Notes: generated by a model from the sequence alone, not told the origin. A stretch of 64,000 nt of DNA from an uncultured Maribacter sp. (GCF_947496775.1 NZ_CANMDU010000003.1:124001-188000), one strand, 5' to 3'. Numbered from the stretch's first letter, positions 1-64,000 are shown. Numbers and translations: made by a program.

Positions 1-1
1 T

Positions 2-922
2 GGTAAATTACTCCTAACTGGTGAATATGCTGTTTTAGATGGTGCTTTAAGTTTAGCAATACCAACTAAATATGGGCAACTACTTACTATTAGAAAAAAT
101 AATGCCCCAAAAATAGTATGGACAAGTATTGATGAAAAAGGGGACACTTGGTTTAAAACAACTTTTCTTATAAAACCTGATGATTCTACAAGCTCCATAC
201 TCTTAGAAGTTGAAAATAAAAATAATTTAAATATTGAAGCGCAATCTACTGCTCATATACTAATTAAGATTTTGTCTGAAGCCCAGAAACTTAATCCTTT
301 TCTTTCGGCAACTGCTGGTTACTTTGTAGAAACCAAATTAACATTTCCAAGAAATTGGGGACTAGGGTCTTCTTCTACACTAATCAATAATATTGCTAGT
401 TGGGCTAAAGTAGATGCTTACAAATTATTATGGAATTCTTTTTCTGGGAGCGCATATGATATTGCATGCGCACAACACAATTTTCCCATAACCTATACAC
501 TTAATTCTAGTAAGCCAGAAGTTACTAAAGCGACTTTTGACCCTCCTTTTAAAGACAAGCTTTATTTTATATACTTAAACCAAAAGCAAAATAGTCGAGA
601 TGGTATAGCCAAGTACAAATCGATTTCTGTAGAAAAAACCCATTTAATAGAAAGCATATCTCGAATAACAAAAAAACTAATTGGTAGTACTACTATAGAA
701 GAATTTAATACTTTAATCAACGAACACGAAAATTTAATTTCTGATTATTTAAAAATTCCCACACAAAAAGAAAATCTATTTCCTGATTTTACTGGATGTA
801 TTAAAAGTCTTGGGGCCTGGGGCGGGGATTTTATTCTTGCAACGGGAACACCAAGAGAAATGCGTTATTTTAAAAGAAAAGGCTACTCCGTAATGATTCC
901 TTACAAGGATATGGTACTATAA
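2..922 (+). CDS. GYDIA-family GHMP kinase, 5' end outside window
   Basis: The reading frame is open from base 2, so the gene starts before the window; about 306 residues are visible. The first visible residues (GKLLLTGEYAVLDG) are the N-terminal strand of GHMP small-molecule kinases, and GLGSSST (bases 359-379) is the glycine/serine-rich ATP-binding loop. The GAWGGDF stretch near the C-terminus is the GHMP C-terminal motif. Such GYDIA-type kinases are common single genes in Flavobacteriia and are mevalonate-kinase-like, but the substrate is not clear from sequence. An in-frame ATG at 272 is internal and should not be taken as the start. The gene converges on the PpiD-like gene across a shared terminator. 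Confidence 0.85.
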   Translation, partial: GKLLLTGEYAVLDGALSLAIPTKYGQLLTIRKNNAPKIVWTSIDEKGDTWFKTTFLIKPDDSTSSILLEVENKNNLNIEAQSTAHILIKILSEAQKLNPFLSATAGYFVETKLTFPRNWGLGSSSTLINNIASWAKVDAYKLLWNSFSGSAYDIACAQHNFPITYTLNSSKPEVTKATFDPPFKDKLYFIYLNQKQNSRDGIAKYKSISVEKTHLIESISRITKKLIGSTTIEEFNTLINEHENLISDYLKIPTQKENLFPDFTGCIKSLGAWGGDFILATGTPREMRYFKRKGYSVMIPYKDMVL

Positions 923-971
923 GGAATACATTCCAGATTTAAAACAAAAAGTTTACACCGCACTTCATTAT

Positions 972-1003
972 AAAAAAAGCCTCCAAATATGGAGGCTTTT
1001 TTT
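972..1003. terminator. Bidirectional rho-independent terminator
   Basis: AAAAAAAGCCTCC, a six-base loop, then GGAGGCTTTTTTT. The stem has flanking A and T runs, so it can terminate transcription from both sides. It lies between the convergent GHMP kinase and PpiD-like genes. Confidence 0.85.
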
Positions 1004-1024
1004 ATAATTTAATCCGCAACGATT

Positions 1025-3142
1025 TTAGTAAAATGTTGCTCTATTATCTATAATTTCTGAACCATCTTTTAGTGCATTATAAACTGCTGTGTTCACTTTA
1101 GCACTATTCGCATTCTTTAAAGAATTCGCGTAGGTACTATAATTATCTAATTTAACTGCATCTGTCTTTTTAGTAACCGTTACCATAAATACACCGGTAT
1201 TACCTTCTATTAGTGCAGAAGTTTCATTTTCACCCAAAGAAAAAGCAGTACCAATAACTATTGGTTCGCTACCTGCTCCAGGAATAGTAGGTGATTTTAC
1301 TGTTAAAGCTGAAGCTGTTGCTGCAGACACATTATTACTACTCGCAAAAGCATCAAACGCTTTATTTTGATTAGCACTAATTATCTGAGCTGCTTTCTTT
1401 TGCTTACGTATTATTGGAAGAACAGAAGCTGAAGCATCTGCAACATCTGCTAAACCTTTTGCATAGGTTGCTGTTAATTGAACCACCGCATAACCATTGT
1501 TGATATTAAAACGCTTAACGTCACCAATTTTAGAATCCTCATTAAAAGCCCATTGTACAATATTGCGCTGAGAGGCTAATCCTGGAAGATTCTCATCCAT
1601 TGCTTTAATCTTGTTTACAGGACGAACTAAATACTTGCTCTCTTTAGCTAAATCTAAAAAAGATTTAGAACCATCGATAGATTCCATTTCAAATTTAGTA
1701 GCATCTGTAAATAACGTATTAATTGTTTCTTCTGATGGCTCTATTTCTCTAGAAACTGTAGCTATTTGATATACATCTTGCTTATCATCAATCTTAATAA
1801 CATGAAAACCAAAATCTGTTTCTACCAAACCTATAGTTCCTGTAGTATTTCCAAAAGCAAAATCGTTAAATTTTGGAACCATTGTTCCTCTTTGAAAATA
1901 TCCTAAATCTCCACCATTAGCAGCAGATGGTCCATCCGAATTATCTCTTGCTAATTCTACAAAAACAGTTTCCGATTTTTTTGCCTCTTTTAAAAGCTCA
2001 TTTGCCTTTTCTTCCGCTTCTTCTTTTGTTCTTTTTACTTCAGGGTTTGCACGTGTAGCCCCTTCATAAGCTATTAATATATGGCTAGCTTTTACGGAAC
2101 CATTTCCCTTCTTAGCAACCATTTTAGATAATTTATAGAAATTACCATCCTTATACGGACCAAAAATTTCTCCAATACCTAAAGTCATCAATGTATCTGC
2201 GAATAAGGCTGGTAAATCTTTTTTAGCTTTAAAAATAGTGTCAAACTTTGTATCTGAATTTCTGTCTAAAAAAGCAGTTACATTTTTAGTATCTCTAAAA
2301 CCTACAATAGTATCATTTCTATCCGTACTCTCATTATACTCGATAGAATCGTCTAACAACTTTGTAATTTTTTCTTTTATTGCAGCCTCATCCGCAGCAG
2401 ATGCTTTTTCTTCAAAGTATACAAATTGTATATCTCTAGCATCTTCCTGCTTATAGTCTTCTTTATGCGCACTAATATACTCTGATATTTCACTTTTAGA
2501 AACAGCTATAGTACTATCTGCAATGGAAGTGTAAGGTACACGTACATATTTAATATCTACTTTTTCATTAGCCAACTCATAATCTAATTCCCCTTCTTTA
2601 AGAGTAGCTCCAACTCCAGCTTTTATAAGATTATAATACGTTTGTTCTTTTGCCAATTGAATAATATTCTTTTCTGTCTCTAACCAAGCATCATACTGGC
2701 CATCATTACTATTTTTCCATTCCGCAATAGTATTCTTAAATCTATTAGCATCAAAAACACCATTTTCATTTTGAAATTGAGGATTCTGAGCGTAACCAGT
2801 AGTTCTTAAAAAATCAATAATTTGATCTTGCTCAATTCCTATTCCAAGGTTTTCGAACTGCTCTCCTAAAATAGTATTCTTTACTTCTTGATCCCAAACT
2901 TGATTCACAAGTTGCATAGAAGATGTTGTAGGTCCGTATCTTCTAGATGCAGCTTCTATTTTTGCCCTAAAGGCATCTATAGAAATTTCATTACCATTAA
3001 TCTCCGCTACAGCAGAACCTACTTTAGCCCCACCAAAATTACTACTGGTAAAAACACCAGAAATAACAAATGCGAACAACGCTAAACCTATAATCAGTAT
3101 TAAAACTGTTGTTCTTTTTCTTATATTTTCTAAAATTGCCAT
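1025..3142 (-). CDS. Peptidylprolyl isomerase / foldase, PpiD-SurA type
   Basis: A 705-residue membrane-anchored periplasmic foldase. One N-terminal transmembrane segment (about residues 12-31) follows a short basic start, as in PpiD. A SurA_N-like chaperone region follows, and then one parvulin (PpiC-type rotamase) domain at about residues 349-450, with KASHIL at its start, GGDLGYF in the middle and GFHVIKI at its end. The long C-terminal third is typical of Bacteroidota PpiD homologues. The expected role is to assist outer-membrane protein folding at the periplasmic face of the inner membrane. It is transcribed in the same direction as the CorC, LptC and TPR genes, an envelope-biogenesis neighbourhood. 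Confidence 0.9.
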   Translation of the reverse strand: MAILENIRKRTTVLILIIGLALFAFVISGVFTSSNFGGAKVGSAVAEINGNEISIDAFRAKIEAASRRYGPTTSSMQLVNQVWDQEVKNTILGEQFENLGIGIEQDQIIDFLRTTGYAQNPQFQNENGVFDANRFKNTIAEWKNSNDGQYDAWLETEKNIIQLAKEQTYYNLIKAGVGATLKEGELDYELANEKVDIKYVRVPYTSIADSTIAVSKSEISEYISAHKEDYKQEDARDIQFVYFEEKASAADEAAIKEKITKLLDDSIEYNESTDRNDTIVGFRDTKNVTAFLDRNSDTKFDTIFKAKKDLPALFADTLMTLGIGEIFGPYKDGNFYKLSKMVAKKGNGSVKASHILIAYEGATRANPEVKRTKEEAEEKANELLKEAKKSETVFVELARDNSDGPSAANGGDLGYFQRGTMVPKFNDFAFGNTTGTIGLVETDFGFHVIKIDDKQDVYQIATVSREIEPSEETINTLFTDATKFEMESIDGSKSFLDLAKESKYLVRPVNKIKAMDENLPGLASQRNIVQWAFNEDSKIGDVKRFNINNGYAVVQLTATYAKGLADVADASASVLPIIRKQKKAAQIISANQNKAFDAFASSNNVSAATASALTVKSPTIPGAGSEPIVIGTAFSLGENETSALIEGNTGVFMVTVTKKTDAVKLDNYSTYANSLKNANSAKVNTAVYNALKDGSEIIDNRATFY

Positions 3143-3233
3143 TGTTTGGAATAATTAAAATCAGGTGGCGAAAATACCATTTTAAATTGAAATAATAAAA
3201 CCTAAAAACTCCTATCTATAGGAAAATAGGCTT

Positions 3234-4523
3234 CTAATCATCTTCTAAAACTTGAAGCCCTACCAAATCTATTTTAGTATTGGATACTTCTAGAATTGTA
3301 AAACGAAAATTATCTATAGTAATTTCGGTGTCTTGTTCCGGTATTTCTCCCGTTTCGCTTACTATTAACCCTCCTAAAGTTTCATATTCATCATCCTCAG
3401 GAAGTTCCATTTTATAATTTTCATTTATATAATCTACATCCAATCGAGCAGAAAACAAGTAATTAAACCTATCTATTTGTTCTTCAATTAAATCTGTAGA
3501 GTCATGTTCATCTTCAATTTCACCAAACAATTCTTCTACAATATCTTCTACAGTCATTATTCCCGAAGTACCCCCATATTCATCTAATACAACGGCAATA
3601 CTTTTTCTTTTTTTTGTTAATGCTTTAAGAATATCATGTATTAACATGGTTTCTGGAACCAACTCTACTGGAAGCAAAATACTTTTTAATGTTTTTGGTC
3701 TTTTAAATAATTCGTAAGAATGTACATATCCAATAATATTATCAATAGTGCCTTTATAAATTAGTATTTTAGAATACCCTGTTTCTGTAAAAATTTTAGC
3801 TAAATTCCTAGGGGTCTCATGTAATTCTACAGCGGTAATCTCCGTTCTTGGCACCATAACTTCTCTTGCCTTCACTGCCGTAAATTCTAGAGCATTTTGA
3901 AACATCTGTATTTCCGAATCTACCTCATCCTCTTCCTCTACGGTTTCCATCTGCTCATTTATATAATCTCCCAATTCCATTTTACTGAAAGCCAACTGCA
4001 CTTGATCTCCGTTGGTTTTAAATATTGTTTTTAGTATAAAATCGGAAACTTTTAGTACAAAATCGGAAATAAAAGAAAACAAAACATAAAAAAAATATGC
4101 CGGTATAGCCAAAACCTTAAGAAGCGTATTAGAATATATTTGAAATAGAACTTTAGGCAAGAATTCTGCTGTTATTAAAATTACAAAAGTAGAAATCAGT
4201 GTCTGCGTAAATAGACTAAAATCTGTCAATAACAGTTTCAAGAAACTATTAGAAGGCGTTTGCATTCCTACAAACCACTCCATTAAGAGTTCCCCCATAA
4301 ACAATCCATAAATTACCAGTGCTATATTGTTGCCAATTAACATAGTTGCAATAAACTTGGAAGGTTTTTTGGTAAGAAGAGTTAAAACTTTGGACAAAAG
4401 TCCTTCTTGTTTTTTCTCAATTTCAATGTGAATCTTATTCGCGGAAATAAAAGCAATTTCCATACCTGAAAAAAAGGCTGAAAATAGTAGGGATAGAATT
4501 ATAATGACAATGGAAGCATCCAC
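3234..4523 (-). CDS. CNNM/CorC family membrane protein with CBS pair
   Basis: 429 residues. An N-terminal DUF21/CNNM transmembrane domain (hydrophobic segments about 1-22, 60-80, 95-120 and 130-165) is followed by a pair of CBS domains (about 210-330, containing VMVPRTEI and LDEYGGTSGIMTVEDIVEE) and the CorC_HlyC C-terminal domain. The family is implicated in divalent-cation transport; the historical label hemolysin is misleading. Flavobacterial GldE belongs to the same family, but this gene lacks the usual gldD neighbour, so I do not call it GldE. It ends an apparent operon with the 66-residue protein and LptC. Confidence 0.85.
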   Translation of the reverse strand: MDASIVIIILSLLFSAFFSGMEIAFISANKIHIEIEKKQEGLLSKVLTLLTKKPSKFIATMLIGNNIALVIYGLFMGELLMEWFVGMQTPSNSFLKLLLTDFSLFTQTLISTFVILITAEFLPKVLFQIYSNTLLKVLAIPAYFFYVLFSFISDFVLKVSDFILKTIFKTNGDQVQLAFSKMELGDYINEQMETVEEEDEVDSEIQMFQNALEFTAVKAREVMVPRTEITAVELHETPRNLAKIFTETGYSKILIYKGTIDNIIGYVHSYELFKRPKTLKSILLPVELVPETMLIHDILKALTKKRKSIAVVLDEYGGTSGIMTVEDIVEELFGEIEDEHDSTDLIEEQIDRFNYLFSARLDVDYINENYKMELPEDDEYETLGGLIVSETGEIPEQDTEITIDNFRFTILEVSNTKIDLVGLQVLEDD

Positions 4524-4528
4524 AAAAA

Positions 4529-4729
4529 CTACTGGTTATCCTGTTTTCTTTTTTCGAACTTTTGACGATAGTTCCTTCTAAAAAAGAACATCCCTAAAGA
4601 AACAATAGCAAAAAAGATAAATAAGTATGCTCCGTTTCTATCTACATTCCAATCTGTAAATATTCTGTAGACTGAAAATACACAAACTAATAAATACAAA
4701 TACTCTGTATAACGTAATATTTTAATCAT
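4529..4729 (-). CDS. Small two-helix membrane protein
   Basis: 66 residues with two hydrophobic helices (about 8-22 and 33-50) and a basic, probably cytoplasmic C-terminal tail. Its first eight bases overlap the end of the lptC-like gene, and it stops five bases before the CorC-family gene, so it is translationally coupled in an operon. I do not recognise a named family. The conserved position between LptC and CorC suggests a small envelope protein. Confidence 0.7.
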   Translation of the reverse strand: MIKILRYTEYLYLLVCVFSVYRIFTDWNVDRNGAYLFIFFAIVSLGMFFFRRNYRQKFEKRKQDNQ

Positions 4730-5330
4730 CGTTCTCCTCTTTTATTAGCATTAATCCGTATGTCTTATGCGCATTTAAGAAACTAAGATCTTTGTTAAAG
4801 TCCATTCCTTCCCCATCCATTACGGTTCCATCTTCTGGATTTGTAAATGTAAACTTTTCTTGGGTAAAAATCCATTCATTTCCTTGATCCCAATACAATT
4901 GTGTTGTTTCTAGCTTTTTACCATCATGACTAGCAATAACAACATTCCCTTGTAAGTCTATTACATTTGTTGCCCCGTAAATTATCCCATAATCAGCAGT
5001 TATAGTGCTTTTCTCATTATTATCATCAAAAAAATCCACATGAACTCCTTCTGGAAAAGTTCTATATGGAAATTTTAAATTATCAAAATCATTACTAATG
5101 CTGCTGGTCATAACGGCCATAACCCTAGTGTTTTTACTTTCATCTGGATTGAGCCTTTCCTTGGTTTCTGTATAAGTTAATACAAAGTCTTTAGCCACAC
5201 CCTGAGGAAATATATTTGCTTTAGCTTCTTCCCCAACACGTTTGTAATTGTCTTTACATGAAAAAAAAAGCATTGCTATGGAAAATACCATAGCAATGCT
5301 TTTAAAGTTATCTGTAAATACTTTATTCAT
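4722..5330 (-). CDS. lptC: LPS export periplasmic protein LptC-like lipoprotein
   Basis: 202 residues. The N-terminus is a lipoprotein signal ending in a lipobox (FFSC, Cys about residue 25). The body resembles LptC/OstA-type beta-jellyroll proteins, with repeated strands such as ADYGIIYGATNVIDLQGNV and a region on converting a target before and after export. LptC takes lipopolysaccharide from the inner-membrane LptBFG transporter and passes it to LptA. A lipoprotein form in place of a membrane-anchored one is usual in Bacteroidota. It sits one base after the TPR gene's stop, in one operon. Confidence 0.75.
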   Translation of the reverse strand: MNKVFTDNFKSIAMVFSIAMLFFSCKDNYKRVGEEAKANIFPQGVAKDFVLTYTETKERLNPDESKNTRVMAVMTSSISNDFDNLKFPYRTFPEGVHVDFFDDNNEKSTITADYGIIYGATNVIDLQGNVVIASHDGKKLETTQLYWDQGNEWIFTQEKFTFTNPEDGTVMDGEGMDFNKDLSFLNAHKTYGLMLIKEENDD

Positions 5331-5331
5331 A

Positions 5332-6702
5332 CTATAAGGCAGGAACTTTTACACTACCACCAACCCAGCATTTAAAAGTAACTGTTTTACCAGCCATACC
5401 TGCTGTAAAAATCATTTCTTTTGTTGGTGCTTTAGCCGCATAACTTGCCGCTGATTTATTTGCTCTACCACTAATAGATGGATCTACTCTACCAGCTTTT
5501 CTTGCCATTTCTGCAGCTTTCCAGTAGATTGCTCTTTTCTCAAAAGGAGTTGTTCCACAAGCATTTGCACTACCTGCGTATAAACTTGCAATTAACAAAT
5601 ATGCTCTACCATTAGAACCATCTGCATTAATTGCTTTCTGCGCATAATTTCTTGCTGTAGACTTACTTCCTCTTCTATATATAGTAGCAACTTTATACGC
5701 AATTTTAGATTTTTTTCTAGCTTCTGTTTCTAACTCTAAAGCTTTGTTGAAATCTGCCAAAGCGCCTTTATTATCACCAGATTTTTGTTTTAATAAACCT
5801 AAGTAAAAATAGGCATCAGCTGAAGGATCCAAATTATTTTGAGCTTCTACTAATTTTACGAATAAAGGATCCTCTGTACATTCTTTACTAAACATTCTTC
5901 CTACTGCACGCTTTACCCATACAATATCATTTTTCTTAGATTCGAAACTCTTGTTATACAAAGGAATTAGGTTCGTACAATCTGCAAGAGCTCCTAATTT
6001 AGAGTCTATACTTCCAGTAATTTTCCCAAATGACTTAGAGTTTGTTGTAGCAGAACTTAATTGCTTTTTCTCTTTAGAAGTTAAAGTTCCTTCCTCTTCT
6101 TTTGGTAAAAGCTTGGTAATAACATTCGTTAATTTAAGATTTTCTGCTTCTATTTTTTCCTGAACATTATCATATACATCAAAAACCTCTTGAAGCTCTT
6201 TAGACCCTGCTTTATGTAAATTTACTAAACTAGAAAAGTATAGATATAAAGCTTTTGGGTTTTTAAAATTTGCTAAATCAGTAGTAAAAGCATCATTTAA
6301 TGAAGAGTATATTTCCGCGTCATTTGTCATTTTATTATCATACTTCAAAAGCACTTTATCTATAATAACATCTGCTTTTTTAGCTCTAGCTGGGAAATAC
6401 TTAGAACTACCATCATATAAAGCTAATAAATCTGTAATGTACCCATCTTTATCCGCCCCGGAAGATTTTTTTACTTTGTCTTTTAAAATCCTTTCTCCAT
6501 AAGCAAAAGTTGCCCAATTTAATTCTGGACATGTCTCATATACCATTTTCCATGGCGTATAAGCTGCATCATAATTTTTAACTTTTGCATGCTCAACATA
6601 TATAGATAAGTTGGTCATACATTCTTGATTTTGCGCCTGAGCATTACTTACTCCTAGGGTCCCTAAGAACAATATAGCTGCGAAGTAAAGTTTCGTTTTC
6701 AT
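5332..6702 (-). CDS. Secreted TPR-repeat protein
   Basis: 456 residues with a cleavable signal peptide (about 1-23, ending AQAQ). At about residues 295-375 there are tetratricopeptide repeats (AYFYLGLLKQKSGDNKGALADFNKA and the next helices). The rest is helical and lysine-rich. TPR proteins are protein-interaction scaffolds, here in the periplasm. Position between an outer-membrane barrel gene and lptC suggests a role in envelope assembly, but no specific partner is visible. Confidence 0.8.
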   Translation of the reverse strand: MKTKLYFAAILFLGTLGVSNAQAQNQECMTNLSIYVEHAKVKNYDAAYTPWKMVYETCPELNWATFAYGERILKDKVKKSSGADKDGYITDLLALYDGSSKYFPARAKKADVIIDKVLLKYDNKMTNDAEIYSSLNDAFTTDLANFKNPKALYLYFSSLVNLHKAGSKELQEVFDVYDNVQEKIEAENLKLTNVITKLLPKEEEGTLTSKEKKQLSSATTNSKSFGKITGSIDSKLGALADCTNLIPLYNKSFESKKNDIVWVKRAVGRMFSKECTEDPLFVKLVEAQNNLDPSADAYFYLGLLKQKSGDNKGALADFNKALELETEARKKSKIAYKVATIYRRGSKSTARNYAQKAINADGSNGRAYLLIASLYAGSANACGTTPFEKRAIYWKAAEMARKAGRVDPSISGRANKSAASYAAKAPTKEMIFTAGMAGKTVTFKCWVGGSVKVPAL

Positions 6703-6742
6703 ATTAATTTGTTTAAAAAGGTGGTTAATGTACTAATTTTTT

Positions 6743-8032
6743 TTAATTTATCTTCCTTTTCTGGAACCACATATCATTTAAAGAAAGTCCTATATTAATT
6801 TTAAAATACTTCTCTTCTATAAGATCTGCGGAGGTTGTTCCTTTTTTACCAAGTTCAAAACCAAGGTTAATATTAGAAAAACTCCTTCCCAGTGGTAGAC
6901 CTAGTCCAAAAGTTATGCCAAAATCATTAACTTCCTTATTATTAACCATCATCCCGGTTTTATCCATACGCAAACCTGCTCTATAGGTAACTCTTTTTAA
7001 GTAGCTTGTAAAAGAATCATAGTCAGGAACATAAAACCCTCCAAATGCAAAGGTGCTAGCATCTGTATATACTACATTGGTTGCTCCTAGAAAATCATTA
7101 GTAAAAGACCCTAACGACTGTAAGCTATACTCTGCCCCCAAAAACCATTGTTTATTTTTACCATATCCCAATCCTAATGTGGTAGTTGCAGGAATTTTTA
7201 ATTCTGTATTACTTAACCCATTGCTTGCTAAATCTACGCTTATTGTCTCAATATCATTTCCGTTACTTAAGGAATAGGACCCAATGTTTTGAGTATTTAT
7301 CGATTTTAAATTCCCTTGAGCATTCACTCTTACCGAAGTAAATAGTGTATGGGTTTTCGAAATTGCTGGTGTATAATTTACAGCAAAGTTAAAATCTACC
7401 CCATCTATCTTAGAGGTTCTACGGTCAAAAGTTCCAAACAATACATTTTCAACAGCCTGTACTCGATTATTATTTATTTTTCCAAAATTATAATTCGCTG
7501 ATAATCCTACGCTAAGATCTTTACGTAATTCATAACCTACAGAAAAATATACTTTATTTAATCCGCCGTCTCCTGTATACGTATTTGTAACCAATGCATT
7601 ACTACTATTTGTTGTTTCACCAACTAAATTATACCCTACAGAAGAATATGGCATAAGGCCAAACCCAATACCCAATCCTTTTCCTAAACTAAAACCTAAC
7701 CCCAAATAATCTAACGTAGTTATAGATGTTTTTTCTTGAGCTGTAAAACTACTCAATGTAACTTCACGTCTAGAGACTCCAGCGGTGTAAACGGTCATCC
7801 CTACTTTATCATTCCCTGACAAGCCAAGCTTACCGTAAGAAGCAGGGTTCTTTAAATTAACATGTATACTATCCGCATACATGCCAATACCACCCATCAT
7901 TTGATTTTCTACGGTGCTTTTTGTTCTTAAATCTCCTATACCGAAGTAAGAATATGGAGAAACTGACCCTTCTTGTGCGTACATATTAAAAGAAACTATG
8001 CACACGATTGCAATTACAATTTTCTTAATCAT
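6743..8032 (-). CDS. Outer-membrane beta-barrel protein
   Basis: 429 residues with signal peptide (about 1-19, cut after MYAQ). The body alternates polar and hydrophobic residues, with many Gly and aromatic positions (GLGFSLGKGLGIGFGLMPYSS). It ends in a strand region typical of barrels of the outer-membrane lipid/porin type. It follows coaX by one base and precedes the TPR gene by 40 bases. The conserved gene pair coaX, barrel, TPR, lptC is seen in Flavobacteriia (family knowledge); the transported substrate is unknown. Confidence 0.75.
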   Translation of the reverse strand: MIKKIVIAIVCIVSFNMYAQEGSVSPYSYFGIGDLRTKSTVENQMMGGIGMYADSIHVNLKNPASYGKLGLSGNDKVGMTVYTAGVSRREVTLSSFTAQEKTSITTLDYLGLGFSLGKGLGIGFGLMPYSSVGYNLVGETTNSSNALVTNTYTGDGGLNKVYFSVGYELRKDLSVGLSANYNFGKINNNRVQAVENVLFGTFDRRTSKIDGVDFNFAVNYTPAISKTHTLFTSVRVNAQGNLKSINTQNIGSYSLSNGNDIETISVDLASNGLSNTELKIPATTTLGLGYGKNKQWFLGAEYSLQSLGSFTNDFLGATNVVYTDASTFAFGGFYVPDYDSFTSYLKRVTYRAGLRMDKTGMMVNNKEVNDFGITFGLGLPLGRSFSNINLGFELGKKGTTSADLIEEKYFKINIGLSLNDMWFQKRKIN

Positions 8033-8761
8033 CTAGTGTTTGTTGTATTCCAACAAATGGTTTAGTCCCTTTAGCAGGAATTTGGAATCCGCAAATATGG
8101 TATTTTTTAATCGTTTTGACAAAAAATGAGTGTCCCCTCCTGTTAAAATAACTGTTAAATCTTTGAATCTAGTTTTATATTGATTGATTACACCATCAAT
8201 TTCTAAAGAAATTCCGTTTACTACTCCACTATGAATACTCGTTTCAGTAGAATTCCCAATAAAACTTAAAATATCTTCTTTTTCTAACAAAGGTAATTTT
8301 GATGTTAGGCTATATAACGCCTTATATCTCATTTGTACTCCCGGAGAGATTGCCCCTCCAAGATAATCTCCATTAGAATCTACAAAATCATATGTAACAC
8401 AAGAACCGGCATCTATGATTAAGGCGTTTTTCTTTGGAAACAACGTAACTGCAGCCATAGCCAAAGCAATACGATCTACACCCAATGTCTTTGGGGTGGC
8501 ATATTTATTAACGAAGGCAACCTTAGAATCCGCATTTAACACATGTACTTTTGTTTGTCTTTTTAAAAACTCTAGGTCCTTATTACTTAAATTACCCACG
8601 GAAGAAAGTATAGAATCTTTGATTTCTGGGAATTCTTTAAAAATATTTTTTGCTTTTTTTTCTAAATCCTCCCCTTGAATTATATCCAAAAACAAAAGGC
8701 TATCTTCTTTAAAAACAGCTAGTTTTACATTAGTATTACCTACGTCTATTATTAAATTCAT
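8033..8761 (-). CDS. coaX: Type III pantothenate kinase
   Basis: 242 residues, the usual CoaX length. It phosphorylates pantothenate in the first step of coenzyme A synthesis. The ASKHA-fold signatures are visible: DVGNTN at 6-11 (phosphate 1), GVDR at 94-97 and IDAGSCVTYDF at about 116-126, followed by GGAISPG. It is the first gene of the leftward operon that runs to the CorC-family gene; the region upstream contains no other gene before the tRNA. Confidence 0.93.
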   Translation of the reverse strand: MNLIIDVGNTNVKLAVFKEDSLLFLDIIQGEDLEKKAKNIFKEFPEIKDSILSSVGNLSNKDLEFLKRQTKVHVLNADSKVAFVNKYATPKTLGVDRIALAMAAVTLFPKKNALIIDAGSCVTYDFVDSNGDYLGGAISPGVQMRYKALYSLTSKLPLLEKEDILSFIGNSTETSIHSGVVNGISLEIDGVINQYKTRFKDLTVILTGGDTHFLSKRLKNTIFADSKFLLKGLNHLLEYNKH

Positions 8762-8813
8762 GATACAAAGATTAAGAAATGTAAAAAAACTATCACCTTT
8801 TTTCTCATTTTTG

Positions 8814-8844
8814 TTTGTAAATCTTAAATTTGAATATATATTTG
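8814..8844 (+). promoter_or_regulatory. Bacteroidota-type promoter of tRNA-Phe
   Basis: TTTG at 8814-8817, a 19-base spacer, then TATATTTG at 8837-8844. This matches the Bacteroidota sigma-70 consensus (-33 TTTG, -7 TAnnTTTG). It lies 17 bases before the mature tRNA start. Confidence 0.8.
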
Positions 8845-8861
8845 CACCCGCTTAACGGCAT

Positions 8862-8934
8862 GGTGCCTTAGCTCAGTTGGTAGAGCAATGGACTGAAAAT
8901 CCATGTGTCCCTGGTTCGATTCCTGGAGGCACCA
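8862..8934 (+). tRNA. tRNA-Phe (anticodon GAA)
   Basis: The full cloverleaf can be drawn by eye. The acceptor stem pairs GGTGCCT (8862-8868) with AGGCACC (8927-8933), with A as discriminator. The D arm contains GCTCAGTTGGTAGAGC. The anticodon stem is ATGGA/TCCAT around the loop CTGAAAA, with anticodon GAA at 8895-8897. The T arm is CTGGTTCGATTCCTGG. CCA is not encoded. The 3' half of this gene is partly repeated twice downstream. Confidence 0.97.
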
Positions 8935-8940
8935 CAATTA

Positions 8941-8964
8941 AACCCTGCATATGCAGGGTTTTTT
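8941..8964 (+). terminator. Terminator after tRNA-Phe
   Basis: Perfect 20-base palindrome AACCCTGCATATGCAGGGTT (8941-8960) followed by a T run. It ends the tRNA transcript and lies 18 bases before the GIY-YIG gene start. Confidence 0.8.
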
Positions 8965-8981
8965 GTTTTTAAGAACTTACA

Positions 8982-9263
8982 ATGCATTATTTATATATTA
9001 TTTACTCTGTTGCATTAGATAAATATTACACAGGAGAATCGACTAAACCTTTAGTTAGACTTGAACAGCATAACTCACATTACTTTAAAAAAGGGTTTAC
9101 TAATGCTGCTAATGACTGGAAAATTGTTTTAACAAAAAAATGCAATTCTAAAACGGATGCAATCTATCTTGAAAAATTTATTAAGCGAATGAAAAGCTCT
9201 AAGTTCATCAAAAAAATTGTCCTAAATCCAAAAATTCTAGAAGATATACTTAACAAAAAATAA
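8982..9263 (+). CDS. Small GIY-YIG nuclease, copy 1
   Basis: 93 residues, a stand-alone GIY-YIG domain of the UvrC/YhbQ type. LYIIYS (4-9) is the GIY strand, YYTG (15-18) the YIG strand, and R26, H30 and the YLEKFIKR helix supply further conserved residues. The family cuts DNA; in Flavobacteriia such short copies recur beside tRNA genes (family knowledge), and their biological role is unclear. The gene lies in a 371-bp repeat unit with copy 2 and has no promoter of its own that I can see, just the terminator upstream. Confidence 0.85.
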   Translation: MHYLYIIYSVALDKYYTGESTKPLVRLEQHNSHYFKKGFTNAANDWKIVLTKKCNSKTDAIYLEKFIKRMKSSKFIKKIVLNPKILEDILNKK

Positions 9264-9311
9264 CTATATCCTGGTTCCCCCGAAGCTTCGGGGCTGGAGG
9301 CACCACAATTA

Positions 9312-9335
9312 AACCCTGCATATGCAGGGTTTTTT
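9312..9335 (+). terminator. Terminator-like hairpin, second copy
   Basis: AACCCTGCATATGCAGGGTT (9312-9331) plus T run, an exact copy of the tRNA terminator carried in repeat unit 2. It would end transcripts coming from the first GIY-YIG gene. Confidence 0.7.
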
Positions 9336-9352
9336 GTTTTTAAGAACTTACC

Positions 9353-9634
9353 ATGCATTATTTATATATTATTTACTCTGTTGCATTAGATAAATATTAC
9401 GCAGGAGAATCGACTAAACCCTTAGTTAGACTTGAACAACATAACTCACATTACTTTAAAAAAGGATTTACTAATGCTGCTAATGACTGGAAAATTGTTT
9501 TAACAAAAAAATGTAATTCTAAAACCGATGCAATCTATCTTGAAAAATTTATTAAGCGAATGAAAAGCTCTAAGTTCATCAAAAAAATTATCCTAAATCC
9601 AAAAATTCTAGAAGATATACTTAACAAAAAATAA
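9353..9634 (+). CDS. Small GIY-YIG nuclease, copy 2
   Basis: 93 residues, differing from copy 1 at two positions (T17A and a V/I change near residue 81). All catalytic-motif residues seen in copy 1 are kept, and nearly all base differences are silent. This implies a fairly recent duplication with the protein still under selection. It lies inside repeat unit 2 with the same distance to the hairpin and palindrome. Confidence 0.85.
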   Translation: MHYLYIIYSVALDKYYAGESTKPLVRLEQHNSHYFKKGFTNAANDWKIVLTKKCNSKTDAIYLEKFIKRMKSSKFIKKIILNPKILEDILNKK

Positions 9635-9680
9635 CTATAACCTGGTTCCCCCGAAGCTTCGGGGCTGGAGGCACCATAAT

Positions 9681-9709
9681 AAATCCTTACTCTTTTTAGT
9701 AAGGATTTA
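9681..9709 (+). terminator. Terminator after the repeat array
   Basis: AAATCCTTAC, an eight-base loop, GTAAGGATTT followed by ATTTTG. This different hairpin replaces the AACCCTGC one after the third tRNA-like tail and may be the original context 3' of the array. Confidence 0.6.
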
Positions 9710-9849
9710 TTTTGTTTGTACAATTTCCTAAACTTATATTTTTAGAAATAGTAAGATTACAAAAACAATAGCGACAAATATCCATGTAAACTTAAAATAT
9801 AAAAATGTTTTTCTATATATTTTATAATAACTAAACATCTCTAAAATAG

Positions 9850-9857
9850 TATCTTTG
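9850..9857 (+). promoter_or_regulatory. Probable -7 element before the rhodanese gene
   Basis: TATCTTTG fits TAnnTTTG and lies 23 bases before the start codon at 9881. No clear -33 TTG is seen at the expected distance, so the promoter is a weaker match. It would start the arsenosugar-type operon. Confidence 0.5.
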
Positions 9858-9880
9858 GTATAACTCCTTATTTAAAAATT

Positions 9881-10375
9881 ATGCGTTCATTTAGTATTAT
9901 ATTTTTAATGTTACTTTTCTCTTACGTTTCGCAGGGGCAATCAAAATTAGAAAAAACATTAAAACTATATAACAGCGAATCTGTGCCATACATATACACA
10001 GAAGAGTTGGCTTCTATGGAAAATATTGTTCTTTTAGATACCAGAAAAAAAAATGAATATACTGTTAGCCACCTAAAAAATGCTATTTGGGTAGGTTACG
10101 ATTCTTTTAATAAAAAAGCTGTTTCATCCAAAGTTACAGATAAAAAAACTCCAATTGTTGTTTATTGTTCCATTGGTGTTCGTTCCGAAAATATTGGCGA
10201 ACTTCTCCTTGAAATGGGCTATACTAATGTTAAAAATTTATATGGTGGTATTTTTGAATGGAAAAACAAAGACCAACCCGTTTTTAACATGGAAAATACA
10301 GAAACCGAAAACGTCCATGCATACGACAAACAATGGGGTAAACTTTTAAAAAAAGGTAAAAAAATATACAAATAA
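9881..10375 (+). CDS. Exported rhodanese-like protein
   Basis: 164 residues with a signal peptide (about 1-19). It has a single rhodanese domain with the active-site loop CSIGVR, Cys96, after the strand PIVVY, and LLDTRKKNEY as the N-terminal rhodanese motif. Such single-domain proteins carry a persulfide or bind oxyanions. It is the first gene of a tight rightward operon (three bases to the next gene) with arsenosugar-type genes. This could point to a role with arsenic or thiol chemistry, but that is inference. Confidence 0.8.
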   Translation: MRSFSIIFLMLLFSYVSQGQSKLEKTLKLYNSESVPYIYTEELASMENIVLLDTRKKNEYTVSHLKNAIWVGYDSFNKKAVSSKVTDKKTPIVVYCSIGVRSENIGELLLEMGYTNVKNLYGGIFEWKNKDQPVFNMENTETENVHAYDKQWGKLLKKGKKIYK

Positions 10376-10378
10376 CCT

Positions 10379-11050
10379 ATGGGTGTACTAAGTCCGAACG
10401 AAAATAAATCTGACGAACAAGCTATCCGATTTGAACTCGTAAACTCTAAAAACCTACTTCTTATTTTTACTCGAAATCCAGAATTGGGAAAATGTAAAAC
10501 ACGCCTAGCTGCTACAGTTGGCGAAAATGTTGCTCTGGAAATCTATAAGTTTCTTTTACAACATACCGCTAATATTACCAAAAACCTATACGCCACAAAG
10601 CACGTTTATTATTCCGAAGGAATTTGGGAAGACGATACGTGGGACAACGCCATTTTTAATAAAAAAATACAAGAAGGTTCCGATTTAGGAGTACGTATGC
10701 ATAATGCTTTTTTAGAAGGTTTTAAAAATGATTTTGAACATATTATCGTAATTGGAAGCGATATGTACGATTTATCCCAAGAAGATATTGAACAAGCATT
10801 TATTCAGCTAAACACCAACGATTATGTTATTGGCCCAGCTACAGATGGTGGGTATTACCTCTTAGGAATGAAAACTCTAAATTCCGATATTTTTAAGAAT
10901 AAATCTTGGGGTACAAATACCGTTTTAAAAGATACTTTAAAAGATTTAGAAAACACTAAAACACATATTTTAGAGGCTAAAAATGATGTAGATATTTATG
11001 AAGATATCCAAAACATAAAGGCCTTTACACCGTTTATAAAAAATATATGA
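10379..11050 (+). CDS. TIGR04282/DUF2064-type glycosyltransferase
   Basis: 223 residues. NPELGKCKTRLAA at about 35-47 is the nucleotide-binding start of DUF2064 (cofC/GT-A-like) proteins. IVIGSDMYDLS and GPATDGGYYLLGM are its other conserved blocks. Members of this family occur with ArsM and are named TIGR04282 arsenosugar biosynthesis glycosyltransferases. The sugar donor is not known from sequence. Its stop overlaps the PNP start (ATGA), so the two are translationally coupled. Confidence 0.85.
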   Translation: MGVLSPNENKSDEQAIRFELVNSKNLLLIFTRNPELGKCKTRLAATVGENVALEIYKFLLQHTANITKNLYATKHVYYSEGIWEDDTWDNAIFNKKIQEGSDLGVRMHNAFLEGFKNDFEHIIVIGSDMYDLSQEDIEQAFIQLNTNDYVIGPATDGGYYLLGMKTLNSDIFKNKSWGTNTVLKDTLKDLENTKTHILEAKNDVDIYEDIQNIKAFTPFIKNI

Positions 11051-11868
11051 TAGTAACAGAAAAACAATTACAAGAATCCGCGCAATTTCTTAAAAACAAA
11101 GGGTTTGCAGCACCTGAAATTGGAATCGTTTTGGGAACAGGATTAGGTAAACTAGTGGATGAAATAGAAAACCCCATTGTAGCGCACTACAGCCAAATTC
11201 CTTTTTTCCCATTAGCAACCGTAGAATTCCATTCAGGGAAATTAATTTACGGAACAATTGAAGGAAAAAAAGTAGTCGTAATGGAAGGCCGTTTTCATTT
11301 ATACGAAGGGTATGATTTAATGGATGTTACATATCCAATCCGGGTTATGCACCAATTAGGAATTAAAAGTCTCTTCATTTCTAATGCTGCCGGAGCCATC
11401 AATTTAGATTTTAAAAAAGGGGATTTAATGCTTATTGAAGATCATATTAATCTACAAGGCGGTTCTCCTTTAGCATTTAGGAACGTAGGAGAATTTGGAG
11501 ATCGGTTTGTAGACATGCTAGAACCTTACCATCCTAAAATGCGCGAACAACTTAAAACTATAGCTAAAAATGAAGGTATAACTTTAAAAACTGGGGTTTA
11601 CGCCTCCGTTGTTGGTCCTCAACTAGAAACCAAAGCAGAATACCGTATGCTAAAAATTATTGGTGCAGATGCTGTTGGGATGAGTACGGTACCTGAGGTA
11701 ATTGTAGCAAACCATTTAAAATTACCTATTGTAGCAGTATCTGTGCTTACAGATGAATGCGACCCTGACAACTTACAAGCAGTAAATATTGAAGAAATTA
11801 TTGCTATTGCAGGGAAAGCAGAACCAAAAATGATACAATTATTTAAAGAATTAATAAAACAATTATGA
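11047..11868 (+). CDS. Purine-nucleoside phosphorylase
   Basis: 273 residues, the size of trimeric class I PNPs. The phosphate-binding GTGLG lies near residue 29, and MEGRFHLYEGY, ISNAAGAIN, GPQLETKAEYRML and GADAVGMSTVPEV are the standard substrate-site blocks. It cleaves purine (deoxy)nucleosides with phosphate. Coupled by four-base overlaps on both sides to the glycosyltransferase and ArsM. A role in removing adenine from 5'-deoxyadenosyl-arsenic intermediates is plausible from this context (inference); general purine salvage is the alternative. Confidence 0.92.
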   Translation: MIVTEKQLQESAQFLKNKGFAAPEIGIVLGTGLGKLVDEIENPIVAHYSQIPFFPLATVEFHSGKLIYGTIEGKKVVVMEGRFHLYEGYDLMDVTYPIRVMHQLGIKSLFISNAAGAINLDFKKGDLMLIEDHINLQGGSPLAFRNVGEFGDRFVDMLEPYHPKMREQLKTIAKNEGITLKTGVYASVVGPQLETKAEYRMLKIIGADAVGMSTVPEVIVANHLKLPIVAVSVLTDECDPDNLQAVNIEEIIAIAGKAEPKMIQLFKELIKQL

Positions 11869-12830
11869 GTTATTTAGATGCTACAAATGATCTTTATAAA
11901 GATGCTGCATTAACTCCCGATGTTGGACTTTGTTGCACCACTAATCCCGTTTGGCAATTTCCAGGACTTTCTATACCAACCATAATGCAAGAAATGAATT
12001 ATGGCTGTGGAAGTACGGTTTCTGCACAAGATTTAGTAAACAACCCTAAAGTTCTATATGTTGGTGTAGGTGGGGGTATGGAGCTGCTTCAATTCTCTTA
12101 TTTTTCCAGACAAAAAGGAGGTGTTACTGGAGTTGATGTTGTTGACGAAATGCTAGAAGCGTCTAGAAAAAATTTTAAAATTGCCGAAGAAGAAAACGAT
12201 TGGTTTAAGAGCGACTATGTAAACCTAGTAAAAGGCGATGCGCTAAATCTACCCATTGAAGATGAAAGTATGGACGTAGCTGCGCAAAATTGTCTATTTA
12301 ATATCTTTAAGGCTGAAGATTTAAAGAAAGCTGTATCGGAAATGTATCGCGTTCTAAAACCACATGGCAGATTAGTAATGAGTGATCCTACTTGTGAGCA
12401 ACCTATGAACGATACACTAAGAAATGATGACAGAATAAGAGCCCTTTGTTTAAGTGGAAGTTTACCAATTAAAGAATATGTAAAAGCATTAACCGATGCT
12501 GGCTTTGGAACGATAGAAATAAGAGCACGTAAATCTTACCGTGTTCTTTCTCCTAACCACTATCCTACGGATGAATTGGTATTTATAGAATCCATAGAAA
12601 TTGCAGCCATTAAAGATCCCATGCCAGAAGATGGTCCTTGTATTTTTACTGGAAAAACAGCAATTTATTACGGAGATGAGGAGTATTTTGATGATAAAAA
12701 GGGACATGTTCTTATGCAAAATATGCCTATCGCAATTTGCGATAAAACAGCAAACGATTTATCTAAACTAAAACAACCCATACATATTAGTGAAAGTACC
12801 TGGCACTATAACGGTGGAGGGTGTTGTTAA
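11865..12830 (+). CDS. arsM: Arsenite S-adenosylmethionine methyltransferase, arsenosugar type
   Basis: 321 residues. The class I methyltransferase fold is shown by the strand LYVGVGGGMELLQF, the acidic end of strand 2 (VDVVDEM), and GDALNLPIEDESMD. Cysteines in GLCCTTNPVW, NYGCGST, QNCLFN and the C-terminal GGGCC tail are arranged as in the ArsM branch linked to arsenosugar formation. It would methylate As(III) with SAM in the cytoplasm. The neighbours (PNP, two glycosyltransferases, DUF547) fit that branch, but the usual radical SAM partner ArsS is not in the window. Confidence 0.88.
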   Translation: MSYLDATNDLYKDAALTPDVGLCCTTNPVWQFPGLSIPTIMQEMNYGCGSTVSAQDLVNNPKVLYVGVGGGMELLQFSYFSRQKGGVTGVDVVDEMLEASRKNFKIAEEENDWFKSDYVNLVKGDALNLPIEDESMDVAAQNCLFNIFKAEDLKKAVSEMYRVLKPHGRLVMSDPTCEQPMNDTLRNDDRIRALCLSGSLPIKEYVKALTDAGFGTIEIRARKSYRVLSPNHYPTDELVFIESIEIAAIKDPMPEDGPCIFTGKTAIYYGDEEYFDDKKGHVLMQNMPIAICDKTANDLSKLKQPIHISESTWHYNGGGCC

Positions 12831-12851
12831 ACGTAAAAGATAATAATTTTG
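12824..12851 (+). promoter_or_regulatory. Promoter before the DUF547 gene
   Basis: TTG at 12824-12826, a 17-base spacer, then TAATTTTG (12844-12851), matching the Bacteroidota promoter. It starts in the last codons of arsM and lies 45 bases before the DUF547 gene. Confidence 0.6.
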
Positions 12852-12895
12852 TAAGGTAACCGTATACAAGCCTACTATTTAATTAAACTTTTTAT

Positions 12896-13618
12896 ATGCG
12901 TTTATCTATTTTGTTAATTTCTGTAGTAGTTTGGTCTTGGAGTAATCTAATGACCGCCCAAACTACTACAGAAAACTTACATTCTGGTTGGAATACTTTA
13001 TTAAAAACCTATGTAGATGCCGATGGTAATGTGGACTACAAAAATCTAAAAAGTTGCACCCCAAAAATAGCTGCTTATTTAGCAAAACTAGAGAATAATG
13101 CTCCTAACTATACTTGGAGTAAAAATGAAAAACTAGCGTTTTACATTAATCTTTATAATGCAGCAACAGTAAAGTTAATTCTAGATAACTATCCCATAAA
13201 AAGTATTAAGAAAATTTCTAGACCATGGGATAAGAAATGGATAGCCGTTGGCGATAAGACTCTTTCGTTAGGCGATATTGAACACAAGGTTCTTAGAAAA
13301 ATGCAAGAACCTAGAATTCACTTTGTTATTAATTGCGCCTCGTATTCTTGTCCTAAATTAAAAAACGAAGCTTTTGTTTCTTCCCAGATAGAAAATCAGC
13401 TAGAAGAAGCTACTAGAAGTTTTATAAATGACCCAAAGAGAAATAAAATCGATAGTAAAGAAGCTAAACTATCTAAAATTTTTAACTGGTTTAAAAAAGA
13501 TTTTACTACTAAAGGTTCTGTATTAGATTTTATAACACCTTATACTTCGGTAAAACTTACAAAACAAACAGATATTGATTATGTAGATTATAATTGGAGC
13601 TTAAATGAAAAAAAATAA
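12896..13618 (+). CDS. DUF547 exported protein
   Basis: 240 residues with signal peptide (about 1-21, ending MTAQ). The DUF547 hallmark blocks are present: KLAFYINLYNAATVKLIL and IHFVINCASYSCPKL. The family's reaction is unknown; the conserved Cys/Ser and His residues suggest a hydrolase or peptidase-like fold. The gene is a regular neighbour of arsenosugar-type glycosyltransferases, and its end overlaps the next start by 14 bases. Confidence 0.82.
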   Translation: MRLSILLISVVVWSWSNLMTAQTTTENLHSGWNTLLKTYVDADGNVDYKNLKSCTPKIAAYLAKLENNAPNYTWSKNEKLAFYINLYNAATVKLILDNYPIKSIKKISRPWDKKWIAVGDKTLSLGDIEHKVLRKMQEPRIHFVINCASYSCPKLKNEAFVSSQIENQLEEATRSFINDPKRNKIDSKEAKLSKIFNWFKKDFTTKGSVLDFITPYTSVKLTKQTDIDYVDYNWSLNEKK

Positions 13619-14315
13619 GTCCCAAATATCTATTATTATTCCTGTTTTAAATGAAGAGAAAAACATTGCTAAGCTATTAGATTTTCTTAGGAAGAACATC
13701 TCTAAAGCCAATTTAGTCAAAGAAATTATTATAGTGGATGGTGGCAGCACAGACAACTCTGTATCTATTGCTAAAGAAAATGGAGCAATAGTGGTTTCCT
13801 CTAAAAAAGGTAGAGCCGTACAAATGAATAGTGGTGCCAAAATAGCAACCGGAGATATTCTTTATTTTTTACATGTAGATACTTTTCCTCCTAAAAATTT
13901 TGATTTTTTTATTCATAAATCTATTTCTAAGAATAAAGAGTCTGGTTGTTTTAGGATGGCTTTTGATAGTAGTAATCTCTTTTTAAATTTCTTTGCTTGG
14001 TTCTCTAAACTTAATTATCAAATTTGCCGTGGAGGTGATCAATCCCTTTTTATTACCAAAAATTTATTCGCAAAAATTAATGGTTTTAATGAGGAATATA
14101 AGATTTATGAGGACAATGAAATTATAGAAAGAGTCTATGAGAATACTAAATTCGTTGTTCTCCCTCAAAAAGTAAAAACCTCCGCTAGGAGATATGAAGA
14201 AATAGGGTTTTACAGACTACAATTCTATTTTGGCATAATCCACTTTAAAAAACTTTTTGGGGCAAGCCCAGATAAATTGTACGATTTTTATCGTAGAAAA
14301 ATTGCTGCTAGTTAA
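13605..14315 (+). CDS. TIGR04283-type family 2 glycosyltransferase
   Basis: 236 residues, GT-A fold. SIIIPVLNEEKNI at the N-terminus, IIIVDGGSTDNS at about 43-54, YFLHVDTFPP as the metal-binding DxD-like block, and RGGDQSLF with EDNEIIER as the acceptor-side motifs. The family TIGR04283 is named for arsenosugar biosynthesis. Last gene of the arsenosugar-type operon; its final eight bases overlap the end of the oppositely oriented oxidoreductase. Confidence 0.85.
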   Translation: MKKNKSQISIIIPVLNEEKNIAKLLDFLRKNISKANLVKEIIIVDGGSTDNSVSIAKENGAIVVSSKKGRAVQMNSGAKIATGDILYFLHVDTFPPKNFDFFIHKSISKNKESGCFRMAFDSSNLFLNFFAWFSKLNYQICRGGDQSLFITKNLFAKINGFNEEYKIYEDNEIIERVYENTKFVVLPQKVKTSARRYEEIGFYRLQFYFGIIHFKKLFGASPDKLYDFYRRKIAAS

Positions 14316-15321
14316 TTTTAACTAATTGTTTTCCTATATTTTTCTTTTCAAACAAACGGTTTAATGCTACAGGCATGTTTTCTAAACCAATTAAAATATC
14401 TTCTTGATAGTTTAACTTTCCTTCCGTAATCCATTGCGACATTTCTTTTTCGGCTATATGAAAATCTTTTTCAAAATCGTAAATAAAAAACCCTTCCATT
14501 TTAGATCTTGTAGCGCCGATTCTATGCCAATTATTTAAAGGATAAACAGAGGCATCTTTGCCATCCAAATATTGCGAAATTCTACCACAACAAACCACTC
14601 TAGCGTATCTCCTTAACTTTGTTAAAGCAATATCTAACAAAGGGCCACCTACATTATCAAAATAAACATCAATACCTTCTGGAAAAAAGGCATCAATTTG
14701 TTCTCCTATATTTTCGCTATTGTAATTTATAGCTCCTATATAACCAAGTTTATTAACGAGTAATTTACATTTTTCATCTGTACTAGCAAAGCCCACTGCC
14801 CTTGCTCCTTTAATGGCTACCAAGCTTCCAACAGAAGAACCCACACCACCAGCAGCAGCAGAAACCAAAACGTTTTCTCCTTTTTGTAAAGCCCCAACTT
14901 TATATAAACCAAAATAAGAAGTAAAACCCGTCATACCCAAAACACCTAGAGCTGTAGAATAAGGTAAAATTCGCTGTTCTACTTTATACATCATATGATA
15001 CGGGCTACCGTCACATATAACATATTCTTGCCATCCACATTTTCCTTGCACTATATCTCCTACATTAAAATCGGCATGTTTACTTTCTACCACTTCTCCT
15101 ACTCCTCTGCCCCGCATAACATCTCCGATTTGCAATGGAGCTTCTATTCCTGCACCATCTAGCATATAAAATTTCATTACGGGAGCTACAGACAAATAGA
15201 GCACTTTAATTAAAAACTCCCCAGGTTTAATCTTAGGCAGTGAAACTTTTTCTAATGCAAAGTCTGTCTTCTTTATATAATCCGTTGGTCTAGAAGCAAG
15301 AACTAATCTTTTATTATACAT
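14308..15321 (-). CDS. NADP-dependent MDR oxidoreductase (prostaglandin/curcumin-reductase type)
   Basis: 337 residues. Medium-chain dehydrogenase/reductase without the structural zinc cysteines. VLVSAAAGGVGSSVG is the NAD(P)-binding loop, and FPEGIDVYFDNVGG is characteristic of the PTGR/CurA branch, which reduces C=C bonds conjugated to carbonyls. The MRGRGVG block near residue 90 is also typical. It is divergent from the amidohydrolase gene across a region holding a partial copy of the cluster's palindrome (15351-15365), so it may be the left edge of the accessory cluster. Confidence 0.85.
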   Translation of the reverse strand: MYNKRLVLASRPTDYIKKTDFALEKVSLPKIKPGEFLIKVLYLSVAPVMKFYMLDGAGIEAPLQIGDVMRGRGVGEVVESKHADFNVGDIVQGKCGWQEYVICDGSPYHMMYKVEQRILPYSTALGVLGMTGFTSYFGLYKVGALQKGENVLVSAAAGGVGSSVGSLVAIKGARAVGFASTDEKCKLLVNKLGYIGAINYNSENIGEQIDAFFPEGIDVYFDNVGGPLLDIALTKLRRYARVVCCGRISQYLDGKDASVYPLNNWHRIGATRSKMEGFFIYDFEKDFHIAEKEMSQWITEGKLNYQEDILIGLENMPVALNRLFEKKNIGKQLVKIN

Positions 15322-15350
15322 TTGAAGATTATTTATCTTATTATTTTTAG

Positions 15351-15365
15351 TTTAATTAAGTTAAC
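15351..15365. promoter_or_regulatory. Possible single copy of the cluster operator
   Basis: TTTAA-TTAAG-TTAAC: one arm is exact and the first base of the other arm differs from RTTAA-N5-TTAAY. It lies between the divergent oxidoreductase and amidohydrolase genes, 38 bases before the preferred start at 15403. No second tandem copy is present. Confidence 0.4.
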
Positions 15366-15402
15366 TAATCATTTTTATTCTTGCAACATTTACAAACAAA
15401 TT

Positions 15403-16821
15403 ATGTCTTACTTATCTAAGTACCTGTTCTTTATAACCTTCATATTACTTTCTTGTTCTTCTAATGAAGTTTTTTTTGAAAATGCTTTATGTATAGAAAA
15501 TATACATACAATAAACCCTATTGACGGTCTAAAAAAAAATCAAACAGTGATAATACAAGGAGGAAAAATTATTAAAATATCTCCCTCAAGAAACATTAAT
15601 TTATCCCAAAAAAACACCATAATAAATGGTACTGACAAATATCTTATCCCAGGTCTTTGGGATACCCATGTACATTATGCGTATATAGAAGAATTGGCTC
15701 CATTAATGTCTAACCTATTTTTAAAATACGGAGTTACTAGTGTAAGAGATACTGGTGGCAAAATAGATATTGTTAAAAAATGGAAAGATAGAGCTTTAGA
15801 TAATCCTCTCGAAGCTCCAAGAATATTAATGGCAGGTCCTCTTTTAGATGGTATTCCTACGGTTTATGATGGTAGCGATACTCGACTCCCCGAACTTGCG
15901 GTTGGCCTTAATTCTATAGAAGCGATTACAAAACAAATAGATTTTTTGGAAAGTCAAAAAGTTGACTTTTTAAAGGCTTATGAGATGTTGAGTCCGCAGC
16001 AATTTCATCATATCTTAAAAATAGCGAATGAAAAAGGGCTAAAAGTAACAGGGCACATACCATTAAGTATGGATGTGATAAGTGCGTCTAATGCCGGTCT
16101 GCACAGCATAGAACACATGCGTAATTTAGATTTATCTTGCGCTTCAAACTCCGATGAGTTATTACAGGAGCGGAGAAAAATGCTTGCAAATAACGCCAAC
16201 ATTTCCGGAGGAAGATTGCGTTCTAAAATCCATAAAATGCAACAAGAAAAAGCAATAGACAACTATGATGAAACTAAGGCCGACTCCATTTTATCTGTCC
16301 TAAAAAGAAATGATACTTGGCAAATACCCACCTTAGCATTAAATACTTTTTATACAAGAAGATATTTTGAAAGACCAGAATGGCAAGAAAGCTATTCCGT
16401 ATTACCAGATTCTATCCAACATCATTGGCTATCTAGAGCAGAAGCTTTAACCGAAATAGTCCCTTCTGAATTTCGAAAAAAATATGATATATGGCACATA
16501 AAAATGGTTAAGAAAATTCACGATGCCAATATTCCCATTATGGCAGGCACAGATACGCCTATTGCTTATTTAACGCCTGGACTAAGCTTACATGAAGAAC
16601 TTGCCTCCTTGGTAGATGCTGGTTTAACACCTTTAGAAGCCCTTAAAACTGCCACAACAAACCCTGCAAAATATTTTAATTTAGAAAAAGAACTTGGAAA
16701 AATTAAAGAAGGCATGTGGGCCGATTTACTAATTCTAAATGACAACCCACTCGTAAATATTAAGAATACTACTAAAATTAATACCGTTATAAAACAGGGG
16801 AAAGTTCATCTTAAAAACTAA
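15403..16821 (+). CDS. Amidohydrolase-family lipoprotein
   Basis: 472 residues from the ATG at 15403. I prefer this start over 15322 because it begins a clean lipoprotein signal (MSYLSKYLFFITFILLSCSS). The metal-dependent hydrolase motifs are PGLWDTHVHY (first His pair), FLKAYEM (bridging Lys), VTGHIPLS and SIEHMR (His ligands) and AGTDTPI (Asp). These proteins resemble imidazolonepropionase/prolidase-like hydrolases that open cyclic amides or cut C-N bonds. Envelope location and position beside the cluster suggest action on an imported ring compound, but the substrate is unknown. Confidence 0.82.
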   Translation: MSYLSKYLFFITFILLSCSSNEVFFENALCIENIHTINPIDGLKKNQTVIIQGGKIIKISPSRNINLSQKNTIINGTDKYLIPGLWDTHVHYAYIEELAPLMSNLFLKYGVTSVRDTGGKIDIVKKWKDRALDNPLEAPRILMAGPLLDGIPTVYDGSDTRLPELAVGLNSIEAITKQIDFLESQKVDFLKAYEMLSPQQFHHILKIANEKGLKVTGHIPLSMDVISASNAGLHSIEHMRNLDLSCASNSDELLQERRKMLANNANISGGRLRSKIHKMQQEKAIDNYDETKADSILSVLKRNDTWQIPTLALNTFYTRRYFERPEWQESYSVLPDSIQHHWLSRAEALTEIVPSEFRKKYDIWHIKMVKKIHDANIPIMAGTDTPIAYLTPGLSLHEELASLVDAGLTPLEALKTATTNPAKYFNLEKELGKIKEGMWADLLILNDNPLVNIKNTTKINTVIKQGKVHLKN

Positions 16822-16881
16822 ACCAATAAAAAATAGCTCCTAACTATTTGTAAATCAAATTTCTTAGATTCAATTATATTA

Positions 16882-16912
16882 GTTAACTTTATTAACTATT
16901 AATTTTATTAAT
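16882..16912. promoter_or_regulatory. Tandem palindromic operator, site 1
   Basis: GTTAA-CTTTA-TTAAC, one base (T), then ATTAA-TTTTA-TTAAT. It lies 19 bases before the cytochrome gene start and heads the rightward 12-gene unit. Its layout matches the sites at 38255, 53345 and 54104. Confidence 0.7.
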
Positions 16913-16931
16913 TATAAATAATTCGGATCAG

Positions 16932-17435
16932 ATGCTGCAAATTTTGTTCTTATTTAAATCTACTTCTTCAAAGAAAAATAATTACTTTTTTATACTAGCT
17001 ATAGCCGGTATTTTTCTTTTTACTTCATGTGGAGAAAAAAAAGAAAAAGAAACCTTCGAAATAAAAAATAAGAAAAAAGTAGAAAATGTAGATGCAGCCG
17101 ATAAAACGACATCGATAAAAACAAACTCTCTTGGAAAACGAATGTTTATAGCTTGTGCAGCTTGCCATAACTTAAAAAAAGGAGAAGCCCATAAAGTTGG
17201 GCCTAACTTATACGGAATTTTTGGCAAAAAATCTGCTACTACAGAAGGTTTTGAATACTCTGAAGCACTTAAAACATCTGAAATAACATGGAGCGAAGAA
17301 ACCATTCGTAAATGGATGCAAGATCCTGCAGGTTACGTTCCCCAAACAAAAATGGCTTTTGTTGGTATTAAAAAAGAAGAGCAGCAGACTGCTTTAATTG
17401 AATACCTTAAAGAAGAAACAAAAACAGAGGAATAA
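16932..17435 (+). CDS. Class I c-type cytochrome lipoprotein
   Basis: 167 residues. The signal ends in a lipobox (FTSC, Cys33). The haem site is CAACH (75-79), with Met141 in TKMAF as probable second axial ligand, giving a cytochrome c2/c550-like domain (about 65-163). As the first gene of a unit that encodes several exported flavin oxidases, it most likely carries their electrons to the respiratory chain (inference). The 32 residues before the lipobox Cys are longer than usual. No other in-frame ATG lies before the signal, so this start is the best available. Confidence 0.85.
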   Translation: MLQILFLFKSTSSKKNNYFFILAIAGIFLFTSCGEKKEKETFEIKNKKKVENVDAADKTTSIKTNSLGKRMFIACAACHNLKKGEAHKVGPNLYGIFGKKSATTEGFEYSEALKTSEITWSEETIRKWMQDPAGYVPQTKMAFVGIKKEEQQTALIEYLKEETKTEE

Positions 17436-17450
17436 TTAATCTACAATGTC

Positions 17451-18953
17451 ATGAAAACAAATAGAAGAAAGTTCATTCAAGGAATTGCAGGTGCATCGGC
17501 AGGATTAATATTACCCGTAAGTTGCACTACCAGTTCCAAAAAGGAATCGGCTTCTTCTAAAGCTCCTGCAATTCATATAAAAAATAAACCTGTTAAAGCC
17601 TCTCATGATGTTATTGTTGTTGGTGCAGGGCTTTCGGGTTTACACGCTGCTATGCTTTTAGAAGAATCCGGGTACGATGTGCAAGTAATTGAAGGAAGAC
17701 AAAGATTAGGTGGAAGAGTTTATACGCTGTTAGATGTTCCAGGAAAACCTGAAGCTGCCGGAGAATACATAGGTGCTAATTATGCTCGTATGATTAGTAC
17801 TGTTAATAAGCTTGGTTTAGAAATGTATAACCCCGAAGGAGGAGGCAATAATAGACCTTGGTTGTATAACATTAAAGGAAACTATATAGATGCTAAAAAC
17901 TGGGAATCTCATAAGTTAAACCCACTAGAGGGGGAAGACAGAACCTTATTACCTCATCGTTTTCTTTCTACCATATCGCACAGAGATAATCCTTTATCAG
18001 GAAAACCTTTAGATGCCTGGTTAGAACCAGAATTTCATAAGTACGATATTCCTCATGATCAATACCTTAGATCTAAAGGTGTAAATGAAGAAACTATTCG
18101 CTTAATGAATGTTGTTATACATTCTGGCGGAATGCACAGAACCTCTGCAATAAACGAACTACGCCGTTACCACGTAATGCATTTTAGTAATGGTAAAATT
18201 AGTTTTCCAGATGGTACAAACTGGAAAATGGTAAAAGGCGGAAACTCCTTACTACCAGAAGCCATGGCCGGGAGCTTAAAAAACGAACCTCATTTAGGTA
18301 AAACCGTAGTTGGTTTTAAAGAAGAAGATGGTATTGTACAAGTGAGTTGTGCCGATGGTAGTGAATATAAAGGAAAACAGGTAATTTGTAGCATTCCTAT
18401 TTCTGTTTTACGTAATGTAACTTTTGAACCACATATATCTGGGATTACCAAAGAGGCTATTGACCAAATGGATTATGGACTTTCTGTACAAGTACACTTT
18501 CTTGTTAAAGAACCTTTCTGGGAAAAAGATGGTATGGAAGCTAATATGTGGACAGATGGCCCATTAGAACGTTTTGCTGTGCGTACCAAAAGAAACAAAA
18601 CAGATCCAGATGCAGCAATTGCATATATAAACGGTCCAGAATCTAATAAATTTAGGCTAATGACAGATGAGCAAGTCTTTAATTATGTTGAAATAAAATT
18701 AGCGGAAATGAGACCTTCCACAAAAGGAGCTTTAGAACGGTTAATTATCCAATCCTGTGAAAGAGATGTTCATGGTGCTGGTGATTGGGTGTATTGGCAA
18801 CCTGGACAAGTAAAAAAGTTTGCTAATCACATGCGTAAGTCGCACGGAAATATTCATTTCTGTGGAGAGCATACAGCCATTATGGAAAGAGGAATGGAAG
18901 GTGCTTTTGAATCTGGAGAAAGAGCCGCTCTAGACATTATACTTAATGCTTAA
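17451..18953 (+). CDS. Tat-exported flavin amine oxidase family protein, paralogue 1
   Basis: 500 residues. RR5-6 followed by KFIQG is a twin-arginine signal and Cys25 (PVSC) a lipobox. GAGLSG (58-63) with a downstream acidic residue and RLGGRVYT form the FAD-binding site. HFCGEHTAIMERGMEGAFESGERAA near the end is the second flavin motif of the monoamine oxidase/phytoene desaturase superfamily. It removes hydride from C-N or C-C bonds; the substrate is unknown. It follows the cytochrome gene by 15 bases, a possible electron acceptor. Confidence 0.88.
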   Translation: MKTNRRKFIQGIAGASAGLILPVSCTTSSKKESASSKAPAIHIKNKPVKASHDVIVVGAGLSGLHAAMLLEESGYDVQVIEGRQRLGGRVYTLLDVPGKPEAAGEYIGANYARMISTVNKLGLEMYNPEGGGNNRPWLYNIKGNYIDAKNWESHKLNPLEGEDRTLLPHRFLSTISHRDNPLSGKPLDAWLEPEFHKYDIPHDQYLRSKGVNEETIRLMNVVIHSGGMHRTSAINELRRYHVMHFSNGKISFPDGTNWKMVKGGNSLLPEAMAGSLKNEPHLGKTVVGFKEEDGIVQVSCADGSEYKGKQVICSIPISVLRNVTFEPHISGITKEAIDQMDYGLSVQVHFLVKEPFWEKDGMEANMWTDGPLERFAVRTKRNKTDPDAAIAYINGPESNKFRLMTDEQVFNYVEIKLAEMRPSTKGALERLIIQSCERDVHGAGDWVYWQPGQVKKFANHMRKSHGNIHFCGEHTAIMERGMEGAFESGERAALDIILNA

Positions 18954-18963
18954 AACTAATTAT

Positions 18964-19971
18964 ATGAGACCCTATGCTACTTTAATTTTATTGGCAATCT
19001 GTAGTTTACAACTAACAATAGCTTCGCCAAATATAATTTTTGATTTAGGTGACCCAAATACCCGTGACCTAGAAGTTTTGGCAAATTGGTTTGAAGGCGA
19101 ATTTGATAATGACGATCAAATGTGGGTAGAAGCTCGTGGAGATTGGTGGGGAAAAGAGAATGAGAAACACCAACAAATGCACGCCATTCATAAAAGAGTA
19201 AAAGCAGATAGCATTGGAAACTTTGTTTTTTATGTGGAAGAATACCTTGATAATGACCAAACAAAAATTAGTAGACAAAGACTTGTCTCTTTTCATAGTT
19301 TAAAAGAGAAACCTGGTATTGCAATGAAAATTTATTTTTTAAAAGATGCCTCAAAATATGCTTTAGATTCTGACACGCACCAAACTATGATGAACACTAT
19401 TTCTAAAAAAAACCTTTTTGGATTAGATGGTTGCGATGTTATATTTCAAAGAAAAGGAGAGCAATACCACGGAAGTATGGAGAGCAAAGCCTGTCAATTT
19501 GGAAAAGGAAAAGAAAAAAGGTACTCCGTGCATGATATTATCTTGTCCGAAAAACAGTACTGGCGTGTAGATCGCACTTTTTTGGTTAAAGACGATTCGT
19601 TTCATAAAGGACATCCTAATGCAGAACCGCATAAAATGAAAAAAGTAAAATACTATACTTGCGATGTCTCTTTTTTTAAAACAGCTTATTATGTTCCAAG
19701 TGAAAAAGATAAAAGTTTTAAAAACTTAAAAGTACACAACCAAGGAGGCAAAGCTTCTATGGTAAACCCTATAAATGGAAAAACATACTATATTCAATTA
19801 AGAGATAAAGAATATCCTTTCTACAAACTAGAAGATTCTAATTTTTTCTTTCTACGTCTTAAAGAAGAAGGTCAAAAAGCATCAGTTGCTTTAGCTTTTG
19901 CAGAACCAAAAGCTAAAAAAATAGGCTTTCAGTTAGGTTGGGTTTCTGCAGTTTGCGAATGCGAAGAATAA
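18964..19971 (+). CDS. Exported CpcT/CpeT-like protein, paralogue 1
   Basis: 335 residues from ATG 18964 (MRPYATLILLAICS begins a signal peptide); ATG 18946, overlapping the previous stop, is an alternative six codons earlier. The middle (about residues 30-200) matches the bilin lyase family CpcT/CpeT: LANWFEGEFDN at the start, VFYVEEYLDN and SRQRLVSF in the centre and GCDVIFQRKGEQYHGSM later. That fold is a calycin barrel that binds phycobilins. A C-terminal extension of about 130 residues, shared with the gene at 39253, is not part of the cyanobacterial lyase. No phycobiliprotein genes are here, so chromophore binding or breakdown is likelier than attachment. Confidence 0.72.
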   Translation: MRPYATLILLAICSLQLTIASPNIIFDLGDPNTRDLEVLANWFEGEFDNDDQMWVEARGDWWGKENEKHQQMHAIHKRVKADSIGNFVFYVEEYLDNDQTKISRQRLVSFHSLKEKPGIAMKIYFLKDASKYALDSDTHQTMMNTISKKNLFGLDGCDVIFQRKGEQYHGSMESKACQFGKGKEKRYSVHDIILSEKQYWRVDRTFLVKDDSFHKGHPNAEPHKMKKVKYYTCDVSFFKTAYYVPSEKDKSFKNLKVHNQGGKASMVNPINGKTYYIQLRDKEYPFYKLEDSNFFFLRLKEEGQKASVALAFAEPKAKKIGFQLGWVSAVCECEE

Positions 19972-19991
19972 CACCTACTAAAAATATAGCC

Positions 19992-20897
19992 ATGATTCTA
20001 AAAAAAAATAATAATCTACTAAAATTAATATTTGGTTTATTCGCCAGTATTCTGCTTTTTAATTGCACCCCAAAAGAAACTCCAGAAAAGACAGAAGCTA
20101 TTCTGGCTAAAACTGCAATGGCCTATGACCTTAATAGCCCTATAGATCAGCTTTTAATTTTTGAAAAAATGCAAGGGGATCTTTCTGGTAAAATGACCTA
20201 TTCGTACTCCGAAGGTCGTGTTTTTGGTATACGACCAGACAAACCAGATAGCCTTAATGTATTTGGTAAAGAAGTATTTAGATATTCTGGTTGTGGAATG
20301 AAAATTATGCGCCTTTTAGAAAATGGAAATATCGAAACAAAATCTAAAGGTTGGTTACTTTATAGAGATCCAAAAACCGGAGAATTTTTAAGTGAAATGA
20401 CCAACCCTTATACAGGTGAATTAGTTGAAGTACCTGCTTTTAGAGCAGGAATTCGCGGCGGAATCATGACCCCTGAAGGTCCTATAGTAGATGCCAATTT
20501 CACTATGGAAAGTACCGCATTTGGAGCTCCTCTTAACTTAGAATTTACGGAAATAGGGAATAAAGTTCATATTACTCGGCACGCTTTTACAAAATGGTTC
20601 GAAAAAAAATCGCAAACATGGAGAACTGAAATGACCTTAGATACTTATGATGTAGATAAAAAATACTTAACAGATAGGTCTTTAACTCACATACCATCGG
20701 AATACCATTGGACTAGTGAAACCTCTTGGCTTTCCATCTTAAAAATGCATGGAACTCCAGGGCACATGATATGGACTTCTAGTGGTGGCACTCTTTTTAA
20801 TAAAGAAGATTTACCTAAAGATTTTATAGCAGCCACAGAAGAAAAACAACCAGACATTTTCGGAGAAGAACTAAAATGGGAAGAAAATGAAAAATAA
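19992..20897 (+). CDS. DUF1838 lipoprotein, paralogue 1
   Basis: 301 residues from ATG 19992, chosen because it begins a lipoprotein signal (lipobox LFNC); an ATG at 19938 would overlap the previous gene. The body fits DUF1838: NPYTGE about a third of the way in, a long beta-rich middle and a tryptophan-rich block near the end (SWLSILKMHGTPGHMIW). The function of DUF1838 is unknown. The gene is followed by an amine oxidase whose start overlaps it by 11 bases, and it comes right after a CpcT-like gene, a pairing that recurs twice on the other side of the cluster. Confidence 0.75.
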   Translation: MILKKNNNLLKLIFGLFASILLFNCTPKETPEKTEAILAKTAMAYDLNSPIDQLLIFEKMQGDLSGKMTYSYSEGRVFGIRPDKPDSLNVFGKEVFRYSGCGMKIMRLLENGNIETKSKGWLLYRDPKTGEFLSEMTNPYTGELVEVPAFRAGIRGGIMTPEGPIVDANFTMESTAFGAPLNLEFTEIGNKVHITRHAFTKWFEKKSQTWRTEMTLDTYDVDKKYLTDRSLTHIPSEYHWTSETSWLSILKMHGTPGHMIWTSSGGTLFNKEDLPKDFIAATEEKQPDIFGEELKWEENEK

Positions 20898-22377
20898 AAA
20901 CATATCTCCAAAAATTAATCGTAGAGATATGCTAAAAAAAACCAGCGTTTTTTTAGCTGTAGCCCCTTTTTATTTTGGCTTACATAGTTGCATAAATAGT
21001 GGAAAAAAATCTTTTGATGCTGATGTAATTGTTATTGGGGCAGGATTATCTGGTTTAAACGCAGCTTTAATATTAGAAAAAAGTGGTTTTAGAGTAAAAA
21101 TTATAGAAGCTACAAATAGAATCGGAGGGCGCGTTTTTTCTTTAGATGACAAAATAGTCCCAGGACATCCTGAATTAGGAGGAAATGGTATAGGAGGTGG
21201 TTATGCCAGAATCCTCAATGCCGCTAAAAAATATAACCTTGAAATGGGCCCTTTTAGACCTAGGTCAACCCCTAGAAAAAAGGAAAGTTACTTCCATATC
21301 AATAATAAAAATATTTTAGAAGAAAATTGGACGAATCATGCAATGAACCCATTTCCTAAAGGGTTTAAAAAAGGTTTCCCATCTTCTCAACAATGGGGTG
21401 TTTATCAAAAATTAAACCCGCTTCCAAAGAATGATTTAGTGGCTTGGCGAAAAAAAGAATTCAAAAAATGGGACAAATCTATCTATACTATTCTTAAAGA
21501 GAATGGTTTTTCTGATAAGGCAATTCATTTAACCGCCGGAACCAATTCTGCCTACGGAACAGATGAACATTCTTTATCGGCAATGATGTATTTTCAAATT
21601 TTGAATTTTATTAACCATCAATCTACTTTTAAAGATTCTGGAGGTGGGGTGGTTAAAGGTAACCAACGTATTCCAGAAGCCATGGCAGCAGATTTTAATC
21701 AGGATATAGTAATGAAATCTCCTGTAAAAGCTATAATAGATAACAAAGACCATGTAAAAATTAGTCTTGAAAATGATAAAACCATGAGAGCTCGTTATGT
21801 TATAGCTACATTACCAACTCCTGCGCTTCGTCGTATATCCATATCATCATTTTCTAACCAAATACAACAAAAAGGAATTAACGAATTATGCTATACCCCA
21901 AATTTGCAAATTCATTTTATACCAACAGAAAACTATTGGGAAAAAGACGGCTTACCTCCAAGTATTTGGAGTGATCAGCGATTTGGTCGTTTTATGGCCA
22001 TGAAGAATGATCCAAAAAACCCAAATAAAGTTACAAGTTGCGTAGCATATATTGCCGGAAATCAGGCTCTAGAAATTAGCAAGCTTGGAAAAAAGAAAGG
22101 AATTTCACAGGTTCTTAAAATTTTAGAAAAAATAAGACCTAGCCTAAAAGGAACTCTAAAATTTGCACATTACTGGTCGTGGATTAATAATCCCTACGCG
22201 GGAGGATCATACGCTTATTGGAAACCTGGACAAATTACTTCTTACGCTAACGAATTTGCAAAACCAAACGGTAGAATACATTTTGCTGGAGAACATACCG
22301 CAGTTATGATGAGGGGTATGGAAGGCGCCATGGAATCTGGAGAACGTGCTGCTTTTGACATTATGAATCTATTGTAA
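20887..22377 (+). CDS. Tat-exported flavin amine oxidase family protein, paralogue 2
   Basis: 496 residues. Twin arginines RR12-13 in INRRDMLKK and lipobox HSC (Cys35) predict a Tat-exported lipoprotein. GAGLSG (51-56), RIGGRVF and, near the C-terminus, HFAGEHTAVMMRGMEGAMESGERAA are the FAD-binding motifs. WINNPYAGGSYAYWKPGQIT is shared with the next gene, so the two are tandem duplicates and form a substrate-site block. One of four members of this family in the window; likely works with the upstream cytochrome c. Confidence 0.88.
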   Translation: MKNKNISPKINRRDMLKKTSVFLAVAPFYFGLHSCINSGKKSFDADVIVIGAGLSGLNAALILEKSGFRVKIIEATNRIGGRVFSLDDKIVPGHPELGGNGIGGGYARILNAAKKYNLEMGPFRPRSTPRKKESYFHINNKNILEENWTNHAMNPFPKGFKKGFPSSQQWGVYQKLNPLPKNDLVAWRKKEFKKWDKSIYTILKENGFSDKAIHLTAGTNSAYGTDEHSLSAMMYFQILNFINHQSTFKDSGGGVVKGNQRIPEAMAADFNQDIVMKSPVKAIIDNKDHVKISLENDKTMRARYVIATLPTPALRRISISSFSNQIQQKGINELCYTPNLQIHFIPTENYWEKDGLPPSIWSDQRFGRFMAMKNDPKNPNKVTSCVAYIAGNQALEISKLGKKKGISQVLKILEKIRPSLKGTLKFAHYWSWINNPYAGGSYAYWKPGQITSYANEFAKPNGRIHFAGEHTAVMMRGMEGAMESGERAAFDIMNLL

Positions 22378-22378
22378 C

Positions 22379-23875
22379 ATGAAAAAAATTAGGACTTATT
22401 TAAAAGATATGAACCGCAGAGATATGCTTAAAAAAAGTAGTCTCTTATTGGCAGCTGCTCCTTTTTATTTTGGATTAAATTCGTGTATTTACGGAAGTAA
22501 AAAAAACTTGGATGCCGATGTTATTATCATTGGAGCCGGATTATCCGGATTAAACGCCGCTTTACTTTTAGAAGAAAGTGGTTTTAAAGTTAAAATAGTC
22601 GAGGCAACAGACAGACTTGGGGGCCGTGTACATACTGCCAAAGAAAAAGATGTGCCAGGACATCCAGAATTGGGCGCAAATGGCATTGGTGGCGGTTATG
22701 CTAGAGTTATTGATGCCGCGCAAAAATATTCTGTTAAAATAGGCTCAGATAGACCTAGAACTGAAGCCAGAAAAGGAGAATTAATTTATCATATAAAAAA
22801 TGAATTCATTCTACCAGAAAACTGGCAAAATCACCCTTTTAATACCTTACCAGAAGGATTTAGAAAATCGTTACCCGCCTATACCACTTGGCCCATGTTC
22901 GCAAAAATAAACCCATTACCAAAAAATGATTTGGCGGCTTGGAGAGACCCTAAGTATAAGGATTGGGATAAGTCGGTTTATTCCGTACTAAAGGAAAAAG
23001 GATTCTCAGAGGATGCTATAAAACTATGTATGGGCACAAACTCAAGTTATGGCGTTGATGCTAAAAATATTTCTATAATGATGTATTTTCAAATACTAAC
23101 ATGGATAGGACAACAAACAGTTTCTACTGGTAAAGGCGGAGCTATTGTAGGGGGCAACCAACGATTACCAGAAGCTATGGGCGCAGCATTTAAGCAAGAT
23201 ATTATGTTAAATAGTCCTGTAAAAAGTATTTCTTCAGAAGAAGATGCTACAACTGTAACTTTAAATAATGGTAGTACCCTAAGAGCACCGTACACTTTAG
23301 TAACATTACCAACCTCAGCTTTACGCCATATTAAAATACCTCTAAGCACTACAGAGAACCAAAAAAGAGGTTTTGAAAGTTTAGAATATACACCTGTTGT
23401 ACAATTGCATTTTGTTCCAAAGAAAAAATATTGGGAAGAAGATGGCTTACCGCCAAGTATGTGGTGCGATAATTTAGCAGGAAGATTTATGGCAATGAAA
23501 AATGACCCGCAAAACCCTAACAAGGTAACTAGTTGTGTAGCTTTCCTTAATAGCAATGTTGCTATTGAAATGGACAAAATGAAACAAGAAGACGCAATTG
23601 CTATTGTCACCAAAACGCTAGAAGAAATAAGACCAAGTCTTAAAGGGGCATTAGATTTTGTTTATTATTGGACCTGGATAAATAACCCTTATGCTGGTGG
23701 TGCATATGCTTACTGGAAACCTGGACAAATCACAGATTTCGCAAACCATCTTGCTACTCCTATAGGAAGAATTCATTTTGCTGGAGAACATACCGCAATA
23801 ATGAATAGAGGTATGGAAGGTGCAATGGAATCTGGCGAAAGGGCAGCTTTAGAAATCATGGAATTATTAGGATAG
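22379..23875 (+). CDS. Tat-exported flavin amine oxidase family protein, paralogue 3
   Basis: 498 residues, clearly a tandem paralogue of the gene just before it. RR13-14 (MNRRDMLKK), lipobox NSC (Cys36), GAGLSG (52-57) and RLGGRVHT for FAD, and HFAGEHTAIMNRGMEGAMESGERAA at the end. A start at the internal ATG 22409 would give a shorter, more usual Tat signal and cannot be excluded. Only one base separates the two paralogues. Divergence in the middle third suggests different substrates or successive steps. Confidence 0.88.
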   Translation: MKKIRTYLKDMNRRDMLKKSSLLLAAAPFYFGLNSCIYGSKKNLDADVIIIGAGLSGLNAALLLEESGFKVKIVEATDRLGGRVHTAKEKDVPGHPELGANGIGGGYARVIDAAQKYSVKIGSDRPRTEARKGELIYHIKNEFILPENWQNHPFNTLPEGFRKSLPAYTTWPMFAKINPLPKNDLAAWRDPKYKDWDKSVYSVLKEKGFSEDAIKLCMGTNSSYGVDAKNISIMMYFQILTWIGQQTVSTGKGGAIVGGNQRLPEAMGAAFKQDIMLNSPVKSISSEEDATTVTLNNGSTLRAPYTLVTLPTSALRHIKIPLSTTENQKRGFESLEYTPVVQLHFVPKKKYWEEDGLPPSMWCDNLAGRFMAMKNDPQNPNKVTSCVAFLNSNVAIEMDKMKQEDAIAIVTKTLEEIRPSLKGALDFVYYWTWINNPYAGGAYAYWKPGQITDFANHLATPIGRIHFAGEHTAIMNRGMEGAMESGERAALEIMELLG

Positions 23876-23879
23876 AAAA

Positions 23880-24872
23880 ATGAAAAATATTAAACGTAAT
23901 TTTAATTTTAGTGAAAAAGACCCTCCTATTCGAGGGTTTCAAGAGGTAGTTTTCAGTGTGTATAACCTAGAGCGAGCTCTTCAATTTTATCAAGAAATTT
24001 GTGGTTGGGAAATTTTAACTCGGCATAAAGGAGATACCAATTTAAAGAGTATTTGGAAATTAGAGGAAGAAGTTACAATAGAGGAAGTTGTACTTCGTAA
24101 TCCCGAGGACCATGAAGGTTTCCTTAGATTAGTGAAATTCAGCAACGTAGATCAACAACAAATACGTTCTGGAACACAAATATGGGATTCCGGCGGCATT
24201 TTCGATGTAAATGTTCGTGTAAAAGATATGAAAACCATGTATACCACCTTTCAAAGAGAAGGTTGGAATGGCTATACAGACCCTCATCGATTTACCTTTG
24301 GACAATTTGATGTCTCTGAAGTAGTACTTAAAGGTCATGATGGAATTACTATAGCCGCAATGGAGCGTTTTTACCCTCCTTTAGAAGGGTTTGAGTTTAA
24401 AAAAGTGAGTCGAATTTTTAATTCTACTACGGTATGCAAAAATTACAAAAAAAGTCTTGCCTTTTTTACTGAGGTATTAGGGTTTAAAATATACTTTGAA
24501 ACCCCTGGAAATAAACGAGAAAATGGTAAAAATGTAATTGGAGTTCCTCCTAATATTAATGGAGGCATTACTGCTCCTGTTTGCATTGTACACCCAGAAG
24601 GGAAAAATTTTGGATCTATAGAATTATTAGAAACCAAAGAATTAAAAGGGAAAGACTGTTCTAAACTAGCACAACCCCCAAACTTAGGTATTTTAATGCT
24701 TCGGTTTCCTGTAAAAGACGCGGAAGTTTATGCTAAAAAAATAATAGACAATGGCGGAAAACTAAATACGGAAGTGCAGGTTTTAGAGATTAATCCGTAT
24801 GGAAAAATAAAGGCTTTTTCGGTAAGAACACCTGATGGTGTTTGGTTAGAGTTTTTAGAAACTATTGATTAA
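23880..24872 (+). CDS. Two-domain VOC family protein
   Basis: 330 residues, no signal peptide. Two vicinal-oxygen-chelate modules: the first about 15-140, with VYNLERALQFYQEICGW, the second about 165-328, with NYKKSLAFFTEVLGFKIYF and ending in TPDGVWLEFLE. The superfamily includes glyoxalases, extradiol dioxygenases and binding proteins. The first strand of each module lacks the usual His ligand, so metal binding is doubtful. Related two-domain genes lie at 32588 and 37265. Confidence 0.78.
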   Translation: MKNIKRNFNFSEKDPPIRGFQEVVFSVYNLERALQFYQEICGWEILTRHKGDTNLKSIWKLEEEVTIEEVVLRNPEDHEGFLRLVKFSNVDQQQIRSGTQIWDSGGIFDVNVRVKDMKTMYTTFQREGWNGYTDPHRFTFGQFDVSEVVLKGHDGITIAAMERFYPPLEGFEFKKVSRIFNSTTVCKNYKKSLAFFTEVLGFKIYFETPGNKRENGKNVIGVPPNINGGITAPVCIVHPEGKNFGSIELLETKELKGKDCSKLAQPPNLGILMLRFPVKDAEVYAKKIIDNGGKLNTEVQVLEINPYGKIKAFSVRTPDGVWLEFLETID

Positions 24873-24882
24873 AATAAAAAAC

Positions 24883-26016
24883 ATGATGCTTAAAAAATTT
24901 ATCTTACTATTTCTCTTAATTACAATTGCTTGTGGCGATTCTAAGGAAAATAATGTAACTAAAACAGAAGAAAATAAAACTCTACTAGTAAAAGCGGATG
25001 GCTCTTATGATAAAATTCCATTAGAAAAAGATACCATTGTACTAAAAGTAATGCAAACTCGTGTAAAATCTCTATCTAGTTTCAACTCTATTGAAGAAGG
25101 GTTAGAAGAGAATATGAAATATATGGAAAAACTTGCTAACCAAGCACAAACCGAAGGCAGCAAACCAGATATTATTTTATTTCATGAGTTTCCACTTACG
25201 GGCTATTCTTCTGGTACTAGGCAAGAGAAAATGCCTTTTACAATTGAAGTTCCAGGACCAGAAACCGAAAGACTAGGAAAAGTTGCAAAGTCTTGTGATT
25301 GCTATGTTATTTTTGGTAGTTATGTTAGAGACGCAGCATGGCCAGACCATATACTTAGTATAAACACTGTATTAGGTAGAGATGGAAAAATTGCAAAAAC
25401 GTTTTGGAAATCTAGAAACATAAAACGTTTATACAAAACCAAAGAAATTACTACAACAACCATAGAAGGGGTTAGAGATGCGTATCGTAAAAAATATGGA
25501 ATAGAAGAAGAGTTTCCTGTACTACAAACTGAATATGGAAACATAGCTGTTAGTACTGTGCAATTTGACCCTTTTATATATGCAGCATTTGCTATGCGTG
25601 GTACCGAAATAATGCTCAGAACCGCTACTCTTTTTGCGCAAGAAGATGTTGTTTTTACAGCATGGAGTAATGATTTTTATTCGGCCATGGCTAATTTTAC
25701 ACTCCCAGTTAGTACGGGCTATAATGCCGGAGAGTCTATTATTGTAAATCCGCATGGCGAAATTCTTGCCAAACACCCAAGTAAAGAAGAAGATGGTATA
25801 GTAGAAGCTAAAATTCCTATCGCTGCATTTAGAAAAGATAGAACTATACCCAATTATGCTCTAGAAATGGTAAAGCCTGTTTTTGAGCAATACCGCCAAG
25901 AAATACCAATAAATCATTTAAATGTAAAAAAAGATAAATTACCCAAAACTGGTGAAGAAATGAAAAAGTTATTCGATAGTATTAGCCGTTACGTACCAGT
26001 TAAAACAGCAGATTAA
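24883..26016 (+). CDS. Nitrilase-superfamily lipoprotein lacking the catalytic cysteine
   Basis: 377 residues from ATG 24883 (an ATG at 24865 lies six codons upstream). The start is chosen for the lipoprotein signal with lipobox (TIAC, Cys17). The carbon-nitrogen hydrolase fold is seen in FHEFPLTGY (Glu102), TFWKSRN (Lys176) and ARGT-like MRGTEIMLRTAT. The strand that should carry the nucleophile reads IAVSTVQFDP, with Val226 where Cys is expected, so classical amide or nitrile hydrolysis is unlikely unless another residue serves. An envelope-exported member of this family is also unusual. It could be a binding protein derived from an amidase. Confidence 0.75.
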   Translation: MMLKKFILLFLLITIACGDSKENNVTKTEENKTLLVKADGSYDKIPLEKDTIVLKVMQTRVKSLSSFNSIEEGLEENMKYMEKLANQAQTEGSKPDIILFHEFPLTGYSSGTRQEKMPFTIEVPGPETERLGKVAKSCDCYVIFGSYVRDAAWPDHILSINTVLGRDGKIAKTFWKSRNIKRLYKTKEITTTTIEGVRDAYRKKYGIEEEFPVLQTEYGNIAVSTVQFDPFIYAAFAMRGTEIMLRTATLFAQEDVVFTAWSNDFYSAMANFTLPVSTGYNAGESIIVNPHGEILAKHPSKEEDGIVEAKIPIAAFRKDRTIPNYALEMVKPVFEQYRQEIPINHLNVKKDKLPKTGEEMKKLFDSISRYVPVKTAD

Positions 26017-26041
26017 AAAATATTCACTAAAAGAAAATAGT

Positions 26042-26479
26042 ATGTCATTATTATATAAAAGAATTACCCTTTGTGTTGCAGATTTAGAGCGTTCTCTTAG
26101 CATTTATAGAGATATTTTAGGTTTCACTATTAATTATATTGAACCTTCAGAGAAAGACTCTTTCTCTTATCCCGTATTTAATATTCCAAATGAAGCCGAT
26201 TTAAATTTTGCCACCATGGATAGTCCTACCCAAGAGCGAACATTTGCGCTAACTGAAATTAAAGGTGTACCACTACCAAAACAAGAAGGCATTCATATGA
26301 CAGCATCTGTAATTAAAGTGGACAATTTAAGCGATGTAATTGCAAAAATAAAGGCTTTAGGATTAAAAACTACCGATATTAAAACAGATGAAAACGATTA
26401 TGCAACTTTTATAGAACAAGCATTTGTAGATTTTGATGGACACTTAATAGTTCTATACCAATTGATGGAGAAAATATAA
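26042..26479 (+). CDS. Single-domain VOC protein
   Basis: 145 residues, no signal. KRITLCVADLERSLSIYRDILGF at the start and DFDGHLIVLYQ at the end are the two betaalphabeta-beta-beta ends of a VOC module. The positions normally filled by His (first strand) and Glu (last strand) are Thr and Val, so it probably does not bind the usual metal ion. It is a tandem paralogue of the next gene, ten bases downstream. Confidence 0.78.
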   Translation: MSLLYKRITLCVADLERSLSIYRDILGFTINYIEPSEKDSFSYPVFNIPNEADLNFATMDSPTQERTFALTEIKGVPLPKQEGIHMTASVIKVDNLSDVIAKIKALGLKTTDIKTDENDYATFIEQAFVDFDGHLIVLYQLMEKI

Positions 26480-26489
26480 TCCTTTTGTT

Positions 26490-26924
26490 ATGCCAATACA
26501 GTTTAAAAGAGCTACACTGTTAGTTGCAGATTTAAAAAAATCCTTATCCATTTATAAAGATATTTTAGGGTTCTCTGTTAACTATATTAAAAAATCGGAA
26601 GATGACTCCTACTCCTACCCTGTATTTAACTTACCAAAAAATGCACAGGTTTCTTTTTGTGCTTTAGATAGTCCTACCCAAAAAAGAACTTTTGCTCTTA
26701 CTGAGGTTAAAGAATATAAACTACCAGAACAAAAAGGCCCTAGAATGGCTGTTTTAGTTTTACAAGTAGATGATTTAAAAAATAGGATATCTAAAATTAC
26801 TTCTTTAGGGTTAGAAACATTAGACCTTCTCAAAGATACTACAGATGGCGAATCTTATTTAGAACAAGCTTTTATGGACTTTGATGGGCACCTTATTTTA
26901 CTTTATGAAATTTTAAAAAAATAA
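26490..26924 (+). CDS. Single-domain VOC protein, tandem paralogue
   Basis: 144 residues, similar along its whole length to the gene before it (KRATLLVADLKKSLSIYKDILGF, SPTQKRTFALTEVK, DFDGHLILLYE). Again the usual metal ligands are absent (Thr and Leu at those positions). The pair may form a heterodimer, since VOC modules work as pairs. Eight bases separate it from the sulfurtransferase gene. Confidence 0.78.
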   Translation: MPIQFKRATLLVADLKKSLSIYKDILGFSVNYIKKSEDDSYSYPVFNLPKNAQVSFCALDSPTQKRTFALTEVKEYKLPEQKGPRMAVLVLQVDDLKNRISKITSLGLETLDLLKDTTDGESYLEQAFMDFDGHLILLYEILKK

Positions 26925-26931
26925 TTACGCT

Positions 26932-27795
26932 ATGAGCAAAAAAACAATAAAACCACTTATTTCCGCAGAAGAACTATTAACCATTCGTCAGAACAAAAAT
27001 TTAGTACTCATAGATACTAGAATGGGAAAAGATATAACGGCTACCTATCTAGAAAACCATTTAAAAGGTGCCTTACATGTACACTTAAACAACGACTTGT
27101 CTGATATAAAAGAAAATCTTGCAAATGGTGGAAGACACCCATTACCAAGTATAGAAAAGTTCTCAAAAATATTAACCGATTTAGGTATTTCTCCCGATAA
27201 TCATATTGTAATTTATGATGATAAAAGTGCTGCTATTGCTTCTGCCCGATTATGGTGGATGCTAACTGCTATTGGTCACGAAAAAGTACAAGTATTAAAT
27301 GGTGGCTTAAAAGAAGCCTTAAGAGTTGGTTACCCTACTAGTTCTGGCAAAGAAACGCCTGCCAAAGTAGCTCCTTATTCTATAGCTAACTGGAAACTAC
27401 CAATGAAAACAATGAACGAGGTAGAGAAAATTTCTCAAGACAACGATTATCTTGTAATAGATGTTAGGGCAAAAGAACGGTATAACGGAGAAGTAGAACC
27501 AATAGATTTAATTGCCGGACATATTCCTGGGGCAACCAATATTCCTTTTACTAGCACTAATTTAGATGAAAACGGACTATATCTAGAACCTTCTATTTTA
27601 AAAGAGAAATATGAAAAAATAATTGGGTCAAAACCTATGGAAAATGTAACAATACATTGCGGTTCTGGAGTTACAGCTTGTCATACCCTTTTAGCAATGG
27701 CCCATGCAAATCTTGAAATTCCAAACCTTTATGTAGGCTCATGGAGCGAATGGTCTAGAAATAATAAAACTATTGCAACTAACATTAAACAGTAA
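26932..27795 (+). CDS. Two-domain sulfurtransferase (rhodanese / 3-mercaptopyruvate type)
   Basis: 287 residues, no signal peptide. The N-terminal inactive rhodanese domain contains VLIDTRMGKD, and the C-terminal active domain has the loop CGSGVTA with Cys243. The CG[S/T]GVT loop is closer to 3-mercaptopyruvate sulfurtransferase than to thiosulfate sulfurtransferase. It transfers sulfane sulfur to thiols or cyanide. Its place in a unit of oxidases and VOC genes could mean detoxification of a reactive by-product (inference). Confidence 0.85.
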   Translation: MSKKTIKPLISAEELLTIRQNKNLVLIDTRMGKDITATYLENHLKGALHVHLNNDLSDIKENLANGGRHPLPSIEKFSKILTDLGISPDNHIVIYDDKSAAIASARLWWMLTAIGHEKVQVLNGGLKEALRVGYPTSSGKETPAKVAPYSIANWKLPMKTMNEVEKISQDNDYLVIDVRAKERYNGEVEPIDLIAGHIPGATNIPFTSTNLDENGLYLEPSILKEKYEKIIGSKPMENVTIHCGSGVTACHTLLAMAHANLEIPNLYVGSWSEWSRNNKTIATNIKQ

Positions 27796-27805
27796 ATTAA
27801 AACTT

Positions 27806-28354
27806 ATGAAAAAGACCATCTTGTTATTATTTTTTGTGGGAGTAACATTTTCTAATGCCCAAGAATCTTCTATAAATGATTTGTATGATTATGATATAGA
27901 AGAACGATTAAATGAGCTAGGAATAGAATTAACCGAGCCTAAAGAACCTAAAACTTTTAAAATATCATTAGCTGTAAAAAGTGGCAACATGCTATATTTA
28001 TCTGGAAATTTGCCTTTCTCTAAAGCCAAAAATTACACAGGTAAACTAGGTAAAGATTTAACTGCAGAAGAAGGCTATAAAGCGGCTCGCCTTGTTGCCA
28101 TTAATCATTTATCTACTTTAAAATTGTATTTGGGAGACTTAAACAAAGTAGAGAAAATCGTAAAAGTATTGGGAATGGTAAATTCTGACCCTAATTTCAC
28201 AGATCAATCCAAAGTAATGAATGGATTTTCTGATTTAATGTTTGAAGTTTTTGGTGAACGAGGTTTACATGCCAGGTCTGCCGTGGGTATGGCAGCAATT
28301 CCTTTTAATGGAGCATGTGAAATAGAAATGATTGTTCAAATTAAAGAAGAATAA
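27806..28354 (+). CDS. Exported RidA-family protein
   Basis: 182 residues from ATG 27806, which begins a signal peptide (MKKTILLLFFVGVTFSNAQ); an upstream ATG at 27773 would overlap the previous gene. The body is the YjgF/YER057c/UK114 fold: YLSGNLPF, the helix ARLVAINHLSTLK, SAVGMAAIPFNGACEIEM. RidA deaminates reactive enamines and imines, the products of amine oxidation. Export is unusual and fits the exported amine oxidases of the same unit, whose imine products it could clear (inference). Last gene before the terminator at 28371. Confidence 0.8.
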   Translation: MKKTILLLFFVGVTFSNAQESSINDLYDYDIEERLNELGIELTEPKEPKTFKISLAVKSGNMLYLSGNLPFSKAKNYTGKLGKDLTAEEGYKAARLVAINHLSTLKLYLGDLNKVEKIVKVLGMVNSDPNFTDQSKVMNGFSDLMFEVFGERGLHARSAVGMAAIPFNGACEIEMIVQIKEE

Positions 28355-28370
28355 TTACTTATACACATAA

Positions 28371-28419
28371 AATAAGACAATAGATAGCTTTAAAAAGCTA
28401 TCTATTGTCTTATTTTTTT
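28371..28419. terminator. Strong bidirectional terminator between convergent units
   Basis: AATAAGACAATAGATAGCTTT and its near-perfect complement, with a two-base centre, make a stem of about 21 base pairs, followed by a run of T. It separates the rightward unit ending in RidA from the leftward unit ending in the aminotransferase, so both share it. Confidence 0.9.
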
Positions 28420-28437
28420 TAGGGATTATTGTATTGG

Positions 28438-29493
28438 TTATCTATTTATAACTTGTTTTAAAGCCTCCCCAAATTTTATCATATCTTCCATGTTTCCCAT
28501 ACTTATACGACACCAATTTGTATGGGGTAAAAAAGGGCGTCCTATAGCTATTCCTTTGTCTCTCATTTGTACTCGAAGTTGCCTAATATCTATGCCGGAA
28601 TTAAAGAAAATAAAATTGGTATGCGAGGGAATATAATAAAGGTTAAGCTCTTCTAGTATTTTATATACATACTGTTTACATTCCATGTTATAGGCAAGAC
28701 TTTTTGCATAAAACTCTTCATCTTCATAAGATGCTTTTATTGCTGCTATTGCCATCATATTTGGCCTTGCCATTATATTTCTTCTAATTCTTGCTGCAAT
28801 ATCTGGCCTAGCAACTAAATAACCCATTCTAAGACCTGCAAGCGCATACACTTTAGAAAAAGACTTAGACACAATTACATTTTTTCCTTCTTTAACCAAT
28901 TCAATCATGGAAGGATAATCTGGCTCTGTTATATAGTCGCAATAAGCTTCATCTGAAAATACTGTTGTTCTTTCCGATACAGAAGTAAAGAAATCTAGTA
29001 ACTCCTCTTTTGGAATTAGATCTCCAGTTGGATTATTAGGATTGCAAACAAAAACCAAAGAAGTACGGCTAGTAATTCTTCTCTTCATTTCGGCTAAATC
29101 ATGACGCATATCTTTGGTTAGCGGTACTTTATTAATAAAAGCACCAAAACGCTCTGCATAAGTCATTAAAAAATCATAAACAGGATCCGCGGTTATAATT
29201 TCTCCGCCATTAACTCCATAAGTTAACCCCGTAGCATTTAAACCCTCGGATGAACCCACACAAATAACTATGTGTCCTCTAGAAACCCCTTCTTTTCTTG
29301 CTATAAGTTCTGCCAATGCCTCTGTTTCTTCATAAGGGTAACGACACACTTTATCAAAAGCATCCATCATAGCTTTTCTAACTTTTTTAGAAGGTCCTAA
29401 AGGGTTCTCGTTAGCACTAAGTCTAACATAATCATATTCTGTTTCTGTAATTACATTTTCAGGTTTTCTATTTTTTAAAATATCTAATAACAT
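28438..29493 (-). CDS. HisC-like pyridoxal-phosphate aminotransferase
   Basis: 351 residues, aminotransferase class I/II fold of histidinol-phosphate aminotransferase type: ANENPLGPS, VCVGSSEGLNATGL-type phosphate grip, NPNNPTG, SDEAYCDY and SKSFSKVYALAGLRMGY, with the PLP-binding Lys in the last block. The real hisC usually sits in a his operon, so this copy in a catabolic cluster probably transaminates a pathway amine or keto acid (inference). Last gene of the leftward unit. Confidence 0.85.
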   Translation of the reverse strand: MLLDILKNRKPENVITETEYDYVRLSANENPLGPSKKVRKAMMDAFDKVCRYPYEETEALAELIARKEGVSRGHIVICVGSSEGLNATGLTYGVNGGEIITADPVYDFLMTYAERFGAFINKVPLTKDMRHDLAEMKRRITSRTSLVFVCNPNNPTGDLIPKEELLDFFTSVSERTTVFSDEAYCDYITEPDYPSMIELVKEGKNVIVSKSFSKVYALAGLRMGYLVARPDIAARIRRNIMARPNMMAIAAIKASYEDEEFYAKSLAYNMECKQYVYKILEELNLYYIPSHTNFIFFNSGIDIRQLRVQMRDKGIAIGRPFLPHTNWCRISMGNMEDMIKFGEALKQVINR

Positions 29494-29512
29494 AGGAATA
29501 AAAATTAAGAAG

Positions 29513-30736
29513 TTACTTTTCTGTTTCTTGAACAGAAATAATTGGTTTTATAAAAAAGGAAACAGAAATTGCAATACAAAGTATAATTACTACCACCCAA
29601 AAACTCATACTATAAGAACCTGTTTGGTCCGATATTAAACCTGTCATCCAAGCACCTAAGCCGGCTCCAAGGCCTTTAAAAGCTGCAATTATTCCTCCTA
29701 TTTTACCTGCAGATTTAACACCAAATGTGGTAATAATAATATAGTTAATTATAGTGTAAAGACCTCCCCAGCCTAAGGCATATAATATTAAGGCCGGCCA
29801 TACTAAAACAGGAGAATCAAGGGCAATACACAAAGCTCCTAAAGCCATTAAAGACACCTGAATTTTAAAAAGCTTATGTTCATTTATGTATTCTGCAATG
29901 GTACCAGATACCAATTTAGAACCCAAAATAATCATAAAGAAAACACTTAGCGTATTACCTGCAGAGACCACTGAAAAATCTTGCTCCCTCAAGTATAGAA
30001 AAAGATTTGTTATTAGCCCCATTATACTATAAAAGCAACATGCTCCAACGATACAAATGGCCCAAAAAACACGTGTTTTTAACGCTTTTTTAAATTGAAT
30101 CTCAAATAGCCCAGTTTCTTTATCTTTTTCAGAAGTATCTGTACTTGTTTTCTCCTTAAACTTAACAGGTTTAATAAAAATAAATAATAGTAGTGCTACT
30201 AAAAGAGGTAGTAAAGCCTCGTACTGAAATGCAGTACGCCAACCAAAATTATTTAATAACGGAATTCCTATTTGAGGAATAATAATACCCCCCGCAGAAG
30301 TTCCTGCTAGTGCTATTCCTATTGCTATTCCTCTTTTTTCAGTAACACGTTTTGAAACCATTATCAAAACTGCAAGAGCTCCTGCACCAGAGAGTGCAAA
30401 GGCAAAAATAAAATGAATTAAATATACATGCCAAGTAAACGCTATCTTAGAATACAGGTATAGCATAGCAGAGATTACAAGCAAACCAATTATCATTAAT
30501 CGTTTTGCTCCGTATTTATCTATTACTGCACCAACAAAGGGAGCAAGTAAGGCTGAAGAAACTAAATTAATAAAATCTCTAAATTTCAATTCAGATTTAG
30601 TCCAATCCAAATCTGTCAAAATTGCTTCGTCAAAAATTGTAATTCCTGATATGGTTAAACCATTAGATACTATTAACAAAATAGTTCCTAGAATAGCTAC
30701 TCCTAATACCTTTACAAAAGAATTTTTATTTGCCAT
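29513..30736 (-). CDS. MFS transporter
   Basis: 407 residues with about 12 transmembrane helices. VGAVIDKYGAKRLMIIG between helices 2 and 3 is the MFS signature loop. ISGITIFDEAILTD and LTNLFLYLREQDFS are also present in the next gene, so they are tandem paralogues. Similarity to the oxalate/formate-antiporter-type families suggests organic anions as substrates. Likely imports or exports a pathway acid. Confidence 0.85.
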   Translation of the reverse strand: MANKNSFVKVLGVAILGTILLIVSNGLTISGITIFDEAILTDLDWTKSELKFRDFINLVSSALLAPFVGAVIDKYGAKRLMIIGLLVISAMLYLYSKIAFTWHVYLIHFIFAFALSGAGALAVLIMVSKRVTEKRGIAIGIALAGTSAGGIIIPQIGIPLLNNFGWRTAFQYEALLPLLVALLLFIFIKPVKFKEKTSTDTSEKDKETGLFEIQFKKALKTRVFWAICIVGACCFYSIMGLITNLFLYLREQDFSVVSAGNTLSVFFMIILGSKLVSGTIAEYINEHKLFKIQVSLMALGALCIALDSPVLVWPALILYALGWGGLYTIINYIIITTFGVKSAGKIGGIIAAFKGLGAGLGAWMTGLISDQTGSYSMSFWVVVIILCIAISVSFFIKPIISVQETEK

Positions 30737-30793
30737 GTTTTAAAATGTTTTAGAGTTATGGGTTTACTTATTTAACCTGTTTTTTTAAAACAT

Positions 30794-32023
30794 TTAACTA
30801 GTCGGAGTACTTTTATTTTCAGGAACGATAGGTTTAATAAAAAAAGAAATTAGAAAAGCTATACCTAAGAAAACAACAATCACCCAAAAACTAACACTAT
30901 ACGAACCTGTTTTATCTGCTATAACAGCAGTAAGCCACATACCTAAACCGGAACCAACTCCTTCGAAAAAAGAAATTACACCGCCTATTTTTCCTGCAGA
31001 TTTTACACCAAAAGTGGTGATAATAATAAAATTTAATAAGGTATAAAGACCACCCCATCCAAAACCAATAGCAATAAGTGCCGGCCATATTAATATTTCA
31101 CTATGCATTGCTAAACCAACCACTCCTATGGTCATTAATGCTAGTTGTATTTTAAACAATTTGTATTTATCAATATAATCTGTAATAACTCCCGAAGAAA
31201 GCTTTGCAACAAGCATTATAAAGAAGAAAATACTAAAAGCATTGGCAGCCTCCGCATTCGTAAAGTTTAACTCTTTAAGGTACAAAAACAAATTACTAAT
31301 AATTCCTAAAATACTGTAAAAGCAAAATATTCCTGTAAAAGATATAGCCCAAAAAACAGGAGATCTTAGTGCATCGTTAAACTTAAGTTCTGTAAGGCCT
31401 GTTTCTTCATCCTTTACGACCTTATCCGTAACAACTTTCTTATACTTTACAGGCTTAAGAAATAGTATTAAAGCCACCATTACTAGTAAGGGTATAACTG
31501 CTTCAAATTGAAAAGAACTTCTCCATCCAACTTGTTCTAATAAAGGTCTTCCTATTTGAGGAATTATAATTCCTCCTAATGAAGTTCCTGCCAAAGCAAT
31601 TCCAATAGCTGTACCTCTATTTTTTATAACCCTCTGAGAAACCATTATTATTGTTGCTAATGTTCCTGCACCAGATACAGCAAAGGCAAATCCTAGATGA
31701 ATAGCATACATTTGCCATGTAGTTTCTATCAAAGAATAACAATAATAAAGAGCAGAAATCATGGCTAGCCCAATTACCATAAATCGTTTAACTCCATATT
31801 TGTCTATTACCGCACCTACAAAAGGCATTATTAAGGAGGATGCAACTAAATTTATAAGGTCTCGAAATTTAAGTTCAGACTTAGTCCATCCGAAATCGGT
31901 AAGAATGGCATCATCAAAAACAGTTATCCCTGAAATGGTTAAACCATTAGAAACAATAAGGGTTATTGTACCTAAAATTGCGATTCCCAGTAATTTTTCA
32001 AAATTTTGACTTTTAGTTTCCAA
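30794..32023 (-). CDS. MFS transporter, tandem paralogue
   Basis: 409 residues with about 12 helices and the loop VGAVIDKYGVKRFMVIG. It is similar to the 29513 gene over its whole length. Its start overlaps the preceding gene's end by 11 bases, so the two are co-translated. The conserved pair with a CpcT-like gene upstream suggests it moves a product of that step across the inner membrane. Confidence 0.85.
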   Translation of the reverse strand: METKSQNFEKLLGIAILGTITLIVSNGLTISGITVFDDAILTDFGWTKSELKFRDLINLVASSLIMPFVGAVIDKYGVKRFMVIGLAMISALYYCYSLIETTWQMYAIHLGFAFAVSGAGTLATIIMVSQRVIKNRGTAIGIALAGTSLGGIIIPQIGRPLLEQVGWRSSFQFEAVIPLLVMVALILFLKPVKYKKVVTDKVVKDEETGLTELKFNDALRSPVFWAISFTGIFCFYSILGIISNLFLYLKELNFTNAEAANAFSIFFFIMLVAKLSSGVITDYIDKYKLFKIQLALMTIGVVGLAMHSEILIWPALIAIGFGWGGLYTLLNFIIITTFGVKSAGKIGGVISFFEGVGSGLGMWLTAVIADKTGSYSVSFWVIVVFLGIAFLISFFIKPIVPENKSTPTS

Positions 32024-32588
32024 TAGTAATAGGTTTATAGTGAATTGGTGTATCGTAAGGTGTCATAACAACACCATCTATTTTAAGTATTTCCATCACA
32101 GAAAGACCTTCATCAGAAAGTGTTTCAGTGAGTTGAAATGTCATTCCAGGACCTACAATTCCAATGTGGTTTACTGTAAATTCATCTGTTTCCATTAACG
32201 TATATTCTGCTATACCAAAAGGCCTAAATTCTAAATCTTTATAATCCAGAATAAAATCTGTATTAGCATTGGTTGCTTCTTCAGCCTTATATTTCAAAGG
32301 AATCTGAACAGACTGTAGGAATACTTTACTTTTACCATCGGAACGTAAGTAAAATAGAAGTGGTTTTACTTCTGTTTCTTTATTCGGATACGTATAATAA
32401 CTTTCTTCTAAAACATAAATGCCATCATGATTTTTAGGTCTATTAACTACCCTGTGACTAAAAACATCTGTAACGTGTTTGGCATAGGGATGCACTTGTT
32501 TTCCGGCTTTCTTTTCCACTTCAATTTGGGCAGCATTATCTAAAGTGCCACAAAGAATTTCTGTAAATCGACTGAGTACTTTATCCAT
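32013..32588 (-). CDS. Possible cytoplasmic CpcT/CpeT-like protein
   Basis: 191 residues without a signal peptide. The order of features resembles CpcT: a short N-terminal helix (LSRFTEILCGTLDNAAQIEVEKKAG), HPYAKHVTDVFSHRVVNRP, VLEESYYTYPNKE-type strands, then alternating strands to the end. The similarity is weaker than for the 33604 protein and is based on pattern only, so a different calycin-like family is possible. Both ends overlap their neighbours by 11 and 1 bases, showing tight translational coupling between a VOC gene and an MFS gene. Confidence 0.5.
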   Translation of the reverse strand: MDKVLSRFTEILCGTLDNAAQIEVEKKAGKQVHPYAKHVTDVFSHRVVNRPKNHDGIYVLEESYYTYPNKETEVKPLLFYLRSDGKSKVFLQSVQIPLKYKAEEATNANTDFILDYKDLEFRPFGIAEYTLMETDEFTVNHIGIVGPGMTFQLTETLSDEGLSVMEILKIDGVVMTPYDTPIHYKPITIGN

Positions 32589-33589
32589 TAGCTTTTTTGA
32601 AATATTTCAACATATAATCCATTTGGCGTTTCTAAAATGCAAGCCTTGCCCTTTCCTAGAATATAATCGGCCACCTCTTGTACATCGGAAACAACTTTAA
32701 TTTTATTGGCTTTGGCTCTCTTCATAACCTCCTCTATATTACTTGTATTAAAAGAATACATTCCTAATCCTTGATTGGGAATACAACTTTGCACTCCGGT
32801 ATCTACCATATTACCATCTTTAAAATCTAGTAATAAATAATGGTTTTGTTTTGCCTCAGGAGCATAAATTCCACAAAAACGAAATGGTGTTCCTGTATTT
32901 ACTCCTAATGCACCACCTTCAGCGGCTTCCCAGACAGAATCAAATAATATATAATGATCTAATACATTGGTGTAAAATGCAACTTCTGCATCCGAATCTT
33001 TTGCTACAAAAGCAGAATACCCTGGACCGCCAAATCCATCTACAGGATCACACGGAGCTAGTTGCGGAAAATTAACACGTTCAATACCTACGCAATGCAA
33101 ATAGTCTGGACCTTTATAAATAGTTTCTAGATACTGCCCCTTTTGGCCATCTGCTCTTACAATATCTCCTAATTGCATAGGAGCCATAGCTTCTACACTA
33201 AATTCTTGCATTCTTTTATCCATATTCTTAGCACTAGAGGTTGGAAAACCTAATGAAAAAGAACCTGTCTCATAAGAATTATAGCTATTATGAATATGCG
33301 GTGTTGCAGTTTTTAAATGAATAATTCGCAACTGTATAAGACTCGGTACAGTTGCACGATAGCAGTGATACAAATCATAATCTATATCTAATGGAATATT
33401 CCAAAATTTATGCTGTTTCTTTTTTTCCTCCTCCGAAACAGCAACTTTATCTAATTGCATTTTCATTACTTCTCCATAGAAATGCTGATAACTTTCTAAA
33501 TTAACCGTACAAATTGTTGCGGTATGAATATAGCTAGTTAAGGCACCTTCTCCTATTCCATGTGGTATCTCTAATTTTGTTTTTTGCAT
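32588..33589 (-). CDS. Two-domain VOC family protein
   Basis: 333 residues, no signal peptide. Module 1 (about 20-150) begins YIHTATICTVNLESYQHFYGEVM, and module 2 (about 190-330) begins FGGPGYSAFVAKDSDAEVAFYTNVL and ends TPNGLYVEIFQ. The first module carries the His-Thr pattern (YIHTAT) usual for VOC metal sites, so this member could be metal-binding, unlike the short VOC proteins in the cluster. Extradiol-dioxygenase-like activity would be a reasonable test, but this is unproven. Confidence 0.78.
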   Translation of the reverse strand: MQKTKLEIPHGIGEGALTSYIHTATICTVNLESYQHFYGEVMKMQLDKVAVSEEEKKKQHKFWNIPLDIDYDLYHCYRATVPSLIQLRIIHLKTATPHIHNSYNSYETGSFSLGFPTSSAKNMDKRMQEFSVEAMAPMQLGDIVRADGQKGQYLETIYKGPDYLHCVGIERVNFPQLAPCDPVDGFGGPGYSAFVAKDSDAEVAFYTNVLDHYILFDSVWEAAEGGALGVNTGTPFRFCGIYAPEAKQNHYLLLDFKDGNMVDTGVQSCIPNQGLGMYSFNTSNIEEVMKRAKANKIKVVSDVQEVADYILGKGKACILETPNGLYVEIFQKS

Positions 33590-33603
33590 AACTTTTAATT
33601 CTA

Positions 33604-34323
33604 TTATTCAATTTTATTTAAGTTGTGGTAAGCAAAATTCGCAGCAGTTTCTATTGTTTTACCTGTAGAAAGTGAAGTAATTTTATCATGATAACTAAAC
33701 GTTCCGTCTTTTAGCCGTACCCCATAATTGAAAACGCGATCGCCAAAAGCGCAATCCTCACCATTCATAGCCATATTATAAACTTCTCCTTCTTTGGTTG
33801 TCAACAAATCACATATATCTGGGAAAGCACTTATTTCTTCTAATGTTAACGAATCGAGCATAGCTGGATTTTTCCAAGCACCTATATACTTTTTTTTATC
33901 CTTAAATGGCCACATTTTTACACGTATTTTTTTCGTTGAGTCAATATCAATTGTATATATCCGCTGTCTATAAGTACTATCGGGCTGATGACTCCTATAC
34001 TCTTCTACATATAGTACATTATTACCTATTTCTGGGTTATCTAACTTAATGTAATGCGACTCAATTTCTAAATATCCTCCTTTACCTTCGCCATTAAATC
34101 TCCATATTTTTTCTCCAGCTTTTTCTAACTCCGCTATTTGAATATCGTTATTGTATTTACCGGGCCATATAGCCATAATTTCAGCCAATTGTTCTTCAGG
34201 AGTAGCTACAACTTTTTCAAGTACTTCTTTGGCCTCTACTGCCCCCTTTTTCTTTTGTTTACAGCTCCCGAATAAAACCAATACAGCGAAAGCGCAAACA
34301 AATTTTTGACTTAAAATTTTCAT
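33604..34323 (-). CDS. CpcT/CpeT-like lipoprotein, paralogue 2
   Basis: 239 residues, the closest match to cyanobacterial CpcT length of the set. Lipobox FGSC (Cys about 21). ICPGKYNND-like start (MAIWPGKYNND), VLYVEEYRSHQPDSTYRQRIY, PFKDKKKYIGAW, DICDLLTTKEGEVYNMAMNGEDCAF and the strand FNYGVRLKDGTFSYHDKI follow the CpcT/CpeT order: bilin-pocket barrel, LYVEQ-like strand, then Cys-containing pocket rim. It sits between a VOC gene and a SUMF1-domain gene. An envelope location separates it from any phycobilisome role. Confidence 0.75.
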   Translation of the reverse strand: MKILSQKFVCAFAVLVLFGSCKQKKKGAVEAKEVLEKVVATPEEQLAEIMAIWPGKYNNDIQIAELEKAGEKIWRFNGEGKGGYLEIESHYIKLDNPEIGNNVLYVEEYRSHQPDSTYRQRIYTIDIDSTKKIRVKMWPFKDKKKYIGAWKNPAMLDSLTLEEISAFPDICDLLTTKEGEVYNMAMNGEDCAFGDRVFNYGVRLKDGTFSYHDKITSLSTGKTIETAANFAYHNLNKIE

Positions 34324-34346
34324 CTCCTCTTAGTTTAATTACACCG

Positions 34347-35297
34347 CTATTTATCTATTTCTGCAGCAACCCTGAACCCAAGCATAAAGCTCTTATAATC
34401 GGCTCCATCACGAGATCTAACAGCCGCTCTGCTCCAAGCTATTCCACTTATCCAACTACCGCCTTTTGGGGTTCTTGCACCGCATTCCTTATTATCATTT
34501 TCTAACCAAGCAGAACCATCTATAGGAGCGTTAGTTAAATCTTTTTGAAAACAATCACTGGTCCATTCCCAAGCATTACCAACCATATCGTATAACCCAA
34601 ATTTATTAGGTTTAAACCTACCTACTCTAGTGGTAAAGACATAGCCATCTGTACAAGAAAAAGAAGCTCTGGTTGGAAATTTCTTAGCAAATGCCCTATC
34701 GCCAACATTAGCATAATCACAAGCTTCTGTAGGGTCTGTTCCCCAATACCAAGGAGAAGAGCTTCCTGCTCTAGAAGCATATTCAAACTCAACCGCCGAG
34801 GGAACACGATACATTCTACCTGTTTTTTTGCTTAACCATTGCGCATAGGCATCCGCATCACTCCAACTTACACATACTACTGGATCCGTTTCTCTTTGCG
34901 GGTAACCCGGATTTTTCCAATTATGCTCAGCAACATACCCATAACTTTTACCATCGAAATAATTACAACCAACTAAAGGTTCTCCTTTATAAAAGGCCTG
35001 ATTGGATTTATATTTGGTTTCTTCCATAAAGACTCTGTATTGACCCAAAGTGACTTCAGTTTTTGCAAGAGCAAACGAATTGGCAATAGTCGCCAAAACT
35101 CGCTTTCGTTCTCCTTTTTTACGACCTATTTCTTCTTCGTACGAGCCCACATAAACCGACCCTGATGGAATAACCACCATTTCTGGACACTGATCACAAT
35201 CCCTGAATAGCTGACCCTTTTCTTTTTCTGCTATTTTTAGACTAGAAAATACCATCAATAAGCAAATAATTACAATATTGATAAACTGTCTTTTCAT
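34347..35297 (-). CDS. Exported SUMF1 (formylglycine-generating-enzyme-like) domain protein
   Basis: 316 residues with a signal segment (about 1-20). The SUMF1/FGE-sulfatase domain covers about 40-315: MVVIPSGSVYVGS, KTEVTLGQYRVFM, DPVVCVSWSDADAYAQWLSKKTG, RVPSAVEFEYASRAG, NKFGLYDMVGNAWEWTSD, PKGGSWISG and GFRVAAE. The two copper-binding cysteines of true FGE should lie in the GGSW and RSxxR blocks, but here those read GGSWISGIAWSRAAVRSR without Cys. The protein is thus not a canonical FGE, and no sulfatase lies nearby. It may be a C-type-lectin-fold enzyme or a binding protein of the pathway. Confidence 0.8.
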   Translation of the reverse strand: MKRQFINIVIICLLMVFSSLKIAEKEKGQLFRDCDQCPEMVVIPSGSVYVGSYEEEIGRKKGERKRVLATIANSFALAKTEVTLGQYRVFMEETKYKSNQAFYKGEPLVGCNYFDGKSYGYVAEHNWKNPGYPQRETDPVVCVSWSDADAYAQWLSKKTGRMYRVPSAVEFEYASRAGSSSPWYWGTDPTEACDYANVGDRAFAKKFPTRASFSCTDGYVFTTRVGRFKPNKFGLYDMVGNAWEWTSDCFQKDLTNAPIDGSAWLENDNKECGARTPKGGSWISGIAWSRAAVRSRDGADYKSFMLGFRVAAEIDK

Positions 35298-35298
35298 A

Positions 35299-35838
35299 CT
35301 ACTTATTTAAAATTTCATATAGTGCAACCAAATGCCCATCAGGGTCGACAAAAGATTGCTCCTTATAACTTAGCCTAGTTCCTTTTACGGTATGCTCTTC
35401 AGTTAATTCTAACCCTAAATGTTTTATTTTTTTCATTACGGTATGCAAGTCATTAACTTTAATGAGAACAGTACTCATATAGGGGGCTGAAGTCGGTTTT
35501 GGCAATGAAATACCTGTAACCTCTTTTAAATTGATAATACGATTTTGATCACTAGAATTTAAAGTAGCTACCCTAATATTCGCTTCCTTAGGAATTCTAA
35601 ATACCTGATACGCATACGATTCTTTTTCAGATTCGACAATACTTGCAACTTTAAAACCTAAAACATCGCGATATACTTCCAAAGATTTTTCAAGATCTGA
35701 AACAAGTATAGAACTTCTTTTTAAATGAACTTCTTGTTCGTTTTTCACCATAACGCCTGATTGAGCATTTACGTTGCCAATCAAAAGAAACATTGCAATT
35801 AAAACTAATCTCAAACCGTTACTATTTGTTTTCTTCAT
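35299..35838 (-). CDS. Exported VOC family protein
   Basis: 179 residues. The signal peptide (about 1-25, ending NVNAQ) precedes a single VOC module: HLKRSSILVSDLEKSLEVYRDVLGFKVA to DPDGHLVALYEIL. The usual His and Glu ligands are Ser and Ala, as in the two short VOC genes at 26042 and 26490. It ends one base before the start of the SUMF1 gene. Envelope location of a VOC protein is uncommon and points to a binding or maturation role outside the cytoplasm. Confidence 0.78.
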   Translation of the reverse strand: MKKTNSNGLRLVLIAMFLLIGNVNAQSGVMVKNEQEVHLKRSSILVSDLEKSLEVYRDVLGFKVASIVESEKESYAYQVFRIPKEANIRVATLNSSDQNRIINLKEVTGISLPKPTSAPYMSTVLIKVNDLHTVMKKIKHLGLELTEEHTVKGTRLSYKEQSFVDPDGHLVALYEILNK

Positions 35839-35870
35839 AACCTCTTTATGTTATTTATTAAAGGGTATAC

Positions 35871-36335
35871 TTATAACCCGGTAAGAGTGCTTTTAATATT
35901 CTCAAAACTAGGCAAGGTTTTTCCATCTGTAACTTCAGCATAACGTATTATTCCTTTTTTATCTATTACAAAAGCGGAACGCATGGAAAAATGAGTCATC
36001 CCTACAAAATCTCCATCAAACAGAACTCCATAATCCTTACTTACTTTCCTATTAAAATCGGACCCTAAAGGAAAGTTTAAATTATTTTCGCCACCAAATT
36101 TTTCCAATACAAAAGGAGAATCTACAGATACTCCGATGACAGAAGCATTAAGAGAAGCATAATCATTCTCTTCTCCATTAGCGGTACATAACTGTTGGGT
36201 ACATACCGATGTAAATGCTAATGGAAAAAAATGAAGTATTACGTTTTTGCCTTTAAAATCCCTTAATTTTATTTCTCTCAAATCTATTCCAACTAAGGAA
36301 AAATCAGGGGCCTTATCTCCTACTTTTAGTTTCAT
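35871..36335 (-). CDS. Peroxiredoxin (AhpC/TSA family)
   Basis: 154 residues, no signal. [13 protein letters not shown] and [17 protein letters not shown] give the peroxidatic Cys45 (after Pro/Thr as in the family motif PxxxTxxC) and a second Cys50, the arrangement of AhpE/BCP-like enzymes. It removes hydrogen peroxide or organic peroxides, the usual side product of flavin oxidases. Placed between a DUF1838 gene and a VOC gene, it most likely protects against peroxide formed in this pathway. Confidence 0.88.
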
Positions 36336-36352
36336 GCCTTTGGGTTTTTATA

Positions 36353-37252
36353 TTATTCTTTTTTACTTTCTTCTTCCTTCTTTTTATTGGCTAGGTACTT
36401 TTTAAAAACTGTCCAAGAAGTTTCATTAGGTCTTTTATCATCTATAACTGGAGGGGTATTATACAAAGGATACCTTTCATCTAATATTTTTTGAATTCTA
36501 GGCCAAACTTCACTTTTTTCTAAAATACTTTCGCCCGTAGCATTTGCAATTATCCACCCTGGTCTACTTCCCATTTTCATCCAAGGCAACCATTGAGACA
36601 TTCTTTGCCAAGATATGTTAGACTGACTTAAGTTTTTAATCTTAGAATTAGTTAATTCTTCTGCTTTATAATAAGTATTAAAAATTTCCATGGCATGATA
36701 CGTACCTCCTATATATTTTTGATAGTCTCCAGATAATGGATTATTATAAAACAAAGGAACTTCATATGAAGTCACAGCTACATCTCCATACTTCCTAAAA
36801 CTAGTTTTAGCCGTAACATTACCCTCTTCATCTTTCTCATATACATAACCTCTCATATTTACAGGATCATTTGCTACGTGAATAACGTCTACTGTTTCTC
36901 CTGTCCATGGATTTTTCCACTTGTCTATAATTTCATTGGTCACTGGATCCAAGTACATCATAATCTCTCGCCCAACGCTTCTAAAACCTTTTCCCCTGAC
37001 TGGGTCATCAACACAGTCGCATTGGCGTACATTAATGCCTACAATATTAAACAAGTGACGATCCTTTTCTCCTTGTACTCTACTATATATTCTTCCTTCC
37101 CACATACCATATACTGGCTTCCCTTCTTCGAGAGTATTACATGTAGTTTTCTGCCTTATTTCTAAAGCTTTTGCACCTTCGAACTTCATTTCTTGAGCCT
37201 TCAAATTAATCAAAAAGGCAATACTTAAAAGCAATGTAATTTTAGTTTTCAT
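36353..37252 (-). CDS. DUF1838 exported protein, paralogue 2
   Basis: 299 residues with a signal peptide (about 1-18). KWKNPWTGETVDV, SRVQGEKDRHLFN and SQWLPWMKMGSRPGWIIANATG show the DUF1838 pattern: a strand-rich core with a W-x-PWM-x-MG block. The corresponding block in the 38323 protein is SWEPWLRMGQKPGFVMWRATG. Function unknown. It directly precedes the peroxiredoxin gene and follows the first VOC gene of the unit. Confidence 0.78.
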   Translation of the reverse strand: MKTKITLLLSIAFLINLKAQEMKFEGAKALEIRQKTTCNTLEEGKPVYGMWEGRIYSRVQGEKDRHLFNIVGINVRQCDCVDDPVRGKGFRSVGREIMMYLDPVTNEIIDKWKNPWTGETVDVIHVANDPVNMRGYVYEKDEEGNVTAKTSFRKYGDVAVTSYEVPLFYNNPLSGDYQKYIGGTYHAMEIFNTYYKAEELTNSKIKNLSQSNISWQRMSQWLPWMKMGSRPGWIIANATGESILEKSEVWPRIQKILDERYPLYNTPPVIDDKRPNETSWTVFKKYLANKKKEEESKKE

Positions 37253-37264
37253 TTTTCATTATAT

Positions 37265-38221
37265 TTAATTATTATTCTCTAAAAATTCCCATAATACTCC
37301 ATCTGGACTTTGTATGGAAAAACAACTAACTTCACCATAAGGTTCCATTATAATTTTTTGCATAGGCTGAAAAAATTTCACCTCTTTTTCTATAAGCGAC
37401 TTATAATACTCTTTTAATCCTTTTACTTCACAACGATATAACAACAACCCTCTGTTAGGAGGAATGGCAAGGCTCGAAAAATCTTTACCCTCCACACCCT
37501 TGAACTCGCATAACTGAAACATAACATCTCTAGTCCCATCTAAAGAAAAAATATTGGCTTTACAGGTGACTTCTGTTATCATATTCATAGGTATACCAAA
37601 CATATTCTCTACAGGTTCATCTTTCTTAACCTCGTACTCATTGAGCAATGTAAAGCCTAACAGGTTCTCGTAAAATTCTCTTGATTCCTCTAGGTTTTTT
37701 ACTGTTAAAGACGAATTATAAACATGCGAAGGTATTTTATACCCTTTTGGTAATTCTAATGGTGGTTCTTCTCTATGCGTAAATGCCACAATGATGTCAT
37801 CATAACCCTGCATTAAAATATCATACAGTTTAAAAGGTCCCATAGTTTGTAACAATGGATCACTTAAACCATGCCATCCTAAATCCCGAATCTCATTGAA
37901 CGTTTTTGCAACTTCTGGAACCCGTAAATTTATATCCATTATACCTCCGGTGTCCCATGGTTTCTGAGAGGATCTAATTATTTCCTGCGCTACGTTCTTA
38001 AATTTTACCAAACGTAATTTTCCAGAAGGATGGTTCTTAAATTGAATTAAAATTTCCTGCGCTGTAACTTCTTTTTTAAGATTCCAAAAATGTAACACCG
38101 AGGCACTAGTATCATAAGAGCCAACTACAGATAACCCTCCATAATCACAGAAAAATTTCTTTGCTTTTTCTATATCACCGACACTGTAAATAACTTCTAG
38201 AATAGTTTTTAATTGATGCAT
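37265..38221 (-). CDS. Two-domain VOC family protein
   Basis: 318 residues, no signal peptide, two VOC modules: the first begins LKTILEVIYSVGDIEKAKKFFCDYGG, the second VYNSSLTVKNLEESREFYENLLGF and ends SPDGVLWEFLEN. First gene of the leftward unit; its start is 34 bases from the tandem operator site 2. The same architecture occurs at 23880, the gene next to the amine oxidases, so the two units carry parallel sets of genes. Confidence 0.78.
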   Translation of the reverse strand: MHQLKTILEVIYSVGDIEKAKKFFCDYGGLSVVGSYDTSASVLHFWNLKKEVTAQEILIQFKNHPSGKLRLVKFKNVAQEIIRSSQKPWDTGGIMDINLRVPEVAKTFNEIRDLGWHGLSDPLLQTMGPFKLYDILMQGYDDIIVAFTHREEPPLELPKGYKIPSHVYNSSLTVKNLEESREFYENLLGFTLLNEYEVKKDEPVENMFGIPMNMITEVTCKANIFSLDGTRDVMFQLCEFKGVEGKDFSSLAIPPNRGLLLYRCEVKGLKEYYKSLIEKEVKFFQPMQKIIMEPYGEVSCFSIQSPDGVLWEFLENNN

Positions 38222-38254
38222 CCTTTTGGCATTACATCAACAATATACAAAATA

Positions 38255-38285
38255 ATTAACTTAGTTAACTGTTAATTATATTAAT
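38255..38285. promoter_or_regulatory. Tandem palindromic operator, site 2 (divergent)
   Basis: ATTAA-CTTAG-TTAAC, one base (T), GTTAA-TTATA-TTAAT. It lies between the divergent VOC (start 38221) and DUF1838 (start 38323) genes, almost in the middle, 34 and 37 bases from the two starts. A near-consensus -7 element TATCTTTA (38294-38301) lies just downstream for the rightward gene, so the operator would cover its -33 region. Confidence 0.75.
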
Positions 38286-38322
38286 TATTTAAATATCTTT
38301 AAGTAAATATATATTTATAACT

Positions 38323-39249
38323 ATGAAAGAAGATAAAAAAATTAGCCGCCGTTCCTTTTTAAACACATCAACAGCATTCTCTCTTGCAAGTATACCAAGT
38401 CTAGGAGTGGCTGCTCCTTTTATTTCTGAGTTTGCGTCAAAGGAAAAAATTAATTTTCCCTCTTCCGAAAAAGATATTTTTAAATCTCATATACGCTTCA
38501 TGGGAAGTTTAGAGCCTACCACTATATACAGTTGGTTTTCTGGACATTTATGGGGAATTGTTCCAGGTGAAGCTCCAAAAGCATTAACAACTTTGCAAGG
38601 TTTAGCTAAGAGCAATTGGAAAAAAGAAGGGAATAATTTTACCAAAGAAAGTTTTGATTTAGGTTTTTTTGGTGATTTAGAGACTGGTAAAGTTTTAGAA
38701 AAATGGAAAAACCCCTATACAAATGAAACCATAGAACCTTTTCATTTTATGTATGGTGGCGCAAACAAAAAGGTGTACACTGAAAAAGGAATATTATCTG
38801 GAGAAACTATGAAGCCTTATCCAAATAACTGGGTACAATCGGGGGACCAAATTTGGTTAGATGAATATGGTTCTGCTAGTTTTACAAATCCAATACAGCC
38901 TAAAGAATGGCCAATTTCATCTGCTGGAAAACAAATGCATTTTGGTTCCTCTACTACTTATGTAGCCAACGCAAAACAACTTTTTAATCCAAAGCTAGCC
39001 TCTTGCGATCAAACTTTCTTCTGGACAGCCGTAAATTCTTGGGAACCTTGGTTACGAATGGGCCAAAAACCGGGATTTGTAATGTGGCGTGCCACAGGTA
39101 GAAAAATAGTAGATGTTTCTGAAATACCTATTTCTATGCTAGATTATGTGGCAAAAGTACAACCCAATTATTTTGATGACGAAAAACCATGGAAAGGCAG
39201 AAAGAGTACGTATACTAGTTATAAAAATAATCGAAAAACAGAAAAATAG
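38323..39249 (+). CDS. Tat-type DUF1838 exported protein, paralogue 3
   Basis: 308 residues. SRRSFL near residue 8 plus a hydrophobic stretch is a twin-arginine signal with no lipobox Cys, so a soluble periplasmic protein. KWKNPYTNETIEP and SWEPWLRMGQKPGFVMWRATG are the DUF1838 blocks. It is the only gene rightward from operator site 2 and is followed, after three bases, by the end of the oppositely oriented CpcT-like gene. A Tat signal implies folding with a cofactor before export. Confidence 0.78.
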   Translation: MKEDKKISRRSFLNTSTAFSLASIPSLGVAAPFISEFASKEKINFPSSEKDIFKSHIRFMGSLEPTTIYSWFSGHLWGIVPGEAPKALTTLQGLAKSNWKKEGNNFTKESFDLGFFGDLETGKVLEKWKNPYTNETIEPFHFMYGGANKKVYTEKGILSGETMKPYPNNWVQSGDQIWLDEYGSASFTNPIQPKEWPISSAGKQMHFGSSTTYVANAKQLFNPKLASCDQTFFWTAVNSWEPWLRMGQKPGFVMWRATGRKIVDVSEIPISMLDYVAKVQPNYFDDEKPWKGRKSTYTSYKNNRKTEK

Positions 39250-39252
39250 AGA

Positions 39253-40308
39253 CTACGATCCTGGCCTTAGTTCTTGCTGTAATTTTACATTCCTAGTTGT
39301 TTTTATATCGCACTGCACTCGAATCCAACCGGGATTAAAACCTATACGGTCTGCTCCTGGGTTACCCCAAGAGTATATTAATGTTTTATTCGTTTTTTGA
39401 TCTAAAATATAGATTACGAAAGTCTCTCGGTGCATACCAAAAGACCAAGTATTTCGCATTCCTAGCAGCATATTGCGCCCATCTGGATATTCAAATTTAA
39501 AAGAACCTCCTTGGTCTAAAATATCTATATAGTGTTTTGTTATCGTCGACCTTCCATTGGTTTCATTTGGAAAATCTATCATGCAAGTAAAACAACGCGC
39601 TTTTTCTAATTGATAAGCACTCTTTTGTTTATCATCACTAAAATTAAATGCATTTTCAGATATACTAAATTGATACTCTTTTGCTTCTTTTACTGTACAA
39701 CTTTCAGCAATAGTTTTTGCAAGAAAACCATCACCGTTTCTTCTAAGTATCATGGAACATCCATCTTTCAAAAGATTAGAGGTAGGTGTTAACTTAGAAA
39801 TCACATCAAAACTATCTCCTTTTGCTAAAATTGGCTTTTTTTCTTTAAAATGAAATACTTTAATCTTAATTGCTTTTTCTTGATCCTCTGGTAGCAACTG
39901 ATAAATAGATTGTCTTGTAATAACGTTTTTATTATTTTCTCTATACTCTTCTAAATAAACAGCACCCACGCCAAAATTAGAATTTTGAAACTGGCGAATA
40001 GAAACATGAACCCTATCATGTTCTTTTGCGTTTACTCCTTCTTTCTTTTGTATTTTATCAAACCCTAACTGCTCTACATTGTCATACTCTCCTTTCCAAA
40101 TATGCATAAGATAATCTAACTCTCTTTCTGGGTAAGAAAATTTTCTATTTGGCTCTACTGTGGTAGCTAGCCTTTTAATAGTACTTTTTGAGGTTTCTCC
40201 CATTTCGGGAGAACTAGATGATGGTTTGTTCTCTTTTTCTTGGCCGAAACAAATTAAAAAACCCATTAAAAAAATTAGGGTTACAACAATTTTCTTAATG
40301 GGTTTCAT
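39253..40308 (-). CDS. Exported CpcT/CpeT-like protein, paralogue 3
   Basis: 351 residues from ATG at 40308, chosen for its signal peptide (MKPIKKIVVTLIFLMGFLICFGQ); an ATG at 40341 would overlap the previous gene. A CpcT/CpeT-like barrel (about 65-235: LMHIWKGEYDN, VYLEEYRENNKNVITRQSIYQL, DGCSMILRRNGDGFLAK) precedes a C-terminal extension with NPGADRIGFNPGWIRVQC. The extension is shared with the 18964 protein (IGFQLGWVSAVCEC there), showing a common two-domain architecture. Last gene of the hydantoinase B unit. Confidence 0.7.
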   Translation of the reverse strand: MKPIKKIVVTLIFLMGFLICFGQEKENKPSSSSPEMGETSKSTIKRLATTVEPNRKFSYPERELDYLMHIWKGEYDNVEQLGFDKIQKKEGVNAKEHDRVHVSIRQFQNSNFGVGAVYLEEYRENNKNVITRQSIYQLLPEDQEKAIKIKVFHFKEKKPILAKGDSFDVISKLTPTSNLLKDGCSMILRRNGDGFLAKTIAESCTVKEAKEYQFSISENAFNFSDDKQKSAYQLEKARCFTCMIDFPNETNGRSTITKHYIDILDQGGSFKFEYPDGRNMLLGMRNTWSFGMHRETFVIYILDQKTNKTLIYSWGNPGADRIGFNPGWIRVQCDIKTTRNVKLQQELRPGS

Positions 40309-40325
40309 ATTATTTAAGTTTACTA

Positions 40326-40745
40326 TTATTTTTTTAACCAATCTCCAACACCATAGGGATCAGGGTGTGGAGCAGAAACATGCTCATGACGTATTTTCCA
40401 ATCGTTATTTTCTCTTTTAAATACAAAAGATGTTCTAAAAGTGTTAAACACTTCTTTACCTCCTACATTTAAATATAGTTCTGTAATACCACTAATCCAC
40501 CCCATATCGCCTACAATTTCCTCAAAAGGACCTTCTGTCCAAACAATTTTAGTCATAGCAATAGGTGAAACCGTAAAATCTTCCCAACCTTTAGCTATCA
40601 TTGAAAATCCTTTAGTACTGTAACGTGGTCCTTCTAATACTACATAGGTTTTCTCATCTTGGCAGTACCCATTTCTTATTTCTTCTATATCCTCCTGAAT
40701 AATAGCATTAAAAAACTTAGTAATTCTATCGTGTAGTTCTGCCAT
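40326..40745 (-). CDS. SnoaL-like / NTF2-fold protein
   Basis: 139 residues, no signal. The N-terminal helix ELHDRITKFFNAIIQEDIEEI and the strands GFSMIAKGWEDF, WISGITELYLNVGG and FRTSFVFKRENNDWKIRHEHVS follow the SnoaL-like/NTF2 cone fold. Such proteins act as small cyclases, hydratases or isomerases. Its first base is the last base of the next gene upstream, so they are coupled. Substrate unknown. Confidence 0.75.
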   Translation of the reverse strand: MAELHDRITKFFNAIIQEDIEEIRNGYCQDEKTYVVLEGPRYSTKGFSMIAKGWEDFTVSPIAMTKIVWTEGPFEEIVGDMGWISGITELYLNVGGKEVFNTFRTSFVFKRENNDWKIRHEHVSAPHPDPYGVGDWLKK

Positions 40746-41098
40746 TACATTTTATCTATATCATTAGCAATATCGGCAATAGACTTATCAGGGTTTTCTA
40801 ATTCTTCCATTTCTTGTTGCACTATACGTAGTACTCGAGAAATATACTCGCTATGCCATTCTTGCCTTTGCGTTTCTTCTTCTTTAGTTTCTGGTACATA
40901 AGTATCTATTTCTTTTTGGGATACTAGTCCTTTTTTCTCTAACAAACGCTCTATAGAATCCATACGCTCTCTCATTACCGCTAACTCTCCTGCAATTGCC
41001 ATGGTAATATTTAATACACGTTCTACCGCAGGGTCATCATGAAAATACGGGCGTTTGCCTTTAGATTTACTAGACGCTAATTTTATATGATCGATCAT
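40745..41098 (-). CDS. Conserved protein of unknown function
   Basis: 117 residues, highly charged, no signal or membrane segment. KRPYFHDDPAVERVLNITMAIAGELAVMRERMDSIERLLEKKG is a helical, coiled-coil-like N-terminal half of the kind I associate with proteobacterial catabolic clusters; I cannot name the family. The one-base overlap with the SnoaL-like gene and 11 bases from the methyltransferase suggest a subunit or adaptor of one of these. Confidence 0.65.
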   Translation of the reverse strand: MIDHIKLASSKSKGKRPYFHDDPAVERVLNITMAIAGELAVMRERMDSIERLLEKKGLVSQKEIDTYVPETKEEETQRQEWHSEYISRVLRIVQQEMEELENPDKSIADIANDIDKM

Positions 41099-41109
41099 AA
41101 TATTCTTTT

Positions 41110-42294
41110 TTAATTTTTAATTGCACCAAAAACATTCCATATAGGAGAGCGCCCATGATCTTCTGGTTCATCTGCTTTTTGGGTGCCATCATCCAAATCG
41201 TTTTCTGCTTTAGCCCCTATTTGCATAAAATCTTCTTTCTTAAATCCAGAAGACACCATTAAATCTATAGGTTCAATATCATGCATTTTAGACCAATAAG
41301 GTTCACTATTATTTAGAGCATCCCAATCTCTAATAAACTTTTCGAACAAACTCATATCATCGGTGTACTGAGGTTGTTCTATGTGCAAAGTAAGTCCCCC
41401 AGGTTTTAAAAGACGATATACTTCATCCATAATTTTATATATAGATTTACCTCCTGTTTCATGAAAAAACATAGTGGATTGGATCCAATCAAAAGATTCA
41501 TTCTCAAAAATTGTTTTTGCAGCATCCATTTGCATAAACGTAACATTGGTTACTCCTAGATCTAATGCTCTAGCATGCGCATATCGTAGCATTGGAGCTC
41601 CTGTATCAATAGCAATTACCTCGGCATTAGGAAAGGCTCTTGCTATTGGTAATACATTATGCCCCATGCCACAACCAATATCTAAAATTCTTTTTGGAGC
41701 AAAGTCTGGGTACGTTTTCTTTACCCAACTTGTTATTGCTTTACCGCCTCCATCATTATATCTTCCAAGTAAACCAGCTGTTGTAACAAAGATTCCAGAA
41801 TCATAATTTGCTGCCGGAGTTACGTCTCCCTCTATAAGTTCTGTATGATAACTCCCTGGCATTAAATGGTTATCTACAGCTAACAAGTATTCTGGAACTT
41901 TACAATTAGCATCTAACACTAATGTAGCTTTCCCTTTGTTCAATTCCGCTGCTTTATCTCTTAATTCCTCTGCTTGTCTTAATACAATAGAACGACCGGC
42001 CTGTTGGCGCATTTCCATAGTACTTCTTCGTAAAGATGACCATATTTGGTAATGAGAATCTTTACTTATGGCTTCATTTAACTCCTCTACAGATGCAATA
42101 GAACGTTCTTTTTCCTTAACAAAAGCAGGTTCTACACGTTTCTCAAAAGCCATTTTATTCCCTTGCGACACATGCGCTAGATGCTTGTTTAAATTCGCTA
42201 AAAAGTTATAACGTGCTCTTTCATCATGATTCGTTTCTGGCATCATAGCATGTTTTGCTATTTTGTTCCAAACTGGTGGTAAATTCTTTGCCAT
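41110..42294 (-). CDS. Class I SAM-dependent methyltransferase
   Basis: 394 residues. A helical N-terminal third (about 1-150), then a Rossmann-fold methyltransferase domain: ILDIGCGMGHNVLPIARAF (motif I), VIAIDTGAPML (motif II), MQMDAAKTIF, and SFDWIQSTMFFHETGG. The long N-terminal region is not the usual small-molecule methyltransferase start and may bind the substrate. Context with HyuB and SnoaL-like genes suggests it modifies a pathway intermediate. Confidence 0.82.
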   Translation of the reverse strand: MAKNLPPVWNKIAKHAMMPETNHDERARYNFLANLNKHLAHVSQGNKMAFEKRVEPAFVKEKERSIASVEELNEAISKDSHYQIWSSLRRSTMEMRQQAGRSIVLRQAEELRDKAAELNKGKATLVLDANCKVPEYLLAVDNHLMPGSYHTELIEGDVTPAANYDSGIFVTTAGLLGRYNDGGGKAITSWVKKTYPDFAPKRILDIGCGMGHNVLPIARAFPNAEVIAIDTGAPMLRYAHARALDLGVTNVTFMQMDAAKTIFENESFDWIQSTMFFHETGGKSIYKIMDEVYRLLKPGGLTLHIEQPQYTDDMSLFEKFIRDWDALNNSEPYWSKMHDIEPIDLMVSSGFKKEDFMQIGAKAENDLDDGTQKADEPEDHGRSPIWNVFGAIKN

Positions 42295-42299
42295 GTCTC

Positions 42300-43916
42300 T
42301 TAATTTATATATCCTAATGCTTTATCTTCTTCCATCAACACCTTATCTCGTTGTGCTGGATCCCCATAACCTCCTCCTCCTGGGAGTGTTAATATTAATT
42401 CTTCTCCTGGATGTAATTTATCTAATCCTTTAGGCGGAAAATCTCTATGCGGAATAATTTTCATTGCTCCCATTTGCCCATCCTGACCCAATAAAATTCC
42501 TTTAGCAGGAGTTTGTGTTTTTTCCGTTAGTAACGATATATTTAAGGCATTTTCTCCTACATTTTTAAAACTAAAACGCTGCCCTAAACCTCCTCTAAAT
42601 TTACCTTCTCCTCCGGAATTAGGAACTAAAGATTTTTCAGTTACCAAAACTGCAATATCTGTTTCTAAAACTTCAATAGGTACATTTGCTACATTAGTAG
42701 GGAAACTAAGTACATGCTCTCCATCCATAGTTGGCCTTGCACCATATCCTCCATTCAAAAAGAAGTATTCTACAAACTCTTTACCTTTATGTTCTCCATT
42801 TAATACAATACACCAACAAGCACTTCCGCAATCTGCTTGTACCTGTTCTGGAACTGCTTTTGCTAATGCCCCAAAAACTACCGAGTGTAACATATTACCA
42901 GTAATATTTCTTGCTCCTAACGGAGACGGTTTCTGCGCATTTACTAAACATCCTTTTGGTGCCGTTACCTTTATAGGGTAAAAAGAACCATCATTATTCG
43001 GAACATCTGGACTAAAAGTACACTTAATAGGATAGGCCGTATAAGCATACGTATAATTTAATACGGCATTAATACTTAATGGGTGTGCCCCTGAGGTACC
43101 TTCATAATCCGCATGAATTTCATCTCCTTTAATAGTGACTGTTATCTCAAAATGACATCCATTTCCTTTTCCATCTCCATCGGTATCATATGCATATTGA
43201 TAACTACCATCTGGTGCTGCCAATAACGCTTCTCTCATTGCCTTTTCTGATGCGTTTATAACTGCATCTGCCAGATTTTGAAGGTCCCCTAAGTTATTTT
43301 CCTCCATCAATTTCATCAGTGATTTTATTCCCTGATCATTAGCTGCAATTTGCGCTCTAATATCACCTATAGTTTGATCCGATGCCCTTACATTATGTTC
43401 CAAAATATTAAATAAAGTGTGGTTGGGCTTTCCTTGAGATATAAGTTTGGTCGGGGGAACCATTAAACCTTCTTCGTATAAATCTCTAGAACCAGCCCCC
43501 CACAATACGCCTCCCATATCTGGAGAATGAGCAATAGTACCAATAAATCCGATTAAATTTCCTTCATAAAAAATTGGAGATACTATACCAATATCTGGTT
43601 TATGACCTGCACATAACCATGGGTCGTTTGTCATTACTACATCTCCTTCTTTCCAACTATCTAATGGAAAATAGTCCGCCAAAAGTGCCTTGGTTAACAT
43701 AGGTAAAACTCCTAAAAAAGAGGGCACAGATACACTAGATTGTGCTATAGATCTTCCTTTTCTATCCATTAACACTACCGCGAAATCATTCGATTCTCTT
43801 GTTACCGTGGAAAATGATGTTCTCTGCAAGGTTGTTCCCGCTTCATCTACTATACTTATTAGCCGAGACCAAAGAATACTCAGCGCTATTGGATCAAATG
43901 TTGTTTTTGTTTGCAT
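42300..43916 (-). CDS. hyuB: Hydantoinase B / oxoprolinase-type subunit
   Basis: 538 residues, full-length for the HyuB family. FDPIALSILWSRLISIVDEAGTTLQRTSFS and AHSPDMGGVLWGAGSRDLYEEG near the start, and GGGGYGDPAQRD at the end, are conserved blocks. With HyuA it forms the ATP-dependent enzymes that open cyclic amides and imides (N-methylhydantoin, 5-oxoproline) or, in related acetone carboxylases, carboxylate ketones. Here hyuB is separated from hyuA by a flavoprotein gene and an operator, an unusual gene order. Confidence 0.9.
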   Translation of the reverse strand: MQTKTTFDPIALSILWSRLISIVDEAGTTLQRTSFSTVTRESNDFAVVLMDRKGRSIAQSSVSVPSFLGVLPMLTKALLADYFPLDSWKEGDVVMTNDPWLCAGHKPDIGIVSPIFYEGNLIGFIGTIAHSPDMGGVLWGAGSRDLYEEGLMVPPTKLISQGKPNHTLFNILEHNVRASDQTIGDIRAQIAANDQGIKSLMKLMEENNLGDLQNLADAVINASEKAMREALLAAPDGSYQYAYDTDGDGKGNGCHFEITVTIKGDEIHADYEGTSGAHPLSINAVLNYTYAYTAYPIKCTFSPDVPNNDGSFYPIKVTAPKGCLVNAQKPSPLGARNITGNMLHSVVFGALAKAVPEQVQADCGSACWCIVLNGEHKGKEFVEYFFLNGGYGARPTMDGEHVLSFPTNVANVPIEVLETDIAVLVTEKSLVPNSGGEGKFRGGLGQRFSFKNVGENALNISLLTEKTQTPAKGILLGQDGQMGAMKIIPHRDFPPKGLDKLHPGEELILTLPGGGGYGDPAQRDKVLMEEDKALGYIN

Positions 43917-43938
43917 GAATTAACATGTATTATAATTA

Positions 43939-43953
43939 GTTAACTAAGTTAAC
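43939..43953. promoter_or_regulatory. Single palindromic operator, site 3
   Basis: GTTAA-CTAAG-TTAAC is a perfect copy of the palindrome, without a clear second copy beside it. It is 23 bases upstream of the hyuB start and so probably controls the hyuB to CpcT-like part of the leftward unit. Confidence 0.65.
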
Positions 43954-44000
43954 TAATTTTTGATTAGTAATCTTATTTTGAATGTTAAACTTTGAAAAAA

Positions 44001-45428
44001 CTAGCTTAAAGTTGCTCCTAAAAGCCTTCCAAAACTTAACGCAGGGGTAATTGCCATACCACTACAAAAAGAACTTCCGCTTGTTGCTCCAAGTCCTAAA
44101 AATTCTCCGGCCGCATATAAACCCTCCATTACTTTTCCGTCTTGGTCAACTATTTGTAAATCTTTGTTTACTTTAATTCCACCAAAAGTTACTAATACAG
44201 AGGCATGAACTTTTAAAGCGTAAAATGGGGGTTCCGAAATAGCGTCTTCTAAATAGGTTCTACTAAACTCCGTATCTTCTTTAGAGGAAACCATATAGTT
44301 ATAAGATGCTACTGTTTCTTTTAAATTATCTACTGGCAATCCCGTTTTCACAGCCAATTCTTCAATAGAATCTGCCATTTTCAAAGAACGATTTTTTTTG
44401 GCTTCTTCTTTTATTTGTGCTACGGACCAACCTATTACAATTGGATTATGGTTTCCATTGTTATCTTTTGAAACTAAAGCTCTTTCATCAAATACTATCC
44501 AAAAACACCAATTTGGCTGTTTCATAACGGCTAGTTCTCTTGTTTCTGGACTTACCTCATCTTCTCTAATAAATCTTTTTCCGTGTGCATTTACATATAT
44601 ATCCCTTGGTTGCCTATACACAGAAGTGAGAACCATGGCCCAAGCCTTGTTAAAGTCTACTCTACCACTACCTTCTACTTCTTCCATACCTCCTAAACTG
44701 GGTAAATGATAATTTGCGTATTTAAATTGAGCACCATATTTTTCAACTATACCGTGCCCATCTCCAGTAGCAGTAGGATAACAACTACTTACCAAAGGAA
44801 TATCGCCGTGCTTTTCTTGAAAATATGCGGGATTACTACCGTAACCTCCGGTAGTAATTACAATATTCTTACCGGTATACATTTTTTCTCCTTCAGGGGA
44901 ATTACAAAGAACAGAATCATACCTACTTCCTTTTTTTCCTAACCCCGAAAATGAGTTGTTAAAATGAATTTCAATAGCACCATTATCTATATGCTTATTC
45001 CATTGCGGCAACATAGCCTTATAAATACTTAAAGCTTTATCTGGACCATAAATAGTTCTGGCGGTTTCATAAGCTACATGACCGTAAATTATTCTTGGAC
45101 AATCTTGGGACCATTCCATTCCTAAATCCGTAAGCCATTGTATTGTTTTTGGCGCTTCGAATACTGCCTTTTGCGTAAGATCTATATCGCCCGACTTATT
45201 ATTAATTCTATAAATATCTTCTAAATGCTTCTCAGGGGAATCTTCAATACCTTTTTCTTTTTGTAAATGGGTGCCACCAGCACTCATATGGCCTCCCGAC
45301 CAATGTAGAGCCCCACCAACATAGTCCACTTTTTCTACAACGCCAACTTTTAGCCCACGCTCTGCCGCAGTAATAGCACAACTCATGCCTGCCGTACCTG
45401 CCCCCACAATTAGGATATCGTAATTCAT
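44001..45428 (-). CDS. Fumarate-reductase-like FAD flavoprotein
   Basis: 475 residues, no signal. The N-terminal Rossmann motif VGAGTAGMSCAIT and EKVDYVGGALHWSGG bind FAD (FAD_binding_2 type). IVITTGGYGSNPAY and GLYAAGEFLGLGATSGSSFCSG are the other flavin blocks. The family includes fumarate reductase flavoprotein subunits and ketosteroid dehydrogenases, which add or remove hydrogen across a C=C bond next to a carbonyl. In this position (three bases from hyuA) it could interconvert a succinimide-like and a maleimide-like ring (inference). Confidence 0.85.
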   Translation of the reverse strand: MNYDILIVGAGTAGMSCAITAAERGLKVGVVEKVDYVGGALHWSGGHMSAGGTHLQKEKGIEDSPEKHLEDIYRINNKSGDIDLTQKAVFEAPKTIQWLTDLGMEWSQDCPRIIYGHVAYETARTIYGPDKALSIYKAMLPQWNKHIDNGAIEIHFNNSFSGLGKKGSRYDSVLCNSPEGEKMYTGKNIVITTGGYGSNPAYFQEKHGDIPLVSSCYPTATGDGHGIVEKYGAQFKYANYHLPSLGGMEEVEGSGRVDFNKAWAMVLTSVYRQPRDIYVNAHGKRFIREDEVSPETRELAVMKQPNWCFWIVFDERALVSKDNNGNHNPIVIGWSVAQIKEEAKKNRSLKMADSIEELAVKTGLPVDNLKETVASYNYMVSSKEDTEFSRTYLEDAISEPPFYALKVHASVLVTFGGIKVNKDLQIVDQDGKVMEGLYAAGEFLGLGATSGSSFCSGMAITPALSFGRLLGATLS

Positions 45429-45430
45429 AA

Positions 45431-47503
45431 TTAATGATGTAAATCGATAATAATGTTTTTGTCTTTATCTACATGAACAGAACTATTTACCCCAATTACA
45501 GTAGTACTCTCTGTTTCTTCTATAATAGCAGGGCCGTCAAACTTTTCGTTAGATTGAAGAGCATATCTATCATAAACTGGGCAATCCAAATATCCTGTTT
45601 CTTCAAAATACACTCTTCTTACTCCTTTGTACGCCTCTGCATCCGAAGCGGTAGTCGAAAATTGTTTTACTTTCATTTGCGGAATTGGTCCTTGCACTAC
45701 CACACGCCATGTTACCATTTCTAAAGACATACCTTCTATAGATCGGTTATACCTAAATTCGTATTCTTTAACAAAACGTTTTTCTATTTCTGGAATAGAA
45801 TTTTCGCTTAATTCTCCTTCTGGAATTTCTATGGTAATTTCATGTCCTTGCCCACTATAACGCATTTCTACAACGCGTTCTACAGTAGCGTCTTTTTTAT
45901 CTATTCCAGATTGTGCTAAGAAATTATAGCCATCCTGCTCCATATTCTCCAAAAAGCTATTAACTTCTTTCCAATCTATCTCTTCTATTTCTGAAATAAA
46001 ACTGTGTATTTTTTCGCTTGCTACTGGTGATACTAAAAAGCCTAATGCAGAAGTTACCCCTGCTCCTACCGGAATAATTAATCGTTTTGTATTCAATAAT
46101 TTTGCTACTCCAAAAGCATGAACCGGACCCGCTCCTCCAAATCCTATCATATTAAAATGACGAGGATCCATTCCTTTTTCCAAAACATGAACTCTGGCTG
46201 CATTAGACATATTTTCATTCACAATTTTATGAACCCCCATAGCTGCTTCTTCTATAGAAATATTTAAAGGTTCGGCAAGTTTAACACGTATTGCTTCTCT
46301 AGCCGCATCTACACTTAATTGCATATCTCCTCCTAAGAAATAGTCGGCATTTAGATACCCTAATACTAAATCGGCATCTGTCACAGTTGGGTCTTCTCCT
46401 CCTAAATCATAACACGCAGGACCTGGAGTCGACGAAGCGCTATCTGGCCCAACGGTTAATAACCCAATGTTATTAACTCTTGCTATACTACCTCCGCCGG
46501 CACCAATTTCTATTAAATCTATTACAGGTATACGAACAGGTAGTCCGCTTCCTTTTTTAAATCGTTTTACTCTCCCTGCTTCAAAATGATTCGTAATTTC
46601 TGGCTTCCCTTCATAAATTACACATGCCTTAGCTGTGGTTCCTCCCATATCAAAACAAAGCAAGTTTTCTTCCTCTAAGTGAGAACCATAGAAAACACCT
46701 GCCATAGCTCCGCCTGCAGGACCAGATTCTAATAAATGAATTGGCGATTTACGAGCGCCATCTATAGTGGTTAACTTACCACTAGATATCATAATATTTA
46801 TGTTGCCCTGAAAGCCAGATTCTCTTAATTGCGTTTCAAAATCTTTTAAATACTTATCTGTTATTGGTTGTACATACGCATTCATTGCTGTTGCCGAACT
46901 ACGCTCATATTCCCTAATCTCTGGCATAATTTCTGAAGAAAGACTGTAGTATATATCCGGTACATTTTTGGATAAAAATTTTCCTAATACTTTTTCATGT
47001 TTTGTATTAGCAAAAGAATTTAATAAGCATACACCTACCGCTTCTATACCATTATCTTTTAATGCCCTCGCCAATGGTGCTAAATGAGTCTCATTTAATT
47101 CTGTAAGCACATTACCATGCGTATCTACTCTTTCCGAAACACCCATTCGTAAATTCCTTGGAATTAATGGTTTGGGCATGGTTAAAAAGATATCGTAAAT
47201 GTCATAACGCATTTCACGACCAATTTCTAAAACATCTTCAAAACCTTTGGTTGTTATAAATGCTGTTTTGGCTCCTTTACGCTCTATAACTGCATTAGTA
47301 ACCAAAGTTGTTCCATGAACAATGGCATCTATTTCTTTTACAGGAAAACCAAATTTAGCTTCCAATTCTTTTATCCCATTAAAAATACCAACTGTTGGAT
47401 CTGGATACGTAGTAAGTGTTTTTGCAAAATAGAGTTGATTACTAGTATCTTCAAACAGCACAAAATCTGTAAATGTTCCTCCTATGTCTATTCCTAATTT
47501 CAT
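45431..47503 (-). CDS. hyuA: Hydantoinase A / N-methylhydantoinase-type subunit
   Basis: 690 residues, the usual HyuA length. KLGIDIGGTFTDFVLFED at the start and CFDMGGTTAKACVI in the middle are the ASKHA ATP-binding motifs; ESGPAGGAMAG and GFGGAGPVHAFGVAK complete them. With HyuB it makes an ATP-dependent cyclic-amide hydrolase. Its start lies 92 bases after the end of the SDR gene. Together with HyuB this is the best clue that the pathway contains an imide or lactam. Confidence 0.92.
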   Translation of the reverse strand: MKLGIDIGGTFTDFVLFEDTSNQLYFAKTLTTYPDPTVGIFNGIKELEAKFGFPVKEIDAIVHGTTLVTNAVIERKGAKTAFITTKGFEDVLEIGREMRYDIYDIFLTMPKPLIPRNLRMGVSERVDTHGNVLTELNETHLAPLARALKDNGIEAVGVCLLNSFANTKHEKVLGKFLSKNVPDIYYSLSSEIMPEIREYERSSATAMNAYVQPITDKYLKDFETQLRESGFQGNINIMISSGKLTTIDGARKSPIHLLESGPAGGAMAGVFYGSHLEEENLLCFDMGGTTAKACVIYEGKPEITNHFEAGRVKRFKKGSGLPVRIPVIDLIEIGAGGGSIARVNNIGLLTVGPDSASSTPGPACYDLGGEDPTVTDADLVLGYLNADYFLGGDMQLSVDAAREAIRVKLAEPLNISIEEAAMGVHKIVNENMSNAARVHVLEKGMDPRHFNMIGFGGAGPVHAFGVAKLLNTKRLIIPVGAGVTSALGFLVSPVASEKIHSFISEIEEIDWKEVNSFLENMEQDGYNFLAQSGIDKKDATVERVVEMRYSGQGHEITIEIPEGELSENSIPEIEKRFVKEYEFRYNRSIEGMSLEMVTWRVVVQGPIPQMKVKQFSTTASDAEAYKGVRRVYFEETGYLDCPVYDRYALQSNEKFDGPAIIEETESTTVIGVNSSVHVDKDKNIIIDLHH

Positions 47504-47595
47504 TTTGTAAGTTCTTGTTAATTTGATGGTAACTTGAGACTGTTTAAAACTGTCCCATTGTTAAAGATTTACATCCTCTTTTTCTAAAATTTTAT

Positions 47596-48429
47596 TTAAT
47601 GATATTCTTCCCCGCCTGTAACGTTCATTGCCTCTCCCGTAATATAGTCTGCTTGATCCGAAACTAAGAATGCTACAGCCTTTGCAATATCTTCTACCAA
47701 TCCTGTTCTTTTTAATGGGTTTTTATCTACTATAGACTGCAAATATTTATCGTAGTCTAACCCCATTTTATCGCTAAAAAATTTATTTTGCCAATGTCCT
47801 AAACCTGTTGTAATATGATTAGGACAAACCGCATTTACTCTTATTTTATAAGCTCCTAATTCTACTGCGTTAGAACGAGTTAAGCCAATCATTCCATGTT
47901 TTGATGCTGTATATGCTGCTGCAAAAGGAAACCCTGATTTAGCAGCTTGACTTGCTATATTAATAATACAACCGCCATTTCCTTGTTCTATCATTTGTAA
48001 AGCGGCATGTTTAGAACATAAAAATGCTCCTTTTAAATTAACATCTAAAACGGCATCCCAACTCTCTTCCTTGAATTCTGTAAAAGGCTCCATAATGTAT
48101 CCAATACCAGCATTATTTATTAGAATGTCTACTTTGCCAAAAACCTCAGTTGCCTTTTTTATTAGATGCGCTACTTGGTTTTCCATTCGTACATCACAAG
48201 AAACTCCTATGGCCTTTACTCCCAGTTTTTCAATTTCAGAAACGATAGCGTCCATTTCCTTAGTTGTACCTACATGTTCTTCGCTAAACTGTTCTCCTTT
48301 TGTTATACCTATGTCTGATATTACTATATTACAACCTTCGGATGCTAATTTAAATGCAATGGCTTCCCCAATGGCTCCACTTTTCCCTGAACCAGTAATA
48401 ATCGCTGTTTTACCTTTGATATTATACAT
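47596..48429 (-). CDS. Short-chain dehydrogenase/reductase
   Basis: 277 residues, classical SDR fold. TGSGKSGAIGEA (12-23) is the cofactor loop, NNAG 105-108, and the catalytic triad is Ser160 with Tyr173 and Lys177 (YTASK). It oxidises or reduces an alcohol/ketone with NAD(P). Three bases from the HapK-like gene, inside the unit encoding the LeuCD-type hydratase and aldolase, so it may convert a hydroxy acid intermediate. Confidence 0.9.
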   Translation of the reverse strand: MYNIKGKTAIITGSGKSGAIGEAIAFKLASEGCNIVISDIGITKGEQFSEEHVGTTKEMDAIVSEIEKLGVKAIGVSCDVRMENQVAHLIKKATEVFGKVDILINNAGIGYIMEPFTEFKEESWDAVLDVNLKGAFLCSKHAALQMIEQGNGGCIINIASQAAKSGFPFAAAYTASKHGMIGLTRSNAVELGAYKIRVNAVCPNHITTGLGHWQNKFFSDKMGLDYDKYLQSIVDKNPLKRTGLVEDIAKAVAFLVSDQADYITGEAMNVTGGEEYH

Positions 48430-48432
48430 ATA

Positions 48433-48744
48433 CTATGCTATTTGTTCTGAAATAATAAACATTGGGCTATCGGCAAATTTTTGAAACTCTACAGCAACTT
48501 TTTGCATGGTTTCGGAGGTTACTTCTTCACCTAATTTTGTCATATCATTAATTTCTAATACTTCGCAATATTGAAAAGGAGATGCATTATTAGTACCCAT
48601 AATAGTTCCTAGTTTAAATACTTTAAAGGAATCTACAGAAGACATATTAGAAGCCGTAGGAACATCTGTAGTTTGCGCCCATTTTTCATATGCCTCCATA
48701 GAGGCATCGTTTTTTAAGTTGAATAAAACTACTAAAGCTGCCAT
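48433..48744 (-). CDS. HapK/RedY-like protein (dimeric alpha-beta barrel)
   Basis: 103 residues, no signal. Starts MAALVVLFNLKND with EAYEKWAQTTDVPTASNM, SVDSFKVFKL, YCEVLEINDM, and ends with a strand. This is the order of the REDY/HapK family, a ferredoxin-like dimeric barrel known from gene clusters for prodiginine (tripyrrole) biosynthesis. Its biochemical role there is not well defined. Its presence here, with CpcT-like genes, hints at a pyrrole-related substrate. An alternative is a generic Dabb/EthD-type protein, since all share the fold. Confidence 0.65.
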   Translation of the reverse strand: MAALVVLFNLKNDASMEAYEKWAQTTDVPTASNMSSVDSFKVFKLGTIMGTNNASPFQYCEVLEINDMTKLGEEVTSETMQKVAVEFQKFADSPMFIISEQIA

Positions 48745-48794
48745 ATTTTCTATTTAATAAATTAGACTCTTTATTATAACACAAATTATTCTTT

Positions 48795-48812
48795 TGTAGT
48801 ACAATTACTACA
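48795..48812 (-). other. Intergenic hairpin between aldolase and HapK-like genes
   Basis: TGTAGTA-CAAT-TACTACA, a perfect seven-base stem with a four-base loop. It begins directly after the aldolase stop codon on the leftward strand and is not followed by a T run. It is more likely an mRNA-processing or stability element than a terminator. Confidence 0.45.
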
Positions 48813-49574
48813 TTATTTTCTTGCTTGCAAAAATGCAGTTCCCGAAGCTTTTATTAATCCTTGTACAGAGTTCATTATAAAAGAAGCTCCTTTATCAATT
48901 AATGCTTCTGCCTGCGTAGCATTACCAGCAACAGTTCCATACCATTTTCCGGATTCAAGAATAGTACTAAAAATCTCATCCAATAGTTTTTTTACTTCAT
49001 CATGTCCCGGCCCATCATAAAAGCCCATTGACATGGCTAAATCTCTTGGGCCAATAATAAACCCATCTACACCGTCTAATTTGCATAATTCTGGCAGGTT
49101 TTTTACACATTCTAAAGATTCTATTTGAGGCAATACTAGGGTTTGCTCATTAGCAAATTTTACGTATTCAGCTTGACTCATGCTTCCTTGCATATAATCT
49201 GCCGCACGAACAGGCCCCAGGCCTCTTTTCCCAAAAGGTGGATATTTAATAGCATCTATCATTTTTTTAACATCTTCAACGGTATCGATGCTTGGCATCA
49301 TTACTCCCATGACACCTGCATCCATATACTGAAGTATTAATTTAGTATCAACGCTTCTAATTCTTGCTAACGGAGTTGTATTTACCAATTCACATGCACG
49401 CACCATATTGGTAACTTCGGAAGGTGTTATTGCGCCATGTTCTCCATCCATCATATAAAAATCCATTCCCGTATAGCCCACATATTCGCATATAGTTGGG
49501 TCTATTGTTGGTCCTATAATTCCAAAACCAACTTTACCTTCTTCTATTCTTTTTTTTAATCTATTCTCTTTCAT
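48813..49574 (-). CDS. HpcH/HpaI-family aldolase
   Basis: 253 residues. DFYMMDGEHGAI (the general-base His46), PLARI, VMGVMMPSIDTVED (about 88-101) and KRGLGPVR are the blocks of the class II metal-dependent pyruvate aldolases of the HpcH/HpaI family, which cleave 2-oxo-4-hydroxy acids or malate-like compounds to pyruvate plus a second product. Five bases after the LeuD-type gene, so hydration and cleavage would follow each other. Confidence 0.88.
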   Translation of the reverse strand: MKENRLKKRIEEGKVGFGIIGPTIDPTICEYVGYTGMDFYMMDGEHGAITPSEVTNMVRACELVNTTPLARIRSVDTKLILQYMDAGVMGVMMPSIDTVEDVKKMIDAIKYPPFGKRGLGPVRAADYMQGSMSQAEYVKFANEQTLVLPQIESLECVKNLPELCKLDGVDGFIIGPRDLAMSMGFYDGPGHDEVKKLLDEIFSTILESGKWYGTVAGNATQAEALIDKGASFIMNSVQGLIKASGTAFLQARK

Positions 49575-49578
49575 AAGC

Positions 49579-50103
49579 CTATTCTATTGGTTCGCCATTT
49601 GCTATCTTTTCTCGAACATAATTCATTAAACCTCCAGCATCGCCAACCTCAGCAACAAATGGAGCTGCTGGAACGGACTGAAAAGAAGTTCCTTTAGTTA
49701 TGTTTGTTATTATACCCGTTTCCGGGTTATACTCTAGCTCATCTCCAGTTTCACACCCCTTATCTATATCATCACAAGTAACAAATGGTAGCCCATAGTT
49801 TATAGCATTACGAAACTGTAATCTTGCAAAACTTGTTGCAAAAACAGCTTGTACACCGGCTCCCATAAGCCCTGTAATAACATGCTCAATAGATTTACCG
49901 CCACCAGCAAAATTATGAGCCGCAACAATAAAAGTGAAGCCTTCATCCTTAAAGGCGTTTTCTTTGTTAAACTCTTCTTTTACACCTGCCATTACCCATT
50001 TACTGTTTTCCGCAGCATCTATTGCCGATGTCCAATATTCCTGAATGATAATATCGTAGGCCATTACGTAATCATCTGCTACCCAACATTTTCCTTTTAT
50101 CAT
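49579..50103 (-). CDS. LeuD-type hydro-lyase small subunit
   Basis: 174 residues, the size of 3-isopropylmalate dehydratase small subunits. WVADDY at the start, AAHNFAGGGKSIEHV and TSFARLQFRNAINYGLPFV are the swivel-domain motifs. It pairs with the large subunit encoded at 51470. The absence of leuA/leuB and the neighbouring aldolase point to a substrate other than isopropylmalate, for example a substituted maleate as with 2,3-dimethylmalate dehydratase (DmdAB). The subunit genes are separated by a flavin oxidase gene, which is unusual. Confidence 0.87.
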   Translation of the reverse strand: MIKGKCWVADDYVMAYDIIIQEYWTSAIDAAENSKWVMAGVKEEFNKENAFKDEGFTFIVAAHNFAGGGKSIEHVITGLMGAGVQAVFATSFARLQFRNAINYGLPFVTCDDIDKGCETGDELEYNPETGIITNITKGTSFQSVPAAPFVAEVGDAGGLMNYVREKIANGEPIE

Positions 50104-50113
50104 TGTTTTTATT

Positions 50114-51463
50114 TTAATTAATTAATTCAAAAAATACTCTTTTGGCAGATTCAGCTGCCGCTTCCATTCCCCTTGACATATGGGCTGTATGTTCTCCTGC
50201 GAAATGTATATTACTCGCAGGTTTTATCATATCTTCAAACCAAGCCGCTTGCCCTACACCAAACTCAGCATAAGCTCCTTTGTTATATTTATATTTTCCC
50301 CAATTTTGCATTCCCAAATATTCTATTTTACCTGTCGATGCCGGTCGTATTTCATTCATTTTTTTAATAGTATACTCCGCCACTTCTTTTTCCGACATCT
50401 TATCAAAAAAGGCTGTTCCTTTTCCGTTTACCCAACAAGCAATTTGTTTTTCATCTTTATGGGAACTTAAATTCATAACACGTTCCAAAGGGGTATCTGT
50501 CCACATTGCAGCGGGGCTACCATCTTCTTCCCAAAAAGGAGAACTATGCGTTAAATGAATCTGAGTTATTTTAGTATAGTTTAAATTCTGTATGGCTTTT
50601 TCTTGCTTACTGTTAAAACTAGCATTCATTTTTACATCTCTTAACGTAGAAAATGGCATGGTCGAAATAACTTTTTTACTCTTGTAACTAGCACCATCTT
50701 CACAAGTGACAGAAACACTATCTCCAGAATCATCGATAGAAACTACCATTTTATTTTTTAAAACAGGTTTCTCTAATTTCTTGACTAAAGATTCTATAAA
50801 TGAGGCTGTTCCTCCTTTAAAATTAAGAATTCTCTTAGAGGTATTATATTTTCTAAAGGCACTACTATGATAAGCATTCATTGCGGATGTTTCTCTAACA
50901 TCATTGTAGTTCGCCGATATGTTTACTAAATCTATTTCTGTCTCAGATAAACCGTTTCGTTTTAAAACTTTACTATAAGCCTCATCTAACTCCGGTCGCT
51001 TATACCATTCATCTAAAGAGCCTAATTGCTTTTCTTTGCCAAAGGCTCTATATTGTAACATTCTTGGGTTTGGTTCTGGACCGTCCCAAGTAGTATGTAA
51101 CTGGCCATCTTTATAAATGGCAGTTGGAGAATTCATATATTCCGTAATATCAATCATCTCTGTATGGAGTTCTTGAACAAGAGACATCACTTCCGCATAA
51201 CCGTCACCAATACCTTTTCCTCCTACATCTCTATTAATATCCTTTCGGGTAAACATTCTTCCGCCAACTCTATTACTGCCTTCTAACAAAATATAATCTC
51301 TACCTTCTTTTTCTAGAAGATATGCTAAATAAAGACCAGATAAGCCACCTCCCAAAATAAGGAATTCTGTATCTAAAGCTTTAGTTTTAGCACAAGCCAA
51401 AGGGCTTAGTACCACACCTAACCCAGCTATTCCTGTTTTTTGTATAAAGGAGCGTCTTTTCAT
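50114..51463 (-). CDS. Tat-exported flavin amine oxidase family protein, paralogue 4
   Basis: 449 residues. RR3-4 (MKRRSFIQKTG) is a twin-arginine signal with lipobox LAC (Cys24). GGGLSG (38-43), RVGGRMFT and HFAGEHTAHMSRGMEAAAESAKR near the end bind FAD. Shorter than paralogues 1-3, mostly by loops. It sits between the LeuC- and LeuD-type genes, so an exported oxidase is encoded within an otherwise cytoplasmic operon, perhaps to keep its amount linked to the later steps. Confidence 0.88.
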   Translation of the reverse strand: MKRRSFIQKTGIAGLGVVLSPLACAKTKALDTEFLILGGGLSGLYLAYLLEKEGRDYILLEGSNRVGGRMFTRKDINRDVGGKGIGDGYAEVMSLVQELHTEMIDITEYMNSPTAIYKDGQLHTTWDGPEPNPRMLQYRAFGKEKQLGSLDEWYKRPELDEAYSKVLKRNGLSETEIDLVNISANYNDVRETSAMNAYHSSAFRKYNTSKRILNFKGGTASFIESLVKKLEKPVLKNKMVVSIDDSGDSVSVTCEDGASYKSKKVISTMPFSTLRDVKMNASFNSKQEKAIQNLNYTKITQIHLTHSSPFWEEDGSPAAMWTDTPLERVMNLSSHKDEKQIACWVNGKGTAFFDKMSEKEVAEYTIKKMNEIRPASTGKIEYLGMQNWGKYKYNKGAYAEFGVGQAAWFEDMIKPASNIHFAGEHTAHMSRGMEAAAESAKRVFFELIN

Positions 51464-51469
51464 AATTCT

Positions 51470-52738
51470 TTACAGGCTTAGTGTTCTAGGGTCTGTAATT
51501 ACCCCTGTTAATGCTGATGCAGCTACTACACTCGGAGATGTTAAATATATTTCTGCTTTTTTACTACCCATACGTCCGGTCATATTTCTATTTCCCGCAC
51601 TAAGTACAATATCGCCATCGCCAGCAACACCAGTATGTATACCAGCACACGCAGCACAGCTAGGGGTATCTACAGCTACTCCTGCTTCTACCAATGTTTC
51701 TATATATCCTGCACGTAAAGCTTCTAAATAAACTGTTTGACTTGCTGGAACTAGAATCATATTTATGTCTCTATGTACTTGTTTGTCTTTTAAAATTTTA
51801 GCTATAGTAGCTATATCTTCTAATCTACCGTTGGTACATGTCCCTACAAAAGCTTTATTAAATTTGGTGCCAATAAGTTTTTCTACAGGAACAGTATCAT
51901 CTAATTTTCCTGGCAGAGCTACTGTTGGACCTAAATCGGAAATATCTATAGTATACACCTGATCGTATTCTGCGTCATCATCACTAGCAATCATATCCCA
52001 ATCCCCAATTGCGCGATCTTTTAAATATCTTTGGGTTATTGCGTCTGGAGCTATAATTCCATTTTTTGCTCCTAAATCTACTGTCATATTACACAAAGTC
52101 ATTCTCCCTGCCATACTAAGACTCTCAATTGCCGGACCCGTAAACTCTAATGCTTTATACAAAAGATGTCCGTTCCAATGCATCATACCCATAATATGCA
52201 GACTTAAATCCTTGGCCATTACCCAAGGTTGCCAGGTTCCAGTAATATGAAATTTAACCGATTTTGGCACTCTAAACCAAGCTTTCCCGGTTGCCATTGC
52301 AACAGCTGCATCTGTAACCCCTATTGCATTACCTACCGCTCCAGCTGCACCATAAGTATTCGCATGAGAATCCGTACCAATACTGATTGTACCAGGAAGT
52401 ACATGACCTTGCTCTACCATGATTTGATGAGCAATACCTTGTCTTCCTAAATCATAAAAATTAGTAATATCATGCTGCTTTACAACCTCTCGCCACTCAT
52501 TTAACATGGTGGCAAATTTTTGATTTGGCGGAGGAACCAAGTGATCCGACACACAAATTACTCTATCCTTATTAAAAACCTCTGTTTTACCAAGAGATCT
52601 AAATTTATCAAAACAAGTTTTACCCAGATAATCCATTGTCATAACAGTATGAACATTTGTCCATACAAGTTCTCCCGGCACTACATGATCTCTTCCGCTA
52701 TTGCGGGCCATAATTTTTTCAGTAATGGTCATTCCCAT
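51470..52738 (-). CDS. Aconitase-family (LeuC-type) hydro-lyase large subunit
   Basis: 422 residues. TDSHANTYGAAGAVGNAIG (about 122-140) and the three [4Fe-4S] cysteines Cys301 (GTCTNG), Cys361 and Cys364 (SCAACAG) are visible. Shorter than E. coli LeuC (about 466) and more like the two-subunit homoaconitase/dimethylmalate dehydratase group. It would add water to an unsaturated dicarboxylate. Follows the 171-residue protein by 40 bases and ends six bases before the oxidase. Confidence 0.88.
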   Translation of the reverse strand: MGMTITEKIMARNSGRDHVVPGELVWTNVHTVMTMDYLGKTCFDKFRSLGKTEVFNKDRVICVSDHLVPPPNQKFATMLNEWREVVKQHDITNFYDLGRQGIAHQIMVEQGHVLPGTISIGTDSHANTYGAAGAVGNAIGVTDAAVAMATGKAWFRVPKSVKFHITGTWQPWVMAKDLSLHIMGMMHWNGHLLYKALEFTGPAIESLSMAGRMTLCNMTVDLGAKNGIIAPDAITQRYLKDRAIGDWDMIASDDDAEYDQVYTIDISDLGPTVALPGKLDDTVPVEKLIGTKFNKAFVGTCTNGRLEDIATIAKILKDKQVHRDINMILVPASQTVYLEALRAGYIETLVEAGVAVDTPSCAACAGIHTGVAGDGDIVLSAGNRNMTGRMGSKKAEIYLTSPSVVAASALTGVITDPRTLSL

Positions 52739-52778
52739 ATTGTAACTGTTTTAAATATTATCTTCGAATACCTATTTA

Positions 52779-53294
52779 TTATATATCCGATCTAGACTCT
52801 TTTCCATTGGTTCTAATATTGGGTAATTCTTCCCAAAATTTAGGGTCAATATCGTCCTGTGAACCTACTTTTCTCTCTTCTATCATGGTAATCCCATTGA
52901 AAGTGTCATTCTCCGACCACTTCCATACTCTTATCCTATGATCATCATTACCTATTAAATCTATTTGCTCAAAAAGCGTCATCCCGGGCTTGTGCTTATA
53001 ATCCCATATAAGTACTACACTCCTTCCTGTTTCCCATGCTTTTCCAGATAATCTTGGGTTTTCGAAAATTAATTCTCCCTTGTCATTAAAATTGCAAATT
53101 CCAAAGTCTAAACACTCTTCAAAACCATCATCCCAGAAGTATTGGTTTACTTGATGATACCTTCCATCTGGCATTATCCTAATAGTTAAGCGACTTTTCC
53201 ACTCTTGTATTAGCTTTCCGTCGGCTCCAATTCTCTTGTACGTTCCTTCCCAAATCCCTGTATGTTTAGGAAATAATTTTAATTCATAACTCAT
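52779..53294 (-). CDS. DUF3598-like (calycin-type) protein
   Basis: 171 residues without a signal peptide. FPKHTGIWEGTYKRIGADGKLIQEW at the start, then alternating strands GRYHQVNQYFWDDGFEECLDFG and WKWSENDTFNGITMIEER, resemble the DUF3598 family, a lipocalin/calycin-like barrel. CpcS- and CpcT-type bilin lyases have related folds, so this may be another small-molecule-binding barrel of the pathway. The similarity is by pattern only. It is the first gene of the leftward unit; its start is 51 bases from the operator at 53345. Confidence 0.55.
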   Translation of the reverse strand: MSYELKLFPKHTGIWEGTYKRIGADGKLIQEWKSRLTIRIMPDGRYHQVNQYFWDDGFEECLDFGICNFNDKGELIFENPRLSGKAWETGRSVVLIWDYKHKPGMTLFEQIDLIGNDDHRIRVWKWSENDTFNGITMIEERKVGSQDDIDPKFWEELPNIRTNGKESRSDI

Positions 53295-53344
53295 AATATT
53301 TCTCTATTTTAAAAAGCTTGGTTTTTTTTATCGATATAAATATA

Positions 53345-53375
53345 GTTAATATTATTAACTATTAATAATGTTAAT
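53345..53375. promoter_or_regulatory. Tandem palindromic operator, site 4
   Basis: GTTAA-TATTA-TTAAC, one base (T), ATTAA-TAATG-TTAAT. It lies between the end of the VOC gene at 53387 and the start of the 171-residue protein gene, so it heads the long leftward unit. Both palindromes match RTTAA-N5-TTAAY without mismatch. Confidence 0.75.
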
Positions 53376-53386
53376 CATTATTTTTT

Positions 53387-54028
53387 TTATTTTTCTACAT
53401 TAATTTTGTCCTGAGGCTCATTAAATTCTACTAAAAAACCATCTGGGTCATAAAAAATACTGACCTTAACACGTATAACCCCTTTACCATCATAAGAAGG
53501 ATATTCTCTTAATGTTGGCGCGGTTATAATTTCTACCCCTGCCGTGTTTTTAATTTTTTCAAATCTTCCTTCCAAATCATTCGTATTAAATAGCAAGACA
53601 GAGTTTTGCGCAGTAAATCCTTCTTTTCGAATTGGCTTTATAAATTTGCTTGGATCATTGTAAGAATACTCCATAAGACCCAAAACCCCGTAATAGCTAT
53701 TAATTGCCTTAAGAAACACTAGTCTTACTTCGTGATCTTCGTCTTTTTCTGGATGCTTACGAATTAATATTTTATCGTAAATAATTTCCATACCAAGAAC
53801 GTCTTGGTATAGCGCTAATGATTTTTTAATATCTCTTACAATTAATGTTGTTCTTCTAAAGACTAGAGGGTAATCTTCTATTTTAAAATCTTGATTAGTT
53901 TCTTTTACTACTTCCTGTTTCCACTGTATACTGCCCTTATCTTCTTTTTTACCAGTGCAAGCCGTAATTGTTAAAAAAAATACAACAGCAATAAATCGAA
54001 ATTTACAATTCTCTATTAATACGCCCAT
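53387..54028 (-). CDS. VOC-family lipoprotein
   Basis: 213 residues. Lipobox ITAC (Cys about 24) after a hydrophobic signal, a lysine-rich linker, then one VOC module: FRRTTLIVRDIKKSLALYQDVLGMEIIY to DPDGFLVEFNEPQ. The last-strand Glu (VEF) is present, but the first-strand ligand is Thr, so the metal site is incomplete as in the other small VOC proteins. Its own unit: its start is 76 bases from operator site 5 and it is followed by operator site 4. Confidence 0.78.
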   Translation of the reverse strand: MGVLIENCKFRFIAVVFFLTITACTGKKEDKGSIQWKQEVVKETNQDFKIEDYPLVFRRTTLIVRDIKKSLALYQDVLGMEIIYDKILIRKHPEKDEDHEVRLVFLKAINSYYGVLGLMEYSYNDPSKFIKPIRKEGFTAQNSVLLFNTNDLEGRFEKIKNTAGVEIITAPTLREYPSYDGKGVIRVKVSIFYDPDGFLVEFNEPQDKINVEK

Positions 54029-54361
54029 AGTATTTTATATTCTCTTGTGAATGAATATATATTGTATAATGATTAATATATATTCAAGATTTTCATAAAA
54101 ATAGTTAATTTTATTAATAATTAACATTATTAATTATTAAATTTATGAATAATTTTAGGTCTACACTTCTTTTCAAAAAAGAGAAAAAACAACTTAAAAT
54201 ATTGATTAACAATACACTAAAACAAATAAAACGACAAGAAAAACCTTAAAAAGGTGACCAAAAATTGATTTAAAAAAGTGTTTGGTACTTGGAATTTTCA
54301 AGATATAATAAAAAAAATCTCTAAAATAGAACAAATCGACTAACAACTAAATAGATAAAAT
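54029..54361. other. 333-base intergenic region, operator site plus possible short ORF
   Basis: Very AT-rich region between the divergent VOC and MFS genes. It contains the tandem operator at 54104-54134. An ATG at 54145 opens a 34-codon lysine-rich frame ending at 54249, followed by a short inverted repeat (ACCTT/AAGGT at 54243-54255). I see no other evidence that this peptide is made and treat it as doubtful. No tRNA or rRNA is visible. Confidence 0.5.
54104..54134. promoter_or_regulatory. Tandem palindromic operator, site 5 (divergent)
   Basis: GTTAA-TTTTA-TTAAT, one base (A), ATTAA-CATTA-TTAAT. It lies 76 bases before the VOC lipoprotein gene and 228 bases before the rightward MFS gene. 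It has the same 16-base period as the sites at 16882, 38255 and 53345. Confidence 0.7.
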
Positions 54362-55621
54362 ATGAATTTTTCTAACCTTAAAGAATTTAAATTTGGCTGG
54401 CCTGTTATCCTTTCTTCAACTTTTGGAATTGGTTTAGGCATGTCGCCATTACCATTTTATACTATTGGTGTTTTTGCTATTCCTCTATCCAAAAATTTTG
54501 GTTGGGGTATGGATACAGTTATGGGCGGACTTACGGTTTTTACCTTAGCAGCATTAATTGCCAGTCCTTTAATTGGATACATTGCGGATAAAGTTAGTGC
54601 TAGAAAAACCGCCATGTTATCACTATTATTGTTTGGAATATCCTTCATTGCTTTTAGTTTAAATACTGGATCAAAAGCTTTATACTATACTTTGTGGGGC
54701 GTAATGGCATTTGCAGGTGCAGGAACCTTACCTATGACTTGGACAAGAGTAATAAACAATTGGTTTAATGAAAATAGAGGTTTAGCCCTTGGCCTTTCCC
54801 TATTAGGAACCGGATTATTTGGTGCCTTTGCCAAACTATATGCTTTTTCGTTAATTGAAAATTTTGATTGGAAAACAGCTTATTTAGGAGTTGGCTTACT
54901 ACCTATACTTATTGCTTTACCAATAGCCTTCTTCTTTTTTAGAGATGTAGATGACCCTAAAGTTGCCAAAAAATTAAAGAAATTAAAAGACGAAGTGCCC
55001 AGCCATGCTACGATTACGAAATCTGGTTTAACGGTAAAACAAGCCCTTAAAGATTGGAGATTCTGGCTACTTGCATTTTGCTTTATTCTTATTTCTTTTG
55101 CCGTTGGAGGCCCAATACCAAATTTAGAAAATTTGCTTTCAAATAAAGGCTTCAACACTGGAGATGCCGTTGTTTTAGCAAGCATCATAGGATACTCTGT
55201 ATTAATGGGGCGATTATTAGGCGGATATTTACTAGATCGTTTCTGGGCTCCTGCCGTAGCTTTTATTTTGTTAAGTATTCCGGCTATATCTTGTTATATT
55301 TTACAAGGTGCAGATTTAACTTATACTAATGCACTCATCGCTGTAGTAATTTTAGGCTTCGGAGCTGGGGTGGAGTATGATCTTATGGCCTATTTAGTTT
55401 CTAGGTATTTTGGAATGAAGAATTACGCTGCAATTTATGGGTTTTTATATGGTTTTTTTGCATTTGGAGCAGGCTTTGGCCCTGTGATTTTCGGTAAGTT
55501 CTTTGCATCCACTGGTAGTTATGATTCTATTTTACATTATGCTATGATAGCATTTTTAGTAGGTTCTTTTCCTTTATTACTTCTTGGAAAATACAGAAAT
55601 TTTGATGTGGAGAAAAAGTAG
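54362..55621 (+). CDS. MFS transporter (organic-anion type)
   Basis: 419 residues with about 12 helices. FAIPLSKNFGWGMDTVMGG and IGYIADKVSARKTAML carry the MFS loop motif, and TWTRVINNWFNENRGLALGLSLLGTG is typical of the oxalate/formate antiporter and related monocarboxylate families. It begins the rightward unit after operator site 5 and is followed, after five bases, by a second MFS gene of another subfamily. Probable uptake or exchange of pathway acids. Confidence 0.87.
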   Translation: MNFSNLKEFKFGWPVILSSTFGIGLGMSPLPFYTIGVFAIPLSKNFGWGMDTVMGGLTVFTLAALIASPLIGYIADKVSARKTAMLSLLLFGISFIAFSLNTGSKALYYTLWGVMAFAGAGTLPMTWTRVINNWFNENRGLALGLSLLGTGLFGAFAKLYAFSLIENFDWKTAYLGVGLLPILIALPIAFFFFRDVDDPKVAKKLKKLKDEVPSHATITKSGLTVKQALKDWRFWLLAFCFILISFAVGGPIPNLENLLSNKGFNTGDAVVLASIIGYSVLMGRLLGGYLLDRFWAPAVAFILLSIPAISCYILQGADLTYTNALIAVVILGFGAGVEYDLMAYLVSRYFGMKNYAAIYGFLYGFFAFGAGFGPVIFGKFFASTGSYDSILHYAMIAFLVGSFPLLLLGKYRNFDVEKK

Positions 55622-55626
55622 TCAAA

Positions 55627-56886
55627 GTGATGAAAGCTACAAAAAATCTTCGCTGGTGGATTGTTGCTACCATTTTTTTGGCTACCACTATAAACTATAT
55701 TGATAGACAAGCACTTTCTGTTGCTGCACCTGTTATACGCGAAGATTTAAATTTATCTAACGAACAATATAGTTGGATTGTAAGTTCTTTTTTACTTGCG
55801 TATACCATTATGCAAATAGTTTCTGGTAGATTAATAGATATACTAGGTACAAAAAAAGGCTTTACTATTTCTATTATTTGGTGGTCTATTGCCAATATGT
55901 TACACGCTTTTGGAACTGGTATATTAAGCCTAGGCATTTTTAGATTTTTACTTGGCATGGGAGAAGCAGGCAATTACCCAGCAGGTATGAAAGCTATATC
56001 GGAATGGTTTCCTAAAGAAGAACGAAGTAAAGCAGTTGGTATACTAAATATGGGTCCTGGTTTTGGGGCAATTATTGCACCTCCGTTACTTGTCTGGTTA
56101 ATTTTAACCTTTGGATGGAAATTGTCTTTTGTTATTACTGGAGCATTGGGATTTTTGTGGTTAGTTTTATGGAGGGGCATATATTATACACCCGAAAATC
56201 ATCCGAAAATTACTAATGAAGAATTAGAATTAATTCTAAAAAAGGAAAAAGACAATTTTCAAAAAGAACAATCCCCTTGGTTAAGTTTTTTTAAACATAA
56301 AGAGGTTTGGGGACTTGCACTGTCTAGATTCGTGTCTGACGGCGCTTTTTATTTTTTTGTATTCTGGTTGCCATCCTGGTTGGCAGATGTAAAAGAATTT
56401 AGTTTAACAGAAATTGGAATGTTCGCTTGGATTCCTTTTCTTTTTTCTGATATAGGGAGCTTTGTTGGAGGCTGGACAGGAGAAAAACTAATTGCCAATG
56501 GGATGTCTTTAAATGCTTCAAGAAAATGGGTGCTTTGGATTGGGGCCATTCTTGTAGTTCCGGTATTAGGCTGCCTTTATGTACAATCCCCATATGTAGC
56601 CATAGGTTTAATTAGTATCTCTTTATTTGCTACGCAGTTTAAGCAATCTTCTTTATTTACTTTACCAATTGATATTTTCTCTAAAAAAGATGCTGCTTCC
56701 GTTTGGGGAATTTCAGGATCCGCAGGTAGTTTAGGGGCTATGTTATTTACACCAGTAATTGGTTGGCTAGTAGATACCATTTCCTATGCTCCCGTTTTTA
56801 CAATTGTTGCATTTCTACATATTATTTCGGCCATTTTGGTAATGGTCTTTATTCCCAATATTAAACGCATTCCTAATCTATCATAA
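55627..56886 (+). CDS. MFS transporter (anion:cation symporter type)
   Basis: 419 residues. TINYIDRQALSVAAPVI at helix 1, SGRLIDILGTKKGFTISI (loop 2-3) and GMGEAGNYPAGMKAISEWFPKEERSKAVG in helix 4-5 are the marks of the ACS family (hexuronate, galactonate, phthalate transporters). It therefore likely imports an organic acid with protons. Its last base overlaps the first of the oxidoreductase gene. Confidence 0.88.
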   Translation: MMKATKNLRWWIVATIFLATTINYIDRQALSVAAPVIREDLNLSNEQYSWIVSSFLLAYTIMQIVSGRLIDILGTKKGFTISIIWWSIANMLHAFGTGILSLGIFRFLLGMGEAGNYPAGMKAISEWFPKEERSKAVGILNMGPGFGAIIAPPLLVWLILTFGWKLSFVITGALGFLWLVLWRGIYYTPENHPKITNEELELILKKEKDNFQKEQSPWLSFFKHKEVWGLALSRFVSDGAFYFFVFWLPSWLADVKEFSLTEIGMFAWIPFLFSDIGSFVGGWTGEKLIANGMSLNASRKWVLWIGAILVVPVLGCLYVQSPYVAIGLISISLFATQFKQSSLFTLPIDIFSKKDAASVWGISGSAGSLGAMLFTPVIGWLVDTISYAPVFTIVAFLHIISAILVMVFIPNIKRIPNLS

Positions 56887-57887
56887 TGAATAAACAACTT
56901 GTAATACACAAATTTTCAGAATATATACAGGAGGCATCTAGTATTATAGAAACCCCTATTCCTAAAATAAAAGCATCACAAATTTTAATCAAAAATAAAT
57001 TTTTAGGTATCAATGCTATTTACGACCGGGAGCTTTATAAAGGAAAAATACCATATATAAACGTTCAATTTCCATATGTTTTTGGCGTAGAAGCCGTTGG
57101 TATTGTAGTTGAGGTTGGTAGTAATATTACCAATGTAAAAATTGGAGATGCAGTATCTACCGTAAAAGTTGGTACCGCCTATCAAGAATATCAAATAATT
57201 ACCAAAGAAGAAGTTGTTAAAATTCCAGAACCTACTGCCGAATATTTAACTCTTAACCCAACCGGTGTTTCTGCTTATTTAGCTATAAAAAACACCGCAG
57301 AATTAAAAAACGGAGAAACCATTGTTGTTTCTGCTGCTTCGGGTGGTTTAGGACATATTGTAGTGCAACTTGCTAAACAAAAAAACTGCCATGTGGTTGC
57401 TATTTGCGGCAAACCGGAAAAAGAAAATCTACTGAAGAATTTAGGTTGCTGCGACCGCATTATTAACTATAATAAAGAAGATTTAATAACCGTTTTAAAC
57501 AAAGAATATACTAATAAAATAGATGTAGGCTTTGACTCCGTTGGCACTTACATGTTTGATGCTTTTTTACAAAACTTAGCACCCTTAGGTCGTTTAGTAG
57601 TTAGTGGTTTAGCAACAGAGTTAACTGCTCCAGAATTTGAGCAAGTACATGGCCCTAGAGTATATGAAAGTATCTATTGGAAAGGAGCTTCTGTCCGTTG
57701 TTTTATGAATCATTTGTACAAGGAACAACACCCAGAAGCACGTAATTATCTATTCCAATTATATCAGGAAGGTAAGCTGCAAGTTAAGGTAGATTCCACC
57801 TTATTTAAAGGAATTGAATCTATTACTACTGCATCGGAATATTTACTGGCAGGAAAAAGTTGCGGTAAAGTCGTTGTTGCTCTTTAA
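56886..57887 (+). CDS. MDR-family quinone oxidoreductase
   Basis: 333 residues. GVEAVGIVVEVGSNI and TIVVSAASGGLGHIVVQLAKQ are the substrate and NADPH loops of the zinc-free quinone oxidoreductase branch. KIDVGFDSVGTYMFDAFL is the later cofactor block. Likely an enone or quinone reductase. One-base overlap with the upstream MFS gene; 14 bases to the flavodoxin-like gene. A second MDR gene, 14308, lies at the other end of the cluster. Confidence 0.85.
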   Translation: MNKQLVIHKFSEYIQEASSIIETPIPKIKASQILIKNKFLGINAIYDRELYKGKIPYINVQFPYVFGVEAVGIVVEVGSNITNVKIGDAVSTVKVGTAYQEYQIITKEEVVKIPEPTAEYLTLNPTGVSAYLAIKNTAELKNGETIVVSAASGGLGHIVVQLAKQKNCHVVAICGKPEKENLLKNLGCCDRIINYNKEDLITVLNKEYTNKIDVGFDSVGTYMFDAFLQNLAPLGRLVVSGLATELTAPEFEQVHGPRVYESIYWKGASVRCFMNHLYKEQHPEARNYLFQLYQEGKLQVKVDSTLFKGIESITTASEYLLAGKSCGKVVVAL

Positions 57888-57901
57888 CAAAAAAAAACAC
57901 T

Positions 57902-58549
57902 ATGAATATACTAATTGTACATGCTCATGAAAATGCAGATTCCTTTTGTTCTGCTCTAGCCAATATTGCTAAATCTACTTTTGAAAAAGAAGGTTATGAG
58001 GTAACTATATCCGATTTATATAAAAAGAATTTTAACCCCGTTGGCGGTAAACACGATTTTAAAAAGATTTCCGATGCTTCTTATTACAAATATGCTTCGG
58101 AGCAAATACATGCACAGCAAAATAATTTGTTTTCGGATGATTTAAGAGAAGAAATGGAACTTTTGAGCAAGGCCGATGTTCTTATTTTTAATTTTCCTCT
58201 TTGGTGGTTTAGTATGCCAGCAATACTAAAAGGTTGGGTGGATCGCGTGTTAGCCTATGGCTATGCCTACGGAGGAGATTACGGTTTTTACGATAAAGGT
58301 AGGTTTAGCGGAAAAAAAGCGTTTTTATGCGTAACCACGGGTAGTCCCGCGAATTTTTACACAGAAACTGGATCGCATGGAAGAACTTTAGCTGCTATTT
58401 TAAAAAACATTCATCAAGGCATTTTAGGGTTAATAGGATTTGAAGTCTTACCCGATTTTGTAGCATATGGAGTATCTAGAATAACCGATGTTGAGCGGAA
58501 AACAATTTTAGAAAATTATATGACCTATATTCAAAAAAACTTTCAATAA
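57902..58549 (+). CDS. Flavodoxin-fold NAD(P)H:quinone oxidoreductase
   Basis: 215 residues. HAHENADSFCSALA at the N-terminus and FNFPLWWFSMPAILKGWVDRVLAYGYAYG (FMN loop and helix) show the NQO1/KefF/MdaB type. It binds FMN and reduces quinones or nitro/azo bonds with two electrons. It ends the rightward unit and converges on the 239-residue gene with 22 bases between. It could regenerate or detoxify a coloured oxidised intermediate (inference). Confidence 0.88.
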   Translation: MNILIVHAHENADSFCSALANIAKSTFEKEGYEVTISDLYKKNFNPVGGKHDFKKISDASYYKYASEQIHAQQNNLFSDDLREEMELLSKADVLIFNFPLWWFSMPAILKGWVDRVLAYGYAYGGDYGFYDKGRFSGKKAFLCVTTGSPANFYTETGSHGRTLAAILKNIHQGILGLIGFEVLPDFVAYGVSRITDVERKTILENYMTYIQKNFQ

Positions 58550-58571
58550 CTCCTTTTTTTAAAACTACATA

Positions 58572-59291
58572 TCATTCAAAATACTCTAGCTCTTCTAACT
58601 CATAATGGGTTTGCATATACCCTTCTACTCCTGCTTTTAGAAATAAATAATCTTCATTTGCTGTTACCCATACATTATAAGCTGGATGTTCTTCCTCTAA
58701 ACCGTCAGCGCTTGCTAAAGAAAAATGCCTTGCATTGAAAATGCCTGCTTTTATTGTAATTACTTCCTCTCCATGATATTCCAATCCTATAGACTCTAAG
58801 GTGAAAATCATAGGCCCCGTGGCTCCACGATGGTCTGGAGAAGTTAATAGTAAATCTTTAAAATATTGCACCCCTTTACCTTTAGTAAGATCATATAATT
58901 TCATAAGCAGCGCATCTGCTACTATAGGATGTGCTTGTAACCATTTCACAGGTTGTTTAACTGGAATTCGTTCTGATATTCTACCCTTTTCTTTATTAAA
59001 AACTTCAAGTTCTACACTATCCTCTTTGAACCAATACCATCCTGTACCCTCTAATTCGTCACCGACAGATAATCGCACACTACAATCTAAAGGGGCTCCC
59101 TTTTCATCCATGGCGATTACTACATCTCTAACTACATTGGGTTCATCATCAATTTCGCAATGCGCTTGTACAACTATTTTTTCGTCATACTGTTTTGTAA
59201 TAGTAAAAAACTCCCTACCCCTTTCTGCATTTAAACGCTCTGGTTTTTTACTGGTATATCGTATATATCCCCTAATAGTTTTATGTTTCAT
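58572..59291 (-). CDS. Protein of unknown function
   Basis: 239 residues, no signal or membrane segment. Alternating strands (GYIRYTSKKPERLN, FTITKQYDEKIVVQAHCEID, DVVIAMDEKGAPLDCSVRL) with a central GWYWFKEDS suggest an all-beta barrel. I do not recognise the family. Nine bases from the CopD-like membrane gene and in the direction of the pyruvate dehydrogenase genes, so it may be the last gene of that unit; it could also belong to the catabolic cluster. Confidence 0.6.
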   Translation of the reverse strand: MKHKTIRGYIRYTSKKPERLNAERGREFFTITKQYDEKIVVQAHCEIDDEPNVVRDVVIAMDEKGAPLDCSVRLSVGDELEGTGWYWFKEDSVELEVFNKEKGRISERIPVKQPVKWLQAHPIVADALLMKLYDLTKGKGVQYFKDLLLTSPDHRGATGPMIFTLESIGLEYHGEEVITIKAGIFNARHFSLASADGLEEEHPAYNVWVTANEDYLFLKAGVEGYMQTHYELEELEYFE

Positions 59292-59300
59292 TTTACTATT

Positions 59301-59963
59301 TTAAAATAAATGAACTCCTAAAGCTGCGTTCACCAATAATCCAATCCATATACCATACACATAGGGCAGGCATTTATCCATTCTAACTTTCATTATAGTG
59401 TTAGATTTTTCTACATTGTGACCTTGCAATAAATTGATAAATGCAGGAGTAAATTTTCCAAGATGATACCTTATTCCTAATCCGCAAAGAATTAATCCGC
59501 ATACGATTAATAACTTATAACTTACCCAAGAAACTAGGATATAATCTGGATTAAAAAGATTATAAATTGCAAATGTCGATACACCAAAAACTATAATTGG
59601 GCGTATCCAAAAATCTACATTCTTTAACTTCTTTTTCTGAACTTCATCTTTTCCGAAATGGACTTTTAAAACTAAAAATAACCACAAAATACCAAATCCC
59701 CATATTAACCCTAATCCAAGATTAGTAACTTTCATTATCCCCATAAGGCTAGCCATATGAATACCTGTAGGCATTATTAGTGGCATAGCAATGCGCGGCC
59801 CTAAATCGCAACCTAGTAAAATCTGCAAGGCAGTTGATCTTTGCGCCCCTGACAATTTAGGATTTATAACGAATTTACTAGAATAGTAAGTTCCCATATC
59901 TGTTCCTAACCAAAAAACGAATAATAGAATGTGAAAATATTTTAATATTAAAAATATGCTCAT
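59301..59963 (-). CDS. CopD/DUF2269-like integral membrane protein
   Basis: 220 residues, five or six hydrophobic helices. Helix 1 is LKYFHILLFVFWLGTDMGTYYSSKFV, with His11, a residue conserved in CopD, DUF2269 and HemJ-type membrane haem proteins; a second His (GIHMA) lies in helix 2. These families bind haem or copper and, in HemJ, oxidise protoporphyrinogen. No specific function can be assigned. Located 18 bases after the E2 gene. Confidence 0.65.
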   Translation of the reverse strand: MSIFLILKYFHILLFVFWLGTDMGTYYSSKFVINPKLSGAQRSTALQILLGCDLGPRIAMPLIMPTGIHMASLMGIMKVTNLGLGLIWGFGILWLFLVLKVHFGKDEVQKKKLKNVDFWIRPIIVFGVSTFAIYNLFNPDYILVSWVSYKLLIVCGLILCGLGIRYHLGKFTPAFINLLQGHNVEKSNTIMKVRMDKCLPYVYGIWIGLLVNAALGVHLF

Positions 59964-59981
59964 TTTCTTGCTTTTGCATTG

Positions 59982-61277
59982 TTATAGGTTTATTAAAAAC
60001 CAATCTTCTAGTAGCCCTTTTATGTGCTTTATAAAACGAGCGGCATCTGCTCCGTTTATTATCCTATGATCAAAACCAATAGTAATTGGCATAAGTAATC
60101 TTGGTTTAAACTCTCCGTCTATCCAAACAGCCTCTTTTTTACTTGCTGCCACTCCCAAAATGGCCACTTGCGGAAATGTTACTAATGGAAAAATAGCAGT
60201 AGTGCCGATACCCCCAAGGTTAGAAATAGTAAACGTAATACCTTCCAAGTCTTCTTTAGAAATTTTTTTCCCTTTTACTTTGGTAGAAACCTCAGTAAGT
60301 TCTATTGCAATTTCACTTATACTTTTCTGGTTAGGGCTTCGCAAACCAGGTACTAAAAGCCCCCGATCTGTATCTACAGCAACCCCAATGTTTATGTACT
60401 CTTTATATATTATTTCATTTGCACTAGGATTAAAACTAGCATTAAAAATTGGGTAACTCTCAAGAGCTTTAGCTACAACTTTTACTAAAATGCTTGTGAT
60501 TGTTAAGGAGCCTCCTTGTTCTTTTATTGCAAATTTATGCTCTTGCCTCTTTGCTTCTAATGCTGTAATATCTACTTTTTCTTGTAGCCAAGCATGTGGA
60601 ATTGTAGACCATGATGTGCTCATGTTTTCACTGGTTGCCTTAGATATTCCTGATAATGATTCCTTAGAAATATCTCCCCATTTACTAAAATCTGGCAAAT
60701 CCGGAGTAATAGGCGTAGCTCCTCCTATATTTCTACCTTCATTTAATTGCTTGGCGTGGGTTTTCACATCCTGCAAAGAAATTCGTTTACTTCTTCCTTC
60801 TAATGAAATGTTAGCCAAATTAACCCCAATTTCTTTTGCCATTTTTCTGGCAAGGGGTGAAGCTCTAAAACCTTTTTTAGGCTCAGAATCTATTTTAATT
60901 GGGGGCGACGCAACAACAGGTTGTGCAACCGCAACTTTAGCAGGTTCTTCTATTACAGGTTCCTCTTTAGGTTTACTCTCCTCTTCTTTAGCAACTTGTT
61001 TTTCTTCTTTTATAGGTTCGGCTTCTCCTGTTGAAGAAGAATTTCCTCCATTTAATTGCATAAAAAGGGTTCCTTCCCCTATTTCATCACCAATATTAAC
61101 TAAAATAGCCGCTATTGTTCCTCCTTGTTCTGCTGGAACTTCTACAACCACTTTATCTGTTTCTACCTCAATTAAGGATTGCTCCGCTTCTATGGTATCT
61201 CCTTCTTTTACTAAAATAGAAATAATAGTTCCTTTTTCAATGCCTTCTCCTAAGGATGGTAATTTAAATTCGATCAT
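59982..61277 (-). CDS. aceF: Pyruvate dehydrogenase E2 (dihydrolipoyl acetyltransferase)
   Basis: 431 residues. One lipoyl domain (1-80) with the lipoylated Lys42 in ETDKVVVEV, an acidic linker (about 85-130), the E1/E3-binding domain (about 138-172, RASPLARKMAKEIGVNL) and the catalytic domain ending in FDHRIINGADAARF, whose His is the acyl-transfer residue. A single lipoyl domain with an AceE partner is unusual among AceF proteins, which often have two or three. It makes acetyl-CoA from pyruvate with E1; no E3 gene is in the window. Confidence 0.92.
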   Translation of the reverse strand: MIEFKLPSLGEGIEKGTIISILVKEGDTIEAEQSLIEVETDKVVVEVPAEQGGTIAAILVNIGDEIGEGTLFMQLNGGNSSSTGEAEPIKEEKQVAKEEESKPKEEPVIEEPAKVAVAQPVVASPPIKIDSEPKKGFRASPLARKMAKEIGVNLANISLEGRSKRISLQDVKTHAKQLNEGRNIGGATPITPDLPDFSKWGDISKESLSGISKATSENMSTSWSTIPHAWLQEKVDITALEAKRQEHKFAIKEQGGSLTITSILVKVVAKALESYPIFNASFNPSANEIIYKEYINIGVAVDTDRGLLVPGLRSPNQKSISEIAIELTEVSTKVKGKKISKEDLEGITFTISNLGGIGTTAIFPLVTFPQVAILGVAASKKEAVWIDGEFKPRLLMPITIGFDHRIINGADAARFIKHIKGLLEDWFLINL

Positions 61278-61297
61278 CTTTCTAGAATTATGCTTTA

Positions 61298-63964
61298 TTA
61301 CAATGCAGGATTAATTTTAGCACTATCAATATTTTGTGCCTTGATAAAATCTTTAACTTCTTTGGCCGTAACGTCCCCTTCTTTTCTAAGTAATTGAAGA
61401 GCCGCTAAAGCAATATATTTAGGGCTAATTTCAAAATAGTCCCTTAAATCGGTTCTTGCTTCACTTAAACCATAACCATCTGTTCCTAAAACATGATACG
61501 CATCTGGCATCCATTTAGAAATACTCATGCCCCAAGATTTCATATAATCAGAAACAGAAACAAAAACTCCCTTTTCTTTTTCGACTAATGTTTCTACATA
61601 AGATTTTGTTGTCTTCGATGTTGTTAGCAACGCTTCTCTTTCTGCGTTTAACGCATCTCTCTGTAGCTCTGTATAACTAGTTACGCTCCAAATATCTGTA
61701 GATATGTTCATTGCCTCCAGTAAATCTTTAGCTTCTATAACCTGAGTCATAATAGATCCACTACCCATTAAATGCGCTTTTCTTTTTGATTTTTTAGTTG
61801 ATTTTTGGTAACGATACATTCCTTTGATAATACCTTCTTCTACCCCTTTAGGCATAACCGGCATGGTATAGTTTTCATTGGTAACCGTTATGTAGTAGAA
61901 TATTTTTTCCTGTAGCTCATACATTCTATAGATACCATCCTTTATTATTATTGCCAATTCGTAAGCAAAAGATGGGTCATAACTTTTCATATTAGGCACT
62001 ACGCTAGATAGCATGTGAGAGTGTCCATCTTGGTGTTGTACCCCTTCCCCATTAAGTGTTGTTCTACCCGAGGTTCCACCAATAAGAAATCCTTTACAAA
62101 GCATATCTCCACAGGCCCAAATCATATCTCCCACGCGTTGAAAACCAAAAATAGAATAGAATACATAAAAAGGAATCATTGGTAATCCATGCATGGCATA
62201 GGCCGAACCAGCAGCCATAAATGATGCTATGGCCCCAGCTTCGCAAATTCCTTCTTGTAGTATTTGGCCATCAACACTTTCTCTGTAATAGGAAACGCTA
62301 CCAGCATCAACGGGTTTATATAATTGTCCTTTAGGTTGATATATTCCTGCATATCGGAAAAGACCATCTAAACCAAAAGTTCTTGCTTCATCTGGAATAA
62401 TAGGAACTATATATTCTTTAATATCATCATGACGAATTAATTTTGTTATTAACCGTACTAAGACCATCGTGGTAGAAACTTCCCTATCTCCTGTACCTTC
62501 GTAAAACTCTCCAAATAAATCGTCTCCGGGAGTTTTTATAGCAATACTCTCATCTTTACGCTCTGGTAAGTAGCCTCCTAAAGCTTCTCTTTTTTCTTTA
62601 AGGTATTTAATCTCTGGACTATCTGGAGACGGAATGTAAAATTTAGCTTTTGCAGCATCTTCCTTACTCATAGGTATACCAAATCTTGCAGCAGCGTCTA
62701 TACGTTCTTCTGCCGTCATGCTTTTTTTCTGGTGCGTGGTATTTTTTCCTTCACCGGAATCTCCCATTCCGTAACCCTTTAGAGTTTTCATTAGGATAAC
62801 ACTTGGTTTACCATTAGGTTTTTCTGCCTTATCAAATGCTGCAAAAATCTTTTTATAATCGTGCCCTCCACGTCTTATGGTTCTTATCTCTTCATCAGAT
62901 AAAGATTTCATCAATTCTTCGAGCTCCGGGTTGTCTTTTATCCAATGCTTGCGAACCTCATCTCCTGGAAGTACAGAATACATTTGGTAATCGCCATCCA
63001 AAGCCTCATTCATTCTATCTACTAAAATACCTTCATGGTCTCTTTCTATTAAAGAATCCCACTCACTGCCCCAAATAACCTTAGTAACATTCCAACCTGC
63101 TCCCAAGAAACTTCTTTCTAATTCTTGAATAACTTTTCCGTTACCACGAACAGGCCCATCTAATCTTTGTAAATTACAATTAACAACGAGAACCAAATTG
63201 TCTAACTGTTCTCTTACCGCAATATTTAATGTTCCAAGAGTTTCTGGTTCGTCCATTTCACCATCACCAACAAAGGCCCATATTTTTCCTCCTTTTTTCT
63301 CTTTTAATCCTCTATTTTCCAAATATTTTTGAAACCTTGCTTGGTAAATCGCACTTACTCCTATAAGCCCCATAGAAGCCGCTGGAATTTCCCAAAAAGA
63401 AGGCATTCTTCTTGGATGTGGATACGATGGCAAGCCACCTTCTTTCTGTAGTTCTCTTCTAAAGTTTTTAAGGTTATCTTCTGTTAATCTTCCTTCTAGT
63501 AATGCGCGTGCATATATTCCTGGCGCAGCATGTGGCTGAAAAGAAACCAAATCACCCCCATAATCTTCGGACTTTTTTCTAAAAAAATGATTTAAACCTA
63601 CCTCGTACATACTAGCAGCCGATGCGTAAGTGGCAATATGACCACCTACGCCAGCGCCACTATCATAACCTTGTAATACCATTGCCATAGCATTCCATCG
63701 ATTAATATTCTCAATTTTAGTTTCTAGCACTGTATCTCCAGGATACGGTGGTTGGTGTTTTACATTAATTGTATTTATATAAGGGGAGTTTAGTGCTTCG
63801 CCTCCTAATTTTACCCCTTTTTTTATTGCGAAAGCTCGTAAATGGCGTATCAGTTTTGCCGCTTGGTCATCCCCTAAATCTTGGATAACTTCATCTAAAG
63901 ATGCTATCCATTCTTGCAATTCTTGACTCCATTCTAATTCGTTAGCTTCTACTGTTTTATTCAT
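61298..63964 (-). CDS. aceE: Pyruvate dehydrogenase E1, homodimeric (AceE type)
   Basis: 888 residues, nearly identical in length to E. coli AceE (887). AFVGDGEMDEPET, NCNLQRLDGPVRGNG (thiamine diphosphate-binding GDG...N), TLKGYGMGDSGEGKN and a C-terminal transketolase-like domain are visible. Most Bacteroidota have the heterotetrameric PdhAB, so the homodimeric type deserves note. It decarboxylates pyruvate and acetylates E2. Transcribed first in the unit with E2, CopD-like and unknown genes. The pathway upstream yields pyruvate if my scheme is right, so the placement could be functional. Confidence 0.93.
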   Translation of the reverse strand: MNKTVEANELEWSQELQEWIASLDEVIQDLGDDQAAKLIRHLRAFAIKKGVKLGGEALNSPYINTINVKHQPPYPGDTVLETKIENINRWNAMAMVLQGYDSGAGVGGHIATYASAASMYEVGLNHFFRKKSEDYGGDLVSFQPHAAPGIYARALLEGRLTEDNLKNFRRELQKEGGLPSYPHPRRMPSFWEIPAASMGLIGVSAIYQARFQKYLENRGLKEKKGGKIWAFVGDGEMDEPETLGTLNIAVREQLDNLVLVVNCNLQRLDGPVRGNGKVIQELERSFLGAGWNVTKVIWGSEWDSLIERDHEGILVDRMNEALDGDYQMYSVLPGDEVRKHWIKDNPELEELMKSLSDEEIRTIRRGGHDYKKIFAAFDKAEKPNGKPSVILMKTLKGYGMGDSGEGKNTTHQKKSMTAEERIDAAARFGIPMSKEDAAKAKFYIPSPDSPEIKYLKEKREALGGYLPERKDESIAIKTPGDDLFGEFYEGTGDREVSTTMVLVRLITKLIRHDDIKEYIVPIIPDEARTFGLDGLFRYAGIYQPKGQLYKPVDAGSVSYYRESVDGQILQEGICEAGAIASFMAAGSAYAMHGLPMIPFYVFYSIFGFQRVGDMIWACGDMLCKGFLIGGTSGRTTLNGEGVQHQDGHSHMLSSVVPNMKSYDPSFAYELAIIIKDGIYRMYELQEKIFYYITVTNENYTMPVMPKGVEEGIIKGMYRYQKSTKKSKRKAHLMGSGSIMTQVIEAKDLLEAMNISTDIWSVTSYTELQRDALNAEREALLTTSKTTKSYVETLVEKEKGVFVSVSDYMKSWGMSISKWMPDAYHVLGTDGYGLSEARTDLRDYFEISPKYIALAALQLLRKEGDVTAKEVKDFIKAQNIDSAKINPAL

Positions 63965-64000
63965 AACCTTAATATTGAGTATGTTAAATACCGTATAAAG

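Follow-up and report, generated by a model that had tools for sequence, protein, structure and literature searches.

What does an uncultured Maribacter sp. do with a run of Tat-type flavin oxidases, CpeT-like proteins, cyclic-amide hydrolases, hydratases and lyases encoded side by side, and where does this gene set begin and end? The window, i.e., the whole stretch of DNA analysed (64,000 nucleotides), was described in the initial annotation as holding, at 14308-58549, an undescribed two-compartment catabolic pathway for a pyrrole-derived or cyclic-imide compound. The families named there are present in that interval at the stated numbers (Pfam). At the left end, the MDR oxidoreductase gene (ADH_N_2; 14308..15321, − strand) is the leftmost gene shared with the relative genome G327, and the tested genes farther left are all absent from the retrieved G327 stretch. 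The right boundary was placed wrongly: the dihydrolipoyl acyltransferase (E2; Pfam; 59982..61277, −) and AceE, a homodimeric pyruvate dehydrogenase E1 (61298..63964, −; TIGR00759, 1225 bits vs a cut-off of 860), occur in all five of the carrier relatives retrieved and belong to the cluster, which then runs for about 24 kb past the window. Two proteins of no known family (starts 58572 and 59301; 58572..59963, −), of 239 aa and of 220 aa and membrane-like, are found in three of the five relatives and are probably part of it as well; they share 46% and 32% identity with two neighbouring proteins from the plasmid-borne sphingomonad cluster pJE1. In all, the locus, about 74 kb long and reaching from 14308 to at least 88300, is probably a mosaic catabolic cluster that works in two compartments, with about 70 adjoining genes in the Maribacter group.

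Conserved co-localisation in relatives, whose absence had been named beforehand as refuting, is present. Starting at 14308, the window has 49 genes, of which 46, 39, 42, 46, and 36 have reciprocal best matches in the five carrier relatives retrieved, 33 of them in all five, and the gene order of the window is kept, which rules out chance assembly. Genes for DUF1838, the methyltransferase, AceE, a PuuE-like CE4 imidase, and a maleamate-amidase-like isochorismatase share one distribution, each being present in the same six genomes among 119 relatives; these six carriers represent two genera only, so the co-occurrence does not amount to six independent events. Maribacter vaceletii DSM 25230, a cultured type strain, carries the cluster.

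Families were assigned with Pfam, and export signals by pattern scan (a Tat RR motif near the N-terminus, or a lipobox). After the MDR gene come an amidohydrolase with a lipoprotein-type N-terminus (15322..16821, +; lipobox), a lipoprotein-type cytochrome c (16932..17435, +), and the flavin oxidase that it adjoins. The latter is the first of four Amino_oxidase-fold proteins that carry such an RR motif (17451..18953, +; 20887..22377, +; 22379..23875, +; 50114..51463, −). For oxidase 2, none of the five relatives yields a reciprocal best match, so it has probably arisen from oxidase 3 by local duplication. Against the initial annotation, the hallmark residues of flavin amine oxidases of the monoamine oxidase (MAO) type, Lys 296, Tyr 435, and Cys 397 in MAO-B numbering, are missing. 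In a residue comparison that included oxidase 1, none of 35 aligned enzymes has the active-site Lys (31 Gln, 2 Ile, and 2 Met, the last four aligned less surely), and when aligned with MAO-B, oxidase 3 being among those compared, two of the four window oxidases show a gap at the Tyr position and lack the Cys. Two Novosphingobium loci (L034 and L036) likewise place a cytochrome c homologue close to a flavin oxidase.

The remainder of the left arm is rich in candidate binding and accessory proteins. On the + strand, CpeT-like protein 1 (18946..19971; 77 bits) and the lipoprotein-type DUF1838 protein a (19938..20897; lipobox) precede oxidase 2, and oxidase 3 is followed by a VOC protein (23880..24872), a lipoprotein-type carbon-nitrogen hydrolase (24865..26016; lipobox), two further VOC proteins (starts 26042 and 26490; 26042..26924), and a rhodanese with a RidA/YjgF-like protein (26932..28354), a variable part missing in some relatives. 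The class I aminotransferase (28438..29493, −) is likewise variable, with no match in the relative genomes G297 and G327. Further along the − strand lie two MFS transporters (starts 29513 and 30794; 29513..32023), a 191-aa protein of no known family with a VOC protein (32588) and CpeT-like protein 2 (33604) at 32013..34323, a PvdO/FGE-like protein with a VOC protein (35299) and a peroxiredoxin at 34347..36335, DUF1838 protein b (36353..37252; the strongest DUF1838 match, 228 bits), and another VOC protein (37265..38221). DUF1838 protein c (38323..39249, +) carries a Tat motif, and CpeT-like protein 3 (39253..40341, −; 53 bits) and a SnoaL-like protein (40326..40745, −) complete the arm. With a lipoprotein-type member at 53387 (53387..54028, −; lipobox; reciprocal match in none of the five relatives), the VOC/glyoxalase proteins number seven, all placed at the fold-family level. 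The genome-wide search for DUF1838 returned three genes, all in the cluster, and immediately beyond the right end of the window are two more, both weak (28 bits vs a cut-off of 25); for protein b a beta-rich fold is predicted (model pLDDT 88).

Next to the SnoaL gene, a 117-aa protein of no known family (40745..41098, −) is paired with a class I SAM-dependent methyltransferase (41110..42294, −), which was studied by Pfam, a predicted model, a fold search, and invariant residues. In the model, its conserved N-terminal domain is mostly helical, and the fold matches include MitM and RebM among many others. In 80 loci chosen by the methyltransferase, so that its own count says nothing, the 117-aa partner is present in 77, an SDR in 61, and a HapK-like protein in 58, and the SnoaL-like protein adjoins the methyltransferase in 45. 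Since biosynthesis commonly involves MFS carriers (four in the cluster), methyltransferases, and SnoaL-, HapK-, and PvdO-like proteins, the cluster might make or detoxify a compound rather than feed on it, which we consider very improbable: the aldolase, the HMG-CoA-lyase-type enzyme, and the dedicated aceE/E2 genes point to carbon use, and no polyketide or peptide synthase match occurs among the window proteins scanned (Pfam).

The genes that follow lie on the − strand. HyuB (42300..43916; 478 bits) and HyuA (45431..47503) flank an FAD_binding_2 reductase or dehydrogenase (44001..45428; flavocytochrome c family, 220 of 285 bits), and the three HyuA domains (N, middle, and C) are present along with HyuB (PF05378, PF01968, PF19278, and PF02538). 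HyuA scores 560 bits against caprolactamase alpha vs 337 against acetophenone carboxylase, and its best solved relative is N-methylhydantoinase; by these scores, it is closer to caprolactamase and N-methylhydantoinase than to carboxylases. Both subunits (HyuB, 206 bits against caprolactamase beta) fall far below the caprolactamase equivalog cut-off of 1000 bits, and all HyuAB, HpaI, PvdO (209 bits vs 500), and PuuE-like matches stay under substrate-specific (equivalog) cut-offs. An SDR dehydrogenase with a HapK-like protein (47596..48744), an HpcH/HpaI-type aldolase (48813..49574; HpaI, 156 of 369 bits), LeuD- and LeuC-like subunits (49579..50103, profile score and motif; 51470..52738) on either side of oxidase 4, and a DUF3598 protein (52779..53294) follow. 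On the + strand, two more MFS transporters (starts 54362 and 55627; 54362..56886) and an MDR/quinone-reductase-like protein (56886) with a flavodoxin-fold quinone reductase (57902) extend to 58549 (56886..58549).

LeuC and LeuD are present in the window. Against the suggested DmdAB-type hydratase, this LeuD reads GGKSIEH where GSSREH is expected, as do 36 of 37 clustered relatives, so the window LeuCD may catalyse another reaction; the pair that resembles DmdAB is instead the second LeuCD, located beyond the window, whose small subunit belongs to the LeuD/DmdB family TIGR02087 (199 bits vs 109) with the motif FGCGSSREQ. In the other LeuD cluster, GSSRE is kept in seven of seven proteobacterial LeuD proteins. 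By homology, the right arm beyond the window also encodes an imidase, a half-amidase, a CaiB CoA transferase, and an HMG-CoA-lyase-type enzyme (NF004283 subfamily, 293 bits vs 246), which gives the cluster two LeuCD pairs and two lyases in two arms. The CE4 imidase pair scores 100 and 109 bits vs the TIGR03212 equivalog cut-off of 425 and is related to PuuE-type allantoinase, possibly with a substrate other than allantoin. This enzyme set supports, by homology only, a route from imide to maleate to malate to pyruvate plus acyl-CoA.

Ring opening recurs around the methyltransferase/117-aa pair. Within 10 kb, 45 of the 80 loci have HyuB, 26 a PuuE-like CE4 protein, and 2 an AllB-like cyclic amidohydrolase; no two of the three meet in one locus at this distance, and seven loci have none. 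These are unrelated families, each opening cyclic amides, and their recurrence near one gene pair, along with the PuuE-like pair and amidase farther right, argues for the suggested opening of a cyclic amide or imide. HyuAB and CE4 are not strict alternatives, because one cluster has both in Maribacter, on pJE1, and in Novosphingobium KACC 22771; in locus L113, too, CE4 is accompanied by a match to HyuA. The lyase near the methyltransferase differs among relatives, and substrates may therefore differ too.

The best solved relative of HyuA, the best match of the Maribacter isochorismatase (26st, N-carbamoylsarcosine amidohydrolase, narrowly ahead of 4l07/4l08), and the allantoin-based names of the PuuE- and AllB-like proteins would suit a hydantoin, dihydropyrimidine, or creatinine-like cyclic ureide, with HyuAB and isochorismatase acting as in catabolism of N-methylhydantoin to N-carbamoylsarcosine. 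Such a substrate is unlikely, however: cyclic ureides yield amino acids and have no need for LeuCD, HpaI, CaiB/HMG-CoA-lyase, or a dedicated pyruvate dehydrogenase, and the pJE1 isochorismatase is closer to 4l07/4l08, with 4l07, presumably the S16 maleamate amidase, nearest.

Taken together, the gene content suggests an undescribed catabolic pathway with a coherent lower half; none of the open-licence paper listings examined names the gene set. On the outer side of the inner membrane, Tat flavin oxidoreductases would oxidise and fragment a nitrogen heterocycle, probably as dehydrogenases passing electrons to the adjoining cytochrome c, with CpeT, DUF1838, and VOC proteins as putative binding or helper proteins. 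Fragments would enter via MFS carriers and be adjusted by the methyltransferase/117-aa pair, SDR, HapK, and FAD reductase. In one arm, HyuAB would open cyclic imides or lactams and, in the other, two PuuE-like hydrolases and the maleamate-amidase-like enzyme would act, both giving alkyl-maleate-type diacids; LeuCD enzymes would add water, and either the HpaI-type aldolase or the CaiB CoA transferase with the HMG-CoA-lyase-type enzyme would release pyruvate plus an acid or acyl-CoA, the pyruvate being oxidised by the cluster's own AceE/E2. The suggested division into two compartments agrees with the signal patterns: much of the upper set has one of Tat or lipoprotein type, whereas in the HyuAB/LeuCD/HpaI set the 50114 oxidase alone does; and the hydratase/lyase route to pyruvate appears supported by the presence of a dedicated pyruvate dehydrogenase.

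A maleimide substituted with methyl and R fits every proposed step, and maleimides of this kind are well known to come from tetrapyrrole fragments in nature. The growth substrate could accordingly be a tetrapyrrole derivative (a bilin, phyllobilin, or haem/chlorophyll fragment) using the same lower pathway, with one arm for a vinyl/ethyl-methyl imide and the other for a propionate-methyl imide (hematinic acid), a reading that we hold possible though doubtful. CpeT, known for bilins, is represented by three proteins (77, 61, and 53 bits vs the PF06206 cut-off of 21) beside one DUF3598 protein, and homologues occur in 26 of the 80 methyltransferase loci (BLAST clustering; Pfam confirms one member of the proteobacterial group). 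The doubling of LeuCD pairs and of lyases over two arms also speaks for this reading, and cleavage to pyruvate and acyl-CoA would suit methyl plus R maleimides. However, the cluster CpeT proteins are divergent by score, at 48-100 bits vs 142-159 for CpeT of seven relatives that lack the cluster; the window proteins scanned (Pfam) include no match of haem-oxygenase, Rieske, or bilin-reductase type; and two arms are not universal, because Saprospiraceae locus L072 has a single LeuCD pair, of the second type. With the MAO residues also missing from the oxidases, and GSSREH from the window LeuD, the bilin-like substrate originally put forward is not supported. Another nitrogen heterocycle (flavin or lumichrome, pyridine, indole, or a lactam natural product) feeding the same lower route is suggested by the PvdO-like protein, the Tat oxidases beside cytochrome c, and the MitM/RebM fold matches, and methylated aromatic rings may also give methylated maleates; with no ring-cleaving dioxygenase identified and the VOC proteins placed only by fold, we rate it as rather doubtful.

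Related gene sets occur in other Bacteroidota and in Proteobacteria, and a few of the genes in two cyanobacteria. Alteromonas locus L105 carries isochorismatase, CE4b, CE4a, LeuC, and LeuD consecutively, and an ICL/PEP-mutase-type protein is found on pJE1 and KACC 22771 and in L113. The Maribacter isochorismatase and CE4b share 78-79% identity with the Alteromonas copies vs 51% for the methyltransferase, whose tree keeps Bacteroidota together, and reciprocal best matches show left-arm parts absent from some carriers, as expected had several independent catabolic modules accreted at one site and no single pathway existed. This is quite unlikely, given that L072 holds HyuAB, methyltransferase, HpaI, HMG-CoA-lyase protein, LeuCD, and CaiB within 21 kb, that similar sets recur on Novosphingobium plasmids, and that the five genes tested share the same six genomes.

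For the single catabolic pathway, the individual steps are of known types, and their combination is named in none of the open-licence listings examined. The size of the set and its retention across Bacteroidota and Proteobacteria (a small part in two cyanobacteria) point to a widespread substrate lacking a named bacterial sink. DUF1838, the methyltransferase/117-aa pair, and the CpeT proteins of heterotrophs also gain context from the cluster. Speculatively, and with only modest expectation, it could be the first described bacterial mineralisation of tetrapyrrole pigments, in which outer Tat flavin oxidases and lipocalin-like proteins would yield methyl-substituted maleimides that two parallel arms convert to pyruvate and acyl-CoA, a route that would have spread in part through transfer between marine Bacteroidota, Alteromonas, and sphingomonads. 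With the cultured type strain, it becomes testable which organisms consume bilins derived from chlorophyll and haem.

Several known systems resemble parts of the cluster. NicA2/CycN-type Tat flavin amine dehydrogenases use cytochrome c as acceptor and share with the cluster a Tat-type Amino_oxidase-fold enzyme adjoining cytochrome c, whereas in the cluster enzymes the MAO active-site Lys is replaced by Gln and the aromatic-cage Tyr is missing. The CpeT-like proteins belong to the Pfam family of CpcT/CpeT bilin lyases above its cut-off but are divergent, present in several copies, and in one of three cases marked by a lipoprotein-type pattern; no phycobiliprotein is among the Pfam results for the window. 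With caprolactamase and N-methylhydantoin amidohydrolase (CapAB, HyuAB), the cluster shares the three-domain HyuA plus HyuB architecture, although its HyuAB lies far under the equivalog cut-offs. Nicotinate and nicotine lower pathways employ maleamate amidase and the dimethylmaleate hydratase DmdAB with its lyase; likeness lies in the maleamate-amidase-like isochorismatase, the LeuD/DmdB-family small subunit of the second LeuCD, and a lyase expected to yield pyruvate, whereas the window LeuD lacks GSSREH, the lyases are of HpaI or CaiB/HMG-CoA-lyase type, and the results hold no nicotinate-specific match. Finally, maleimide and succinimide degraders perform cyclic-imide catabolism via imidase, half-amidase, and malate hydratase, and the same order of ring opening, half-amide hydrolysis, and hydration is predicted here, but with PuuE-like CE4 and HyuAB in place of the imidase, LeuCD-type hydratases and pyruvate-forming lyases downstream, and a far larger cluster.

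The putative catabolic gene cluster of this uncultured Maribacter sp. contains the families that the initial annotation had listed for 14308-58549, in the numbers given there (Pfam); its right boundary, which had been placed at 58549, lies considerably further out. Genes for E2 and AceE occupy 59982-63964, and the numbering continued beyond 64,000 reveals a VOC-like protein (64306, BLAST only), a weak DUF1838 member (65465), a TonB/SusC-type receptor (66786, 150 of 368 bits) and, each recognized by a family match, a VOC protein (69632), an aldehyde dehydrogenase (70317), an HMG-CoA-lyase family protein (71841), a second LeuCD pair (LeuC2, 72773; LeuD2, 74005), a CMD protein (74518), CaiB (75079), DUF4440 (76262), an isochorismatase (76645), two PuuE-like CE4 proteins (77376 and 78313) and an SBF transporter (79247). 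A second weak DUF1838 member (80149) is followed by two SDR-like proteins (BLAST, between 80149 and 82582 in the gene list), an unassigned protein (82582), a hydrolase (83348, family match), an MDR protein (84537, BLAST), another unassigned protein (85550), a C-N hydrolase (86732, family match) and, assigned by eye, a regulator-like protein (87843). Because homologues of the genes at 84537-87843 are present in other loci of the cluster's methyltransferase (41110), the right end is placed at or beyond 88.3 kb. Further right, the source-genome locus L127 (G000:C3:206001-224000) holds a biotin-dependent carboxylase-like set (~88387-91917), for which propionyl-CoA could be a substrate; one subunit matches TIGR01117 with 787 bits, below the cut-off of 999, and the remaining two were named by eye. 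The left boundary at 14308 is supported by the carrier relative G327, whose fetched stretch contains none of the tested genes from its left. Beyond this boundary lie tRNA-Phe (8862-8935) and a gene block (9881-14315) in which 13605 matched glycosyltransferase 2; three Maribacter genomes without the cluster retain matches to 9881, 10379, 11047, 12896 and 13605, in 3.8-kb loci that stop short of the junction.

The initial annotation had named a lack of conserved co-localization in relatives as grounds for refutation; gene order is in fact kept in all five carriers. Between 14308 and 63964 the window has 49 genes, and reciprocal best matches to these in the fetched stretches number 46 in G301, 39 in G297, 42 in G295, 46 in G299 (Maribacter vaceletii DSM 25230) and 36 in G327; 33 are matched reciprocally in every carrier, with identities of 49-100%. 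Oxidase 2 (20887) and the VOC gene 53387 lack a reciprocal match in all five, the RidA gene 27773 lacks a match in three, and 26932, 28438, 58572, 59301 and oxidase 4 (50114) each lack one in two, while G327 is additionally devoid of the cytochrome c, oxidase 1 (17451), CpeT 1, PvdO-like and quinone reductase genes. The DUF1838 copy of G297 (G297:C1:217960-218670) carries an internal TGA, and decay of this gene may be under way. DUF1838 was detected in one of 295 genomes of the class-wide sample, namely the source genome, and in six of 119 relatives, which are the source genome itself, four congeners (out of seven) and one member of a different genus. Genes for AceE, a homodimeric pyruvate dehydrogenase E1 (E <= 1e-100), CE4 and isochorismatase each occur in exactly the same six relatives, which constitutes strong linkage, yet not six independent events, since the carriers belong to two genera. 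The genome-wide search (E <= 0.001) returned three DUF1838 genes, all inside the cluster, and missed the two weak members to the right of the window (28 bits versus a cut-off of 25); counts in relatives may therefore miss weak members too.

Beyond the close relatives, the methyltransferase is ~50% identical to proteins on eight sphingomonad plasmids, oxidase 4 has matches on six and DUF1838 on seven Novosphingobium plasmids, and six plasmid accessions are common to the three match lists. On the sphingomonad plasmid pJE1, the neighbours comprise LeuCD twice, CaiB, HMG-CoA lyase, HapK, SDR, the 117-aa protein (40745 in the window), FAD reductase, MDR, HyuA, HyuB, isochorismatase, two CE4 proteins and an ICL/PEP-mutase protein. 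A scan with one genome per species, of which the best 80 of 157 methyltransferase relatives were analysed, covered Flavobacteriaceae, Saprospiraceae, Cytophagales, Chitinophagales, two cyanobacteria, Alpha- and Gammaproteobacteria and one deltaproteobacterial genome. At a distance of up to 10 kb from the methyltransferase (many contigs are shorter), these 80 loci contain the 117-aa protein (77), SDR (61), HapK (58), SnoaL (45), HyuB (45), HyuA (41), LeuC (39), LeuD (37), HpaI (36) and FAD reductase (30). In the methyltransferase tree (47 rows, the window plus 46 loci), one branch (99/95) holds the Bacteroidota together, next to the cyanobacteria, which argues for a mostly within-phylum history at the depth sampled; two Alteromonadaceae stand apart from the remaining Proteobacteria. 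Maribacter and Alteromonas, by contrast, share 78-79% identity in the isochorismatase and CE4b, so that recent transfer between phyla, and thus a mosaic cluster, is indicated. Three Novosphingobium plasmids (L039, L040 and L036) carry extra paralogous methyltransferase/117-aa pairs, with identities to the window pair of ~34-37% and 26-30%, near DUF1838 or flavin oxidase genes; the pair therefore seems to be one unit that exists in several versions.

The opening of a cyclic amide or imide, as originally proposed, emerges as the firm part of the reading, as three unrelated families predicted to open rings stand, in separate loci, beside the same methyltransferase/117-aa pair. No more than 10 kb from this pair, HyuB occurs in 45 of the best 80 of 157 loci, none of them proteobacterial; CE4 occurs in 26 (20 under stricter clustering), all in Proteobacteria or the deltaproteobacterial locus; an AllB-like cyclic amidohydrolase occurs in both cyanobacterial loci; and seven loci have none of the three. 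The cyanobacterial loci (L073 and L074, from UBA8803 and a Nostoc), on short contigs, show of the cluster only methyltransferase-117 aa-SnoaL with the amidohydrolase, to which UBA8803 adds a DUF3598-type and an aldehyde dehydrogenase gene. HyuAB and CE4 are not strict alternatives: a HyuA match and CE4 occur together in locus L113, and in Maribacter, on pJE1 and in Novosphingobium KACC 22771, HyuAB and CE4 are part of a single larger cluster. An acetone/acetophenone-type carboxylase is not the preferred assignment for HyuAB, given that caprolactamase scores higher and that the window Pfam results include no extra carboxylase subunit. For the ring-opening reading, the CE4 proteins are closest to PuuE allantoinase, under the equivalog cut-off; the pJE1 isochorismatase is closest to 4l07/4l08, and that of Maribacter to N-carbamoylsarcosine amidohydrolase, with 4l07, which we take to be maleamate amidase, next. 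Isochorismatase, CE4b, CE4a, LeuC and LeuD are consecutive in Alteromonas (L105), and a single stretch of a Saprospiraceae genome (L072) holds HyuAB, HpaI, CaiB, an HMG-CoA-lyase protein and a single LeuCD pair, which is of the second type. The right arm, with CaiB and the HMG-CoA-lyase-type enzyme, would lead from imide through half-amide, maleate, malate and malyl-CoA to pyruvate and an acyl-CoA, a chemistry that we infer to be complete on paper; the other arm would yield pyruvate through an HpaI-type aldolase, and AceE/E2 would consume it.

The DmdAB-like hydration ascribed to the window LeuCD is not supported, as LeuD 49579 has GGKSIEH in place of GSSRE. GGKSIEH is shared by 36 of 37 clustered relatives, and GSSRE is found in LeuD2 and in all seven proteobacterial copies. 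In aconitases, the serine of the GSSRE motif serves as the base and the arginine binds carboxylate; the window LeuCD therefore probably acts on another substrate. The flavin oxidases, too, speak against the original scheme: the lysine of MAO is present in none of 35 aligned proteins (31 Gln, 2 Ile, 2 Met), and of two window oxidases compared with MAO-B by alignment, neither has the cage tyrosine or the FAD-binding cysteine. A Tat pattern occurs in 34 of the 35, and a cytochrome c gene adjoins one window oxidase, as on Novosphingobium plasmids; we propose that the enzymes may act as dehydrogenases. Oxidase 2, which has no reciprocal match in the five carriers, has the same best match as oxidase 3 (22379); this suggests a local duplicate, and the idea of four oxidases for four pyrrole rings is rejected.

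The methyltransferase model combines a class I fold with a conserved, mostly helical N-domain, and its fold matches, generic class I methyltransferases, assign no function. The DUF1838 model is beta-rich (pLDDT 88); its fold search gave no confident match among the 50 listed (lowest E-value 0.001; TM, normalized to query length, <0.3), and its sequence gave none against the PDB. By annotation, with many genes unnamed, the surroundings of DUF1838 on plasmids of Calothrix, Streptomyces and Novosphingobium P6W contain no HyuAB, LeuCD or CpeT, and one MFS, one VOC and one SDR gene lie nearby on the Streptomyces plasmid. There (L029), class III lanthipeptide and gas vesicle genes flank the DUF1838 gene, so the family also occurs outside the cluster's pathway; the literature listed for DUF1838 concerns an antibiotic cluster. 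Among the matches listed from open-licence literature, none describes this gene set. Those for HapK/REDY-like proteins were nearly all unrelated, those for pJE1 were only unrelated (none with Sphingomonas), and neither these topics nor DUF1838 or the pathway yielded a substrate name.

As for the substrate, CpeT homologues in 26 of the best 80 of 157 methyltransferase loci are a hint in favour of a bilin; against the original scheme, those of the cluster are much weaker family members than the CpeT proteins of seven relatives without it. Four carriers (L012 in G301, L017 in G297, L018 in G295 and L022 in G299) have an extra CpeT gene, which scores highest among those of the cluster (94-100 bits) and in G297 lies between MFS and MDR genes; the genome search listed no such copy in the source genome. 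Bilins are a tentative, rather unlikely candidate, and other heterocycles are compatible as well. The lower half of the pathway would fit a maleimide bearing a methyl and an R group, and tetrapyrroles yield methyl- and R-substituted maleimides on oxidative cleavage. Oxidation of bilirubin is reported to give 4-methyl-3-vinylmaleimide (PMC5997574).
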